Positions 1 through 64,000 of a stretch of 64,000 nucleotides of DNA are shown piece by piece (positions within the stretch are counted from its first letter, which is position 1; every line of letters begins with the position of its first letter). The position numbers and the translations under genes were made by a program. The DNA lies in assembly GCA_964036045.1 (NCBI GenBank), contig OZ038382.1:146828961-146892960 (forward strand), in the 5' to 3' direction. Origin of the DNA: Eutreptiella sp. 'Long Island Sound 2002'. Taxonomy: Eukaryota; Euglenozoa; Euglenophyceae; Eutreptiales; Eutreptiaceae. Under the pieces are notes generated by a model. It saw only the letters and a list, made by a program, of their open reading frames with translations. It ran no database searches and was not told the origin of the DNA.

Positions 1-107
1 GGCGCCCCTTTCACCTTGATCAGCTCGAAGCCACCCTGATTAGCTCGAACCCTGGTCAGCTCGAACCCACCACCTCCCTTTGCGCCGGTTAGCCCCGGTC
101 TCTCGCT

Positions 108-252
108 CTGTGGGTCTCTCTCCTACTCTCTCCCTCCCATTCTCTCTTGCTCTCCCCTGCTCTGTCTCTCCTGTTGCCCCTCTCTGTTCCTTTCCCACTG
201 TGCTCTACCCTCTCTCTCTCTCTCTGTTTCTCTCTCCCTCTCTCTCGCGCCC
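108..252. repeat. CT-rich microsatellite tract
   Basis: Long irregular (CT)n/(TCTC)n stretch, read as polypurine GA on the minus strand. It lies beyond the 3' side of the minus-strand LINE and may be part of its 3' end or simple-sequence expansion. Nothing else is recognisable in positions 1-280. Confidence 0.8.
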
Positions 253-284
253 AAAAAAGGGGGTTCGGGTTGTTCGGTGCATCT

Positions 285-365
285 CTATCCCCCCCGGGGT
301 TCGAACCATCCTCCACGGGACAGAAGAGGTGTGGTGTATCCATTGTGCCACGACGATGGGTTATC
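285..365 (-). other. tRNA-like (possible tRNA-derived SINE head)
   Basis: On the minus strand a good RNA polymerase III A box (TGGCACAATGGATAC, 336-350) is followed by a B box (GGTTCGAACC, 298-307). The spacing is tRNA-like, but the anticodon arm does not fold into a standard 5-bp stem with a 7-nt loop. I therefore read it as a tRNA-derived element or tRNA pseudogene rather than a working tRNA. Confidence 0.4.
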
Positions 366-457
366 TGCACCATGGCACCACGGCACCATGGCACCATGCG
401 CTCCACTCTTCTTCTCCTTTTTGTCACCCCCTGTCATGCGTATCTTCTTTCCCCCTG

Positions 458-1099
458 TCATGCGTATCTTCTTTCGCATGGGGGTGTGTTCAGCAGTGTG
501 TAGAGGAACCGCACAGCGTCCCCGGGTACCGGGTCCGCCTGCCTGAAGAGCGTTCTTTGGAACAATCGCAAGAGGTCCGCTCGGCCTGCCTGCCACACAT
601 GCATGCAATCGCCAGTTCTGCTTACCGAGGAGGGCACCGCTCTGTGTCCTTCTGCCGTCGGGCAGTGGAGGATCGCCTCCCACTGGAACGGGTGCCACTT
701 GCCTGCACTTTTGGGTCGCCACTGGACCTGCATGTTCGCCAATGCCTGGGTCTTCAGGGTCCAGTTGATCTGGACCATCACCGAGTAGAGCTCCTGATTG
801 CTCATCTGCAGTGGTTCCCCATGGTTGTCCACAATCTCACAATGCATCCTGGAGCCATGTGGTTGGTCCAGTCGGAGCCAGATTTGCTGATTGCGGGCCC
901 AGGCCATTGTGGTCAGTTCTGCTTCAACTGCTTGCAGTCCTTCGTTCGCAATGGCGTCCAGCTGACTCAGTGCTTGCACCTTGAAACGCTGGCGTTCTTG
1001 CTGAGGCTTGACCTTCTTTGGGGTTGGCTGGATGTGTGTGTACGGGCCATACCGCTGCTGGTGAGATCCCTTCTCCTGCTGTGTCTTCCCAGACGGCAT
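458..1099 (-). CDS. possible ORF3 of LINE 1, unknown function
   Basis: A 213-residue frame lies 236 bp downstream of the ORF2 stop on the same strand. The composition is protein-like rather than low complexity. It starts with a basic, Gln-rich segment and then a mixed region with several Trp residues and hydrophobic patches. I recognise no domain. Its position parallels the giant element at 40136-59670, which also has a third frame after the reverse transcriptase ORF. Against it: chance open frames are frequent here, no homolog can be checked, and it is not joined to ORF2 in frame. It could be part of the 3' UTR. Confidence 0.4.
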   Translation of the reverse strand: MPSGKTQQEKGSHQQRYGPYTHIQPTPKKVKPQQERQRFKVQALSQLDAIANEGLQAVEAELTTMAWARNQQIWLRLDQPHGSRMHCEIVDNHGEPLQMSNQELYSVMVQINWTLKTQALANMQVQWRPKSAGKWHPFQWEAILHCPTAEGHRAVPSSVSRTGDCMHVWQAGRADLLRLFQRTLFRQADPVPGDAVRFLYTLLNTPPCERRYA

Positions 1100-1335
1100 A
1101 ACGCCTGGGTGCCTGTCCGCGACAGGACGCGGCGTTCAGCTGCTTGGTGTTCTCCTTTGCGTGTTGCTGCTCACTGCGACAGAACACAGCTCATGTGTTA
1201 CAGGCTCTACTGCGACAAAACGCAGCTCATGTGATGCAAACTCTGCGTCAGAACACGGGTGTTTCAGACATGCATTGTTGTGCTTGGTGCCTGTGGGATG
1301 TCTGTTCTATTGTGCAAGGGCTTCTGGCTCTGGCA

Positions 1336-4300
1336 TTATCGACCCTGTCCTGGGTTCCTGCGTTTCCTGAGCCTTCGCTTCTTGCGATGTCGCCTGGTGT
1401 CACTCACATCAGTGCTGAAGGACAGTGTGTCTGCTGCTGACAGTGCACTCGACAGCACTCCTTGGTGTGTGTGTCCTGTCCTCACTTCCTCACTTTCTGT
1501 ATTGCTTGAGGAGTATGGTCCCATCTCACCTGGCGCTGGCTCCCCGGATGCTTCCCCTGTCAGTTCATCACTGTCCATGGGTACCATACCCAGGGATGAC
1601 CAGAGTGCCCTTGTGCCCTCAGACTCTGATCCCGACCCTCCCCTCAAACCTACCGTGGACTCTGACCCAGATGATGATTTTGGTGCAACATGCTGTGACC
1701 ACAGTGGGCTTGAACACATGCCTTCCATGGCCAGTCCATTCGCCATCTCATTTCCCTGCACGTTGACATGTGCTGGGACATGTTCCCACCTGACTTCTCT
1801 TCCCGGCGTCGCCATTTCCTGGAGCAGCGTTTCCCAGACTGGGACGTGGACTTGCAGTTTTCCAGATGTGGTTGTCCATCCCTTTGACTTCCAGTGTTGG
1901 GCCCTGCCAGTCGCTCCCAGCTGCAGGTATTGCGAGTCGGTGAGGATTGCCAGTTTTGGCACCCAGAATCCCTGTAAGGCTTCCACGGCTGCCCAAAGCT
2001 CTGCTCCGTTGTTTGTTTGCCTGTAATGCGTTGGTACGTAGCCACAGAAGCGCACCTCTGGTCCTTGGTCGTCTTCCGCCGCGAACACGCCAAATACCCC
2101 GGCCCTGCGCATGTCCTTGTGGCTCAGTCGCTTCGACGATCCGTCGGTGTACACTATCTTGTAGCCCTTCTCCACCAGTTCTGCAATCAGTTCTTGCACC
2201 CCTTGTAGCACTCCCGGGCCTGCCTGCCTCGGGCGCTTCGGGCGTGACTCCGTTGCCCTTTGCCAACTATGATTGTCGGCTGATTTTTCTTGGGTGAGGC
2301 ATTCCGTGTGTATTTGCCACCATGCATTCAGTCCCCCGTGTACTTGCACTTCCCCTTGTCGTGGCTGCACTCCGGTGTCTCGAAGTTGTTCCAGTGATTT
2401 TTGAAAGCCTTTCCATTGTTCCCTGCGCTCCCCTGTGTAAAAACCCACCCACTCACATAGCTCCCTTAGCCATGTTGTAAGGTATGACGCGAACACCGGT
2501 GACGCTCCCGCCTTGACTTCGCATCGATATCGCCAGTGGGCACTTCTTGCTGACCACATCGCCCAGCCTTGGTTCGTTTTCAGCAACCATTCTTGGTCGT
2601 CGGACTCCATCATATCTCGAATTGTGGATGTCCCGTTATCAGTTGTCACCTGGCCATAGTAATGCTGTATAACCGCCACTGCTGCTTTGAACATGGGGCA
2701 TTCGACCATCACGTGTTTGACCGTCTCCTTTTGTGAGCACACCGGGCACTTGTCAGTGCCTGACCTTTTGTAGACTCTTGCATGTACGGTCAGTTTGTGC
2801 GACAGCGCCTTCCGCGCAAAGTCTTGAGCCCTCGGCGGTAGCTGTGCCTGTGCCAGCTGTTCCCATACCTCCGGTGTTTGCGGGTCGCGGACCCCTGGCT
2901 GAGAGGCGTAGAACTGGAGCAGCCATGCTCTGGTCCAGTTTTGGGTATGGACTGCGGGGGTATCAAACCCCCCTTGTGACGGGACTTTGTTGAGGAGTCG
3001 TCCGCCATGACTGTAGACCCCTTTCCATGTCCGAGGCAGTGCATTGAATAATCTTGCGTCCTCCAAGCTTTGGAATTGACCCCACGTCAGCACCCCCTGC
3101 CGGATCAATTTCGTGTTGTAGTAGGAGCAGCGGAACTCATTTCGGAAATACACAGAGTGCCACAACGGCAGGCGGTCCCGATTTGCCGGGGGGGCCACCT
3201 GCGGGGCCACTCGCTGAATGTTGGAGTGTGCCTTCGCCGACCATCCCAGAAATGTGAGATCTGCCGTTCGGACCATGCCCAGTTGAATATATGGAAGGTT
3301 GTCCTTGGATGGTGTGAACCCTATGGCTGTTGCCCATGCGTAGAAGGTCTCCACTGCCGTGTCAGGGAATTTGTGAGGCTCTCCCAACAGGCTGACGAAC
3401 GGGGCCGCTGCCTGATGCATAAGAAACAGTTCTCGTTCTGGTAGTGTCCGTCCCCCTTGCGCTCTTGGTCGTGAGAGGATTGGTAGGGTGATTCCCCAGC
3501 TGTTGGTACCCATAGTCACGTGATACACCAACTTCAGTTGCCTGATCACCGAGACTGGGGCGTAATATGCCTTGGATACCCATGCCACGACCGGCAGAAT
3601 CCATGATGTCAGCATGAATGCACGTTCGTTCATGGACAGTTGCAGCGTGGATACCACCCTTGCGCGACGGAAGGCCTCTTGCAGAGCTGGTGCGAAGGCC
3701 TGCTCTATCGTTAGCCCCCATCCTTGGTCGTCTTGTTGGTGCCGAATATTCCCCAAGCGTACACCCAGATACTTGACGAAGTTTTTGACATCCACTCCAA
3801 TGTCCCGAAAGCACCTCGCCCACTCCATTCCCCCACAGTTGCGAACTATCGCTGCCGTTTTGTTCAGGTTGACCTTCAACCCCGAAAACTGTCCAAAACG
3901 TGAAACCACTTCCCATACCCTTTTCAACAGCTGTGGGTTGGCTCTTCCATCAAAGGAAATGATGAGGTCGTCTGCATACATCATGACAGTCAGTACTGGA
4001 CCCAGGTCTTGTAGTGGGAAAATCACGAAGGATGCCACTAGGGAGAACAGCGCCGGGGAGAGTGGATCCCCCTGGCGTGTGCCTGCCCTCGGGTGGTGGT
4101 ATACACCTGGGACGTATCCTTTTCCAACGGAGTATAGATACGGAGCTCCCAAAAGGTGAAGAATCAGACGGATGTACAAAAATGGTATGCACATGAGACC
4201 CAGAGCTGCCGACACCATCTCGTGAGACATCGTGGGGAAAGCATTTCTGAAGTCTACTGACAACGCCGCTCCTTCACTTAGGCCATCCCAGAGTGCCCGT

Positions 4301-6180
4301 GACCCATAGACATGCTGGAGTATGCTTCTGTGTCGAAGGAAACCTGTTTGCTGTGACGGGATACAGTGGAGGAGTACATCCTCTAACTGGATCAGGAGGA
4401 TGTTGGTGAGCCACTTCTGCCTTGTAGTTTGCAGTGCAATTGGTCGGAGCGAATCTGGTGTTTGCATCGCCTTCGTCTTGGGGATCATTGTCACCACTCC
4501 CGAGGTCCATGTCTCCGGCATTTTGCCCACTTCGAGAAAACGTTTCATTGAGTCATACATTTGCGGTTCGAAGATGTCCGAGAACCTCTTGAAGAATTTT
4601 GCCGAGAAACCATCCAATCCAGGGGAACTGTTGCTGTTCAGCCTCTTAAGGCCTTCATGAACTATGTCCAGGGATAGTTGCTTGAAAAGAAGTCGACCTG
4701 CCTTGCGCAGCCGCTGTTCCACTCCTAACGACTTCAGATAGGCCACACAATCTTCTTCGGTGGATCCCGTTGGGGTGGACACTTTGTCCCAATGGTCCAC
4801 CAGCTCTTTTGCCACCGCCTTTGCCCCCCGTATCGCCGAGCCTGTCCTGGATACCAGCTGTTGAAGTTTCTTTCGCTCCTGCAACTCCCGCATTAACCGA
4901 TACAATTCGTTCCTTTGCGTTCTCGGATCTCCTGAGGTTTCCCCGGTCGTGATCACCCCCTTGAGCTTGGACAGTGTTTCCATGCCCGTTCTGTCACGCT
5001 GAGCCTTTTCATACACCCCCACCAGGAGGGTGTAGGTTGTTGCTGCATCTGTTGCTGCGATCCCCAGTGATGATAGAAATTGGTAGACCGCTGGTGCGAC
5101 AGAGTCTCTCGTGGAGCTACGCAGGAACCGCAAGGCTTGTAGCTCTACCGACTGCTTTTTGTTTTTATGCTCCCTTTGATGGTTGATCGCCTTCTTTTGG
5201 ATGCAGCTCAGCGCCTCTTCCCACCATTGATCCCCTGTTGACTTGATAGACTTGAGGGATGTCTCCAGTTCTTCCATTGCCTCCGGGTCGTGAAGGATGG
5301 TCTCTGGGCAGTAGAATCTGGGGACCGTGTCCTCTGTGTCGAAAGACGGGGGTGTGAATTCAGCCAGGATCGCCTTGTGGTCTGAGTTGGCAGCAAACAT
5401 GGGGTACACGCTGGTCGCCAGGCTCAGCAATTCGGATGTTGTGTGGATGCGGTCAATACGGCGTAACCTCTGCGGGTCGAGTCGCTCTCCTTCTCGGGGG
5501 TAGCCGTATGTGAAGCCCGTCGGACACGATGCTTCCTTGTCCTTGATGTCCGTCAGGGTTGGACAGTGAATATCCACCCAAACATCCTGCAGACCCGCTT
5601 TCGCCAAGGTCGTTACCTCCTGGTCTCTGGCACGTAAAGACGTGTCATGCTCAAACTCTGGGGGCGCAAAGGCGTCCCTGTGTTTTACAACTAAACTATT
5701 GTGATCAGCACATAAAATCATGTTTGGTCCATGTAGCTCCTTGGCGATGTCTTTCCATTGTGACTGTCGACGCGCGTGCTTGTGGTGGAAGTGGACCACA
5801 ACTATGGTGATCTCCAGCGGACCACTCGACAGCGAGGCTTTCAACGCCCTAGGAGACAAGAACTTCATTGATTGCAGTGTCCACTTGGATGTTTTCCACG
5901 CCAGTGCCACTCCTCCCCTTCCTTCTTCATGAAGTGGTCCGTCCAGGCCATACCCGTACTTTGACAAGCACTGCATGCCCGCTTGACGATCCTCCACCGT
6001 GACGAAGTGAGGTTCTTGGATGGCGAAGAAGTCCACCTCCGGGGACCGCAGCAGTGACCCTAGGGCCACTATGCGCTTCTGCTTACGCTTTCTCATGGTT
6101 ATTTTTGTTTGAGACCCATTGATATTTTGGGACAATACTCTGAGCGTGCTGCTCAGAGGGATGCTTGATGCTGACGTCAT
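1336..6180 (-). CDS. LINE ORF2: APE endonuclease - reverse transcriptase - RNase H
   Basis: This 1614-residue polyprotein would nick target DNA and reverse-transcribe the element RNA at the nick. The N-terminal AP-endonuclease-like domain (residues ~12-275) shows the strand 'VLSQNING', the catalytic Glu in 'AIQEPHF', 'ADHN' in place of the usual GDFN, 'RRIDRI' and 'NSDHKA'. The reverse transcriptase starts near residue 517 ('SSPGLDGFS'), has 'GTRQGDPLSPALF' and the catalytic 'YADD' near 735. A Cys/His motif ('CPVC' ... 'HVMVECP') lies near 1145. RNase H spans ~1343-1475 with 'YTDGSS', 'GAELWAA' and 'TDSQ', but the last motif reads 'NEMANG', with Asn where Asp is usual. A Ser/Glu-rich tail ends in a basic cluster. 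The start ATG overlaps the ORF1 stop (ATGA), which favours coupled reinitiation. Stop is TAA. Confidence 0.92.
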   Translation of the reverse strand: MTSASSIPLSSTLRVLSQNINGSQTKITMRKRKQKRIVALGSLLRSPEVDFFAIQEPHFVTVEDRQAGMQCLSKYGYGLDGPLHEEGRGGVALAWKTSKWTLQSMKFLSPRALKASLSSGPLEITIVVVHFHHKHARRQSQWKDIAKELHGPNMILCADHNSLVVKHRDAFAPPEFEHDTSLRARDQEVTTLAKAGLQDVWVDIHCPTLTDIKDKEASCPTGFTYGYPREGERLDPQRLRRIDRIHTTSELLSLATSVYPMFAANSDHKAILAEFTPPSFDTEDTVPRFYCPETILHDPEAMEELETSLKSIKSTGDQWWEEALSCIQKKAINHQREHKNKKQSVELQALRFLRSSTRDSVAPAVYQFLSSLGIAATDAATTYTLLVGVYEKAQRDRTGMETLSKLKGVITTGETSGDPRTQRNELYRLMRELQERKKLQQLVSRTGSAIRGAKAVAKELVDHWDKVSTPTGSTEEDCVAYLKSLGVEQRLRKAGRLLFKQLSLDIVHEGLKRLNSNSSPGLDGFSAKFFKRFSDIFEPQMYDSMKRFLEVGKMPETWTSGVVTMIPKTKAMQTPDSLRPIALQTTRQKWLTNILLIQLEDVLLHCIPSQQTGFLRHRSILQHVYGSRALWDGLSEGAALSVDFRNAFPTMSHEMVSAALGLMCIPFLYIRLILHLLGAPYLYSVGKGYVPGVYHHPRAGTRQGDPLSPALFSLVASFVIFPLQDLGPVLTVMMYADDLIISFDGRANPQLLKRVWEVVSRFGQFSGLKVNLNKTAAIVRNCGGMEWARCFRDIGVDVKNFVKYLGVRLGNIRHQQDDQGWGLTIEQAFAPALQEAFRRARVVSTLQLSMNERAFMLTSWILPVVAWVSKAYYAPVSVIRQLKLVYHVTMGTNSWGITLPILSRPRAQGGRTLPERELFLMHQAAAPFVSLLGEPHKFPDTAVETFYAWATAIGFTPSKDNLPYIQLGMVRTADLTFLGWSAKAHSNIQRVAPQVAPPANRDRLPLWHSVYFRNEFRCSYYNTKLIRQGVLTWGQFQSLEDARLFNALPRTWKGVYSHGGRLLNKVPSQGGFDTPAVHTQNWTRAWLLQFYASQPGVRDPQTPEVWEQLAQAQLPPRAQDFARKALSHKLTVHARVYKRSGTDKCPVCSQKETVKHVMVECPMFKAAVAVIQHYYGQVTTDNGTSTIRDMMESDDQEWLLKTNQGWAMWSARSAHWRYRCEVKAGASPVFASYLTTWLRELCEWVGFYTGERREQWKGFQKSLEQLRDTGVQPRQGEVQVHGGLNAWWQIHTECLTQEKSADNHSWQRATESRPKRPRQAGPGVLQGVQELIAELVEKGYKIVYTDGSSKRLSHKDMRRAGVFGVFAAEDDQGPEVRFCGYVPTHYRQTNNGAELWAAVEALQGFWVPKLAILTDSQYLQLGATGRAQHWKSKGWTTTSGKLQVHVPVWETLLQEMATPGREVRWEHVPAHVNVQGNEMANGLAMEGMCSSPLWSQHVAPKSSSGSESTVGLRGGSGSESEGTRALWSSLGMVPMDSDELTGEASGEPAPGEMGPYSSSNTESEEVRTGHTHQGVLSSALSAADTLSFSTDVSDTRRHRKKRRLRKRRNPGQGR

Positions 6181-7790
6181 CGTGTTGTTCCATTGGACGA
6201 CGAAGCCTCATCTTCCTTCAAGTCCCGCTTGCGTTTGAGGGAGCTGATGACCTTGTCGACTTGGTCATCCAACTCCATGGCCTTGGCCATTTCTCCCGCC
6301 GTGATTAGGCCTTGCCTGCGTGTCTTCGAGTCGTCTGTGTTTCTGGGCCGATCTGTGATTCGCCTTTTCCGCGCCTCGTAATCCGCCTCGAAGATCACAA
6401 ACATCGGAGGCATCCCAGAATCTGACAGGTAGACCTTTCCAATAAGCTGTGTCACACTTTCCCCTGTCAATCGCCATGTTGCAGTGCGCATCTCCCCAAC
6501 ACTCCATCTGACGCGGTCCGCGATGTACCGGCAGTGCACTGAGGGAGCAAGGGCCTCAGTCAGGTCTGAGAGGTACCACCACGGTGCAACATCCAGAATG
6601 TACACTGTGCCCACAAGGTCCTTCTTCCATGTCGAGGGGACTGTGGGTTTGGAGATGATATCCCTATCGAGGAAGTGTTCTGTCCTCAGGTCCTTGAAGA
6701 CGGCCCCGATAGCAGCCACCAGTTCACGATACCTTGTCTGCAACAGTGAGTGCCCAGTTTCCGTGAGACCCAGCAGCAGTTTGCTGGGCCCCAGCACGTG
6801 GATTTTCACTGGCGATTGTGCCTGCAGAACGCCTGGGATTGTCCAAAACATCGCAAGAACTGAGGCATACAGCATGGGGGACCATGTTTCCTTGTGCGTC
6901 TTCTTGATCCACACCTCATAGACAGCAGTCATGTTGGTCACGTTGGCACCACGATACCATTCCACTGGCTGGATCTGGAACCTTGGCTTGGATCCGAACT
7001 GTGATACCACAGTATTCACCTGTTCCTCATTCAACTCCGTGAAGAACAGTTTTGAGTTCCGTGGGTCTGTCCCCGGGAGGAGATGGACTTCATCAGAGTT
7101 CAGGCCAATAGACCCCAACAGCCCGTTGATTAGGTCATTGTGAACCTGCACAGCGTATTGGTTATCCCGCACGCCTGGCTCGTGGAACACCACCTTGTCA
7201 ACTTCTGCCCCAGGCGTCATAAGCCGCAGAAGCTTATACGTGGGGGGCGGAGATAGGCTCCTGGAGTCCCTTGTGCTGCTTGCAATCCAGACATCAAATC
7301 GATCATGTGTGCGCATGTGCACGAGGGACCTGTCCGCCAGTTGCAACTTTTCGCAGCCGAAAGGCAAGTTCGAGTTGAGGGCGAGTGCCCGATTGAGGAA
7401 TGATGGCCTGCCATCATCATCGCTGACAGGTTCAAGCAGGATTGCAACAAAACGGCCCAGCATGGGCAAATCAGCAAGTAATCTCTTAATCGCATGTTGG
7501 ATTTTGTCATATTCAGTCATTTCCCCAACGAGCACAACATTGGGGCGACTACCGTAAAGGACGGCAGCAAGTTTTTCAGACAAGTCGCAGTCCTTGAAGA
7601 GGTCGTACGACAGGGAGGCAACCTCTGGAACTCCACTCTTCAGCACCACTTCGTCCTGAATGATATAATCGGCGTCATTGATGGCTGCCAAACACGCCAA
7701 TTGACCGGCGTCGGCAGGAACGATGACCTCGTCGCCTGGCGTGGCCAGACGGGCCTGGGTGTCCCGGACACTCATGCGGTCAGGGGACAA
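6177..7790 (-). CDS. LINE ORF1, probable RNA-binding/chaperone-type protein
   Basis: A 537-residue open frame lies immediately 5' of the reverse transcriptase ORF, and its TGA stop shares two bases with the ORF2 ATG. In LINEs, ORF1 normally binds element RNA. I see no CCHC zinc knuckle and no clear coiled coil. Residues ~60-500 look like a mix of alpha/beta modules with regular hydrophobic spacing. The C-terminal ~70 residues are highly charged, with basic clusters ('EARKRRITDRPR', 'SSLKRKRDLKEDE') that could bind nucleic acid or act as a nuclear signal. The ORF1 role is inferred from position, not from a recognised domain. Other Met codons a few residues downstream (e.g. M6) are possible starts. 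Confidence 0.75.
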   Translation of the reverse strand: MSPDRMSVRDTQARLATPGDEVIVPADAGQLACLAAINDADYIIQDEVVLKSGVPEVASLSYDLFKDCDLSEKLAAVLYGSRPNVVLVGEMTEYDKIQHAIKRLLADLPMLGRFVAILLEPVSDDDGRPSFLNRALALNSNLPFGCEKLQLADRSLVHMRTHDRFDVWIASSTRDSRSLSPPPTYKLLRLMTPGAEVDKVVFHEPGVRDNQYAVQVHNDLINGLLGSIGLNSDEVHLLPGTDPRNSKLFFTELNEEQVNTVVSQFGSKPRFQIQPVEWYRGANVTNMTAVYEVWIKKTHKETWSPMLYASVLAMFWTIPGVLQAQSPVKIHVLGPSKLLLGLTETGHSLLQTRYRELVAAIGAVFKDLRTEHFLDRDIISKPTVPSTWKKDLVGTVYILDVAPWWYLSDLTEALAPSVHCRYIADRVRWSVGEMRTATWRLTGESVTQLIGKVYLSDSGMPPMFVIFEADYEARKRRITDRPRNTDDSKTRRQGLITAGEMAKAMELDDQVDKVISSLKRKRDLKEDEASSSNGTTR

Positions 7791-8591
7791 GGAGGTGGCG
7801 TCGGCGACAGTTTGTCAAGGCCCAGCGGCCCGGGCAAGCATAGACAAAAGGAAACCGAAAAAAATAGACACTCAGAAAGTGCAGACAGGGGGGGGGGGGG
7901 GGCACAAATGGTCAGGTGTGGACACGCCACTTAGCTCCAGCCGCGCCTGCCCCACGGCCTTCATCGCCTCTCCAATTCCAGTGTATGCGCTGGGCTGCTG
8001 CCATGTTCGCTTCATTGTGCTAATCCCTTACCTCCCTGGGCAGTGGCCAGCTGGCTGCGGGTTCAGGGCTTTATCGCCTGCTTCCTGGTCTGGGTTTGGG
8101 CCGTGGCTCTCTAATTGTGTTCCATGTTGGTTGCCGTCGCCCGCGCGGTGCGCTCGCTGTCGCTAGCCCCATTCGGCCACACACCTCACTTGCTACTTTC
8201 GCGGGGTCATGGAGGGTTTGGGGTCGGTCAGTGGTCAACCAAGTGGATTGCTGTCACCAATCCCGGCTTTGTGTGTGGTCCTTAGGATTGAAAAACCCCA
8301 GTGGGTACAGGTGTTTCGGAGTTAGCATACACACAGCCACACACATGGGGTCTGAGTACACAGGCACATACATGTCTGTGTTCGGGTGTGTTAGGCGCGG
8401 GTCGTAGGAGAGAGAGGGTATCAGCAAGGGGGCACCAATAGCTGTTCTCTGGGGTGGGGCGTATTCTATCTGAGGCGGCCGCTGCTCGAGCGGCGGCACT
8501 CTCGGCCCCAGCCCTGAAGGAGCCGCTTCGAACCCCGTTGCCGCCCATCGATGGGTGGGACCTCCCATCGATCCCTTCGAGTACCGGTGGC
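7791..8591. other. unannotated; probable LINE 1 5' UTR plus anonymous sequence
   Basis: No convincing coding frame. Positions 7888-7902 are a 15-G run. The first ~200 bases could be the 5' UTR of the minus-strand LINE. From about 8000 to 8590 I see no recognised family. Confidence 0.5.
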
Positions 8592-9870
8592 GTTTGCACA
8601 AGCAGAGCACAAGAAAACTGCACAGGACTTGGGGCACAGGACTTGGGATGGCAGTACTGAAGTATCACCAAGGCCGGAGATACCGGCGGTTGTATGGACG
8701 GGTGCGCTGCGGACCACTCCGCTGGATGCGGGACCCCACTCTGATACTGACCCTGACCCTATACCCTGGTCCACACGCTGCAGCACGGTTAGATCCCCCA
8801 CTCCACCCGAGGGGATCGGTTTCAAAAAGGAAAGGAAAGGGCAGGTGCTCTCAGGGGGTCAGCCGGTCAGTGGGTGGGTGGGTGGGCAAAGACAGGAAAA
8901 CTGCCTAAACATTGGAGACGCAAACAAAAGTTGAGACGAGGCACAACTAGTGTTTGCACAAGCAGAGCACAAGAAAACTGCACAGGACTTGGGTATTCAT
9001 TCTCCGCCGTACCCAGCTCTCACACCACAGGGCCCACAACCGGATCTCATCCCCTGAGGAATGTGAACTGAGGTAGTAACCAAGTGAAAAGGCAGAACAA
9101 ACAGAAGCACTCCCCCCCCCCCCCACTACACCCAGGGGACCCGCCACCGTGCACTGCTGACCCGCATCTACCCGAGACACGGCGCCGCGCTCAACGGCAG
9201 AATCCAGAGGCTGAAGCGGAGGGAGGTTAGGAATCGTGTTGGGCACCGGGTCCACATCAGCAGCGTCACCCCTGGCAGACTCCTCCAGCGGCCACGCCGC
9301 CATGGACAGCCACCACAGCGGGCAGATACAGGCGATCACGACGGTCGCCGCGCCCACGTATAAATAAGGCGGTCAAATCGCACCAACCGGCCTTCAGCCC
9401 CAGTTGGAAGCGGAGAGAGGCACGCCCAAAAAGGCCCCCGCCGCACCCGGCTCTCTCACCGCAGGACCCACAACCCATCCCTGCCCCAGAGGAACGTGCA
9501 AACAAGCAAAAAGGCAGTCCAAACCGCAGTACCCCCCACGACAACCAGAGGACCCGCCACCGTGCACTGCTGACCCACATCTTCCCGAGACACGGCACCG
9601 CGCTCAATGGCAAAGGCCAGAGGTGGAAGTGCAGGGAGGGCAGGTAAAGTGCCGGGCACCAGGCCCAGAACAGCAGCGCCACCCCCGGCGGACGCCTCCA
9701 GCGGCCACGCCGCCCTGGACAGTCACCACAGTGGGCAGATACAGGCGATCATGACGGTCGCCGTGTCCCTCAGACAAAGAGGGCGGGCACATCCCACCAA
9801 CCTGCCGTCAGCTTCAGCTGGATGCGGAGTGAGGCACAGCTATGGGTATAAAGTCTGAAGTCTGAAGTCT
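8592..9870 (-). mobile_element. rearranged remnants of a tyrosine-recombinase retrotransposon
   Basis: Several pieces match the better-preserved element at 20778-25297 in the same orientation. Positions 8887-8952 match 25232-25297 (66 bp, its 5' leader) as far as I can read. Positions 9138-9290 and 9549-9700 both resemble 23300-23430, the recombinase/RT junction region. The last two lie 411 bp apart as a tandem duplication that also includes 9313-9352 and 9724-9763. A 42-bp direct repeat occurs at 8592-8633 and 8952-8993. No frame remains open across the block, so these are decayed copies or recombination products. Positions 9841-9875 end in three copies of an 8-bp unit (AAGTCTGA-like) seen again near 20406. 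Confidence 0.6.
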
Positions 9871-10159
9871 GATTTGGCATCTCGTGTCAAGGACATAAAA
9901 CAGAACACATCTCAGCAAAAGTCTGATAAAAGTGTGGTACCCACCCCCTCCCTTCCTTCCTTCCTGTCAGAAAGGGACAAGAAAACGTCTGGCACTCCCC
10001 CTCCCCCAACACAGCCACCCACCACAAAAAAAACCATCATGAAAATTGAAAGTTGGGAAGAATGGGAGTCCATGCAACACAGGGGAACACCCCCCCCCAA
10101 AAGAAAAAAAAGGGTGGAAAATGGGGCATTGGGGAAAATGGGAGGCTGGGAAAATTATT

Positions 10160-10345
10160 TTTCTGAGGTGGTGTACCCCCCCCCCCCCCCTGTGGAGTAA
10201 TATTCCATTGAGGTGGTGTACCTCCCCCTCTAGATAAATATTCCACTGAAGTGGTGTACCCCCCCCCCCTGTGGATAAATATTCCACTGAGGTGGTGTAC
10301 ACCCCCCCTCTGGATAGATATTCCACTGAGGTGGTGCACCCCCCT
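10160..10345. repeat. tandem repeat, ~50-bp unit with homopolymeric C tract
   Basis: About four copies of a unit reading roughly 'ATTCCACTGAGGTGGTGTACC' in pieces, followed by a C run of varying length and 'TGTGGATAAAT'. The variable C run makes unit length uneven. Positions 9871-10159 just before hold no recognised feature apart from short homopolymers. Confidence 0.8.
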
Positions 10346-10607
10346 GCTATGCGTCAATTCCTATGGGGGTCTAGACCCCCAAAATAATTGACGCGACCTT
10401 ATGTGTCAATTCCTAGGGGGGTCCAGACCCCCAAAATAATTGACACCACCCTATGCGCCAATTCCTACGGGGGTCTAGACCCCCAAAATAATTGACGCGA
10501 CCCTCTGCGCCAATTTCTATGGGGGTCTAGACCCCCAAAATAATTGACGCGACCCTATGCGTCGATTCCTACGGGGGTCTAGACCCCAAAAATAATTGAT
10601 GCGACCC
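10346..10607. repeat. tandem repeat of ~52-bp palindromic units (five copies)
   Basis: Each unit is an imperfect palindrome. Outer arms are GCGTCAATT ... AATTGACGC and the centre is the perfect 16-bp palindrome GGGGGTCTAGACCCCC. As RNA or single-stranded DNA each would fold into a hairpin. Arms vary slightly between copies (GTCAATT/GCCAATT), yet the central palindrome is kept in at least four of the five. Confidence 0.85.
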
Positions 10608-13600
10608 TAGGGGTAAAATAATTCACGGAGGGGGGTAAATAATTCACGGAGGGGTGAAATAATTCACGGAGGGGGGTAAACAATTCACGGAGGGGGGTAA
10701 ATAATTCACGGAGGGGGGTAAACAATTCACGGAGGGGTGAAATAATTCACGGAGGGGGGTAAATAATTCACGGAGGGGTGAAATAATTCACGGAGGGGGG
10801 TAAACAATTCACGGAGGGGTAAAATAATTCACGGAGGGGGGTAAACAATTCACGGAGGGGTAAAATAATTCACGGAGGGGGGTAAATAATTCACGGAGGG
10901 GTGAAATAATTCACGGAGGGGGGAAAATAATTCACGGAGGGGTGAAATGATTCACGGAGGGGGGTAAACAATTCACGGAGGGGTCAAATAATTCACGGAG
11001 GGGGGTAAATAATTCACGGAGGGGTGAAATAATTCACGGAGGGGGGTAAATAATTCACGGAGGGGTAAAATAATTCACGGAGGGGGGTAAACAATTCACG
11101 GAGGGGTAAAATAATTCACGGAGGGGGGTAAACAATTCACGGAGAGGTGAAATAATTCACGGAGGGGGGTAAAGAATTCACGGAGGGGTCAAATAATTCA
11201 CGGAGGGGGGTAAACAATTCACGGAGGGGTAAAATAATTCACGGAGGGGGGTAAACAATTCACGGAGGGGTAAAATAATTCACGTAGGGGGGTAAATAAT
11301 TCACGGAGGGGTAAAATAATTCACGGAGGGGGGTAAACAATTCACGGAGGGGTCAAATAATTCACGGAGGGGGGTAAATAATTCACGGAGGGGTAAAATA
11401 ATACACGGAGGGGGGTAAACAATTCACGGAGGGGTCAAATAATTCACGGAGGGGGGTAAATAATTCACGGAGGGGTAAAATAATTCACGGAGGGGGGTAA
11501 ATAATTCACGGAGGGGTAAAATAATTCACGGAGGGGGGTAAATAATTCACGGAGGGGTAAAATAATTCGCGGAGGGGGGTAAATAATTCACGGAGGGGTG
11601 AAATAATTCACGGAGGGGGGTAAATAATTCACGGAGGGGTAAAATAATTCACGGAGGGGTAAAATAATTCACGGAGGGGTAAAATAATTCACGGAGGGGG
11701 GTAAATAATTCACGGACGGGGGTAAACAAGTCACGGAGGGGTCAAATAATTCACGGAGGGGGGTAAACAATTCACGGAGGGGTAAAATAATTCACGGAGG
11801 GGGGTAAATAATTCACGGAGGGGTAAAATAATTCACGGAGGGGGGTAAACAATTCACGGAGGGGTGAAATAATTCACGGAGGGGGGTAAACAATTCACAG
11901 AGGGGTCAAATAATTCACGGAGGGGGGTAAATAATTCACGGAGGGGTGAAATAGTTCACGGAGGGGGGTAAACAATTCACGGAGGGGTGAAATAATTCAC
12001 GGAGGGGGGTAAATAATTCACGGAGGGGTAAAATAATTCACGGAGGGGGGTAAACAATTCACGGAGGGGTAAAATAATTCACGGAGGGGGGTAAACAATT
12101 CACGGAGGGGTAAAATAATTCACGGAGGGGGGTAAACAATTCACGGAGGGGTAAAATAATTCACGGAGGGGGGTAAATAATTCACGGAGGGGTGAAATAA
12201 TTCACGGAGGGGGGTAAACAATTCACGGAGGGGTAAAATAATTCACGGAGGGGGGTAAACAATTCACGGAGGGGTAAAATAATTCACGGAGGGGGGTAAA
12301 TAATTCACGGAGGGGTAAAAAAATTCACGGAGGGGGGTAAATAATTCACGGAGGGGTAAAATAATTCACGGAGGGGGGTAAATAATTCACGGAGGGGTAA
12401 AATAATTCACGGAGGGGGGTAAATAATTCACGGAGGGGTAAAATAATTCACGGAGGGGGGTAAACAATTCACGGAGGGGTGAAATAATTCACGGAGGGGG
12501 GTAAATAATTCACGGAGAGGTGAAATAATTCACGGAGGGGGGTAAATAATTCACGGAGGGGTAAAATAATTCACGGAGGGGGGTAAACAATTCACGGAGG
12601 GGTAAAATAATTCACGGAGGGGGGTAAATAATTCACGGAGGGGTGAAATAATTCACGGAGGGGGGTAAACAATTCACGGAGGGGTAAAATAATTCACGGA
12701 GGGGGGTAAACAATTCACGGAGGGGTAAAATAGATCACGGAGGGGGGTAAACAATTCACGGAGGGGTCAAATAATTCACGGAGGGGGGTGAACAATTCAC
12801 GGAGAGGTGAAATAATTCACGGAGGGGGGTAAACAATTCACGGAGGGGTCAAATAATTCACGGAGGGGGGTGAACAATTCACGGAGGGGTAAAATAATTC
12901 ACGGAGGGGGGTAAACAATTCACGGAGGGGTCAAATAATTCACGGAGGGGGGTAAACAATTCACGGAGGGGTAAAATAATTCACGGAGGGGGGTAAACAA
13001 TTCACGGAGGGGTGAAATAATTCACGGAGGGGGGTAAACAATTCACGGAGGGGTAAAATAATTCACGGAGGGGTGAAATAATTCACGGAGGGGGGTAAAT
13101 AATTCACGGAGGGGTGAAATAATTCACGGAGGGGGGTAAATAATTCACGGAGGGGTCAAATAATTCACGGAGGGGTCAAATAATTCACGGAGGGGGGTAA
13201 ATAATTCACGGAGGGGTAAAATAATTCACGGAGGGGGGTAAACAATTCACAGAGAGGTGAAATAATTCACGGAGGGGGGTAAACAATTCACGGAGGGGTG
13301 AAATAATTCACGGAGGGGGGTAAATAATTCACGGAGGGGTGAAATAATTCACGGAGGGGGGTAAATAATTCACGGAGGGGTCAAATAATTCACGGAGGGG
13401 GGTAAATAATTCACGGAGGGGTAAAATAATACACGGAGGGGGGTAAACAATTCACGGAGGGGTGAAATAATTCACGGAGGGGGGTAAATAATTCACGGAG
13501 AGGTGAAATAATTCACGGAGGGGGGTAAATAATTCACGGAGGGGTAAAATAATTCACGGAGGGGGGTAAACAATTCACGGAGGGGTAAAATAATTCACGG

Positions 13601-16600
13601 AGGGGGGTAAATAATTCACGGAGGGGTGAAATAATTCACGGAGGGGGGTAAACAATTCACGGAGGGGTAAAATAATTCACGGAGGGGGGTAAACAATTCA
13701 CGGAGGGGTGAAATAATTCACGGAGGGGGGTAAACAATTCACGGAGGGGTGAAATAATTCACGGAGGGGGGTAAACAATTCACGGAGGGGTAAAATAATT
13801 CACGGAGGGGGGTAAACAATTCACGGAGGGGTGAAATAATTCACGGAGGGGGGTAAATAATTCACGGAGGGGTGAAATAATTCACGGAGGGGGGTAAATA
13901 ATTCACGGAGGGGTGAAATAATTCACGGAGCGGGGTAAACAATTCACGGAGGGGTAAAATAATTCACGGAGGGGGGTAAACAATTCACGGAGGGGTAAAA
14001 TAATTCACGGAGGGGGGTAAATAATTCACGGAGGGGGGTAAATAATTCACGGAGGGGGGTAAATAATTCACGGAGGGGGGTAAATAATTCACGGAGGGGT
14101 AAAATAATTCACGGAGGGGGGTAAATAATTCACGGAGGGGTAAAATAATTCGCGGAGGGGGGTAAATAATTCACGGAGGGGTGAAATAATTCACGGAGGG
14201 GGGTAAATAATTCACGGAGGGGTAAAATAATTCACGGAGGGGTAAAATAATTCACGGAGGGGTCAAATAATTCACGGAGGGGGGTAAATAATTCACGGAC
14301 GGGGGTAAACAAGTCACGGAGGGGTCAAATAATTCACGGAGGGGGGTAAACAATTCACGGAGGGGTAAAATAATTCACGGAGGGGGGTAAATAATTCACG
14401 GAGGGGTAAAATAATTCACGGAGGGGGGTAAACAATTCACGGAGGGGTGAAATAATTCACGGAGGGGGGTAAACAATTCACAGAGGGGTCAAATAATTCA
14501 CGGAGGGGGGTAAATAATTCACGGAGGGGTGAAATAGTTCACGGAGGGGGGTAAACAATTCACGGAGGGGTGAAATAATTCACGGAGGGGGGTAAATAAT
14601 TCACGGAGGGGTAAAATAATTCACGGAGGGGGGTAAACAATTCACGGAGGGGTAAAATAATTCACGGAGGGGGGTAAACAATTCACGGAGGGGTAAAATA
14701 ATTCACGGAGGGGGGTAAACAATTCACGGAGGGGTAAAATAATTCACGGAGGGGGGTAAATAATTCACGGAGGGGTGAAATAATTCACGGAGGGGGGTAA
14801 ACAATTCACGGAGGGGTAAAATAATTCACGGAGGGGGGTAAACAATTCACGGAGGGGTAAAATAATTCACGGAGGGGGGTAAATAATTCACGGAGGGGTA
14901 AAATAATTCACGGAGGGGGGTAAATAATTCACGGAGGGGTAAAATAATTCACGGAGGGGGGTAAATAATTCACGGAGGGGTAAAATAATTCACGGAGGGG
15001 GGTAAATAATTCACGGAGGGGTAAAATAATTCACGGAGGGGGGTAAACAATTCACGGAGGGGTGAAATAATTCACGGAGGGGGGTAAATAATTCACGGAG
15101 AGGTGAAATAATTCACGGAGGGGGGTAAATAATTCACGGAGGGGTAAAATAATTCACGGAGGGGGGTAAACAATTCACGGAGGGGTAAAATAATTCACGG
15201 AGGGGGGTAAATAATTCACGGAGGGGTGAAATAATTCACGGAGGGGGGTAAACAATTCACGGAGGGGTAAAATAATTCACGGAGGGGGGTAAACAATTCA
15301 CGGAGGGGTAAAATAGATCACGGAGGGGGGTAAACAATTCACGGAGGGGTCAAATAATTCACGGAGGGGGGTGAACAATTCACGGAGAGGTGAAATAATT
15401 CACGGAGGGGGGTAAACAATTCACGGAGGGGTCAAATAATTCACGGAGGGGGGTGAACAATTCACGGAGGGGTGAAATAATTCACGGAGGGGGGTAAACA
15501 ATTCACGGAGGGGTCAAATAATTCACGGAGGGGGGTAAACAATTCACGGAGGGGTCAAATAATTCACGGAGGGGGGTAAATAATTCACGGAGGGGTAAAA
15601 TAATTCACGGAGGGGGGTAAACAATTCACGGAGGGGTAAAATAATTCACGGAGGGGGGTAAACAATTCACGGAGGGGTGAAATAATTCACGGAGGGGGGT
15701 AAACAATTCACGGAGGGGTGAAATAATTCACGGAGGGGGGTAAATAATTCACGGAGGGGTGAAATAATTCACGGAGGGGGGTAAATAATTCACGGAGGGG
15801 TCAAATAATTCACGGAGGGGGGTAAATAATTCACGGAGGGGTAAAATAATTCACGGAGGGGGGTAAACAATTCACAGAGAGGTGAAATAATTCACGGAGG
15901 GGGGTAAACAATTCACGGAGGGGTGAAATAATTCACGGAGGGGGGTAAATAATTCACGGAGGGGTGAAATAATTCACGGAGGGGGGTAAACAATTCACGG
16001 AGGGGTCAAATAATTCACGGAGGGGGGTAAACAATTCACGGAGCGGTAAAATAATTCACGGAGGGGGGTAAATAATTCACGGAGGGGTGAAATAATTCAC
16101 GGAGGGGGGTAAATAATTCACGGAGGGGTAAAATAATTCACGGAGGGGGGTAAACAATTCACGGAGGGGTAAAATAATTCACGGAGGGGGGTAAATAATT
16201 CACGGAGGGGTGAAATAATTCACGGAGGGGGGTAAACAATTCACGGAGGGGTAAAATAATTCACGGAGGGGGGTAAACAATTCACGGAGGGGTGAAATAA
16301 TTCACGGAGGGGGGTAAACAATTCACGGAGGGGTGAAATAATTCACGGAGGGGGGTAAACAATTCACGGAGGGGTAAAATAATTCACGGAGGGGGGTAAA
16401 CAATTCACGGAGGGGTGAAATAATTCACGGAGGGGGGTAAATAATTCACGGAGGGGTGAAATAATTCACGGAGGGGGGTAAATAATTCACGGAGGGGTGA
16501 AATAATTCACGGAGCGGGGTAAACAATTCACGGAGGGGTAAAATAATTCACGGAGGGGGGTAAACAATTCACGGAGGGGTAAAATAATTCACGGAGGGGG

Positions 16601-16925
16601 GTAAACAATTCACGGAGGGGTAAAATAATTCACGGAGGGGGGTAAATAATTCACGGAGGGGTGAAATAATTCACGGAGGGGGGTAAATAATTCACGGAGG
16701 GGTGAAATAATTCACGGAGCGGGGTAAACAATTCACGGAGGGGTAAAATAATTCACGGAGGGGGGTAAACAATTCACGGAGGGGTGAAATAATTCACGGA
16801 GGGGGGTAAATAATTCACGGAGGGGTGAAATAATTCACGGAGGGGGGTAAATAATTCACGGAGGGGTCAAATAATGCACGGAGGGGTCAAATAATTCACG
16901 GAGGGGGGTAAACAATTCACAGAGG
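10608..16925. repeat. satellite array, 41-bp dimeric unit, ~150 copies
   Basis: The unit is a 19-bp half (TAAACAATTCACGGAGGGG) plus a 22-bp half ending in six Gs, both built on the core AATTCACGGAGGGG. Variation is mostly TAAACA/TAAATA and TAAAAT/TGAAAT/TCAAAT. Rare variants recur at a fixed 2,583-bp distance (63 x 41): 'CGCGG' at 11568/14151, 'GGACGGGGG' at 11711/14294, 'CACAG' at 11896/14479, 'ATAGTTC' at 11951/14534 and 'GATCACGG' at 12733/15316. The array therefore contains a recent large tandem duplication. It has no coding potential. A centromeric or heterochromatic role is possible but unsupported. Confidence 0.97.
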
Positions 16926-16974
16926 GGTCCACCGGAACCAACTAAGGAACGGAGTAACATACCTCCTATTTTTT

Positions 16975-17030
16975 TTTGGCGGGGTTCGGACCTTGGTAAG
17001 CTGGCAAGCGGGACAGCACTCTACTATAAA
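16975..17030 (-). other. weak tRNA-like element with short A tail
   Basis: On the minus strand a possible A box (TATAGTAGAGTGCTG, 17014-17028) is followed by a B-box-like GGTCCGAACCCC (16981-16992), then GCC and a run of nine As. The anticodon arm does not pair. This is compatible with a tRNA-derived retroposed element but could be chance. Confidence 0.25.
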
Positions 17031-17175
17031 AGAAAACCTGAAAAAGAAAAACAGGCATACCCTCCCTAACCTCACCACACAAGAAGGGAAATGACAGGGT
17101 GGGAGGGAGGGAGGGAGGGGAGGGAGGGAGGGAGGGAGGGAGGGAGGGAGGCTCTCTTGGGCGGCCGTAGGGGCT

Positions 17176-17645
17176 GTGTTGTGCTGTGTTGTGCTGTAAT
17201 ATGCTGTGCTATGCTGTATGTTGTGCTGTGCTGTGGTGTGCTGTGATGTGCTGTGATGTGCTGTGCTGTGCCGTGCTGTGTTGTGCCGTACTCGAAACCC
17301 ACTACCCCCCCTCTCCACAGTTCCGGCCCAACCCGATGAACCCCCACCCACCCACCCCACCAGCAAAACCGACCCGATTAGCTCAGGTGAGGTTGCTTGG
17401 GTCAGACATCAGGATTCTGTTCCCACTTGTCTTCAGTCACATATGAGCCCCCCGATCGGTTTGAGTCAGAGAGATGGGGTGGGGTGGGGTGGGGTGGGGT
17501 GGGGGGCTGGGGGGGGGGGGGGGACGTACCATCATTGAAGGGGTTGCAAGCACTGGTTGGGTTTCAGACGCTAGGGTCGAGACCACAACCCACTTCTACA
17601 CCTCAAGGGTGTGGTGACAATGGACAAGTTTGATATTGGGGGGAG
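17176..17645. repeat. G-rich repeat, copy 1 of 2 around the 18S fragment
   Basis: A CTGTG-rich tract, a unique ~190-bp core ('TCCGGCCCAACCCGATG' near 17320), a (GGGGT)n tract and a tail ending in 'GATATTGGGGG'. The same series occurs at 19878-20310, offset 2,676 bp in the core and differing mainly in tract lengths. The G tracts could form G-quadruplexes. Confidence 0.9.
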
Positions 17646-18245
17646 TGTAGTGCAGTGTGGTGCGGTACAGTGCAGGGGCTATTCCTAACTAAAGCACCAG
17701 GGCAAATCACAGAAAATTGTATTGTCTGCAACATCCCTAACCTGTTAAAGTCCTTAAAAATGTGTGGAAGCCGAAGCCACGAGGGGTTGGTCCATGTGGA
17801 CCGCCCAGGCGGGGAGGGTGGAGAGGAACTTACAGGTTTTTATTTTTACATCCCACCCTGCTCTCTCTGACCCCTTGGGTGCCCGGGCGTCCTCTCCTCC
17901 CCCCCCCTGTAGGGCAGTGAAGGCAAGCCTGCCTGCCCAGGCACCCCGCCATCAGACAGCACCGTTTAACAGGCAAGAAAGTGTTCTCCAAAAATGAAAA
18001 AAAAATTTCCGAAAGCGGTGCTGTCAGTGGCCCCCTTGTGTTTAACTGACTTTTGTTTGTGCTGGTTGTTTAACAGAGGGTCGGGGAAGGGGTCGAGAGC
18101 AGAGGGGAGGGGTTTAAGGGGTATAGCTGCCCAGCCGATGAGTCCCCCCTTGCAGGGGGACCCAGAGCAAACATACAGACACCCACGCATGCCCACACAT
18201 ACACAAATACACACGCATTAAAAACAACATTGGAGACTAGACGAG

Positions 18246-18335
18246 CAGGGGGGTAAATAATTCACAGAGGGGTCAAATAATTCACGGAGGGGTCAAAAAA
18301 TTCACGGAGGGGTCAAATAATTCACGGAGGGGAGA
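18246..18335. repeat. detached satellite monomers
   Basis: Four monomers of the AATTCACGGAGGGG satellite, separated from the main array by 1.3 kb. One has 'CACAG' as at the main array's right edge, so the two may once have been contiguous. Confidence 0.95.
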
Positions 18336-18464
18336 CGCCCACGCGTAGCCCTTGCGGCCGCTGTGGGGGTGTCCCAGTGCCGTGGGTGGCTAGGGGGGGG
18401 GGGGTCGGTCCTAACCCCTTCCTATCTCTTAGCAGCAGCAGGCAAGTAAGCAGGCAGTACCGGG

Positions 18465-18605
18465 GGTCATAACCCCGGGGTAACAGTAGCCGGGACTCAA
18501 CGTGAGTCCTCTTAACCATCAACAACCCCAAATTCCGCCGGGGCTTAACTCCCGAACGAAACGGTATTTGGGGCCCCCGTGGGCCTTATAAGCCCGCGGA
18601 GTGTG
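18465..18605 (-). other. weak 5S rRNA-like segment within a hairpin-rich tract
   Basis: Read on the minus strand, 'CGTTCGGGAGTTAAGCC' (near 18543-18560) resembles the conserved 5S rRNA block ending in AGUUAAGC, and a later 'GATGG ... GACTC' roughly fits the internal control region. Similarity elsewhere is poor. The tract also holds strong hairpins: GGACTCACGTTGAGTCC, CCGGGGTTATGACCCCGG and the 10-bp arms TGCTGAGGCG/CGCCTCAGCA near 18602-18671. It may be a 5S pseudogene, a 5S-derived SINE, or only a structured spacer. Positions 18336-18464 show nothing else. Confidence 0.25.
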
Positions 18606-18929
18606 CTGAGGCGTGGCTACCAGCACTTAAAGTCTGGCCTGCCATACCCATTGCTGGGCTCGCCTCAGCACGGCCGGTCGGGTCCGGCTCTGGGGGGTGC
18701 GCACGAAACTAGCCCCGGGAGAAGGGCCTTTTACCCGGTTAAGCATTAATTACAGCAGTAAGCACTATTTATTACGTTAGATGTTTACTAAGCGCATGCT
18801 TTTACCCCGCAGACATGCCCCTTCCAGTGGTGCGCTCACCTTTGGGGCTGCCGTTGGGGGGTCCGGGGCTTTTACCCGGACCTCCGGCCCTCCCTGGCTG
18901 TTGGCCGGAGGCGTACATTATACAATACT

Positions 18930-19794
18930 GTGGTTCTTTCAGTAACGTACCTACATTACTTGATACATACACATCTGGGGCCTGGGGGGGATGGCGCCCC
19001 CCCTTGGTTCCAAACAAATTCGTCTGCTGCCACCCGGCCTGACGGCCGGGAGACAGCCCCAGCAGAGCGGCCGGACGCCCTGCAGCCCCATGCCCAGGGG
19101 TTGACTACGAGCTTTTCAACAGCAGCAACATTTGTATACGCTCTTGGAGCTGGAATTACCGCAGCTGCTGGCACCAGACTTGCCCTCCAGTTGATACTCA
19201 TTGCTGCGTTTGGATAGCATTCATTGCGGAGTCCCACCCACCACACAGGGTGAGCAGGGCTGCTATGGCTCGTCGCTGTCTCGCCAGACCAGTGTCGGCA
19301 GTGGACAATTTGCGCGCCTGCTGCTCGCCTTGGCAATGGTAGCCGTTTCTTAGGCTCCCTCTCCGGAATCAAACCCTGATTTCCCGTTACCCGTGATAGC
19401 CATGGTGGTCCACTACACCACCAACCAGAGCTGATAGGTCAGAGACTCACACTGTGGAGCATTCATGGTAGAACCATCTTTGCCATCACAGAAAACGGCC
19501 TGAATCACCCTTGCACGCTGCCCTGTACGGGCGCAGGTCTTGATATCGGCCAACTGCCAGTGACCCTGAACGGGCCACAGCTCTGAGCTTCCATGTATTA
19601 GCCACCCAGTTGAGGTGAATATCCGGACCGATGTCACAGGGGACCACGAGGGCCCCAAGCAACCAGTGCACAGTCATCAGATTGTCGCCGGTGTAATGAG
19701 CCATTCACAGATTCACTCTCAATCCCATGTATTCTGACACTTGCATGGCTTAGTCCTTGAGAGAAGCATATGACAACTGGCAGGATCAACCAGA
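18930..19794 (-). rRNA. 18S (SSU) rRNA, 5' portion only, divergent
   Basis: The minus strand begins with the universal SSU start TCTGGTTGATCCTGCC (19794-19779). It continues with 'AAGCCATGCAAG', 'GAATGGCTCATTAC', 'GGGTAACGGG', 'GATTCCGGAGAGGGAGCC', 'AAACGGCTACCA' and 'GTGCCAGCAGCTGCGGTAAT', then 'AAAAGCTCGTAGT' at the start of the V4 region. After V4 (about 18930) the conserved 'GAGGTGAAATTC' region and everything 3' of it are absent, so the gene is truncated to roughly its first half. No 5.8S or 28S is visible. The divergent stretches resemble Euglenozoa. It is either a broken rDNA unit or an rDNA fragment moved into repeats. Positions 18606-18930 beyond it are hairpin-rich and unassigned. 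Confidence 0.93.
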
Positions 19795-19877
19795 ATCACT
19801 CGACTGCATCATGCCCAGGAGCGACCATCGAACCCCATGCAGGGGTGTCAATGGCCTCTCCGCGGTGGCTTGCCGTG

Positions 19878-20310
19878 AGCTGTGTTGTGCTGTAATAAAC
19901 TGTGCTATGTTGTATGTTGTGTTGTGCTGTGGTGTGCTGTGATGTGCTGTGATGTGCTGTGCTGTGCTCGAAACCCACTACCCCCCCTCTCCACAGTTCC
20001 GGCCCAACCCGATGAACCCCCACCCACCCACCCCACCAGCAAAACCGACCCGATTGGCTCAGGTGAGGTTGCTTGGGCCAGACATCAGGATTCTGTTCCC
20101 ACTTGTCTTCAGTCACATATGAGCCCCCCGATCGGTTTGAGTCAGAGAGATGGGGTGGGGTGGGGTGGGGTGGGGGGGGGGGGGGGCACGTACCATCATT
20201 GAAGGGGTTGCAAGCACTGGTTGGGTTTCAGACGCTAGGGTCGAGACCACAACCCACTTCTACACCTCAAGGGTGTGGTGACAATGGGACAAGTCTGATA
20301 TTGGGGGGGA
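19878..20310. repeat. G-rich repeat, copy 2 of 2 around the 18S fragment
   Basis: Same order of blocks as 17176-17645: CTGTG-rich tract, core at about 19960-20150, (GGGGT)n plus a 15-G run near 20172-20186, and the 'GATATTGGGGGG' tail. It begins about 80 bp upstream of the 18S 5' end, so it sits where rDNA spacer or promoter would be expected. Confidence 0.9.
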
Positions 20311-20777
20311 CACGGGGGGGGGGGGGGAAGTTTGACACGGGGGGGGGGGGGGTAGAAAGGGTGTTGGGGTGGGGGGGGGGGGGGGGTTGGGGGTGATGGT
20401 CCATAAAAGTCTGAAGTCTGAAGTCTGATAGCCCATTTGGTTACTATACCCATAGCTGGTGAGGCAGGCCCAAACAAAGATGCGAAACAAATAAAGCAAC
20501 CAGCGGCCGTGCCGCCAACCAAATAAAGAGACAACAAGACAGGCGCACCCAGCGGTCACGCCGTCAGAGTCACCCCCTGCAGGGGGCATCCGCTGGGCGT
20601 CCGCGGAACGCCGGTGCCGCTGTCCGCCATGGCGACCCTTCCGGTGGGCTCCACGGGAACCCCGTCGCTTGCGGGCCCCACGCGAGCCCCGACGCTTGGT
20701 CATAGGTGCGGAAAGCAAAAAAGGTTGCTACATGGAGGGGGCAAACTCTGCCGCCGCTGGCCCACTGGGGGGGGGGG
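20311..20777. other. poly-G tracts and 3' flank of the YR retrotransposon
   Basis: Runs of 13-16 G alternate with 'AAGTTTGACAC' and 'GTAGAAAGGGTG' up to 20395. Three copies of an 8-bp unit (AAGTCTGA-like) follow at 20406-20430. Positions 20440-20777 are GC-rich and probably the 3' UTR or terminal repeat of the minus-strand YR element. No gene is supported. Confidence 0.5.
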
Positions 20778-23270
20778 CTAGCATCCCCGGAGACACACCA
20801 CCCCCCTCACCCGAGCCTCGCCCAGATTCTCCAGCAATGCATCCCACGTGCACCAAGCCTCGACTTCCGCTCTGGCCTGTGAGCCTCCGAACACTGACGT
20901 CACCCTGGACATAGGGTCTCCCGGCTGAAGCGCCGAGGGCACCCACACGAGGCGGAGCACGATCCCCGATACCCACAGGATTCTAGCCAACGACCGAAGT
21001 ACCGTTTGGTGGTGGGTCAGGTGGCTAGTCGCGCGCAGCCTGAGGACCTGAGCAATGGCTGCCTCACTGTCGCTACAGACCGTAACAGATCGGTGTCCCG
21101 TCCTGACTGCAAACCTGACAGCCCACGCCACTCCCCTCAGCTCCGTGGTTTGCTGGCTGGCGAAGCGGGCAGTCGGTGTCACATGCGTACGCACACCCAC
21201 TCCCGGCACGAGCGCCCCAACCCTCCAGCACCCCGCATCGCGCGCTCCATCGACACAGATGACGACGCCCCCGCACCACAGAGATGATCGCGAAAGCCTA
21301 TCCTCAGCCCCAAACTTGAGGGTCCTCAATTGCCGCCAGGCCTCCCCGCCCGGCGCCTGCCAGGGCTCGGCCGCCAACGCCACCAATGTTGCGAGGCTGC
21401 CCAGCATTTTCAGGGGGAAGCCCTGGGCCGGCTGTTTGACCCCCCCCACCGTCCGACCCCAGCGCAACCAGCAGTAGGCGCCCGCCGCGAAAGGGCAACC
21501 CAATCCCCTCGGACGCACATGCCAATTCAGCAAACCCAGGAAGCTTTGGAGGTGCCGGTCGTTGCCTGCGCCAACCGCCAGCCTCAGCCATCCCGCCCAC
21601 AACTGGAGCAGCGCTTGTTCATGGCTCCTGATCCGCCTGGCCTGCAAGTCGAGCTCCTTCCCCAGGAATGACGCCACAGGCACCGGGTCCAGGACACTCT
21701 TAGGACTTATGAGGAAACCAGCCTCGATCAGGGCACGCACTGCCACTCGCCCCGCCTCCCTGAGCACCTCCCTATCAGTGAAGACGAGCAAAAAGTCATC
21801 GAGGTAGTGCACAAGGAGTATCTCGGGGGGCAGTACCCCCTGGAGAATGCGTGCCAAACTCGTTTGGCACAGATAGGGGCTGTATTTCCAGCCAAACGGT
21901 AGGCGCGACAGCGCCACAGGTGGAGCCCCGGGGGCGGGCCGGAAGCGAAAAACCTGGCGCGCACCCTGGGGCAAGCAAAAGCTCCAGAACGCATTGTTGA
22001 GGTCAATGTGGAGGCCGTAGAGGTCCACATCAGGCGGGAATGCCGACAAGGATCTAGCCAAATCCTCCCAGGAATCCAATCTAAAAGTGGGGGGCTTGCC
22101 CCCGTCACTCTTGTTGATCTTGACGCAACTCAAGATCAAGGAGACCTTCTCGGATGATTTGGGGATGACGAAGGGGTAACGAGTGGGCGGGGGGGGGGGG
22201 GGGTCAGCCGGCTCCTCGTAGACCCCCGCCCCCCTCAACGCCTGCACTATCCTCTGGACCTGCTGCGACACCCATCTGGTTGCCCCTCGGACCACCCTAT
22301 CCCCGTCCTGCCACTCTTGCTCGACGTCAAAATCCTGGAGCCCTCCGTGGTAGAAGGGCGGTACGACAGCGTCCCACAGATCGTCCGGTAGCTGGTGGGA
22401 GCCTACCGGTCCCAATCCCCGGTCCAAAATGGCATCCTCGACCCCCCCCATGAACCGCGGAATGGGGGAGGTGTTGATATGGAGGCATGCCTCCCGGGCG
22501 TCCGGGTGGAGCTTGCGCAAGGCGCCCAGGAGAGCGGGTAAAGCCCCTTGCAAGCGGAAATCCTCGGCTGTATCGAATACTCTATTCAACCACAAATCCA
22601 CCCTCTTCGCAACCATCCACAAGCCACAACGTTCCCGCTCGGCTATCCAGTGAAAATGGGGGGTGATCGTCTGCATGAACTCCAGGAAGAGGGGGGGCTG
22701 TTCCTGCACCCTCCCACCCCTGTCGGGACCCTTACAGTGGGGGGGGGGGGGCGACGCCACTGGGCCCGCCCTCCCCCAAGCCTTGGCCTTGAGACGCTCA
22801 GCTGCATCCAGGAAGGCACCCTCCACCGGGCCTTGCGCCTCCGGCGTCCGGACACGCCCGCCCTGCCCGAGCTTGATGCGCTTGGGCTGCGGCGTTCCGA
22901 TCTGCTGGGCCAAACGAGGTCTCCCAGCTTGACGGCGTGCGGGGGCTCGGGATCGCACGGCCTGCGTACCATCCAGGACCACCTTAGCGCGACGCGGCCC
23001 CGCGTATGTGCGGTAGACACGGCCCACCACTCCAGCTTTCGAGCCCGCTGCGGGTCCTCCTCTGACTGGGCCAACGGCTGCCCTGGAGGACCACGGCTTA
23101 CGCTCCCGTCCAACGAACCTGGCAACTCCGGCCTGTCGACGCCCGGGGGAGCCCCTGGCGCTGCCGACTGCGAATTCGCCAGAGGGCTCGCTTCCGGAAT
23201 CCTCGCTGTTGTCGTCGGTGTCCACGTCGGAATCGACATTGATGGGCCCGGTTGCCGTCCCCGGCCCACA
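20778..23270 (-). CDS. reverse transcriptase - RNase H of the YR retrotransposon
   Basis: This frame has 'KSSEKVSLIL', 'YGLHIDLNNAFWSF' (first catalytic Asp), 'LSRLPFGWKYSPY' and the catalytic 'YLDD' (DNA 21797-21811), all typical of LTR/DIRS-type RTs rather than LINEs. RNase H follows with 'CVDGARDAG', 'ELRGVAWA', 'CSDSEAA' and 'PGDPMSR'. The frame is open further 5' (to 24542), but that part overlaps the recombinase and is Arg/Pro-rich, so I regard it as a shadow. The true N-terminus is probably near the acidic 'VDSDVDTDDNSEDSG' segment. Expression would need a frameshift, reinitiation or a separate start. Stop is TAG. Confidence 0.8.
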   Translation of the reverse strand, partial: CGPGTATGPINVDSDVDTDDNSEDSGSEPSGEFAVGSARGSPGRRQAGVARFVGRERKPWSSRAAVGPVRGGPAAGSKAGVVGRVYRTYAGPRRAKVVLDGTQAVRSRAPARRQAGRPRLAQQIGTPQPKRIKLGQGGRVRTPEAQGPVEGAFLDAAERLKAKAWGRAGPVASPPPPHCKGPDRGGRVQEQPPLFLEFMQTITPHFHWIAERERCGLWMVAKRVDLWLNRVFDTAEDFRLQGALPALLGALRKLHPDAREACLHINTSPIPRFMGGVEDAILDRGLGPVGSHQLPDDLWDAVVPPFYHGGLQDFDVEQEWQDGDRVVRGATRWVSQQVQRIVQALRGAGVYEEPADPPPPPPTRYPFVIPKSSEKVSLILSCVKINKSDGGKPPTFRLDSWEDLARSLSAFPPDVDLYGLHIDLNNAFWSFCLPQGARQVFRFRPAPGAPPVALSRLPFGWKYSPYLCQTSLARILQGVLPPEILLVHYLDDFLLVFTDREVLREAGRVAVRALIEAGFLISPKSVLDPVPVASFLGKELDLQARRIRSHEQALLQLWAGWLRLAVGAGNDRHLQSFLGLLNWHVRPRGLGCPFAAGAYCWLRWGRTVGGVKQPAQGFPLKMLGSLATLVALAAEPWQAPGGEAWRQLRTLKFGAEDRLSRSSLWCGGVVICVDGARDAGCWRVGALVPGVGVRTHVTPTARFASQQTTELRGVAWAVRFAVRTGHRSVTVCSDSEAAIAQVLRLRATSHLTHHQTVLRSLARILWVSGIVLRLVWVPSALQPGDPMSRVTSVFGGSQARAEVEAWCTWDALLENLGEARVRGVVCLRGC

Positions 23271-24450
23271 CGCCCCCCCCCCCCACGGCCACCAAAGGCC
23301 CCGCCACCGTGCACAGCTGACCCGCATCTTCCCGAGACACGGTGCCGCGCTCAATGGCAGAGGCCAAAGGAGGAAGCGGGGGGGGGGTAGGAGCTGTGTC
23401 AGGCCCCAGGCCCACCGCAGCAGAGCCGTCCCCTGGGGATTCCTCCAGCTCGGCCGCTTCTTGGTTTCCGTCGCCTCCTCCCCCAAGCGTGCCGCTCGCA
23501 GCGGATTCCAGCTTTTGACCTCGCGGAAGTCTCGGCTTGCGCTTGGTCGGGGTGTTGAGGGCGCTCGCGATACTGGGGAACATCGGGGATCCCCACAGGG
23601 CCAGGACGCCCACGCGTTCCGGAGTCGGCAAAGGTCCCTGGTCACGGGACCATGCGGGCAGCACCGTAGGGGCAACGACTCCCGGGTCTGACCATTTGGT
23701 GCCGTATTGCATCGCCACGGCCGTGCTTTGCCATCTGCCCCACCATTTGTAGTAGGCGAGGTCTGGTTTACGGGCCCAAGTCGCTGCGGCGCCTCCCCTG
23801 CGCAGGGCGTGCCACCTGGCCCGGAAGTGGGCGGTGCTCGCCAGGGCGTCGGCCATGCCTGCCTCCAACCCCGCTTCCCCTGACTGCCAGACGAGCATGT
23901 CTGAGGACCGGCCCAGCGAAACCATGTGGCCATGAAGCCACGCCCGGACGCTGTCCGCATACCTGTACAGGGGGCGGGTGGTGTACCCCTCCTCTCCTGT
24001 CTTGGAGTTCCAAAACTGGACAAAGCCTGGCATAGCCAGGTCAGTAACCCTGATGCCAGCTGCTTCGCCCACCCGCAGGTAGCATACCCAGCTGATGATG
24101 GCCAATGCGCTGAACACCGCTCCGTGTCTGGAGTCTCTGGCCTTTCCGACCAGCTGGACCAAGCCTGCTGGGGACAGATAGGGCTGAGAGCCCGAGGACG
24201 CGGCTCCCGCCGCGATCCGTTTGTGCAAGGTGGTGACTGTTGGGGGCAGCCACTGGAGGTCCTCCACGGCTCTGACCGCGGAGGTAATACCCCGCAGGGC
24301 TGAAGCTGTAGCGCCGGCTTGCGCCCGCTCCGCCAGGAGGCCTGCCAGTGCTGCGGCTGTATCAGGCGGGCCCGTGCGGTCCGCGTAAGCCGCCAAGGCC
24401 CGGAGTCGGGACGCGTACTGCGAGCGGGTTCTCGGTCTCCAGGACTGCAT
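23098..24450 (-). CDS. tyrosine recombinase (integrase role)
   Basis: A 450-residue frame whose residues ~1-265 form a tyrosine recombinase. An N-terminal SAM-like core-binding part ('SQYASRLRALAAYA') precedes the catalytic domain. That domain shows Arg in 'YLRVGEA' (~residue 124), 'HALRRGG' for HxxR (~215), Trp at the second-His position in 'WGRWQST' (~236) and the nucleophile Tyr in 'AMQYG' (~249). The enzyme would integrate element cDNA circles. Residues ~270-450 are low-complexity and run over the RT frame. The same frame is open upstream to the gag stop at 24586, adding ~45 residues with no other stop, so the protein may be made as a gag-YR fusion by UGA readthrough. Stop is TAA. Confidence 0.85.
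   Translation of the reverse strand: MQSWRPRTRSQYASRLRALAAYADRTGPPDTAAALAGLLAERAQAGATASALRGITSAVRAVEDLQWLPPTVTTLHKRIAAGAASSGSQPYLSPAGLVQLVGKARDSRHGAVFSALAIISWVCYLRVGEAAGIRVTDLAMPGFVQFWNSKTGEEGYTTRPLYRYADSVRAWLHGHMVSLGRSSDMLVWQSGEAGLEAGMADALASTAHFRARWHALRRGGAAATWARKPDLAYYKWWGRWQSTAVAMQYGTKWSDPGVVAPTVLPAWSRDQGPLPTPERVGVLALWGSPMFPSIASALNTPTKRKPRLPRGQKLESAASGTLGGGGDGNQEAAELEESPGDGSAAVGLGPDTAPTPPPLPPLASAIERGTVSREDAGQLCTVAGPLVAVGGGGVWAGDGNRAHQCRFRRGHRRQQRGFRKRALWRIRSRQRQGLPRASTGRSCQVRWTGA
23273..23284 (-). promoter_or_regulatory. G12 homopolymer at the YR/RT frame switch (candidate slippery site)
   Basis: A run of 12 C (G on the coding strand) lies where recombinase coding becomes low complexity and the acidic start of the RT frame appears in another frame. 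Slippage here could fuse YR and RT. A sequencing length error in the run would have the same effect. Confidence 0.35.
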
Positions 24451-24578
24451 GGCACTTTCCTCCGGTGAGCAGGGGTCGTCTGACCGAGCTGCTGTCTCCC
24501 ACCGGCGGGCGAGCGCCCGCAGCTCTGCCGCCGTGTCCGCAACGCCGGAGCCCGGGGCGGCCGGTCCGGGCTCCAGCC

Positions 24579-24593
24579 GGTCCTGTCAGGACC
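24579..24593 (-). promoter_or_regulatory. UGA stop in a perfect hairpin between gag and YR
   Basis: The sequence GGTCCTGACAGGACC forms a perfect stem with the gag TGA (24588-24586) at its centre, followed by C. Gag and recombinase are in the same frame and no other stop occurs between them. This suggests regulated readthrough, though the hairpin could be coincidental in GC-rich DNA. Confidence 0.45.
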
Positions 24594-25218
24594 AGTGTGG
24601 GCATCTAAAGTGCCAGCGGCGTTCGTCGGGGGAGCCCCGCTGCGCGCACCTCTGGCACCCCCCGCTCGGCGGCGAGTCCACAGGGATCCACTCGCCCTGC
24701 CTCGACTGCCATTGCAGTACTCCTCCCACCTCCCTGAATTTCAAGCTCCGCCACGTGAACGCCGATCCTTGTTCCTTCCATGCCTCCTCCAGCGTGGTGT
24801 ACTGGTTGGACTCGGAGCTGGTTTTTCCGTGCGTCCCTGCATACCTTCGGGCATACGCCGCCTGGGACTGGGACACGCAGTCCCAGACCCTCCACGCCAG
24901 CTGCTCTCCTGGGTCGACTGCGGCCTCCGTCGCCTGGCCGCCAAACTCACTTGGTCGGGGGATCTCCCCCACCTCACCAGCTCTAAGGCGCACGTACGCC
25001 TTGATGTTGGACAGCATGAGTCTCATCCACTGTGCCAACTGGGGCTTCTCGAGGGCTCGGTTTACTTCTGGTACGCTCAGTGGGGGCAGACGGGGCCCCT
25101 CCTTCACTGCCACTCGGGCGAGTTGCTCTCTGAGTTCTTGAATTTCTTTGGCTTGCGCCGCCAGCCGCTCCTCGGCTGACTCGTGCTGGTTCTGGCTAGG
25201 CTGCTCAACCCCGTCCAT
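24586..25218 (-). CDS. gag-like protein with coiled coil and zinc knuckle
   Basis: A 210-residue frame in the first position of the YR retrotransposon, the usual place of a capsid-like gag. Residues ~12-37 ('ESAEERLAAQAKEIQELREQ') have heptad spacing for a coiled coil. The middle is helical and Trp-containing. Residues ~186-207 contain C-x2-C-x11-H-x2-C, a zinc-knuckle-like motif expected to bind RNA. The ATG at 25218 follows a leader with an A-rich stretch. Function is inferred from position plus coiled coil and knuckle. Sequence homology was not recognised. Confidence 0.65.
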   Translation of the reverse strand: MDGVEQPSQNQHESAEERLAAQAKEIQELREQLARVAVKEGPRLPPLSVPEVNRALEKPQLAQWMRLMLSNIKAYVRLRAGEVGEIPRPSEFGGQATEAAVDPGEQLAWRVWDCVSQSQAAYARRYAGTHGKTSSESNQYTTLEEAWKEQGSAFTWRSLKFREVGGVLQWQSRQGEWIPVDSPPSGGCQRCAQRGSPDERRWHFRCPHWS

Positions 25219-25297
25219 GGGTTAACAAAAACAAAGACAGGAAAACTGCCTAAACATTGGAGACGCAAACAAAAGTTGAGACGAGGCACAACTAGTG

Positions 25298-25709
25298 GTG
25301 CGCGCTGAGGTGTGTGGTGCCACGATGCGTTTTCATTTTTTTGGTATTGCGGCGGGGGTGCTCCCAGGAGCAAAAATAGACGAGACCTCCACCCGATCCG
25401 CTGGTACCGGCGGTGGCGCGGGCTGCTGTTAGGGTGGGTGGTTCCAAAGATGCCCACAAGAGAGCTCTACGTGCAGGGGACCCAAGAGCCGCAGCCCCCG
25501 GGTATCGAACCCCCGCACTGGGCGACCGAAGACTACCGCTCTCGCCATTGGGCCGTCTATGTCTCTTACCAGTTTTCCTGCTCTGCCATTTGACGGGGGG
25601 TGTTCCCAAGGGGGGTGGGGTCATAATCACGGCCGTGGTACGTCTCGCGGGCTCGTGTGTGTGTGTGTGTGCAAGAACAGGGGTGACATCCTGATCATAC
25701 AGGGATCAA
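25298..25709. other. intergenic, with tRNA-like element and a short (GT)n
   Basis: No coding frame is supported. Contains the tRNA-like segment at 25490-25565 and a (GT)8 run near 25655-25671. Confidence 0.5.
25490..25565 (-). other. tRNA-like (possible tRNA-derived SINE head)
   Basis: On the minus strand an A box (TGGCGAGAGCGGTAG, 25547-25533) and a B box (GGTTCGATACC, around 25500-25511) are well formed. The interval between them is ~10 bases shorter than in a complete tRNA and no proper anticodon arm forms. It lies just beyond the 3' side of a LINE fragment. Confidence 0.45.
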
Positions 25710-26480
25710 GGTGTGCTGACGAGCATGAAATCTGCTACTGGGGTGCAGCAGCTTGAACCCTCGGTGCTGCAAGTGATCGTGGACTCTGTGTCTGGCATGG
25801 AGGGAGCCGGCCACTCATCATCATCGTTGACCTCTGTGCCGCGTGATGAAGCTGGGGAGAAACCCTCGTTGATAAGCATTTGCCTTATCCCGCACAAGGG
25901 CCCTTGCTCCTGTGGGGAGCGTGATTGTGCCCTGGAGCGCCATCGTGTGGTGGGGGTGCCCCCAATGGCTGACCAGCGCAGCCGTTTGGATGCTGGCGTG
26001 CAATCCTCTACATCTATGAGGGGGGTGGCGTGTGTTCTGTCCTGGTGCTTGGGGTTGGAGGTTCTAGCTTGCTGGGGGGGGGGGGTCCCTGCCCCCCTGG
26101 GGTGTTGCTCCTGCCTGTCTGTGGGGGGGGGGGGGGATTTCTCTCCCCTGTCTCTTCCGGGGACCACAGGGGGGGTTCCTTCAGGTCGGAGACATCCTCC
26201 AGCTCGTCGGTGTTGGATGGTTCCGAGCGACGTGCCGCTTTAACCAATCCTTTTAAAAGAGGGGATTGTCGGCGTCCCATATCGGCCAGTGTATCCGCCT
26301 TGGTGTTGCCGTGGATTCCCACATGTGAGGGGACATGGAACCGTCGCATAATGGGGGGGGTGGGGAGCCGTGACACTGCTCTAGGCACGCCGGCGCCGTG
26401 TTGTTTCCCTCGCGTGCGGCGGGGTGGCCCGTCGCCGCTTGATACGGTTCCGCCTACGGCACGACCGATCACTCACATCT
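25710..26480 (-). pseudogene. 5'-truncated LINE fragment B (end of RNase H plus tail)
   Basis: The minus strand preserves the last RNase H motif ('FHVPSHVGIHGNTKADTLAD', DNA about 26345-26285). It is followed by a Pro/Ser-rich tail split over two frames (26472-26014 and 26167-25706). The tail's composition parallels the Ser/Glu-rich C-terminus of LINE 1 ORF2. Everything 5' of RNase H is missing, the usual result of incomplete target-primed reverse transcription. Homopolymer C/G runs (26077-26085, 26124-26135) coincide with the frame breaks. Confidence 0.7.
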
Positions 26481-26491
26481 TTGGAACAAGA

Positions 26492-28552
26492 CTAGGCGGA
26501 GCCTAGCGAAGAGAACCGCAGAAAATCCATGTGTGACATGCCAGAATCGACCGACGAGCTGGGAGAGTCGACACACTGTGGCGTGGGCATAGCCTCGAGC
26601 CCAAGTGCATTCAGAGGGGGAGTGCGAGGTGCAGGCGTGCCGGGTTCAGGGTCAGAATCCAACCGAAACATGGGCGAGTGAACCAAGGGGCTGTGCATTT
26701 CACAAAAACCCAGAGTGTCCAAATGTAGGGCGTCACACTCCCCGACAAGGGGCAGCGCGTCAGTAGCGGTGGCATCTGAGGAGGACATTGACACTGTGTC
26801 AGACGAATGTGAACGTGTTGAGGCCGAAAGGGTATCAAAATCAAGCCTTCTGGTAGGGTCACGAAAGTCGTGCATGTCTTCCATGTGTTCCATGACGCCA
26901 TCTGGCGTCGGGGGGACATTGAAACGAAGCTCAAATTTTAGGGGGTTTTGGAGGCGTCCAGCCTCTGCCAAGTCATTGGCTTTTTCGTTGCCTGGAATGT
27001 CCTGATGTGAGGGCACGTGGTACCATTCTAAGATTCCCTGGTGTGTATCTATGGAGTGCAAAAGAGAGTCCTAGAGCTGGGAGTAGGAAACAGGGCCTGT
27101 GTTAGACACCCACCCCCGTGCTCTCCACTTGCGGGCCTAGCATGTGGCCCCTTTGAAGACCCAATCACTCTCTGTGATGATGGCAATGATTTGGTGGTGG
27201 AACGTGGTGAGCGCCGTTTGTACGGCCAGCAGCTCTGCTGCCTGGTTGTCTAGCCTAGGAGGGGGGGGTTGTAGAGAGAAAGACTCAGCTCCATTTCAAC
27301 AAAAAACCCAAAACCTCCAATGCAGCCATGCGACTCATGCCATTTTGAGGAGCCATTTGTATAGATGAGCTTCAAGTCCCGGGACTTTAGCCGTTGCAGC
27401 GTGCGCATAAAAACCGTTTTGGCCTCGGCCTTACGAGCACAGCGCCGTTTGGCCCTTTTTTCTGCCGCCGATGTGTGGTGCAGCAATCCAGGGTTCGCTA
27501 CGGTGGGGGGACGGAGGGTTTGCCCTGTGATGGCTCGCGAAATAGCCGTCAAAAGGGAAGCCAGTAACGTGGGGGGGACGAGTCTGCTAACTATGCGCTG
27601 CCAGCGGGAGAGCACCTGGTGCCAGTTTTTCCAAAAAGATATGCCAGGCATCCAAAGGCGGGGCTTTCCGGGCAGTGCAGACAATGTGCCAATTGCCCAT
27701 GATGGCCAACCAGGCGACAAGGCCTAGGACATGTGAGAGCGAATCTACCAAGTGCACAGTGAGCATCTCGTGAAACGTACGGATGGGGGTGTTATCGTAC
27801 TTAAAAGGTAACATGTAGGGGGCAAGATGTTGCCACACTTTCTCCACGTTGGCGCACGTAACTAGCGCATGTTCATGTGTATGGTCTGTGCCATCAATGG
27901 GGCAGAGCTGCTAATGCGGGAGCCAATGGCGTAGCCGATGGCCCGTGCGTAGCTTATGCCACAGGGCTTCGTAGATGAACTGTTTGTGGGCATGTGGTAC
28001 GGGTAGGGTGTGCAGTCGGCGCCAAATTGTGGGGCTCAGCCTGGCGTCGATACCCTTGACCGGTGCTAGCTTCGTGGCTACTCCACGTGAAAGCCAATGG
28101 GTCCAAAAAGACGGCTGGTGATACCGCTGTGCAGGTACATCCGCCGAGTTCCGTAGTTTGCGCCACACTAGGCGGTATATAGACTTATACGTGTGTGGTA
28201 GGGATCGTATGTGTGCAGGGGTCAATTGCGACAGCTTGAGCACGCCCCGTCCAATTGCGCCGGGCAGTAGATGCTGTTACCCCAGCGGTCCAAAAAGCGG
28301 CGGCTATGCCATGGGTGGGGGTCGTGCGAGGGCACCGGGGGCACAGTGAGTGTAGACGTAGACATTAGACAGCGCCAGCAGTGGCATTGTGGCGTAGGGT
28401 AGTCGCCCTAGTTGAAGGGTGGACACGTTGGAAGGACCAAGTGGTACACCCCAGTGGGAGGCCCACTCTTGGGAGGGGTTTGTGATAGTCGCAGGAAGCA
28501 CCGTGTCACCATGTGTGAAGTGCACAAACGTGGACGGGTGTTGCCATCACTA
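26492..28552 (-). pseudogene. LINE A fragment: post-RT region, zinc motif, decayed RNase H
   Basis: Minus-strand frames at 28243-27911, 27847-27587, 27720-27250 and 27061-26492 continue one another through stops and frameshifts. They align in order with LINE 1 ORF2: a 'GVLKLSQLTPAHIRSLPHTY' segment (cf. 'GVLTWGQFQSLEDARLFNAL'), a Cys/His motif (CPID ... HEHALVTC) near 27900-27850, and RNase H. RNase H reads 'YTNGSSK' (Asn for the first catalytic Asp), then 'AAELLA', 'ESDWVFKGAT' and 'HVPSHQDIPGNEKANDLAE'. At least two internal stops interrupt it. The upstream end at 28552 abuts a 15-bp inverted repeat, and the missing upstream coding resumes at 33920. Confidence 0.8.
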
Positions 28553-28569
28553 GTGACCTAGATTAAACC

Positions 28570-28971
28570 CAATATACTTAATATCCGGCCAAAAATTAAC
28601 ACGTTAATCTCAAGTTTGCATTTTTTTAAGGGGGGTAGGGGGTTTGCCGTGAAAATTATGACCCCCATTGGTTGCCTTACGGGCTTGGGTGTCATTTTTC
28701 CCCGGGGGTTGGTGGTGGGGTCCTACCCATGTGGTTGTTTCAAAATATTAAAACGGCTCTCCGCTTTAATTTTTGTTTTTAATTTTTTGGATTAATATTT
28801 GAAAAATTAAAAATTAATGAGTCGCCAGCATTAATATTAATCTCACAAACATTAACCCTATTATCCAAATATTAACCCTCCATAAAAATGCACAACAACA
28901 AGCCAAACATGCAAGGGGGCATGCATAATTGTTGTGCCTTACCAGAATGGATATCCCCCCTTCCCCTTTTT

Positions 28972-28975
<4 letters not shown>
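28570..28975. other. AT-rich subterminal region of the inverted-repeat insert
   Basis: Rich in TTAAT and AATATTAA words, in contrast to the GC-rich surroundings. No gene is supported. Confidence 0.6.

Positions 28976-29026
<51 letters not shown>
28975..29026. repeat. (CA)n microsatellite
   Basis: About 25 uninterrupted CA units. No gene is supported between it and the (TG)n tract at 29207-29250. Confidence 0.98.
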
Positions 29027-29028
<2 letters not shown>

Positions 29029-29204
29029 GATATTGGCACCCCCACACACCCAACGTCTGCCACACACACACCTCCTTGCTCCTTCCTCTCTCCTCCTGTT
29101 GCCCTTGCGCCTAAGGTTTGGGAGCATATGCCCTTTCTTTCCACAGGTTATCTTTTTGAAGAAAAGATTTTGTTGAAAATTGAGCAAGGAGAAAAAGGTT
29201 GTAG

Positions 29205-29206
<2 letters not shown>

Positions 29207-29250
<44 letters not shown>
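29207..29250. repeat. (TG)n microsatellite
   Basis: About 22 uninterrupted TG units, complementary to the (CA)n tract 180 bp to the left. The pair could form a foldback. Confidence 0.98.
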
Positions 29251-29252
<2 letters not shown>

Positions 29253-29382
29253 TCTGTACTTTTAGAGGTGGATCCTTGTGCAGCGTTGGGCTGGACGCCT
29301 CATTTGGCTCAGGTCTGCTGAGGCCTCTTTGTGACGTTGTTTCCCTCCCTTCTGCGGAATCAGAACCTCTGTATTTTGCTGG

Positions 29383-29985
29383 CTAGGTATCCAGAGTGTT
29401 CGCTCTCCCGTGCCTCGTCACGAAAAGCGGGCGGGCGACATCCTCGGCCACGGTCTCCTCCAGCCCCCGTGGAACTGGGGCTGGTGGGGACGGAGGGGGG
29501 GGTGTTTTCGGCCTCCTGCGTTTGGGGGCTGGAGGGGTGGGGGGTTGGTGTGGGGACCTCAGCAGACCCGTAGAGATACGTGCAGGCCCTTGCAGGCGTG
29601 GTCGTTTGTGGGGCAGTTGTGCATGTGCAGCAAGTGGGCGCTTCCGGCGCGCAGGCACTGGGGTGCACACTTTATGGTGTCCCCGCTGACAGCAGTGGCG
29701 CACTCCCCTTTGCTTGAGTGTGCACCTCGGGCACGGTGGCAGGCCATGCAGTGGGCACAGTTGCAGTTGCGGTCTGCGTGCTATGTGGTCATCAGCGTGA
29801 TGTCCCAGCGCACAGCATGCTTCAGCTGTGCGCCGAAGTCTCTTGCAGGTCGTGCATGCGTCAGCAGAGTGCTGGGCACACTTTGACGAATCAGCCGGCG
29901 GCGCCGGTGGTGGCGCCCTGTGTGTGTTTGCGCGCCTGCGTGTCCCGGTGTAGGGGCGCTGTGGGAGCTTCCCATCCCCTATCAC
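29383..29985 (-). CDS. Cys-rich C-terminal segment of LINE C
   Basis: A 200-residue frame downstream of the RT frames on the same strand. It contains many Cys/His pairs ('CAQHSADACTTCKRL', 'CPLHGLPPCPRC', 'CCQRGHHKVC') that could form zinc-binding repeats, then a Pro/Arg-rich tail. It overlaps the preceding frame by 4 bases (29982-29985). It is probably the 3'-most coding part of LINE C, either a separate ORF or an original extension of ORF2. No family is recognised. Confidence 0.5.
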   Translation of the reverse strand: MIGDGKLPQRPYTGTRRRANTHRAPPPAPPADSSKCAQHSADACTTCKRLRRTAEACCALGHHADDHIARRPQLQLCPLHGLPPCPRCTLKQRGVRHCCQRGHHKVCTPVPARRKRPLAAHAQLPHKRPRLQGPARISTGLLRSPHQPPTPPAPKRRRPKTPPPPSPPAPVPRGLEETVAEDVARPLFVTRHGRANTLDT

Positions 29986-30998
29986 AGGGAAGAAATCAGC
30001 TGCAAAGGAGGAGCAGCCCCCCCCCCCCCCCCTTTGGCAAAATTGGTCTGCTCCGAGGACGGAGCCAGCCCCAACTGCAGATTCCCCTGGAGTGCACGCT
30101 GTAGTCGATGCTCCTCCACTTCCTGCGCTGTTCTGCGTGGCCTATGTGTGTACGGGCGCAGTTTGTGTATTCTGTTGAGACCAACCTTGGTGGCCCACGT
30201 GCGCTCACAGTATGCCGCCAACTGCTGAACGTGCATGTTCATGGCACTGCGGCAGGTGAAATAGGGGCGACAGTTCAGGCCGCAGAGTGCCGGCCCCCCC
30301 AAAGGAACTAAAGAGCTGCAGCGTGTGACCACACGCGCTGGATGCAAATGGCCTTTGGTGACCAGACGCTGCGCATTTGCCATTGCCATTCGTAAGACCC
30401 GGCCTCTCTCTTGCAGTGAAAGGGTGGTGCCCTTAAATTTTGCCTGTGGAGCGTGTGGGAGGGTGCGTTGCGCAAATTCCTCAAAGTCCAGTGCGAGTTC
30501 CAAGAACGTCACTGTGCCTGGTTCAGGGGCCCAGTGCAGTTCCCTCAGCCAGCATAGCAGGTCCGCCAAAAAGGGCATTTCCCACTGCCATTCCACCTTC
30601 TTAGGGGTACGCAGAAGAAGTAACCCTTTGTCTTCCGGTCTGGGGAGGAGTCCCACCAGTTGGTGGTACGGGTATTGCGGAAGCTGCTTTGAGAGGCTCG
30701 ACCCCATGAAAAGCATGGGGGATTGTGTGTCTCGTAACTTGCGGGCCTGCAAAACGGCTACTAACATATTGTGCAGAGCTGTCATGAATGCGAGCGCTGT
30801 CCCTGACTTGACGCTGTCTGTGTCTAGCTCTGGGGCCAATCCACAAAGTCGTAAACATGGGGGCCACTGGTCCATGAGAGGAAGGCCTGTGATCTGTGCT
30901 GCCGCCGTCCTGATGCCCGGCAGGTGGGTGTCCCGCACCGTACTCCAGGCTTGAACACTGCCAAAAAATGTGCTCCTCGTTTTCCGGAGCATTGCCAC
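29982..30998 (-). pseudogene. LINE C C-terminal domain, frame-shifted from the RT frame
   Basis: A 338-residue frame that takes over from the RT frame at the zinc motif. The RT frame reads 'HIFWQC' and this frame continues with 'VQAWSTVRDTHLPG'. The switch lies at about 30950-30975, next to an A6/T6 run where a one-base indel is likely. The sequence that follows ('WPPCLRLCGLAPEL' ... 'FLADLLCWLRELHW') is of the kind I recall after the zinc motif in dinoflagellate-type LINEs. Function unknown. Confidence 0.65.
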
Positions 30999-32463
30999 AG
31001 TACGGGCACGTGGATGTGGCTTTCATGCCACGTTGATAGGCCCGGAGGGCTGTCCAGGTTGCTCCTGATAGGATGCCCCGCAGGATAGAGCGCTGTAACT
31101 CTGTGGCAAATGACGCTATGCTGGGCTGGACCATGCGCCGGCATGTGGTGTAATGAGCCCCCGCGAAAAGGCGGGGACGCCTCTGAACCAGGCTGCCCAG
31201 CATTTGCGAGCGCAGCTGTTCACGCACCTCGTGCTTGATAGTGTTTTTATCCCCGTATAGGAGGAGGGGTTCCTGGCGCCCAGGCACTTTCCATCCCCAC
31301 CATCCCTGCGTAGCGACCCAGCCACACTCCTGTGCTGTGGACATGGCTCGGCCGTATGGGCCGGAGCCTTTGTGAAATGTTGTCATCTCCCAAATGGCTT
31401 GGGCTGTGATCTGTCCAGCACCCCTGGTGCGACACAGCTGGGATAACCACAGGATGCGATGATACTTAAGTACCAAGGTAGGTGCAATCCGGTGTCCTTT
31501 GCACAGCAAGGTGAAAAAGATTTCTTTGGCCCTGCCGGGCCGTGACCGTCCCCAAATGGTCTGCATGACCTTAGTCTCGAAGGGCAGGAGGTCTTTGGGC
31601 TGAAGTGGCACTATTTCTGCTGCGTGCAGGCCAGTGGCCGTGATCATTGTGGAGATGATGTCGCATCTCCTTTCAAAATTGCCCTGAGCACCATGCACCC
31701 TATCCAGGAGGCTGCAGGCTCTGGAGATCCTTTTCTTGATGAGCGGTCCCGAACAAGTCGCGTCCGTGGTGCGGACCCCCGCGCCCAGGGACTTAAACTC
31801 AGAAGAGACAGGGAAGGGCACCCCCTGTAGTGCTGCCTTCACTGGGTGACGGGCGTCAGACGAAAAGGCGACAGATTTCTTCGCGTTCACCCCTTGACCC
31901 GTGTCCTCAAGCCAGTCAGTGGTGCAGTCTAGCAGGGGGGTGAGGGTATTGCTTCCGGCTGCAAACCCATAAGTATCATCCGCATACCCAAGGGCAGTTA
32001 GGATGAATTGCAGGGCCTGCGCTGGCTGATCGCTGGGGGGGGGGGCCTGTACCGCGACTTTGATGCCCTGTTGCTGCGCATCCAGCACCCATTTCCAAAC
32101 CGAGGTCAGGAGGTTGATGAGTATCACACTCAATGGGCAGCCCTGGAGGATGCCATTGGTGGCATCGAAAAAACTGGCCAAACATCCCATTATTTTAAAG
32201 CACCTTGTGAGGGTGCGATACATGCCAGAAAGGGCCCTGTGTGTGCCCAAATCCATCCCCTGCGTCAGTGCAATATGCAGTACAATGGACTGTGGGATCA
32301 AATCAAAGCATTTTATGTAGTCTAATCCAAAACCGTGCAAAACTGTTTTCATCAGTTTGTGTAGCTCAATGAGCATGGAGATAAAGGCGGCCGCATCAGT
32401 GGCGCCGCGCTTCTTGCGAAAACCGTAAGCGTGCGGGTGGATCCACAGTTCCTGCCACACCAT
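30601..32463 (-). pseudogene. LINE C reverse transcriptase, main part
   Basis: This 620-residue frame contains the LINE RT palm: 'YGFRKKRGATDAA', 'GLDYIKCFDLIPQ' (first catalytic Asp region), 'GILQGCPLSVILIN' and the catalytic 'YADD' (DNA about 31980), then a thumb region and 'CPYCGNAPENEEHIFWQC' (zinc motif). The last ~130 residues are out of the true frame, which continues at 29982-30998. The 5' end of the domain is in another frame at 32717-32472. At least three single-base breaks therefore make the element non-functional as read. The closest families I can name from memory are LINEs common in dinoflagellate genomes. Confidence 0.85.
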
Positions 32464-32471
32464 GCACTCCT

Positions 32472-33030
32472 CTAACCTGATCCCTGCCCAGACCCTATGA
32501 TCTGGGACAGTACGGACAGTGGGCGCTGCTGCATCGGCATCATCCCTTCCCCTTTCGGGATCAGCGAGACGTATCCCCTCGCCAGGACCCTGGGCCAGGT
32601 TCCTGTTGCCTCAACTAGAAACAGAATTTCTGACAGCATGTCCAGCAGACAGGTGGGCAGCAGTAAAAGATCCGAAACACACCAGCCATCCAGGCCAGTG
32701 GCTGTGTGAACACCCATCTTTCAAAGGCGTTTTCGCGAGCCGGGACCCTGTGATAGGGGTGGACTGCATCTGCACTCCCTTTATCAGAAACTTATCATAC
32801 TTCTGTGCAAAAGCGTGCACGTCTGGCTCTGGGGTGTCTGCATATTTTCGCATAACCTGGTCCCAAGAGGCATGAAGAATTTCATCCATGCGGGGGATGT
32901 TCGCCGTTGTGTGTGTGTGTGTGTGCGTTGCTAGTGCCGCCATGTCCTTGTCCCTGCACACGGCCATCCCTATCACCCACAAGTACGCGGGTGTGCGTGG
33001 TTGAGGAGCCCAATGGAGAGTTGGGTCCAA
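32472..33030 (-). pseudogene. LINE C, N-terminal RT pieces in two frames
   Basis: Frame 33030-32611 gives 'MDEILHASWDQVMRKYADTP' and leads into frame 32717-32472 with 'TATGLDGW' and 'YVSLIPKGEGMMPMQQRPLS', the fingers motifs of a LINE RT. The frames switch near 32715 and again near 32465. A (CA)n stretch at 32910-32925 is read as Thr-His repeats and may mark the junction with the different gene upstream. Confidence 0.7.
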
Positions 33031-33749
33031 CTACCACTGGCGCACGGGTACGCATCCCCACGCACAATGAAGGTGAGGGGCCTTGTCCAATCGATGGTGT
33101 CCATTAGCGATGGATGTGATTGAACGTACCGGGCCCATGAGGGTAGCGGCCAAGAGCGCCCACTCGTGGGGGGATTGGGGACGGACACGGGTGGCCGTAG
33201 GTCAAGGAGGGTGACCAACTCCTTCCACGTGTCCGTGAACGTATCCCGAGTGGGGATGGGGCGGGGGAACGGGAGGCCCGTTGCGGCCGTGTAGGCCGAC
33301 CCCCGGCGGCTCATATACTCCGACACGTGCCGGAAGCCAAGCTTGGGGACGTTCAAGTCCATGAGGAGGCCGATGAGGTCCGGGGCCGGGAAGAGGTGGG
33401 AGGCATATTGCTTCACCGCCTCCTTTTGCTTGTCGGGAATAAGGGAGGGGTAGCCAACCTCCGTGGCCTCGGACCATCGGGCCCGTGCCAAGGGAGATGA
33501 AGCCACCCACTCACCAAAGAGTTGGGAGACCAAAGGGTCCCGCAAACTCTTGGCCCCACTCAAACGCACGAGCGTCATGTTAAGCTCGGTAAGGATGTCC
33601 CGAGAGAAAGGCATAACAAGGGCTATACAAGGGAACATGGTGGTGTGGAGTGGGGGGGGGGAATGCGGGCAACCGGAGGGGGGGAGGGGGTGTCCAAGAC
33701 ACCCACCAATACAACATTGGAACCTCTCTACTCTACCGTTGTGCAACAA
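32930..33749 (-). pseudogene. unknown gene fragment near right end of the inverted-repeat insert
   Basis: Frame 33749-32973 (258 residues) reads like a real protein: 'LIPDKQKEAVKQYASHLF', 'TWKELVTLLDL', 'IDWTRPLTFIVRGDAYP', 'GSWTQLSIGLLN'. After a frameshift near 33000 it continues as 'RTPAYLWVIGMAVCRDKDM' in the next frame. No domain is recognised. It lies ~160 bp inside the right inverted repeat, so it may be the insert's own gene, cut by LINE C at the (CA)n tract. It could instead be the N-terminal part of LINE C. Confidence 0.45.
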
Positions 33750-33919
33750 TATACCACGTAACGCCCCTTATGGGTCCTCATATGTGCATGGAAAAATGGG
33801 TACAAATGACCCAATCAAAAAAATTGAGCTTTAACCTCTTAATATTTGCGAGATTAGTAGATTAACGGGATCATATATTAAAAATTAAAATTAACCATAT
33901 TGACTTTAATCTAGGTCAC

Positions 33920-34145
33920 CGGGGATAGGAGAAACTTTTTTGGCGTAAGCGTGGAACAATCCCCCGAGTCTTTATCTTGAGACAGTATAGGTAGGGTAAT
34001 GCCGTAGTGTGTTGTGCGCAGTGCCGTATGATACTCAAGAGGCTCAAGAAAAAGAATCCTCACAGGGCCATGGCCAACGCTACTGCCACCAATTTATGCC
34101 ACCAAGGCACTGGTATGGGGCCAATATAATAGCAATCTTGTCCCC
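33920..34145 (-). pseudogene. LINE A fragment, upstream piece
   Basis: The minus strand encodes 'YHTALRTTHYGITLPILSQD', clearly related to LINE 1 ORF2 'YHVTMGTNSWGITLPILSRP'. This is the part just 5' of the LINE A sequence that resumes at 28552. The two pieces are separated by the inverted-repeat insert, which shows the order of events. The 5' limit of the fragment is uncertain (about 34140). Confidence 0.75.
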
Positions 34146-34594
34146 TCAACCATTGGTACACCAAACGAGAGGAGAAAAATACAACCCACAAAACATGCAC
34201 CGGCGACAAGTAGTTACAAAATGCACGCTTGTAGATCCAGTCCGTTTTGTGTCGCTGGACTTGGGCCTTGCACCAGGATCGGGGTTAAACTGACGAGCGG
34301 CGTGCAACTTTGCTACTAGCTGCTTGGACAGGTCATTGATGAAAAGCTGGTCACACTCCAGCCAGCCAGATGCATCTGCTGGGTAGCCATCCGGTACCTT
34401 GCGCCACTCTCCACGGATGAGGACCTTGGGACGGGTGTCCTCCTGTGTGAGAGTGGCCATGGAAGTTTGCGGACTGGCCTCCGAGCTTTCCACACTCTGC
34501 TCGGCGGAGGCCTCCTTGCCTTCCAGCGGGGTGGGGCTGGCCTGAGCACTCTCCTCAATAGCCGAAAGTCCACCTTCAACTTGGGTGCGGGGGG
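34146..34594 (-). pseudogene. downstream part of the broken Ulp1-like transposon gene
   Basis: The minus-strand frame reads 'TQVEGGLSAIEESAQASPTP' and then a Ser/Glu-rich stretch, a 'VLIRGEWRKVPDGYPADASG' module and a short Cys-containing end. It lies directly beyond the 1,550-bp insert whose other side carries the end of a C48-like protease domain. Protein character and orientation match on both sides, so I read them as one gene split by the insert. Confidence 0.5.
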
Positions 34595-34600
34595 TACTCA

Positions 34601-36150
34601 CTAACCCAAACTAGGATTGAATATTGGGACCGAGCTGGTGGGGGAGGCAACATTGTCTAGGAGACTTCAACGACAAATGAGGTACGCAATGGGAAGTGGA
34701 TGAGAGTGTCTCAAAAGGGGCTCAAAATGAGCTGTATTCATCCGTTTAGGCACCACAATGGGACTGGGATCATGTGTGGAAAACCATGGTTTTGACCCGT
34801 TTTTGAGCCATTTGTGGTCCCAAATTGGCCCATTTTCAAGGCCTTGAGAGGGGCCAAAATTGCTCAACATGGGCTCGAAATGGGCTCATTCCACTCGTTT
34901 GTGCACCGGAAATAGTCCCAAAGTATCTTTGCAAAAACACATTTTTGATCCATTTTGACTGATTTGTGGTCCCAAAACAGCCCATTTTCAATACATTTTG
35001 TGACTTTGGAGTGGCCAAAATGGCTTGCTATGGGCTCCAAGAGGGGTCATTGCACTTGTTTAGACACCCCAAATGGTCTAGGATCATTTTTGGAAAAACA
35101 CTTTTTTGACCCATTTTTGACCCTTTCTTTGGTCGCAAAACAACCCATTTTCAAGGCATTTTGTGACTCTGGATTTGCCAATGGGCTCAAAATGGGCTCA
35201 TTTCACTTGTTTAGGCACCCCAAATAGGCTAGGATCATTGTGGGGAAGACACATTTTTGACCCACTTTTGGTTGCAAAACAACGCAGTTTCAAGGCATTT
35301 TGGGATTTTAGGAGGGCCAAAACGGGCCACCACGAGCTCAAAACGCACCAAAAACACTTGTTTTGGCATTCCATGTGGTCCACGATCATTTTTGAAAAAA
35401 ATCAATTCTTTTCGCACCCGGAGGACCTTGTTGACCCATTTTGGCACCCACCTCTTTGGGCTACGTCGTGCATATTGCCGCAGCCCACTGGGCCTAGGTA
35501 CGGGGGTCTAGGCATCGGTTAGGGCAATTTTGAGGGGTGGAAACCACCAAAAGCAGGTGGTTGCGGGTGGGTTAGGTGTGCTCAAAATTGCGTTTTGAGC
35601 CACGTAGCCCAAGATATGGTCTGTTTTTGGTTTGGGGTTGTAGGCGGCCAATGTGCACAAATTTTGGGGCTTTTGGGGGCCTTTTGAGGGCGGTTCGCGG
35701 ACATATTGTGGAGTTAGAGTTCGGCACGGGGAAGTCTAGTTGCATGTGTAGGGTAGCCGCTATTTCCCTTCATTTGGCCGTTTTCAACAGGTTCTAGGGC
35801 GGATTCAGGGAAAAAAAAGGTAATTGCGGCCCCAAATTGCAGATTTTGAAATGCAGGTCCAGCAGTTGCGACGCCCGTTCCCGACGGCCACAGTTGAGTT
35901 CTTGGCTCATACTTTGTGTGGTTGTCCCTCACACCCACAGGTAGCATCCACCAAAATTTTGGCCGAATCCGAAGCACCACGACGGAGCTGTGATTATTCC
36001 CCGTTTTGCGCGTGCTTGTTGCTTACTTGCTGCTTGCTGCTTGCTGCTTGCTTGCTTGCCAAACCTGTTAGGTCCACCCTCGACACTGAAGAGGGTTATA
36101 AAACCAAGATTGGTTCCACCGGCTCGGTGACCCTGACCCTAACCTGGGGT
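34601..36150 (-). mobile_element. 1,550-bp telomere-associated repeat inserted in a gene (inverted copy)
   Basis: This block is a diverged inverted copy of the tandem unit at 61341-64000: it shares the 'GGGACCGAGCTGG' end, the CAG/CTTGCTG tract and the 'GGTCCACCCT' region. Both ends are telomere-like on the plus strand (CTAACCC at 34601, CCCTAACC at 36136). It is flanked by a 6-bp direct repeat TACTCA (34595-34600 and 36151-36156), as expected of an insertion. Inside, 34700-35400 consists of about five ~155-bp subrepeats ('CAAAATGGGCTCATTTCACT'-like). There is no coding potential. The transposition mechanism is unknown. Confidence 0.7.
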
Positions 36151-36611
36151 TACTCAGGAGTGCCAGGAAGCTCAGTCACGCCCTCCACATCATGACCGGC
36201 TGCTTGAACGACCCACACAGTACGGTTAGCACTAATAATGTTGAGCACATAGTTCACCAAATCGGCACCCATTGGGACGCAAGACGAAGCATTCGTTTGG
36301 AACCCCAAGGCGCGGTGCTTGGTGGTTGGCGAAAGCTTCTTGATGGCCAACAAGAAACAACGGAACAAATGATTGGACCTTAGGGGTTCCCAAACCCAAA
36401 TAGTGAAAAGCTCCAACCGGACACAACAATTGAAGGCACATACAAACCCGTGCAACCCTTCCTTGTCGTCGGAATTAACCACAAAAATGTGGCGGCGGCA
36501 CTGCCTCATTTTGGCCAGACTTGTGCCAGATTCAATTCTCTGCATGTACCTGGACAGTCTCTTGATATATCGAAGTACTAGAGTCCACGCACGTGGTTCA
36601 TGGATTTCCAT
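36150..36611 (-). pseudogene. Ulp1/C48-like cysteine protease fragment of a mobile element
   Basis: A 153-residue frame contains 'GLHGFVCAF' (position of the catalytic His; the usual HW reads HG), 'FTIWVWEPL', 'KHRALGFQT' (Gln of the oxyanion hole) and 'SSC' (position of the nucleophile). The segment after the Cys is shortened against the family pattern I recall. The frame ends in a TAA created exactly at the junction with the 1,550-bp insert. Ulp1-like proteases occur in several transposon types (e.g. some LINEs, Mutator-like and other DNA elements), so the parent element cannot be named. Confidence 0.6.
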
Positions 36612-36769
36612 GTGGCAGAGCTCTTGGTTCTACCGACACACGGTATCCTCGTCTGTCAACCAATCTCCGACCCCAAAAGGGGTTGTTTCGCTCGGGATCG
36701 GGCTTCCAGTACGCCTTTTGGAAGTGGGAGGGTCAGCAGTGGGTGCACTTGGCAAGGCCTTCTTTCCCT

Positions 36770-37159
36770 TCACCTTCGGCGGGGGGGGGTTGGCAAGGCC
36801 TTCTTTCCCTTCACCTTCGTCTGTGGCACAAGGGCCGCAGGGGGAGGCGCAAAGAGGTCCACCTGCGAATCAAATGACTGGACCTCTTTTTTCTTCACCT
36901 CCTTACCTGGGAGAGAGGCCAACAGAGGATTGGAAAAGACGTCTAACTCCTCGTCACCGGACACGGGTTCGTTGGGGAGGGTGGCAATCAAAACCTCCTC
37001 AACGTCTACCTCGAGACACCACTGTTGAAAGAGCCACTTGTCCGTGTTGGGGTGGGCCCTTCCACGAACTAGACACTCCAAAGTGTGTGGGCAAAAGCCA
37101 CACCCCTCACCATGCATGCACCACAGGTTGTGAGTCCCTAAGCCCAACTCAAGGGCCAC
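36770..37159 (-). pseudogene. upstream part of the same broken mobile-element gene
   Basis: The minus-strand frame has 'GCGFCPHTLECLVRGRAHP' and 'NTDKWLFQQWCLEVDVEEVL', then an acidic/Lys-rich linker ending in 'KVKGKKALPTPPRRR'. The Lys-Ala-Leu-Pro-Thr-Pro motif is repeated at DNA level (36756-36780 and 36796-36820). It runs toward the protease fragment at 36611 but is interrupted by frame changes. The beginning overlaps the 48-bp minisatellite. Confidence 0.45.
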
Positions 37160-37765
37160 GCAACAAACCGTGGATTGTGAGTCCCTAACCCAAACTCAAG
37201 GGGCCACACAACAAAGCGTGGATTGTGAGTCCCTAACCGCAACTGGAGGGGCCACGCAACAAACCGTGGATTGTGAGTCCCTAACCCCAACTCAAGGGGC
37301 CACACAACAAAGCGTGGATTGTGAGTCTTTAACCCCAACTCAAGGGGCCACGCAACAATGCGTGGATCGTGAGTCCCTAACCCCAACTCGAGGGGCCACG
37401 CAATAAAGCGTGGATTGCGAGTCCCAAACCCCAACTCGAGGAGCCACACAACAAAGCGTGGATTGCGAGTCCCTAACCCCAACTCGAGGGGCCACGCAAC
37501 AAAGTGTGGATTGCGAGTCCCTAACCCCAACTCGAGGAGCCACACAACAAAGCGTGGATTGCGAGTCCCTAACCCCAACTCAAGGGGCCACGCAACAAAG
37601 TGTGGATTGCGAGTCCCTAACCCCAACTCGAGGGGCCACACAACAAAGCGTGGATTGCGAGTCCCTAACCCCAACTCGAGGAGCCACGCAACAAAGTGTG
37701 GATTGCGAGTCCCTAACCCCGACTCGAGGAGCCACGCAACAAAGTGTGGAATGCGAGTCCCTAAC
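37145..37765. repeat. 48-bp minisatellite, ~13 copies
   Basis: Unit close to CGTGGATTGTGAGTCCCTAA plus CCCCAACTCAAGGGGCCACGCAACAAAG-type sequence, with two alternating variants (CAAGGGG/CGAGGAG; CACGCAA/CACACAA). Because 48 is a multiple of 3 and the unit lacks stops in several frames, long open frames of 16-residue repeats appear on both strands. I treat these as non-coding. Confidence 0.95.
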
Positions 37766-38292
37766 CTAACCATAACAAAAAAAAATCTGAGTCCTTAAGG
37801 ACCGCCCTGCAAAAGGGGATAAAATCAGAAGTGGCTACCTCACCTCTGCCTTCTCGGGGGCCCAGAAGAGGGTGGAAAGGTTACGTCACCCCTGCATTCT
37901 CGGGGGTCCCCAACGCCAAGCGCGGGGGAAAAATCAGAAATGCCCTACAGGTGGGCACATTGCCTACAAGCATGCATTTTCATGAAATTGGAAATTGTTT
38001 CTCTGCGGTAATGTCATGTAATTCTTTTATGCGGTAAATGTGTGTAAGAAAAAATTGTCACACCGTGCTAGTTTTTTTTTGGTGGCAAATGCGTGTAACA
38101 AAAAAATCGTCATGTTGTGTAATTCTTTTTGCGATAAATGCGTTGAGAAGAAAAATTGTCTAGTGGTGTATTTTTTTTTGGGTAATGCGTGTGACGCGCT
38201 TACACAACTTACCGAAAAATAAATACACGCCTAGACGATTTGTTTGTTACACGCATTTACCTAAAAAAAAATTACACGAATTACAAAATACA
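37766..38292. repeat. AT-rich foldback with ~60-bp degenerate repeats
   Basis: Positions 37980-38200 hold four loose copies of a unit like 'TTTGCGGTAAATGCGTGTAA' with 'AAAAATTGTC'. Around 38086-38110 the sequence AAATGCGTGTAACAAAAAAATCGTC is mirrored by its near-exact reverse complement at 38234-38258, so the region folds back on itself. Positions 37766-37979 are anonymous, with a short duplicated 'TTCTCGGGGG' phrase. Confidence 0.7.
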
Positions 38293-38570
38293 CAATAGAA
38301 AGACGCACGGTGCGTGCATGTTGCGTACACCTCCTTTGCTTCAATACAACTATTGAAACCACTAACTAGAAACATAGGTGTTTGTCAAATATCTACTCCG
38401 CATAAAAAATGCTTTGTCTCATGTTCTCTCACATGTGATGTCATCCAGGTTCTCTTTCTAAACCACTCCCCTTCGTGTAAGGAACAGCAAAGTAATGCAG
38501 CCCGCATGCATGTTGTGGTATATTGAGGGGGGGGGGGGGGTTGACATGTCGCTTTGGCGTGTGGTTGTCA
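38293..38570. repeat. diverged extra copy of part of the 1,442-bp flanking repeat
   Basis: It begins 'GACGCACGGTGCGTG' and follows 39186-39430 with many differences (offset about 893 bp). The locus therefore already held related tandem copies before the giant element arrived. Positions 38571-38693 are anonymous. Confidence 0.8.
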
Positions 38571-38693
38571 TCTGCAGCTGGTGGTGCCTATTGGCCAATC
38601 GCCATTTGCTGCCCTTCCCTTGGTCCCTTTTCCTCGATAGGCAGTGGTGCCTATCAGCCACTCACCACCATGTGTCCTTCCCCTTCCTCCTTG

Positions 38694-40135
38694 CTCTCCA
38701 CTTCTCTCTGCTTTCCTTTGGACCCTTTCGCTCCATAGGTCTATCCCGGTCCATCAAGTTGAGGGTGGGTGGGGCGTGATTGTCCATCCATAGAAGCATG
38801 ATGTCCATCAGGTTTGGGGTCGGGAAGGGTGACCAATCATCCACTAAAGCATGTTGTTCCTGAGGTTCAAGTGTAGACAAGGTTCACGGTCATGCAGATG
38901 AATCATTGGCTTCCTATTCACCTCCTACTATATGCATACATAATCACCAAGGTGCTGAGAAGGGCCAAAACAGTAGCAAGAGCCCGCTCATTTGCAGTGT
39001 TGTACTGATAGAAGACAGAGGTGAATCCAATGTGAATCCAAGACAATGACATTGTGTTGCTAAGGTATAGACAAAGGGATAAGATGTACGATGCAGTTGC
39101 CACGGCATTTAGGGTATTTAGGGTGTAATGGGTAATATCTCGGCAACATAGCACCTCAAAAGCAATAGGGTAAGGTAAATTATCGAAATAAAAAGACGCA
39201 CGGTGCGTGGACGGTGCACCCCCTCCCTTGTGTCTGTACAGCTATTGAAACCACCAACTAGAAATATAGGTGTTTGTCAAATATTTTTTGTCTCAAAGGT
39301 TCTCCTTCTATACCACTCCCCTTCGTGTAAGGGGTTGCAAAGTAATGCAGCCCACATGCATGTTGTGGTTTGTTGGCGGGGGGGGTGGGGGTGGCATGCC
39401 GCTTTGGCTTGTTGTTCTCATCTGCAGCTCCTGGTCATGTGCTTTGAGGCTGCTTCTTTCCGGGATGTGGGAGGTGCGAAGCTGGGTAGCTTTGGAGGGT
39501 GTGCATGAACACGTCATTTTTTGACCAGCCCCCCCCCCCCCAAGGGGGGGGTGTGACCTAATTAAAAAGCAAAGGGGGGGGGCATTGCATTCCGTGTTGG
39601 GGGGTACATTAGGGGAGGGGGGGGGTGGAGTTGATGTGCCTTGCATAGCCTGGATCGCATGTTGTACCCGTCAAGCGAAAGATAGGCACAGGTAGTGCAA
39701 GTGCCCGTGGGTTTGCATCAAGACTTATAGATAGCCTACCAAGTCCATTTCCTACGCACATTGCAACTCATCCCACCGGTACCATCAGTTTGTCTAGAAG
39801 CACCTGGCATGCAGTGTTGATGCATGCAGCACCACAAATTGAAGCACTCATCCTTGAACACCCCAAACCATTGTTTAGTGTCATGACCACTTTTGAGGAG
39901 CCCCCACTGCGCATGAAAATCCCCTAGAGTTCTGTGTGTCCGGCTGTCTCATCGTAGCCCCTGTACAAAATTCACAAACAGAAGTGCATCCCTGCTAGCA
40001 AGGGCTTCAATGAAGAATACACAGCTTGAATCATATGTTCCACTCAGGAGGAATTTTCTGAAAGAGAAAGGATCCATGCGGGCACCTCAAATAAAGTGAC
40101 ATTGCGCACAACCGTGAGCGAAGTGTAATCTGTAG
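38694..40135 (+). repeat. 1,442-bp direct repeat, left copy
   Basis: Matches 59671-61112 base for base wherever I compared, with a constant offset of 20,977 at both ends and across homopolymers (C13 and G8 runs have equal length). It does not start TG or end CA, and no primer-binding site follows it, so it is not a typical LTR. Short frames within it are not convincing genes. Possible nature: an exceptionally long target duplication, or a terminal repeat of the giant element. Confidence 0.95.
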
Positions 40136-43100
40136 AAGCACCAGGAAGCACCAGCGGCAACACCAGCGACCCCAACACCCACCAACAACAAAACAACACG
40201 AAAAGCCACCCAACACTGCCCAACGACCGCACCCAACCGATCCGGTCCCCCACCGGCTCGCACCCAGAACCACCGCCACCGACATCCACGCCATCAGAAA
40301 CACCAACACCGCCAAAAATCAAGCCAGCACAGCACCCTCACCAACACCGTCACCACCGGCACCAACGCCTACGACACCTACGCACGCCACCGCCGGTTCC
40401 AGCACCTACATCACCCAAGCCAACGGCATCAAGCACACCATCGCCGGCAACACCCCACCATCAGCGTCACCACCAGCAACCTCTGCCACCGGAGGACACC
40501 GAAACCGCCACGGCCGGTGAGCCAACAAACCACCAAGCCCCGGCCAGGGGAAGCGAGGGCACGCGCCCGGAACCACCAAGCAATGCAATCCCCGGCGACA
40601 CCCACACCACCGGCGCCGCCAACACCACCCTCACCCACGACACCACCCGGAGCAACACCTACGCCACCTACACCACCACCAGCAGACCACACCACCTACT
40701 GCACACCCCCCCAGACAGAGCCACAGAAACCGACCACCGCCCTGAACGCAAGCCACGGACCACCCACACACAGACCCACGCCAACCACCACCAGCATCGG
40801 CAACGTCCGAGACGCCGAGAACCATAGCGACACCCACAACGACCTCACCACCGGCATCACCGACACCGACACCGGCAGTACGACCTCAGCACCGACAAAC
40901 CAGAGCATCAACGGCAATCGCCACGGCAACACCGCCCGGTACGACACCATCGGCATCAACAACACCAAGGGAGCCAACACACAGGCCAGCGACACCCATG
41001 GGTACCTCCACCAGGAGTGGCGAGGTCCCACCCCCGCCGGCAGAACACCACCATCCACCAGGGCAACACCCGCATCGGCCGCAGCTCCACCGGCGGCGCC
41101 CTCGCCAACACCGTCACCAACACCGCGACGGCCAGCCACGAGTGGCACGCCCGGAACCGCCGACCACCCAAACACAGGCCGCGCCCAGCACCAACACCAC
41201 GCCAACAGACCACCACAACACACGCCAACCACCAAGTAACACATAAGGCACCCTCGCCTTCGGCAACACCAACGCCACCAACACCCACGGCACTATCCAC
41301 ACCGCCACCAGCCCCACCAACGACGGGCCGAGGTGCCGTCACCTACAACGCCCCCAACACCACCACCACGGCCCCGCCACCTAGGGCAACCCCACCAAGG
41401 ACGCCAGCACGGCTAGCGAACGAACGCCACCGAGCCCTCAGCCAGGAGAGACGAACGCCCGCACCCAGAAACACCCGAACGGCCACGCCCAGACCCAGGG
41501 CCAGGAACTGCGACACCCGCACCGCCGCCAGCACCCAAACCGAACACCACAACACCCTCACCAACGGGGACGCCCGGAACCAACAACGGACCAACAGCGG
41601 CCAAGTTACACCCAAGGCGTTCCAACCGCGCCACCCACCGGCCCACACCCAGAACCACCACCAGCACCAGCAACAGCCACTGACAACCCACACACAGACC
41701 CACACCAACCACCAGCAGCATCAACAACATCAGCGACACCGTGAACCATAGCAGCGCCCGCAACGACCTCACCACCGGCACCACCGACGGCGCCACCGGC
41801 AGTGCGACCTCACCGACAGCAACCCGGAGCATCCCCCATCCCGCGTCCCGGTGAGACACCATCGGCAGCAAGGACACCGAGGGGGCCAAGGCCAACCCAC
41901 CAGCCAACGACGCACGTGGGAACCTCCGCCAGGAGTGGCGAGGTCCCCCCTCCGCCGTCAGAACACCGCCAGGGCAGCACTTACAACACCCTACAACGCC
42001 AACACACACAGCTCCCCCGGCAGCACCCCCACCAACGCCAACACCGGCACCACCGACAGCGGCAACACGGCGACACCACCACCCAACCGCAGCAAGGTCA
42101 CCCTAAACCGCAATCGCAGCAACACCTGTCACTACGGACCCACGGACAGCCGACACCACCAGGACCACAGACCGGCCAAACACCAGCCACGAATGGCACG
42201 CCCGGAACCACCGAACACCAGCACACAGGCCACCGGACCACCGCGAGACACACCACCGCCCCTAACACCCCGGCACAGAGTAACACCTAGGGCGCCCCCA
42301 TCGACGACACCACCCAGGACGCCACCACGGCTGGCGAACAAACGCCACCGGCGCCGCCCACCAGGCCCCCAACCAAGGGTAGAAACAACAACGCCACACG
42401 CCATCGCACTCACCGCATCGAAATCACCCGGAGCAACGTCAACATCAACCAGGGGTCCCCACCACCCACCCAAGCAGCACAAAACACCACAGCAACACCA
42501 CCACACCCTCACCACCAGCGACACCACCGCCAGCACCCTCCGCCAGGAATGGCGAGGAGAAGGCCCAACAGCGCGGACCCACCCAACGTCCCCGGCACCC
42601 TCACCATCGGACCGTCACCACCGGCGCCGACCCCCAACACACCGCCGTCACCAACGCCACCGACCCCGGACGCGAAAATCACACAGCCCGCACACACGGC
42701 ACCAGCCAGAGCAACGCCGACACCACTCCCGGCCAACTCACACGAACACCACCGGAAGCACCACCGTCGACCGAACACCACGGCGACCCCAGGGTACGAG
42801 TCCCCCCCACCATCTGCACGGCCAGCGACGCCGTCACCGGCACCAACCGGAACACCGACAACGACAGCCTCACCAACAACCGACACCCCCCTACCGCTGC
42901 CACCCACCAGTCACGCCACCCGCCGTCAAAGCCACCCACCAATGCCGCACCCCGAACCACACTTACACCCGAAACCGGCACCAGCACGCCCGGCCGAACC
43001 GTCAATGGCACCACCGCCATGGCACCGCCTACGCTCACCACCGCCACCACCACCCCACGCGAGACCAGGAACCCCCGCCGTCGCCAACGGCCTCAACGAG

Positions 43101-43831
43101 CACCGACACCACCAACACCACCACCGCCGGACAGGGACTACCCACAAACCAGGAACATCTCCACCACCAACAACCAATACACCACCCGCGGCACCCCACC
43201 ACCGCCGACACCACCACGGCACCCATCACACCTCCACCACCGGAGGCGACGTGGGCCACACCACCCGTCAACTACAGCACCCTCGCCACCACCGCCACAT
43301 CCGGCCCACGAACGTTACCGCCGACAACACCACATACGCCCATACGTCACCCACGCCATGCTCACCGACCATCACCTCGTCATCAGAGACACCAACACCA
43401 CCGGCGACGACGACAGCGACAACAGCTGACCCACCAGCTAACCACCATCAACCATAGCCCAGCACCAGCTTCATCTACTCTAACGCCCATACCACCCTCG
43501 CCAACAGCGCCGCCACCGACACAATCATCCACTCCGGCACCCACACCACCCCCACCACCAACATCACCAACACCACCACCCCCAAGGTCAGGGCCCGCGG
43601 GAAACAGAACGGCAGAGCGAGCACGCCACCACCCGCACGCGTCGCCCACCCTATCGTACACCGCTCCGCAACACGCCCCCCCCCGCTTCCCCTGACAGGG
43701 CGTGCGCTCCAGCCCACTGCTGGGAAGACGACTTCGACATCCTCCCGGCCATCCGACACCTACTGGCGGCCACGGCCCCGCGCCCACAAGCCCACCAGCA
43801 ACCCACGGAACCGCAAGAGCCCGACCACCCC
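40136..43831 (+). repeat. 5' region with degenerate ~0.92-kb tandem repeats
   Basis: Phrases recur about 920 bp apart: 'ACACACAGACCCACRCCAACC' at ~40768 and ~41693, 'ACGGCTRGCGAACRAACGCC' at ~41409 and ~42327, 'AGGAGTGGCGAGGTCCC' at ~41013 and ~41933, and 'GGCACGCCCGGAACC' at ~41143 and ~42195. Copies are diverged and contain indels. Long open frames occur in all plus frames because stop codons are rare in C/A-rich DNA. They switch and do not agree between copies, so I call no gene. LINE 5' UTRs are often built of promoter monomers; that role here is an inference. Confidence 0.6.
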
Positions 43832-46800
43832 ATGCCACCACGCTCCATATCCCCTGCGTCCACCGCAGACCGGAACGCGGAACACCAGCGAGAGGAGCCC
43901 GACCCCGGCCGCGCCGCCACGCCCCCACCGCCCCCCCCCCCAAAGGACATCTACGCCACGCTGGCCACCACCCTAGCCCCCATGGACGCCGAGCAGTACT
44001 ACCAGTCCGTCCAACGAGACCTCCCTGAGGACCACGCGACCCTCCAGGGGTGGAAGCAGGAGAAAAGGTACGACAACGAGTGGGGCACAGAGGAAGACCT
44101 TCTCTGGGACGACACCTGGAAAGGCACCGCGGACACCTTCCTGGAGGCAGCAGCCGAAACCTACCCCCGCCCGCCCGGGGACACCAGACACGGCCTCCAC
44201 GCCCTCCTAGCGTTCCACAGCTGGAAACACCGCCACACCGTCACCCTCCACCCCCTCGACCACAATCCGCACCGATGGACACCTGAAGACGACGCCACAG
44301 CCACCATCACCGTACAGCAAAGCCCCGAGAACCCGGAGGAATACCACATCACCTGGGACGATCCGGCACCCCACCCCCCCGCCTCCCCCACCCTCCCAGA
44401 TGTCTTCGCCGCCATCAGTGCAGAGCTCCAGGAGGCCAAAGCCCCCCACCAACTGGACGAAGACATGCCCCAGGCACCATCACCATCAACCACACAAGAC
44501 CAACCCCGCACAGAGCCCCTCATCCACCCCATCACCACAATGGAGCTCCCCCCACAACACCGCACCACCCCAGACCGAAACGGGTTTCGAGACCTGCCGC
44601 GGGAATGGGCGGTCCACAACGGCACACTCCGATGGGACGAAATCACACCGGGCCTCCAGGCCATCCGCCTCCACTCAATCGCAGAGCCCACCACCACCTG
44701 GGCACTACCGACGGACCGCCACCACCTCCTCCTCACCGTCCAAGGCGATGCCACGATCACACCCACGGAAGGAGACCCCGTAACAGCAGCCGCCGCCCAC
44801 GCCGTCCACATACCCCCGCAAGCATCGTCGGCACCTATGACGGTGCATCCAGGCCCCACCCCTTGGCAGGCCATCGTCGTCACCTACCCCGCCCCCAATG
44901 ACCACACACATACCTGGCAGCAACGATGGGAGGACATCCGAGGGGACCTCCTCCAAGAACACCTAGGTCTCACACGCACCCACCACACCCTACAACCGAT
45001 ACGAGGAGTAGGCCAAGCGTCACACGGCATACACGCCCCGGGAGTATGGGCCTACGCCACACCCATAAACCCACATGCAGCGGAGGACATCAAGACCGCC
45101 CTATCCATCCAGCAAGCCCAGACCCAAACCCCGCACCGCAACACCCAACGAGGCTACACAATTTGGTGGGCGTACCAAGACCATGACACCCTCACCCCCC
45201 AACCGGGGGCCCCCCCTCTAGACACCAACACCACCGCCCTCCTCCAAGCCGCAACAGCGGCAGCCACACAGGTAGGGGCCCCGGAAACCTGGGGCCCACA
45301 ATACCTGGTCGAAACCAAAGTGGCGCCCCACGCGAAGGGCCAGGACAAGCCCCCAACACCGAAGCCGCTCCACCCCCCGCTCAAGCTAGACCCGACGGAG
45401 CACACCCCCCAGGATGAATGGGCGACCCACTACATCATCCCCCACACCACCACCCGCAAGAACGACGCCGCCAAGATCACCGTCACCCGCCACCTCCCCC
45501 ACACCACACAGGTGTATGAGCTGACGGCCCCCAACGTCCTCGTCACCCGTCGCCGACACGACGAGCGATACACCATACAGGCGGAAGGGGCCGCCGCGAC
45601 CACCCTGTACACATGGGCAACACGGGGGGACCTCCCACACCCCACCCTCCACCACGCCCCCTCCTGGCCCACCCCCTTCCACACAGCGGACCGCCCCAAC
45701 AAGAAGCCCAAACACACGGGTGTGCACACCCACGCCCAGGAGGCCCAGCACCGACACGAAGCGAAACGCAAGGCCCGCACCCTCCACGACGACCACACCA
45801 TCCCCCGCATCGGCGCCCCCCCCGCCAGGGTATCAGATACCACCCACAACCGCACGATCACAGGCATCACCACGGACTGCCTGAACCCAGCGGCATCGCG
45901 GGCAGACGCCGTATGGATCAGCGAAGGGCGCTCCCACACACGGGCGGTGGCGCGCCTCCACAACATCCAACCCCACAAACTCCAGCGCGCCGTTGGACCC
46001 TTCGCCGTACACGTCACCCCGTACGGCATCGACCACCCCCGGTGTGAGCACCATGACCCGCCCTGCTCCACCCCATGCACCTCGCCCCTCCGCCAACCGC
46101 TGCCGGCCCCCACCATCACGGGCAACATGTACCTGGGCACCGTACCGGGAGACCCGGGCATATACATCCTGCCCAACAGGTCCAGGGAACACGCCATCCC
46201 CCTCCACTGTGTGGAATCCCTCGCCCTGGGACCACCCCCACCAAAACACCAACACCAACACATCCCGGGGGACAAACGGACACAGGCCCCAGACGGGGGA
46301 AAAAAGGCCCACCAACGCGCCCTGGCCCACATCACCCTCCACCCCGCAGCCCACCTACCAAAGGACTTCGGCACGGAGCGCCACATCGTCCTGGAGGGCC
46401 AAGCCCACCACATCATCACCGCCGCCCTGTACACCCTCGCCGCCCACGAACGCCACTGGGACCCCACAACCATCCCAGCAATGCCCCCACCGCCCCAAGG
46501 CCCCAACGATCCCGTCACCCCCTTCCACATCGATCAACTCCTAAGCCGCAAGGCCCCCCCACACCTCCACCCCTCCAGGATACCACTAGCCATTGCATCG
46601 TGGGACACCCTGGACACCCCCCCCCAACAACCCGCCATCCACATCCTCAAAGCGGACACCCAATGGTGGGTCCTCCACTGGGCACACGGAGTCCTCATGG
46701 CGGCCCAGGCCTATACCCCGGAAATGGACCCGGAAGACCCCCCACGGGGCCAGCAGCGACTCCTCCAAGCCACCACCCTCACAGGCCGCGAAGGCGCCCC

Positions 46801-47719
46801 CTGGGAAGCCCTCCACACAGCACTCTACTGGGCTCAAGGCTCCCCCAAAGGCCCGGACACACCGGAACCCACAGAGGCCTGGGTCAGGCAGGCCAAGGCC
46901 ATGAGGAACTACCACCTACACCACCCCTTCGACGACAGCCCCGCTGCACTGCCATGGCCAACAGATCCCCCGGAGACCGTACGCAAGCTCGCCGACATCG
47001 TACGCAGCCACGCGAAAGCGAAAATGCAAACACCGGCAGAACCCCCACTGAGGGATCCAGACCAGCAAGCAACGCACCCCTTCTTCCAACCCCATGCCCC
47101 CCCAGCCCCGCCACCTCCAGTCCCACCCAAGCGAGCGAGACGACAAAAGGGCGCACCCGCCCCCAGCCAAGCCGGAAAAGCAGCAACCTCCCGACCCCCC
47201 GCATCCCACCCGACCCACCCGACGAACCCAGACCAAGCATCCTCGTCATCCTCCCTCCCACCACTACCACCGCCCCACCCGGACCAGGCATCCTCATCAT
47301 CCTCCCTCCCGCCACCAGCACAGGCCCCGCCCACAGCGTACCCAGGGTTCGAAAAAGGTGCGAAGGTCCAACAGCCCTTCCGCAACGACCACACAGGCGA
47401 CTGGATCTGGTGTGAGGGCACGATCCAGTACCGCCTCAAGGGACAAGGGGACAACGGGGGGCCACAGATCCGGGTAATCTGGCACCGCCAAAAGGAGCTA
47501 GACCAGGGCAACAGCGCCCCGGACAAACCACTCGGCGACACCCTGGAACTCACCAGCGCCCACCCCATCCGGCTCCGCACCGAAGAGAACAAGGCCCACA
47601 CAGGCACCAAATACACTGGGGAGCTCCCCCCGGAGTGGAGCCAAGGCCTCCCCCCGCCGCGCCTACCCAAACGCCCACAAACCGGCAAAAAGTCCCCAAC
47701 CCCCAGTCCCCCTCCCTGA
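43832..47719 (+). CDS. giant-element ORF1, 1295 residues, unknown function
   Basis: This is the first large ORF of the element, in the ORF1/gag-like position. The N-terminus is Pro-rich, then acidic and Trp-containing ('WGTEEDLLWDDTWKGTADTF'). The middle (~200-1000) is well-mixed protein rich in His/Thr/Pro. Near the end is a duplicated 'PDQASSSSSLPP' and a compact C-terminal module (~1165-1260: 'GAKVQQPFRNDHTGDWIWCE', 'IRVIWHRQKELDQG') that could be a small beta-barrel; I do not recognise a named domain. There is no obvious CCHC knuckle. It ends in UGA followed by CGG, and the same frame continues without another stop into ORF2, so a 3,079-codon ORF1-ORF2 fusion by readthrough is possible. 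The start at 43832 is the first good Met. Confidence 0.8.
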   Translation: MPPRSISPASTADRNAEHQREEPDPGRAATPPPPPPPKDIYATLATTLAPMDAEQYYQSVQRDLPEDHATLQGWKQEKRYDNEWGTEEDLLWDDTWKGTADTFLEAAAETYPRPPGDTRHGLHALLAFHSWKHRHTVTLHPLDHNPHRWTPEDDATATITVQQSPENPEEYHITWDDPAPHPPASPTLPDVFAAISAELQEAKAPHQLDEDMPQAPSPSTTQDQPRTEPLIHPITTMELPPQHRTTPDRNGFRDLPREWAVHNGTLRWDEITPGLQAIRLHSIAEPTTTWALPTDRHHLLLTVQGDATITPTEGDPVTAAAAHAVHIPPQASSAPMTVHPGPTPWQAIVVTYPAPNDHTHTWQQRWEDIRGDLLQEHLGLTRTHHTLQPIRGVGQASHGIHAPGVWAYATPINPHAAEDIKTALSIQQAQTQTPHRNTQRGYTIWWAYQDHDTLTPQPGAPPLDTNTTALLQAATAAATQVGAPETWGPQYLVETKVAPHAKGQDKPPTPKPLHPPLKLDPTEHTPQDEWATHYIIPHTTTRKNDAAKITVTRHLPHTTQVYELTAPNVLVTRRRHDERYTIQAEGAAATTLYTWATRGDLPHPTLHHAPSWPTPFHTADRPNKKPKHTGVHTHAQEAQHRHEAKRKARTLHDDHTIPRIGAPPARVSDTTHNRTITGITTDCLNPAASRADAVWISEGRSHTRAVARLHNIQPHKLQRAVGPFAVHVTPYGIDHPRCEHHDPPCSTPCTSPLRQPLPAPTITGNMYLGTVPGDPGIYILPNRSREHAIPLHCVESLALGPPPPKHQHQHIPGDKRTQAPDGGKKAHQRALAHITLHPAAHLPKDFGTERHIVLEGQAHHIITAALYTLAAHERHWDPTTIPAMPPPPQGPNDPVTPFHIDQLLSRKAPPHLHPSRIPLAIASWDTLDTPPQQPAIHILKADTQWWVLHWAHGVLMAAQAYTPEMDPEDPPRGQQRLLQATTLTGREGAPWEALHTALYWAQGSPKGPDTPEPTEAWVRQAKAMRNYHLHHPFDDSPAALPWPTDPPETVRKLADIVRSHAKAKMQTPAEPPLRDPDQQATHPFFQPHAPPAPPPPVPPKRARRQKGAPAPSQAGKAATSRPPASHPTHPTNPDQASSSSSLPPLPPPHPDQASSSSSLPPPAQAPPTAYPGFEKGAKVQQPFRNDHTGDWIWCEGTIQYRLKGQGDNGGPQIRVIWHRQKELDQGNSAPDKPLGDTLELTSAHPIRLRTEENKAHTGTKYTGELPPEWSQGLPPPRLPKRPQTGKKSPTPSPPP

Positions 47720-47761
47720 CGGGGCAAGGGCCGAGGGCACAAGCCTCCACAGCCCCGGCCC
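47717..47761 (+). promoter_or_regulatory. candidate UGA-CGG stop-codon readthrough signal
   Basis: ORF1's only in-frame stop before ORF2 is UGA at 47717-47719, directly followed by CGG. UGA-CGG plus a downstream stem-loop is the known 'type II' readthrough context of some plant RNA viruses. Eight bases downstream, GGGCCG (47728-47733) can pair with CGGCCC (47756-47761); an alternative stem is GGGGC (47721-47725) with GCCCC (47752-47756). The frame stays open to ORF2's domains. No readthrough product has been observed, so this is inference. Confidence 0.5.
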
Positions 47762-47854
47762 GCCCCCACCGAGGCCACCGTCAACCTCCTCGACCTCAAC
47801 CACCCGGCCGTCACATACTCCAAGGACGCCACAACCGCCCTCCAAGAGCTCCCG

Positions 47855-50800
47855 ATGGCACAGGGGCCGGGGTGGGTCCCCCACCTCCTCACCTTCCAGG
47901 AACAAGGCCTACAGCGCGACGACCCCCCGGAAACCACCCCCATGTATACCCCGGACCAGAAAGCGTACAAATGCTACTGGCACAAGGGGACCCCCCTATA
48001 CGCCCAAGCCGGCATCCACGTCCACCTCGTCCACCACCTCAGCGTCCCAGGGAGGCTAGGTGTCTATGAGGTCGTCGGGGACGGATGGCAACTCAACGTC
48101 ATCAACACCCACGTCCCCTTCGGCGAAGCCACGGAACCCTTCCTCCAGGCCCTGGCCGAGGCGTACCGCCAAATGGCCATGCTCGCCCCCACAGTCATCA
48201 TCGGCGACATGAACGCCGCCCCCACCCCAGCAGACCGAGGAGGACAGGCCACACCCCAGGACCAAGCAGTCCGCGACACCATCGAAATGCTGGGGCTCGT
48301 GGACCTGACAGCCAGCCTCGAAGGCCAACCATCCCACTTCCCCCACCAAACGGATGCCGCCCCATCCCGCATCGACGTATGCTATGGCGACCCCACCACC
48401 ATCATCCGAGCGGAGGCCCGATATGGGCCCCTCCCGCTGGGACCCACAGGCCATAGCCCCCTGCACATCCGCCTCACCATCCCCAACCTTCCCCCCAGCC
48501 CCCCAGAAGATGCGGACCAAGGCCTACCACCCCCCCTGAAGATGCCCCCGCTGCATGACAAGCATGCCTGGTCCCAATATCACAGGGCCATAGACCGCGC
48601 CCGGCGCATCCAACCAGACCCCACCGACCTACTCACAGCCATGCGCACGGCCGCCGTCGCCAGCGGCTTCCAGCAACACCCCCACACAGACGACGACCAA
48701 CCACCCACGGCCCTGGGGGACATGCTCCATGACCTCTGGCATGCGAAGCAACAACTGGCGACCCTCCTCCACACCGACACCCCCCAAACCCGCCACCAGA
48801 TACACCACTGCAGGACACACATAGCCCAAATCAGGGCGGACCTGCAGCGGTGGCACATCCACAGGCAACAGCGCATCGCCCAGGAACACGAACGGTATGC
48901 GCAACACGAACTCCCCTACAAGGCCATCCGCCACCTCAACGACGCCATGACCGATACCGGCCACCGCACCATCACCACGGTCCGGCAGGAGGACGGCTCC
49001 CTCACCAACGACCCAGCCACAGTGCTCCAAGCCACCCAAGACAGCTTCCTCCGGCAACACACCCCCACCCAAGACACACTGGACCCGGACACCCAGGCCA
49101 AAATCGACCGCCTCCCTCGGGTCTTCAACCACGCCCAGAGGAGGCACCTGGAAAAACGCCCCTTCACCATCCACGAAGTCCGGAAGGCCATCCACAGTCT
49201 CCGGCAACACAAAACCCCAGGCTACGACGGCCTCCCTGCAGAGGCATACTACCACCTCCCCGCCCACCTCCTCCGCATCCTCGCCCACCGCCTCTGGGAC
49301 ATCGTCACGGGGCGGACCCCCCTGCCACCAGACTGGGCAAACGTTGTCCGCCCCCTCTACAAAAAAGGGGACTGGGCGAACCCGGACAACTGGCGCCCCA
49401 TAGTCTGTGCGGTCACGGAGGTCAAAATCGTCTGGACCATCCTCCTGCGCCGCATCCGCCCCCACCTGGACCCCCACATACCAGCGAGCCTCTGGGGGGC
49501 CATCCCAGGCCGCTCCCCACACGAGGCCATCTTCCTCCAGGACACCATCGCGGACATGGACCCGGTGGACCTCATCATCGCCTCCCTAGACGTCAAGGGA
49601 GCCTTCCCGAACACCCCCTGGCTCCTTCTAGAAGCGGTGTGGAAACGCCTAGGCCTCCCCTTCTACAACTTCACCTCCGACTACATCCGCACCCGCAAAT
49701 ACACGGTCCGCACAGGAGCAGGCCTCACCCCCTTCCTGGAGCCAGGCAGCGGGGTCCCCCAAGGGGGAGCAGAGGGCCCCTTCCTGTACCTTCTAGTGAC
49801 GCTCCCCCTGGCCCTCGCAATCGAGCAGGATTACCCGGCCTACGCGCCCTACCCCCTCCTCTCCCCCCTGGTCGGCTTCGCGGACGACACCAACCTCACC
49901 GTCGCGCACACCCCACACGACCCCCATGCCCCGGACCCCGGACCAACGGTCACCCAACAGGCCAACGACTTACTGGACGTGACCGTCTCCTACCTCTCCC
50001 ACAACAACCTCATCGTCCACCCCACAAAGTCAGTGGCCATGATCAAGGGGTCTGCCACACCTCCCACCCTGGGGCCACAAGGGCCCCCCATGCAAGTCGT
50101 GACGACCACCACCCACCTGGGGGTAGTCCAGGCCGCCAACCCTGAGGACGCCACCCTCCCTCCCAAGTTGCAGTCACACCTCGCCCATCTCCCCAGATAT
50201 GCGTCCCCGACCACCAAGGCCCTCTCCCTGTCCCACCAGAGCCTGGCGTACTACCTCACCGGGGTCTTGAACGCCTCCATAGGCTTCCAAGCACTCCACC
50301 TAACACACCCCACCACCGCCCTCCAGCCGGCCACACGCGCCGTGACCAAGGCATGGGCAGCACACGGGGGCTGGCCCACCTCCATACCCACCCGCGCCAT
50401 CCGAGCGGCATGGCCCCACTATGGAGACGCCATAGGGGACGAGGTGAAAGCGGCCTATACCAGACACACCGCCCTCCTCCTTCACCGCATGACCCACAAC
50501 CACTCACCGGAGGTCCGCGAGGTCACCGCCATCCGCCTCCAAGCCGCACAACGGGCCCGCAACACATGCCCGCGCTGGGTACTCCACCAGACGGGCATGC
50601 CCACCAACATGAACACCCGCCTGTGGAACCACCTGCAGCTTCTGCTCCCATCCCCACACCACGCCATACTCACCAACCACACGTGCCCGGAGAAAGGGCC
50701 ACTAGCGGTCCTCTGCGGGGACCTCCACCACCACCCCAAGGGCACCATCCACACCATAGACCTTGTCGGGGCCTCCATCACCGTAGTATACGTCACCCTC

Positions 50801-53068
50801 GCCCAAATGCGGGTCCTGCACCACAGCGGGGCACACCACACCCCCTTTCTACAGCTTCCCGAATGGCCACAATACCGCCTCTTCCACCACTACCTCACAC
50901 AGACGGCACGAACAGCGGGACACACTCTACCGGGCAACAAAGACATGCGCAAAGCCTACCGAGAATTCACAAGACAACACCCGCGACCCATCCCAGAGAC
51001 ACCGCCCTACGCACCCACCGGATCGAAGCACGAACCCGTCCCCCCAGTAACGGGCCCAGTCCCACCACTAACCCTACTACTGGCCCCGAATGAAGCCAAA
51101 CCCACGCAGACCACCGTCATCCACCACGGGGCAAAATGGCGCATACCGAAACACCACATGACCGCCCGAGACCTACCAAAGGTCCCCCAAGATTCCCAGA
51201 GCATGCCACGCACATGTTGGGCCTGTGACCCCGAGGCACCAACCGCACCATGGCCCGTGCTACACCTCATAGCACGCCACCACACCCACCCCACGACCCA
51301 CCTGCCACCACAGGCCTACGCATGGATAGCCCCATGGTTCCACCGCACCGACACTAACCCCACGGTAGCATGGAACCCCGACCACGCGCCCAAATGGCTC
51401 TTCACCACTACACCCACATGCCCCCGCCCCGACCCGGCAGGGGTCGCCATCCGGTACAGCATGTACGAGCCAGGCAGAACGGGCAAACACGAGCACCCCT
51501 ACTATCCACTCCACCACTCCTGCCACACACCGGAGCACCGAACACAAACCCTCACATGCCACGACCTAAACCCCGACACAGCCTACATCCTCCACTACAT
51601 CTACTCCTACCTCACACAAGGACAGCCGGAGCAGGGACTCATAGCCCTGTCCCCCCAAGCAAAGCACATCATCTCCAAAGGAATAGGGGTGTACGCCACC
51701 CCCATCCTACAGCCCACAACCCCAGTAGCCCACCTCGCCACGGGCCTTGCCATATACGCCTACCTGCCCATGAACCCATGCCGCCTCCCACAGCCATCAC
51801 CGGCGGACCGGCTCTTCTTCACCGACGCCTCAGGCGAATCCGCCCTCACGCCCATCACCGGGGGGGCCACCCTGCAACTAACCCACACCGGGGAACACTA
51901 CCACATGGACCACCACACGGGCCACACCACCTATGGGGCCTCTTCCCACGGGGAGCTAGGGGCCATGGCCGACGCCATCACCGAGGTCGCGGCCCACCTA
52001 CCCGCCCACTCCCCGCACATCGTCCGGGTCTGGTTCGTGGTAGACGCCACTGTCGACACGCACCTGCTCCTCCGCATAGCAAGGCAACCACTTCACAAAG
52101 CAACCGCGACGAGCCTCGGCACCCAGGCACTGCTACTCTGGAAAGCCCTACGCAGCCTTCCCCCCTACGTCCAACTCCACATCGTGAAACAAGAGTCCCA
52201 CAGGCACCAATACGGAAATGGTAAGGTCGACAACCAGGCAGTACACCAGCGCACAACACACCTACCAGCCCTCCAGATCCCTGACCTCGGCCGCAACCAC
52301 ACACACCTCCAACACGTGCCCCCTGTACCCGAGCCCCATCAGACCCCGGACTGGGTACCAGAGGACGCCCCCTATTCCTCCCACGACAGAGCGTACCACT
52401 ACCCCAACCCCGTCCAACATCTCGCCCGCGTGCTCGGCGACGCAGACAGCCGGGCGCACATCCAGGAGCTCCAGGACAGACTGCAAGTCCCCCTCTACCA
52501 CTCAGCGCTCCGCCCAGCAAACGTCCCAGCCCACCTCCAGAAACGACGCATCCAGCTCCTCAGGGAGCAGCTGCCTTTCCTCACCAGGGTCGCCAGATGG
52601 CTCGCCCGCAAGCACATTCACGTCCCCGGCGAACACACCCGTTGCCCATGCGACCACACCACCCCGGAGGACTGGGAACACTTCAAGAAATGCCCCCTCC
52701 ATACAGACAGGGACACCCTAGTGGGCTGGTCCCCGGCGGAAACCCTGCGGCAACACGAAGGATGGCCAGCCCACAGCCACGCACACCAGGCCACCGAGCA
52801 CCTCTTCCGGGACCCCCTGATCAAAGAAGCCACCATGAGAGGGGCAGTGACACAGGCCCTGCACCGACACCTCACCAAACACACGGAAAGCCCCATGGAA
52901 GCAGCAGCACACCTCCAGCTAGAAGCGGTCCGCAGAGCAGCAGCCCAAATGGTACACCGCAAACACCTCCTGCTAACACACGCGGAACAACTCACCGACC
53001 CCACCGCCAGGGAACACATGCAGCGTCTCATCCATTACCATGCCGTGCATGACCCAGACGTCCACTAA
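47855..53068 (+). CDS. giant-element ORF2: APE endonuclease - reverse transcriptase - RNase H
   Basis: This 1737-residue frame has an APE-type endonuclease (~1-215) with 'LLTFQEQG' (catalytic Glu), 'INTHVPFG', 'IIGDMNA', 'SRIDVCYGD' and 'GHSPLHI' (SDH reads GHS). The RT starts near 450 with 'KTPGYDGLPAEAY' and shows 'PDNWRPI', 'SLDVKGAFPNTPW', 'GSGVPQGGAEGPFLY' and catalytic 'FADD' (~675). RNase H (~1320-1460) has 'FFTDASGE', 'GELGAM', 'VVDATVD' and 'GNGKVDNQA'. A Cys/His motif ('RCPCDHTTPEDWEHFKKCPL') lies at ~1597-1616. The first APE strand ('VNLLDLN', DNA about 47779-47799) lies upstream of the ATG at 47855 in the same open frame, so translation probably enters from ORF1 or a non-AUG start. 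Stop is TAA, inside ORF3. Confidence 0.93.
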   Translation: MAQGPGWVPHLLTFQEQGLQRDDPPETTPMYTPDQKAYKCYWHKGTPLYAQAGIHVHLVHHLSVPGRLGVYEVVGDGWQLNVINTHVPFGEATEPFLQALAEAYRQMAMLAPTVIIGDMNAAPTPADRGGQATPQDQAVRDTIEMLGLVDLTASLEGQPSHFPHQTDAAPSRIDVCYGDPTTIIRAEARYGPLPLGPTGHSPLHIRLTIPNLPPSPPEDADQGLPPPLKMPPLHDKHAWSQYHRAIDRARRIQPDPTDLLTAMRTAAVASGFQQHPHTDDDQPPTALGDMLHDLWHAKQQLATLLHTDTPQTRHQIHHCRTHIAQIRADLQRWHIHRQQRIAQEHERYAQHELPYKAIRHLNDAMTDTGHRTITTVRQEDGSLTNDPATVLQATQDSFLRQHTPTQDTLDPDTQAKIDRLPRVFNHAQRRHLEKRPFTIHEVRKAIHSLRQHKTPGYDGLPAEAYYHLPAHLLRILAHRLWDIVTGRTPLPPDWANVVRPLYKKGDWANPDNWRPIVCAVTEVKIVWTILLRRIRPHLDPHIPASLWGAIPGRSPHEAIFLQDTIADMDPVDLIIASLDVKGAFPNTPWLLLEAVWKRLGLPFYNFTSDYIRTRKYTVRTGAGLTPFLEPGSGVPQGGAEGPFLYLLVTLPLALAIEQDYPAYAPYPLLSPLVGFADDTNLTVAHTPHDPHAPDPGPTVTQQANDLLDVTVSYLSHNNLIVHPTKSVAMIKGSATPPTLGPQGPPMQVVTTTTHLGVVQAANPEDATLPPKLQSHLAHLPRYASPTTKALSLSHQSLAYYLTGVLNASIGFQALHLTHPTTALQPATRAVTKAWAAHGGWPTSIPTRAIRAAWPHYGDAIGDEVKAAYTRHTALLLHRMTHNHSPEVREVTAIRLQAAQRARNTCPRWVLHQTGMPTNMNTRLWNHLQLLLPSPHHAILTNHTCPEKGPLAVLCGDLHHHPKGTIHTIDLVGASITVVYVTLAQMRVLHHSGAHHTPFLQLPEWPQYRLFHHYLTQTARTAGHTLPGNKDMRKAYREFTRQHPRPIPETPPYAPTGSKHEPVPPVTGPVPPLTLLLAPNEAKPTQTTVIHHGAKWRIPKHHMTARDLPKVPQDSQSMPRTCWACDPEAPTAPWPVLHLIARHHTHPTTHLPPQAYAWIAPWFHRTDTNPTVAWNPDHAPKWLFTTTPTCPRPDPAGVAIRYSMYEPGRTGKHEHPYYPLHHSCHTPEHRTQTLTCHDLNPDTAYILHYIYSYLTQGQPEQGLIALSPQAKHIISKGIGVYATPILQPTTPVAHLATGLAIYAYLPMNPCRLPQPSPADRLFFTDASGESALTPITGGATLQLTHTGEHYHMDHHTGHTTYGASSHGELGAMADAITEVAAHLPAHSPHIVRVWFVVDATVDTHLLLRIARQPLHKATATSLGTQALLLWKALRSLPPYVQLHIVKQESHRHQYGNGKVDNQAVHQRTTHLPALQIPDLGRNHTHLQHVPPVPEPHQTPDWVPEDAPYSSHDRAYHYPNPVQHLARVLGDADSRAHIQELQDRLQVPLYHSALRPANVPAHLQKRRIQLLREQLPFLTRVARWLARKHIHVPGEHTRCPCDHTTPEDWEHFKKCPLHTDRDTLVGWSPAETLRQHEGWPAHSHAHQATEHLFRDPLIKEATMRGAVTQALHRHLTKHTESPMEAAAHLQLEAVRRAAAQMVHRKHLLLTHAEQLTDPTAREHMQRLIHYHAVHDPDVH

Positions 53069-56000
53069 CCCGCTCCGCGCCCCGCACGCGCCCCCCGTCT
53101 CCATCCACAGGTCTCCAAGGCACCACCACAGCGCCCCGAGACCCGTCTCGCACCCAAGAAGCCACCCGGCACCGCCCAGTCCGGCCGAACCCAGCCAGGG
53201 CCAACCATCCATCGACGTAGACGCGCAAGACCCCGGCAGCCCATCCAGCCCACCCCCCCCGGACCCAGGACACCCTCCCCTCACACCGGCCACCATCCGC
53301 GACCCCGACCTCCTCCGAGCGACCCTCCAAGACAGGGCCCCGACCACCCCCCTGGGCTGGTACCGCCTACAAGAGGACTGGACCAAGCTCACCGTCAAAG
53401 CCCTCCGGGACCTGACCACCCCAGGCAGCGGCCTCCACGAGACCGTAGTAGACCTCGTGCTCTGGCGAGCCCGCAAACACACCCGGGGCCAGCCCATCTG
53501 GATCCCCCCCATCGAGTGGGGCCAGGCCCTGACGCACGACACCGGCAGCAACGTCACGCGTCGAGGGACCGTACGCCTACGGCGGGCCCAAGCGGAGACG
53601 GACCACCCAGCGGACCCGAACCACCCGGAGCAGTGGGAACAGGCCACCGCGCCCAACCGCGACACCGCCCTCCGCGCCGCCGGCCTCCGCACCCCGGACG
53701 ACGACCTCCCCCCCCCACCTACAGACAGTGACCACCCCCCGCCGGAGGTCTGGGTTACAGTCCTCGAGCGCGGCCACTACTACGTGATAGCCGCTATGGC
53801 TACGTCCCACGGCCCGCAATGGATCATCCAGGGGACAGACACCATGTTCGCCCCGGAGACCGCCCCACCAGGGGCAGTGGGGGACCCCACCACCCAGCAC
53901 AGGATCCTCAGGGGTCTCCTCCAGCCAGGGGACACGCCCCCAGCCCGCGCCCTGGCCCAAATCACCTCAGGGAAGGCGGGCTACCACCTGGGATTGTCCA
54001 TGCTCTGCCTAACCCACTGGATCCAGCGCCACTGGCCACCCACGGGGACCGTGCCCTGGGTTTGGGCCATCCCCACCGCCCACACACAAGTCGAAGCAGG
54101 CCCGGACACACGACCAAACCCCCCCCCCAGGCCGCAGCAGTCCCTCACCTGCGGGTACCACGCCATCCACAGGGTCCTCAACCGCGCGGGTCTTAGCCCA
54201 AAGCTAGCATGCCCCCTTCCCACCACTGACCAAGAGGTCCACCAGATACGAACGCTCGTCTGCGAAATCCTTGCCGCGGCAGCAGAAGACGGCAAGCTTC
54301 TCCTCCAAACCGCCCGGCCTACAACTGCCCACGCAAGCGCGCAGCAAGCGGACACATACACCGGCGCAGCACAACCCCCCGCACAATCCCCGCCCATGCC
54401 CCCCCCCTCTCGCTGCTCAACCGGAGACCCACACACGCCCACTATCGCGCGCACCCCCGGGCCCCGCGACACGGGCCTCCCCCACCCGCCCGAACACCAG
54501 CACACGCCCGCCACACACCCACCCACCGGCCACCCTTCACCGCCCCCCACACTCGGCAACCCACACACACCCGCCAAGGGGAGCCCCACGCCCCGCGGCA
54601 CGCCCACCCCACCCAGTGGCCCGCCCACGCCCCCCACACACACCCCGGAGGACCCAGGCCCACCCCCCCCGGCCCCTGAATGCAGCCCACGCGAACTGTT
54701 CCCCCCCGCTGACACAAACCCACACGACCTCGCACATTGCAGGACCCGGGCCCAGCCGAGCCCAGAAAGAGAAGGCCGCAGCCCCGCGCCTCCCTCCCCC
54801 GCCGCAGCCGACCAGATCGGCCCGCCGGGCCGCCAGGTCACGACCGGGCCCCCCCAGCCGCCCGCCCCCAACCTACAACCCGGGGAGATGCCCTCCATCC
54901 TCCCCGCCGTGGCCGCGGCAGAAGCCGCCGCCCGCAAGCCCGCCCGCATCACAGCCCAACCCGCGTCCACCACCTCCTCCTCGTCCTCAGCCTCGTCCAC
55001 CTCCTCCACCTCATCCTCCGACCCCCCCCTCCCCGCCAAACTCATCCTCAAGGCCACGGCGAAAGCCGCAGCCGCGGCCGCACGCACCAACCCCCCAACC
55101 CCCACACAGGCGACTCAGGCACCCCGGCAACCCACCGGGACGACCCCCGACCCGGCATCGACGCCCTCACACCTCCGGACAGAGGTACTCCTCAACCTGG
55201 AACCGGACCCCAACCCCAAACCCGACCCCAAACCCAAACCGGACCCCGACCCCAAACCCAACCCCAAACCCAAGCCGGCGCCCACGCGACCACACACAAC
55301 ACCGCATACGCAACGACACAAAACCACCCGATACCACCCCCGCCCAAGCCCTCGCCCAAGCCAGGACCCCCCACCCACCACGACCCGCGCCCCCCTCCCG
55401 CCGGCACCCACCACCACCGCGGAGACGGCCACCCAGCACGACCCCCTCCAAACCCTCGTCAACATCCCCGTCATCAAACGCCCCGTCATCCATCCCCCAC
55501 AAACCACCACCACCGCCGGCCAAACCGACCCAGGGACGTGGGACCCCTCAACCATCGTCACCGTCAAGCCCGCCCCCCAACCCTTCCTCCATGCCCACCA
55601 CATAGTGCAGCCCCGGGGACTGCCCACGATGCCCACCCCCCCACCCCCACAAGGGGGACCGGAAAACCCACAAGGACTCCATGGGCCATACCCGCAACAC
55701 CAACCCCACCACTACACACACCACCACCACCAGCGGCCCCACCACCACCACTACCAACACCACCCCCACCACTACCACTGCCCACCGCCCTACCCCACCG
55801 GGCCACAACCCCCCGTACACCAACAGCACCAGCGGACGGGATGGCAGCCGCCGAACGCCCCGCTCGCATACCCACCCCCCCCCCCGTACCAGCCACCACC
55901 CCCGTACCAGCCGTACCCCCGCGGCCACCATCCGATGGCCGAGGGGGCCCCATGGACGACGGGGGATCTCCCCCCCCAACCAGCACCGCGTGACGCCCCG

Positions 56001-57146
56001 TACCCCCCCGGCCACCATCCGATGGCCGAAGGGGCCCCAAGGACGACGGGGGACCTCCCCCCCCAAGCGGCGCCGCGCGAGCCCCCCCAGAGGCCGCCGA
56101 CGCTTCCGGACTGGCCCGACTCGAGCGACGAGGGCCGGTCCCGCAAGCGGCGGCACTCCCGCTCCCCCCCCGCACGGCACACTCGCCCACGGCACCCACA
56201 CTCCCACCGCGCCTCAACCACCCACTCGCGCCGCTCCCGCTCCCCCAGGTACCACCACGACCCCCAGGGACCCCGCTCCCGTCGCTCCCGCTCCCCCGGG
56301 CACCACCGCGAGCGCCACCGCCGCCCCATGTCCCCCTCCCCCTCCCCCCACCGGCCACCCAGCCCCCGCCACCACCACTCCCGCTCCCCCCGACGCAGCC
56401 AGGCACGCCGCCGCCGCCCCACGTCCACCTCCCCCTCCCCCCACACGCCCCGCCGGGCTCCCCGTTCCCCCCGCCACCCGTACCCATCCACCACCCCCAG
56501 CCCCCGCCACCACCACTCCCGCTCCCCCGGAAGCCACCGAGCGCGCCACCGCCGCCCCATGTCCACCTCCCCCTCCCGCTCCCCCCTCCGCCCGTACCCG
56601 TCCTCCACCCCCAGCCCCCGCCGCCGCCGCTCCCGCTCCCCCACCCACCGCCACCCCCGCCACCACCGCAGGTCCACATCTTCCCCCCGCCGCTCCAGGA
56701 CCCCAGGCACGGACCCCTCCCCCCCCCGGGCCCCCGCCCACCTCGCCTGGTGGTCTCCCTCCGCTCTGCAGGAGCTCCGCCGCTGGGTAAAATGGGCCGG
56801 GGGAGCGGGAAGACACAGAGGGGTGCACACGGTGCATACCTTCGAGGAGGTGCGCACCCGCACCCCCGCAAACCCCAATGAGGCCGCCCCGGAGACCATC
56901 ATGCCGCAAGCGGCATGGGAGGCCCTCCTCCGCGATGCGGTCCAGGGCCTCCGCCCCCCCTACACCCCCCAAGTCCTCCGCCGGTGGCTCCAGGCCACCC
57001 ACCCCCAAGCCTGGGCCACCGGCGCCCCCTCCCCACCCCGCCCCTCCCACCACCACCACACCAGGAAGGGGCAGGACAAGGGCAAGGGAAGGGCAAGGGA
57101 CACCAAGGACCACACAGGCAAGAGGGCACGGAAGGGCCCCAAGTGA
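53040..57146 (+). CDS. giant-element ORF3: Ulp1/C48-like cysteine protease with His-rich and RS-rich tail
   Basis: A 1368-residue frame overlaps the end of ORF2 by 29 bases in the +1 frame. Residues ~240-385 resemble an Ulp1/adenain-type protease by motif order: 'ERGHYYVIAA' (His ~245), an Asp in 'IQGTDTMF' (~267), Gln and Cys in 'QQSLTCGYHAIHRVL' (~366-371). Downstream are long Pro-rich regions, a Ser run (~640-660), Lys-Pro-Asp repeats (~720-750), a His-rich stretch (~885-915), duplicated 'GHHPMAEGAP' segments, and an Arg/Ser domain (~1035-1220) like those of splicing factors. A compact C-terminal region has 'WWSPSALQELRRWVKW' and a Lys-rich end. Ulp1-like proteases are known in some LINEs but usually not in a separate downstream ORF. 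Start could be M1 or M4; reinitiation or +1 frameshift is possible. Confidence 0.75.
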   Translation: MPCMTQTSTNPLRAPHAPPVSIHRSPRHHHSAPRPVSHPRSHPAPPSPAEPSQGQPSIDVDAQDPGSPSSPPPPDPGHPPLTPATIRDPDLLRATLQDRAPTTPLGWYRLQEDWTKLTVKALRDLTTPGSGLHETVVDLVLWRARKHTRGQPIWIPPIEWGQALTHDTGSNVTRRGTVRLRRAQAETDHPADPNHPEQWEQATAPNRDTALRAAGLRTPDDDLPPPPTDSDHPPPEVWVTVLERGHYYVIAAMATSHGPQWIIQGTDTMFAPETAPPGAVGDPTTQHRILRGLLQPGDTPPARALAQITSGKAGYHLGLSMLCLTHWIQRHWPPTGTVPWVWAIPTAHTQVEAGPDTRPNPPPRPQQSLTCGYHAIHRVLNRAGLSPKLACPLPTTDQEVHQIRTLVCEILAAAAEDGKLLLQTARPTTAHASAQQADTYTGAAQPPAQSPPMPPPSRCSTGDPHTPTIARTPGPRDTGLPHPPEHQHTPATHPPTGHPSPPPTLGNPHTPAKGSPTPRGTPTPPSGPPTPPTHTPEDPGPPPPAPECSPRELFPPADTNPHDLAHCRTRAQPSPEREGRSPAPPSPAAADQIGPPGRQVTTGPPQPPAPNLQPGEMPSILPAVAAAEAAARKPARITAQPASTTSSSSSASSTSSTSSSDPPLPAKLILKATAKAAAAAARTNPPTPTQATQAPRQPTGTTPDPASTPSHLRTEVLLNLEPDPNPKPDPKPKPDPDPKPNPKPKPAPTRPHTTPHTQRHKTTRYHPRPSPRPSQDPPPTTTRAPLPPAPTTTAETATQHDPLQTLVNIPVIKRPVIHPPQTTTTAGQTDPGTWDPSTIVTVKPAPQPFLHAHHIVQPRGLPTMPTPPPPQGGPENPQGLHGPYPQHQPHHYTHHHHQRPHHHHYQHHPHHYHCPPPYPTGPQPPVHQQHQRTGWQPPNAPLAYPPPPPYQPPPPYQPYPRGHHPMAEGAPWTTGDLPPQPAPRDAPYPPGHHPMAEGAPRTTGDLPPQAAPREPPQRPPTLPDWPDSSDEGRSRKRRHSRSPPARHTRPRHPHSHRASTTHSRRSRSPRYHHDPQGPRSRRSRSPGHHRERHRRPMSPSPSPHRPPSPRHHHSRSPRRSQARRRRPTSTSPSPHTPRRAPRSPRHPYPSTTPSPRHHHSRSPGSHRARHRRPMSTSPSRSPLRPYPSSTPSPRRRRSRSPTHRHPRHHRRSTSSPRRSRTPGTDPSPPRAPAHLAWWSPSALQELRRWVKWAGGAGRHRGVHTVHTFEEVRTRTPANPNEAAPETIMPQAAWEALLRDAVQGLRPPYTPQVLRRWLQATHPQAWATGAPSPPRPSHHHHTRKGQDKGKGRARDTKDHTGKRARKGPK

Positions 57147-59204
57147 GGGCAGGCACACGCAGGGACAGGGCGCCGGAAGCGACACCACATGGGGTCAGGA
57201 CACCACCCAAGAACCAGGAAGGAACGGGAACGGGGACCAAGACACGGAGGAAAAGGGCACCACGACAGCCCCAGAGGACACGAGACCAAGGCACAGGCCC
57301 CCAGGGAGGGCAACCCCACGGACCGTCACGCGACCACACCATGGGCTATAAGGGCCGGGCTGCGCTACCGTCGCGGTTTGACGCAGAGTATTGCTACGGG
57401 GGCTTGATCTCGGCTGGTCTCACGTCCGTGAGGGCGTCCGTCACCAACCTGTTGCGACCAGTGGAGGAATGGCACTGCGGCGGCGCACCGATCCCGTCCA
57501 TGATGAATATCGAACATCGCAAGGGGAAACGGAACGCTGTGATCGATCGCGAAGGCTTTGGTGCTGCTGGACGGTGCCCCCCTTCAACGCCATCTCCGAG
57601 CGCCGTGCAGACTGGAAGTACCAAGAATACTACCGATGCCCCGGACCCCAGCAGTCCAGCACCGGAGATATGGACATCCCCCTGACCCTACAGTGTGCGC
57701 TCATCCCTGCCGGCGGCACCGACCCGGACCCTGCCGGCGCAGCCGAGCTGCAGTGAAAGCCATTCGCCACTCAAACAGCGTTCGGAAGCCACCTCCACCG
57801 TCCGACTCCTGATGTCTGTTTGTCTGCCTTGGAGAAGGAACGCTTTTCCTACACCCCGAGTACACCTGCCTGTCTGCGAGGCCCGGTGAAGATTGAGTCC
57901 ATGGGTGAGAGTCAGTGTGCACGCCCCAAGGACACCGTGATCATTCAGCAGAATTTCCCGAAGACCTAACCGACCCACACAGGCCAGGCTGACCTCCACT
58001 GACCCACCGCGGCACCACGCGAGACCACGGCACACCACACCACAGCGCGCCACAGAGCAACGCACCACAGCACGACGCGACGCGACGCGGCACAGAGCGG
58101 CACAACACGACACAACTGACCCTAACCTGAGGGACTAACCGAAGCCAGCCACCGCACACCCGGGAAGGCGCCGCGCCACCACGCCGCACACCGGCACCAC
58201 AGGCCACACACGGGACCACAGAGCGCCAGGCGACAACGGTGACGGACCACCCAGAAGATTACAGCCGGCACCGCGGAGGGGTAAGGACACGAGCAACCCC
58301 AGCCCCCTAACCCAAAACCACCAGCAGCCGCCTGGCGCAGCCGCCCAGCCGCAGAGCCAGGACCTAACCCAGCAAGAAGGGGCGCCGAGCCCACAGTGTA
58401 CAGAGCCCACCCGACCCATGGGGCCGGAACATGGCCACACAGAACCCAACTGAAGACAGCAGCCCGGAAGACAACACTGAATACAGGCCAGTGCGTGCGC
58501 CAGCCCAGGGAAGGCAGAGGGAGGAACAGGCAAGCCCCCCCCCAAAAAAAAAAAAAAAAGGGGAGGGGGGAAGGGGAAAAGGCACGAAAACAGCCCACAG
58601 CCGCCCAACCACCCGCCAACACCACCAAAGGCGGCCAGGCCCCCCCCCCCCAGACGGAAAAAAAAAAAAAAAAAAAAAAAAAAGGGGGGACCCCCGCAGA
58701 GGCACAGGCGAACCACCCCCCCAAAACCGGCAACACCAAGCCAGTAACAGCGGACCACGGGGAAAAGGAAAAAAAAAAAAAAAAAGAGAGCCACCAGCCC
58801 AGCCCGAAAGAAAAGGGATGGAGGGACAGAGACCACAAAACCCGAAAAAAAAAAAAAAAAGAAAAAAAAAAAAAAAAAACACACACCCCGACAACCCAGC
58901 CAAGACGGACTGGGCACAGGCGAGACCCGGGCCCGGCACACACGCCCACACCGCGCGCCGGAACCGGAAACGGCGGGGGGCAAGCGGGACGCCCACGAAA
59001 CCACACACGTCCCAAAAGCAGACCGAAACCGAAGCCCAACCACGAACACCACAAATAGCCGACACTAGGGGGACAACACCACAAAACGAGCCCAAAAGCA
59101 CCCACCCTAAACCCCAGCCAGGACAGACGGGGTTAACAAAACCCGCACCCAACCGCCAACCGGACCCAAACACAAACACCACACAACAGTAGGAAACCCA
59201 GTGC
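57147..59204 (+). other. 3' UTR of the giant element, with A tracts
   Basis: No supported gene. Positions 57147-57900 are mixed sequence with several short overlapping open frames. Positions 58000-58130 are CAC/GACGC-rich. Between 58544 and 58879 are five A runs of about 16, 26, 17, 16 and 18 bases, partly preceded by C runs. They are internal, so they are not simply the poly(A) tail of this insertion. They may come from earlier 3' ends or from slippage. Confidence 0.6.
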
Positions 59205-59670
59205 CCACAGCCCGGGCACTGAGGCAGCCCGTGCCATGCAGGTGACCCGGCCAAACGAGATCCGGAGCCCGGGGGTAAGGCTGCATCCTAAGGCCTGCGC
59301 TGCTTTGGGACTCGAGGCGGAGCGTGCGACACCCAAGCGCCTCGGAACCCTAGTACCAGGAACGTGCATGCACGCCTTGGGAACGGGATACGCCAGGAAG
59401 TCCGGTGAACCCCTAGGGTTCCGCCCAAAGGAGGGGACGTGCGCAAGCACGGGGGCACACCCTCCCGGCGAGACAAGCATGTCACGCTGGCGGCGATCAG
59501 CCCTCCCGGCGTAGCCCGGGGCCGCTTTGTTGGGGGCCAACAGTCAGGTCTAGCGGGAAGTAAGCCGCCTCCCCTCTTCACGCGCGAAGCCTCTTCCTGT
59601 TCGTCACAGGGGCGACGCCAGGGGGAACCATGGGGCGCCTCTCCACGACCGAGTGCACCTACCTACCTAC
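59205..59670 (+). ncRNA. hairpin-rich 3' terminal segment of the giant element
   Basis: Recognisable pairings include GGGCAC/GTGCC (59214-59235), GGAACCCTAG (59344-59353) with CTAGGGTTCC (59413-59422), the palindrome CGTGCATGCACG near 59364, and CGTGC-GCAA-GCACG (59438-59451), a stem with a GNRA tetraloop. The segment ends with (TACC)n at 59659-59670. LINE reverse transcriptases often recognise a structured 3' UTR, so this is a candidate recognition RNA rather than an independent ncRNA gene. Confidence 0.4.
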
Positions 59671-61112
59671 CTCTCCACTTCTCTCTGCTTTCCTTTGGAC
59701 CCTTTCGCTCCATAGGTCTATCCCGGTCCATCAAGTTGAGGGTGGGTGGGGCGTGATTGTCCATCCATAGAAGCATGATGTCCATCAGGTTTGGGGTCGG
59801 GAAGGGTGACCAATCATCCACTAAAGCATGTTGTTCCTGAGGTTCAAGTGTAGACAAGGTTCACGGTCATGCAGATGAATCATTGGCTTCCTATTCACCT
59901 CCTACTATATGCATACATAATCACCAAGGTGCTGAGAAGGGCCAAAACAGTAGCAAGAGCCCGCTCATTTGCAGTGTTGTACTGATAGAAGACAGAGGTG
60001 AATCCAATGTGAATCCAAGACAATGACATTGTGTTGCTAAGGTATAGACAAAGGGATAAGATGTACGATGCAGTTGCCACGGCATTTAGGGTATTTAGGG
60101 TGTAATGGGTAATATCTCGGCAACATAGCACCTCAAAAGCAATAGGGTAAGGTAAATTATCGAAATAAAAAGACGCACGGTGCGTGGACGGTGCACCCCC
60201 TCCCTTGTGTCTGTACAGCTATTGAAACCACCAACTAGAAATATAGGTGTTTGTCAAATATTTTTTGTCTCAAAGGTTCTCCTTCTATACCACTCCCCTT
60301 CGTGTAAGGGGTTGCAAAGTAATGCAGCCCACATGCATGTTGTGGTTTGTTGGCGGGGGGGGTGGGGGTGGCATGCCGCTTTGGCTTGTTGTTCTCATCT
60401 GCAGCTCCTGGTCATGTGCTTTGAGGCTGCTTCTTTCCGGGATGTGGGAGGTGCGAAGCTGGGTAGCTTTGGAGGGTGTGCATGAACACGTCATTTTTTG
60501 ACCAGCCCCCCCCCCCCCAAGGGGGGGGTGTGACCTAATTAAAAAGCAAAGGGGGGGGGCATTGCATTCCGTGTTGGGGGGTACATTAGGGGAGGGGGGG
60601 GGTGGAGTTGATGTGCCTTGCATAGCCTGGATCGCATGTTGTACCCGTCAAGCGAAAGATAGGCACAGGTAGTGCAAGTGCCCGTGGGTTTGCATCAAGA
60701 CTTATAGATAGCCTACCAAGTCCATTTCCTACGCACATTGCAACTCATCCCACCGGTACCATCAGTTTGTCTAGAAGCACCTGGCATGCAGTGTTGATGC
60801 ATGCAGCACCACAAATTGAAGCACTCATCCTTGAACACCCCAAACCATTGTTTAGTGTCATGACCACTTTTGAGGAGCCCCCACTGCGCATGAAAATCCC
60901 CTAGAGTTCTGTGTGTCCGGCTGTCTCATCGTAGCCCCTGTACAAAATTCACAAACAGAAGTGCATCCCTGCTAGCAAGGGCTTCAATGAAGAATACACA
61001 GCTTGAATCATATGTTCCACTCAGGAGGAATTTTCTGAAAGAGAAAGGATCCATGCGGGCACCTCAAATAAAGTGACATTGCGCACAACCGTGAGCGAAG
61101 TGTAATCTGTAG
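59671..61112 (+). repeat. 1,442-bp direct repeat, right copy
   Basis: Identical to 38694-40135 wherever compared. It starts at CTCTCCACTTC right after the (TACC)n end of the giant element and stops at ATCTGTAG, beyond which sequence differs (CTTCGACACGG here, AAGCACCAGG at the left copy's inner edge). Confidence 0.95.
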
Positions 61113-61340
61113 CTTCGACACGGCAGACACCTGTACTCACGGGGGGGTGACCACAACCGGTCCTGATGCGACCCACCCCCCAACTATCTTTCAAAACTCG
61201 GGGGGGGGGGGTCCAGCCGGGGGTCGGGGCGGGGGGGTGTTCCTCCCGGGGGTCGGGGGGGGGGGGTGTTCCTACCAGGGGTCACGGGGGGGGGTCTGGC
61301 CGGGGGTTATGGGGGTGTCCAGCCAGGGGTGAGGGGGGGG
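61113..61340. repeat. G-rich degenerate tandem repeat
   Basis: Units of roughly 30-40 bp like 'CCGGGGGTCGGGGGGGGTGT' with 'TCCTACCAGGGGTC'. Several runs of 7-12 G. It sits between the right direct repeat and the telomere-associated array. G-quadruplex potential; no gene. Confidence 0.75.
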
Positions 61341-64000
61341 AGTTTAGGGTTAGGGTTAAGGTCACCGAGTTGGTGGAACCAGGCTTGGTTTTATAACCCT
61401 TTTTAGTGTCTAGGGTGGACCTACCAGGTTTAGCAGCAGCAGCAAGCAGCAAGCAGCAGCAAGCAGCAGCACGCGCGAAATGGGTAAAAATCAGACCTCC
61501 GCCGTGGTGCTTTGAATTTGGTTGAAATTTTGGTGCATGATACCTATGGGTCTGAAGTACAATCACACAAAGTTTGAGCAAGAAACTCAACGGTGGCGGC
61601 TGGGAACGGGATTCGCAAGTGGCGGACCTCAGTTTCAAAAAAGTGCAGTTTAGGGCCAAAAACAGCCATTTTGGGGCCAAAAAAGCCCCGGACCACATTC
61701 AAAACGGCCAAACGAAGGGAAACGGTGGGTACACTCCACGTGCCGCTTGACTTCCCCGTGTCAACGAGCTCTTTGCGGCCCTCTAACTCCATGATATGTC
61801 CCGGAAACGGCCCAAAAAGGCCCCCAGAAGCTCCAAATGCCGACAGCCACAAACCAAGAATAGGCCATAGCTTTGGCTACATGGCTCAAAATGCGATTCC
61901 GAGGGCACCTACTCCACCCGCAACCCCCCACTTTTTGTGGTTTCCACGCCTCACAATTGCCCAAACGGACGCCAAGACCCCAATACCTAGGCCCACTAGG
62001 TTGCGGCAAGCTGCAAGCTCAAGCCCAAATAGGTGGGTGCCCAAATGGGTCAACAGGGTCCAGTAGGGGCAAAAAGATGACTTTTCTCAAAAATGATCCT
62101 AGACCATGTGCGACGCTAAAACAAGTGTTTTTGGACCGTTTTGAGCTTGTGGTGGCCCATTTTGGTCCTCCAAAAATCCCAAAATGCCTTGAAAATGGGC
62201 TGTTTTGGGACCAAAAATGGGTCAAAAATGGGTCAAAAACGCATTTTTCCAGACCTCATCCTACATCATTTGGGGTGCACAAACACGTGAAACGAGCCCA
62301 TTTTGAGCCCATTTTGGGGCATTTTGGCCCCTCAAAAGTCCATTTCACTTTGTCAAGAGCCATCCATGTGTGATTCATTCTTGATGTCCCTGACAAATCA
62401 TAGCTAATGTTCCCTCCCCCACCAGCTCGGTCCCAATATTCAGTCTTGATTAGGGTTAGGGTTAGCCCTAGGGTTAGGGTCACCGAGCTACTGGAACCAG
62501 GCTTGGTTTTATAACCCTTTTTAGTGTCTAGGGTGGACCTACCAGGTTTAGCAGCAGCAACAAGCAGCAGCCGCAAAATGGGTAAAAATCAGACCTCCGC
62601 CGTGGTGCTTTGAATTTGGTTGAAATTTTGGTGCATGATACCTATGGGTCTGAAGTACAATCACACAAAGTTTGAGCAAGAAACTCAACGGTGGCGGCCG
62701 GGAACGGGATTCGCAAGTGGCGGACCTCAGTTTCAAAAAACTGCAGTTTAGGGCCAAAAACAGCCATTTTTGGGCCAAAAAAGCCCTGGACCACATTCAA
62801 AACGGCCAAACGAAGGGAAACGGTGGGTACACTCCACGTGCCGCTTGACTTCCCCGTGTCAACGAGCTCTTTGCGGCCCTCTAACTCCATGATATGTCCC
62901 GGAAACGGCCCAAAAAGGCCCCCAGAAGCTCCAAATGCCGACAGCCACAAACCAAGAATAGGCCATAGCTTTGGCTACATGGCTCAAAATGCGATTCCGA
63001 GGGCACCTACTCCACCCGCAACCCCCCACTTTTTGTGGTTTCCACGCCTCACAATTGCCCAAACGGACGCCAAGACCCCAATACCTAGGCCCACTAGGTT
63101 GCGGCAAGCTGCAAGCTCAAGCCCAAATAGGTGGGTGCCCAAATGGGTCAACAGGGTCCAGTAGGGGCAAAAAGATGACTTTTCTCAAAAATGATCCTAG
63201 ACCATGTGCGACGCTAAAACAAGTGTTTTTGGACCGTTTTGAGGTGGTTGTGGCCCATTTTGGTCCTCCAAAAATCCCAAAATGCCTTGAAAATGGGCTG
63301 TTTTGGGACCAGAAATGGGTCAAAAATGGGTCAAAAACACATTTTTCCAGACCTCATCCTACATCATTTGGGGTGCACAAACACGTGAAACGAGCCCATT
63401 TTGAGCCCGTTTTGGGGCATTTTGGCCCCTCAAAAGTCCATTTCACTTTGTCAAGAGCCATCCATGTGTGATTCATTCTTGATGTCCCTGACAAATCATA
63501 GCTAATGTTCCCTCCCCCACCAGCTCGGTCCCAATATTCAGTCTTGATTAGGGTTAGGGTTAGCCCTAGGGTTAGGGTCACCGAGCTACTGGAACCAGGC
63601 TTGGTTTTATAACCCTTTTTAGTGTCTAGGGTGGACCTACCAGGTTTAGCAGCAGCAACAAGCAGCAAGCGGCAGCAAGCAGCAGCACGCGCGAAATGGG
63701 TAAAAATCAGACCTCCGCCGTGGTGCTTTGAATTTGGTTGAAATTTTGGTGCATGATACCTATGGGTCTGAAGTACAATCACACAAAGTTTGAGCAAGAA
63801 ACTCAACGGTGGCGGCCGGGAACGGGATTCGCAAGTGGCGGACCTCAGTTTCAAAAAAGTGCAGTTTAGGGCCAAAAACAGCCATTTTGGGGCCAAAAAT
63901 ACCCCGGACCACATTCAAAACGGCCAAACGAAGGGAAACGGTGGGTACACTCCACGTGCCGCTTGACTTCCCCGTGTCAACGAGCTCTTTGCGGCCCTCT
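61341..64000 (+). repeat. telomere-associated tandem array, ~1.1-kb unit, open at the window edge
   Basis: Two full units and part of a third (about 61341-62447, 62448-63546, 63547-64000). The period in the main body is 1,098 bp, and units differ mainly in the CAG/CAA tract. Each junction carries TTAGGGTTAGGG and its flank 'CCCTAGGGTTAGGG', so TTAGGG-type telomeric DNA is part of the unit. Units contain two ~155-bp subrepeats ('TTTTGAGCCCATTTTGGGGC'). Short open frames recur in each copy but look like repeat DNA. A diverged inverted copy is at 34601-36150. Confidence 0.92.

Follow-up and report, generated by a model that had tools for sequence, protein, structure and literature searches.

Direct repeats of up to 1,442 bp around copies of a long LINE family in Eutreptiella are likely target-site duplications

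The window (the whole stretch of DNA analysed here, 64 kb from the euglenophyte Eutreptiella sp. 'Long Island Sound 2002') contains two copies of a direct repeat separated by a spacer of 19,535 bp, and the spacer is occupied by a LINE-type element with three long open frames (Table 1). The two copies are identical at 1,442 of 1,442 positions, with zero mismatches and an offset of 20,977, and the match ends abruptly at each of its edges; the earlier note's two identical 1,442-bp direct repeats are thus confirmed as one exact run. The N count of the window is zero. When a 1,001-bp probe from the repeat was searched against the genome, 100% matches were found only at the two places in the window, and the remaining scored candidates reached 69-88% over part of the probe only (best 40 of 476 first-look candidates).

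Table 1. Features of the element and its surroundings, in window coordinates (TSD, target-site duplication).
Feature	Position	Strand	Basis
Left copy of the 1,442-bp direct repeat, assigned to host DNA; likely left TSD	38694..40135	+	Identity to 59671-61112; paralogue; flank-like composition
Junction filler, 8 extra nucleotides AAGCACCA, repeating sequence 2 nt further in	40136..40143	+	Sibling matches start at probe base 9
LINE copy with 5' truncation, from a family of 25-26 kb; strand rich in A and C	40144..59670	+	5' probe, upstream sibling comparison, common 3' end
Possible ORF1, 1,411 aa between stops	43484..47719	+	Long frame upstream of the RT frame, no significant Pfam match
Reverse transcriptase (RT) frame, 1,782 aa between stops	47720..53068	+	RVT_1 E 2.8e-15; APE-like and RNase H-like motifs by eye
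Third long open frame, 1,389 aa between stops	52977..57146	+	No Pfam match
Element 3' end with (CCTA)n tail	59651..59670	+	Sibling alignments; 2 bp around the TSD start ambiguous
Right copy of the 1,442-bp repeat; likely right TSD	59671..61112	+	Identity to left copy

What kind of element lies between the repeats? The RVT_1 match (2.8e-15) marks the protein of the RT frame as a LINE-type reverse transcriptase, and its closest solved relatives are chains of L1 ORF2p (E 8.8e-14). Exo_endo_phos was found in three of the nine members of an alignment of relatives and was absent from the window protein, where APE motifs are recognised by eye. No RNase H was detected by Pfam at E <= 0.5 in any of the nine alignment members, the conserved acidic residues being visible by eye only. 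The internal part had previously been described as an APE-RT-RNase H LINE; the LINE assignment stands, while RNase H receives no support from Pfam. In a search with the protein of the RT frame, relatives fall in clusters, the largest of which has 758 member sequences. A CGYHAIH stretch in the third frame is, by eye only, reminiscent of a cysteine protease; a protease was discarded as a candidate after a PDB search with 53739-54266 gave no match. Rfam reported nothing at the gathering score for 38000-62000. The family had no match in viral_contigs and phages, and in genome_contigs nine stretches matched a pattern and none was confirmed; all these collections may omit the genome from which the window is derived.

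The LINE family is present at dozens of places in the genome. A 5' probe (40136-40735) was searched over the whole genome (2.28 Gb, 2,205 contigs), and among the best 40 of 1,315 first-look candidates that were scored, 39 lay outside the window. In each of these 39 siblings, the alignment begins at probe base 9, with 96-98% identity. Among the matches listed, all 40 places are 100% identical over the last 500 bp of the element. For each element probe, more than 1,000 further first-look candidates were unscored and count as candidates, not as scored copies.

Upstream of the point at which the element begins in the window, 28 of 29 fetched sibling loci agree with locus L012 at 98.5-100% over 200 bp (L012 itself included); at the remaining locus, L017, the anchor string was not found. 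Over the same 200 bp, the window reaches 28% identity. The siblings thus still have element sequence at the place that is taken by the repeat in the window. By this comparison, the copy in the window lacks the 5' part of the element, and the family to which it belongs is about 25-26 kb long. The earlier idea of a 19.5-kb LINE-type element was therefore right as to its type, but the copy is not complete. The usual 5' end of the family is located approximately 5.7 kb (in the copy at C3:28.9M) or 6.6 kb (C1:2.2M) upstream of the truncation point in the window, and the interval contains a tandem-repeat block in which the units are offset by multiples of ~157 bp. When the 5' terminus was used as a query, 35 of 41 matches began at base 34 or 35. 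From coordinates, the distance from TSD to TSD is 25,258 bp for the copy at C3:28.9M and about 26.2 kb for that at C1:2.2M; at 25-26 kb, the family is perhaps among the longest non-LTR elements.

Six siblings were compared with the window; they are the first six plus-strand entries of the 5'-probe list and were picked before their flanks had been seen. The 3' end is common to all six, with alignments that stop at window positions 59667-59676, and the siblings end in (CCTA)n, except that each unit has an additional C in the copy at C4:53.4M. Thirty loci retrieved as 100% matches to a 3' probe, including one of the six siblings (L066), have tails of (CCTA)3, (CCTA)4, and (CCTA)5 in 15, 11, and 4 cases, respectively; the probe contained the tail, so its presence in these loci is partly a result of selection. 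In 26 of the 30 loci, the DNA that follows the tail has no 21-mer in common with any other of the 30. By contrast with the common 3' end and its short-repeat tail, the 5' end is variable, and truncation is seen in the window, C4:53.4M, and C11:58.9M copies; this combination is typical of LINEs.

Does the 1,442-bp repeat belong to the element or to the host? The A+C content of the + strand is 0.69 in the 19,535-bp spacer, compared to 0.48 in the repeat and 0.52-0.53 in the flanks, and the left repeat therefore resembles the flanks in composition and differs from the element. The bias is weaker in the last 500 bp of the element (0.55), and so its right edge is not marked by composition alone. 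In addition, a paralogue situated 41 kb to the left (C5:146826388-146827276) crosses the left edge of the repeat without any element. It is 88% identical over 915 aligned positions, comprising ~395 bp of the flank and ~502 bp of the repeat. Two features of this paralogue count against the interpretation given below: besides small gaps, it has 12 bp at the left edge that are missing from the window, exactly at the presumed nick, and its alignment stops short of the right part of the repeat. Diverged relatives of parts of the repeat, at 72-91%, are found in the left neighbourhood. The 25-mers of the repeat occur in none of the 71 fetched loci (L012-L082), which represent fewer than 71 copies and in many cases do not include the insertion flanks. 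On the strength of composition, paralogy, and absence from the sibling loci examined, the 1,442-bp repeat is best assigned to host DNA and is no part of the LINE.

The flanks of the siblings carry the argument further. Direct repeats of 782 bp (1 mismatch), 577 bp (0 mismatches), and 342 bp (2 mismatches) flank the copies at C3:28.9M, C4:53.4M, and C11:58.9M, respectively, with identities of 99.4-100%. Ordinary duplications of 12-16 bp were found in two of the six siblings: ~14-16 bp at C1:2.2M and ~12 bp with 1 mismatch at C22:13.5M. At C3:139.5M, the repeat comprises ~35 bp of unique sequence and a TA microsatellite, and additional TA-rich DNA separates it from the tail; this copy is ambiguous and is counted neither as long nor as short. 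Long TSDs thus occur in three of six siblings that were not selected for them, and in four of seven copies when the window, which was itself picked for its long repeat, is included. Within this small sample of seven copies, they are a frequent outcome. For four other siblings (L068, L071, L073, and L075), the 1.5-kb right flanks all lie in high-copy repeats and a left copy was not found in the best 40 scored candidates; because of the repetitive right flanks, their TSDs were not counted.

The four long repeats differ in sequence and length from site to site. All of them start directly at the tail and end at, or within 12 nt of, the 5' sequence of the element; junction filler is present in two copies (8 nt in the window and 12 nt at C4:53.4M). 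Together the four pairs are identical at 3,140 of 3,143 positions, which indicates that the insertions are young. The copy at C3:28.9M reaches the usual 5' end of the family, and long TSDs are therefore not limited to truncated copies. Three of the siblings carry different long repeats of their own, and for this reason the two 1,442-bp repeats in the window are very probably a very long TSD, generated during insertion of the element by target-primed reverse transcription. The earlier note had proposed that the flanks of other copies be compared, and different long repeats at those copies are the outcome it assigned to target duplication. TSDs that vary in length from ~12 to 1,442 bp, and the lack of long terminal repeats of its own, are what is expected of a LINE.

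Could the repeats instead be terminal repeats of the element itself, whether LTR-like, TART-like, or Penelope-like pseudo-LTRs? They do sit directly at both edges of the element, and TART of Drosophila is a non-LTR element with repeats near both ends. However, the repeats of TART belong to the element, while those described here do not. The siblings have other sequences at the corresponding positions, and the repeat probe found 100% matches only twice (best 40 candidates), against at least 39 other strong matches for the element probes. Neither terminal repeats common to all copies, as in an LTR retrotransposon, nor element sequence repeated at both ends, as in a TART-like LINE, were found. 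This explanation is hardly credible, and the suggestion of a new type of terminal-repeat LINE has to be abandoned, given that the siblings are without the 1,442-bp sequence. A further proposal is that the element was inserted between the units of a pre-existing tandem duplication of host DNA, or recombined into it, and that gene conversion kept the units identical. The diverged relatives of the repeat in the left neighbourhood might be taken to favour this, but they are clearly diverged from it, and an event exactly at a tandem boundary would be needed at four sites (1442, 782, 577, and 342 bp), which makes the proposal improbable.

An assembly artefact, in which a haplotype or overlap stretch was duplicated at the edges of the element, is very improbable as well. 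The repeats are known from the assembly alone, and their identity is perfect in the window and at the C4:53.4M site. However, an artefact would have to recur at four sites with different repeat sequences and lengths, each time starting at a (CCTA)n-type tail and ending no more than 12 nt from the 5' sequence of the element; in addition, mismatches are present in two of the four repeats and there are zero N in the window.

How might a very long TSD arise during target-primed reverse transcription? According to the prevailing model, the TSD is determined by where the second strand is cleaved with respect to the first nick (PMC4245944), and by this logic the second break would have been 342-1,442 bp downstream in the four insertions. 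The nuclease of the element would nick the bottom strand just before (C)T, and the (CCTA)n end of the RNA would be copied from this nick. The left edges of the TSDs (TTG/CTCT, GGG/TGAG, ATA/TAGG, and CGG/TTCA, where the slash marks the edge) suggest priming before a (C)T that could pair with the tail, although the sites are few. The far end of the cDNA would then be joined to an upper-strand end hundreds of base pairs downstream instead of ~15, and fill-in would leave the intervening host DNA on both sides of the element. The 8-nt and 12-nt junction filler fits the joining of cDNA ends by repair enzymes. It is plausible that copying so long an RNA may delay the second break and uncouple it from the first.

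The captured upper-strand end could come from nicking of the same duplex or from breakage of the sister chromatid, and the resulting sequence would be the same for either. In the second case, the end of the LINE cDNA would invade a downstream break in the sister chromatid, and the LINE would end up between the two units of a tandem duplication. This is a special form of the long-TSD explanation and shares in its probability; taken by itself, it is possible but rather unlikely. It predicts the same final structure, and a 22.6-Mb case of L1-mediated duplication in a tumour has been explained by this model (PMC7058536). There, too, host DNA is doubled on both sides of a LINE; unlike the present case, those duplications are somatic and on the megabase scale, and the only duplication length given there is of another order. 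In the sequence, a sister-chromatid break looks the same as a pair of nicks far apart on a single duplex.

The family is similar to APE-type LINEs (L1-like and RNase H-bearing clades) in several ways: its RVT_1 domain is near that of L1 ORF2p, APE is detectable in some relatives, and copies show 5' truncation, a common 3' end with a short-repeat tail, and TSDs. It differs from them in its length of 25-26 kb, in the TSDs of 342-1,442 bp in four of seven copies, and in the tandem repeats of its 5' region. R9 of bdelloid rotifers is a LINE to which the title of a report cited in PMC2861651 ascribes an 'exceptionally long target site duplication'; it is comparable in its long TSD and differs in being rDNA-specific. 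The TSD of R9 is reportedly ~126 bp.

Long TSDs have also been described in cultured cells. ZfL2-2 produced one 1,228-bp TSD among 25 insertions in wild-type chicken DT40 cells; this is a kilobase TSD like the one described here, but the other 24 of the 25 insertions were altered by at most 20 bp (PMC2666801). Another report (PMC2912911) mentions 'extremely long TSDs' for truncated L1 elements in HeLa cells, and the TSDs of human L1 in DT40 cells are ~15 bp (PMC4245944). Among the listed titles and abstract openings of open-licence PMC articles, neither LINE families with frequent kilobase TSDs nor 25-kb LINEs were found. Long TSDs are thus already known as a rarity, and what is new here is their frequency, in a small sample, and the length of the element.

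The cutting and joining of the second strand by LINEs are considered to be poorly understood (PMC6895275). It is about an even call whether target-primed reverse transcription is relaxed in this family, with the cut or capture of the second strand taking place hundreds to more than 1,000 bases away, so that kilobase duplications of host DNA would be a normal product and each insertion could double host sequence. With TSDs ranging from ~12 to 1,442 bp and many recent copies, the family would allow the distance from break to break to be read genome-wide. The findings also advise caution, since a retroelement may be flanked by long direct repeats that are not LTRs. Moreover, they suggest how exon-sized or enhancer-sized pieces of host DNA could be duplicated by a LINE.

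The paralogue that lies about 41 kb to the left and spans the left edge of the TSD without the element (locus L009) carries 12 bp exactly at that edge, 38693/38694, that are absent from the window. In the sibling copy at C3:28.9M, 34 bp (L052:1241-1274, in the fetched locus of that copy) stand ahead of the usual 5' end of the LINE family; part of this stretch is common to three other matches, beginning at query base 14 or 20. The third long frame of the main element possibly contains a cysteine-protease-like motif, as judged by eye.

Features of the window
Feature	Position	Strand	Content or location
Second LINE	1336-7814	minus	RVT_1, RNase H and zf-RVT matches; Exo_endo_phos weak
41-bp satellite, 154 copies	10610-16927		inside the 66-bp-repeat region
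RVT_1 frame	20778-24740	minus	inside the 66-bp-repeat region
Third long frame of main element	52977-57146	+	proline-rich and serine/arginine-rich stretches, by eye

The second LINE shares 22% identity with the main element across part of the RT frame, and proteins with 94-97% identity to it are present elsewhere. At the right end of the window, 61351-64000 consists of tandem repeats (unit about 1.1 kb, 96-98%) with TTAGGG-like stretches. These repeats extend into the adjoining locus L010, and they have a relative, at about 75%, in the inverted stretch 35180-36144.

Two identical 66-bp sequences in direct orientation (8887-8952 and 25232-25297) enclose about 16.3 kb, within which a second direct repeat of about 465 bp (17180-17643 and 19876-20308, 91%) flanks about 2.2 kb. 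By eye, the minus-strand RVT_1 frame enclosed by the 66-bp repeats looks DIRS-like.
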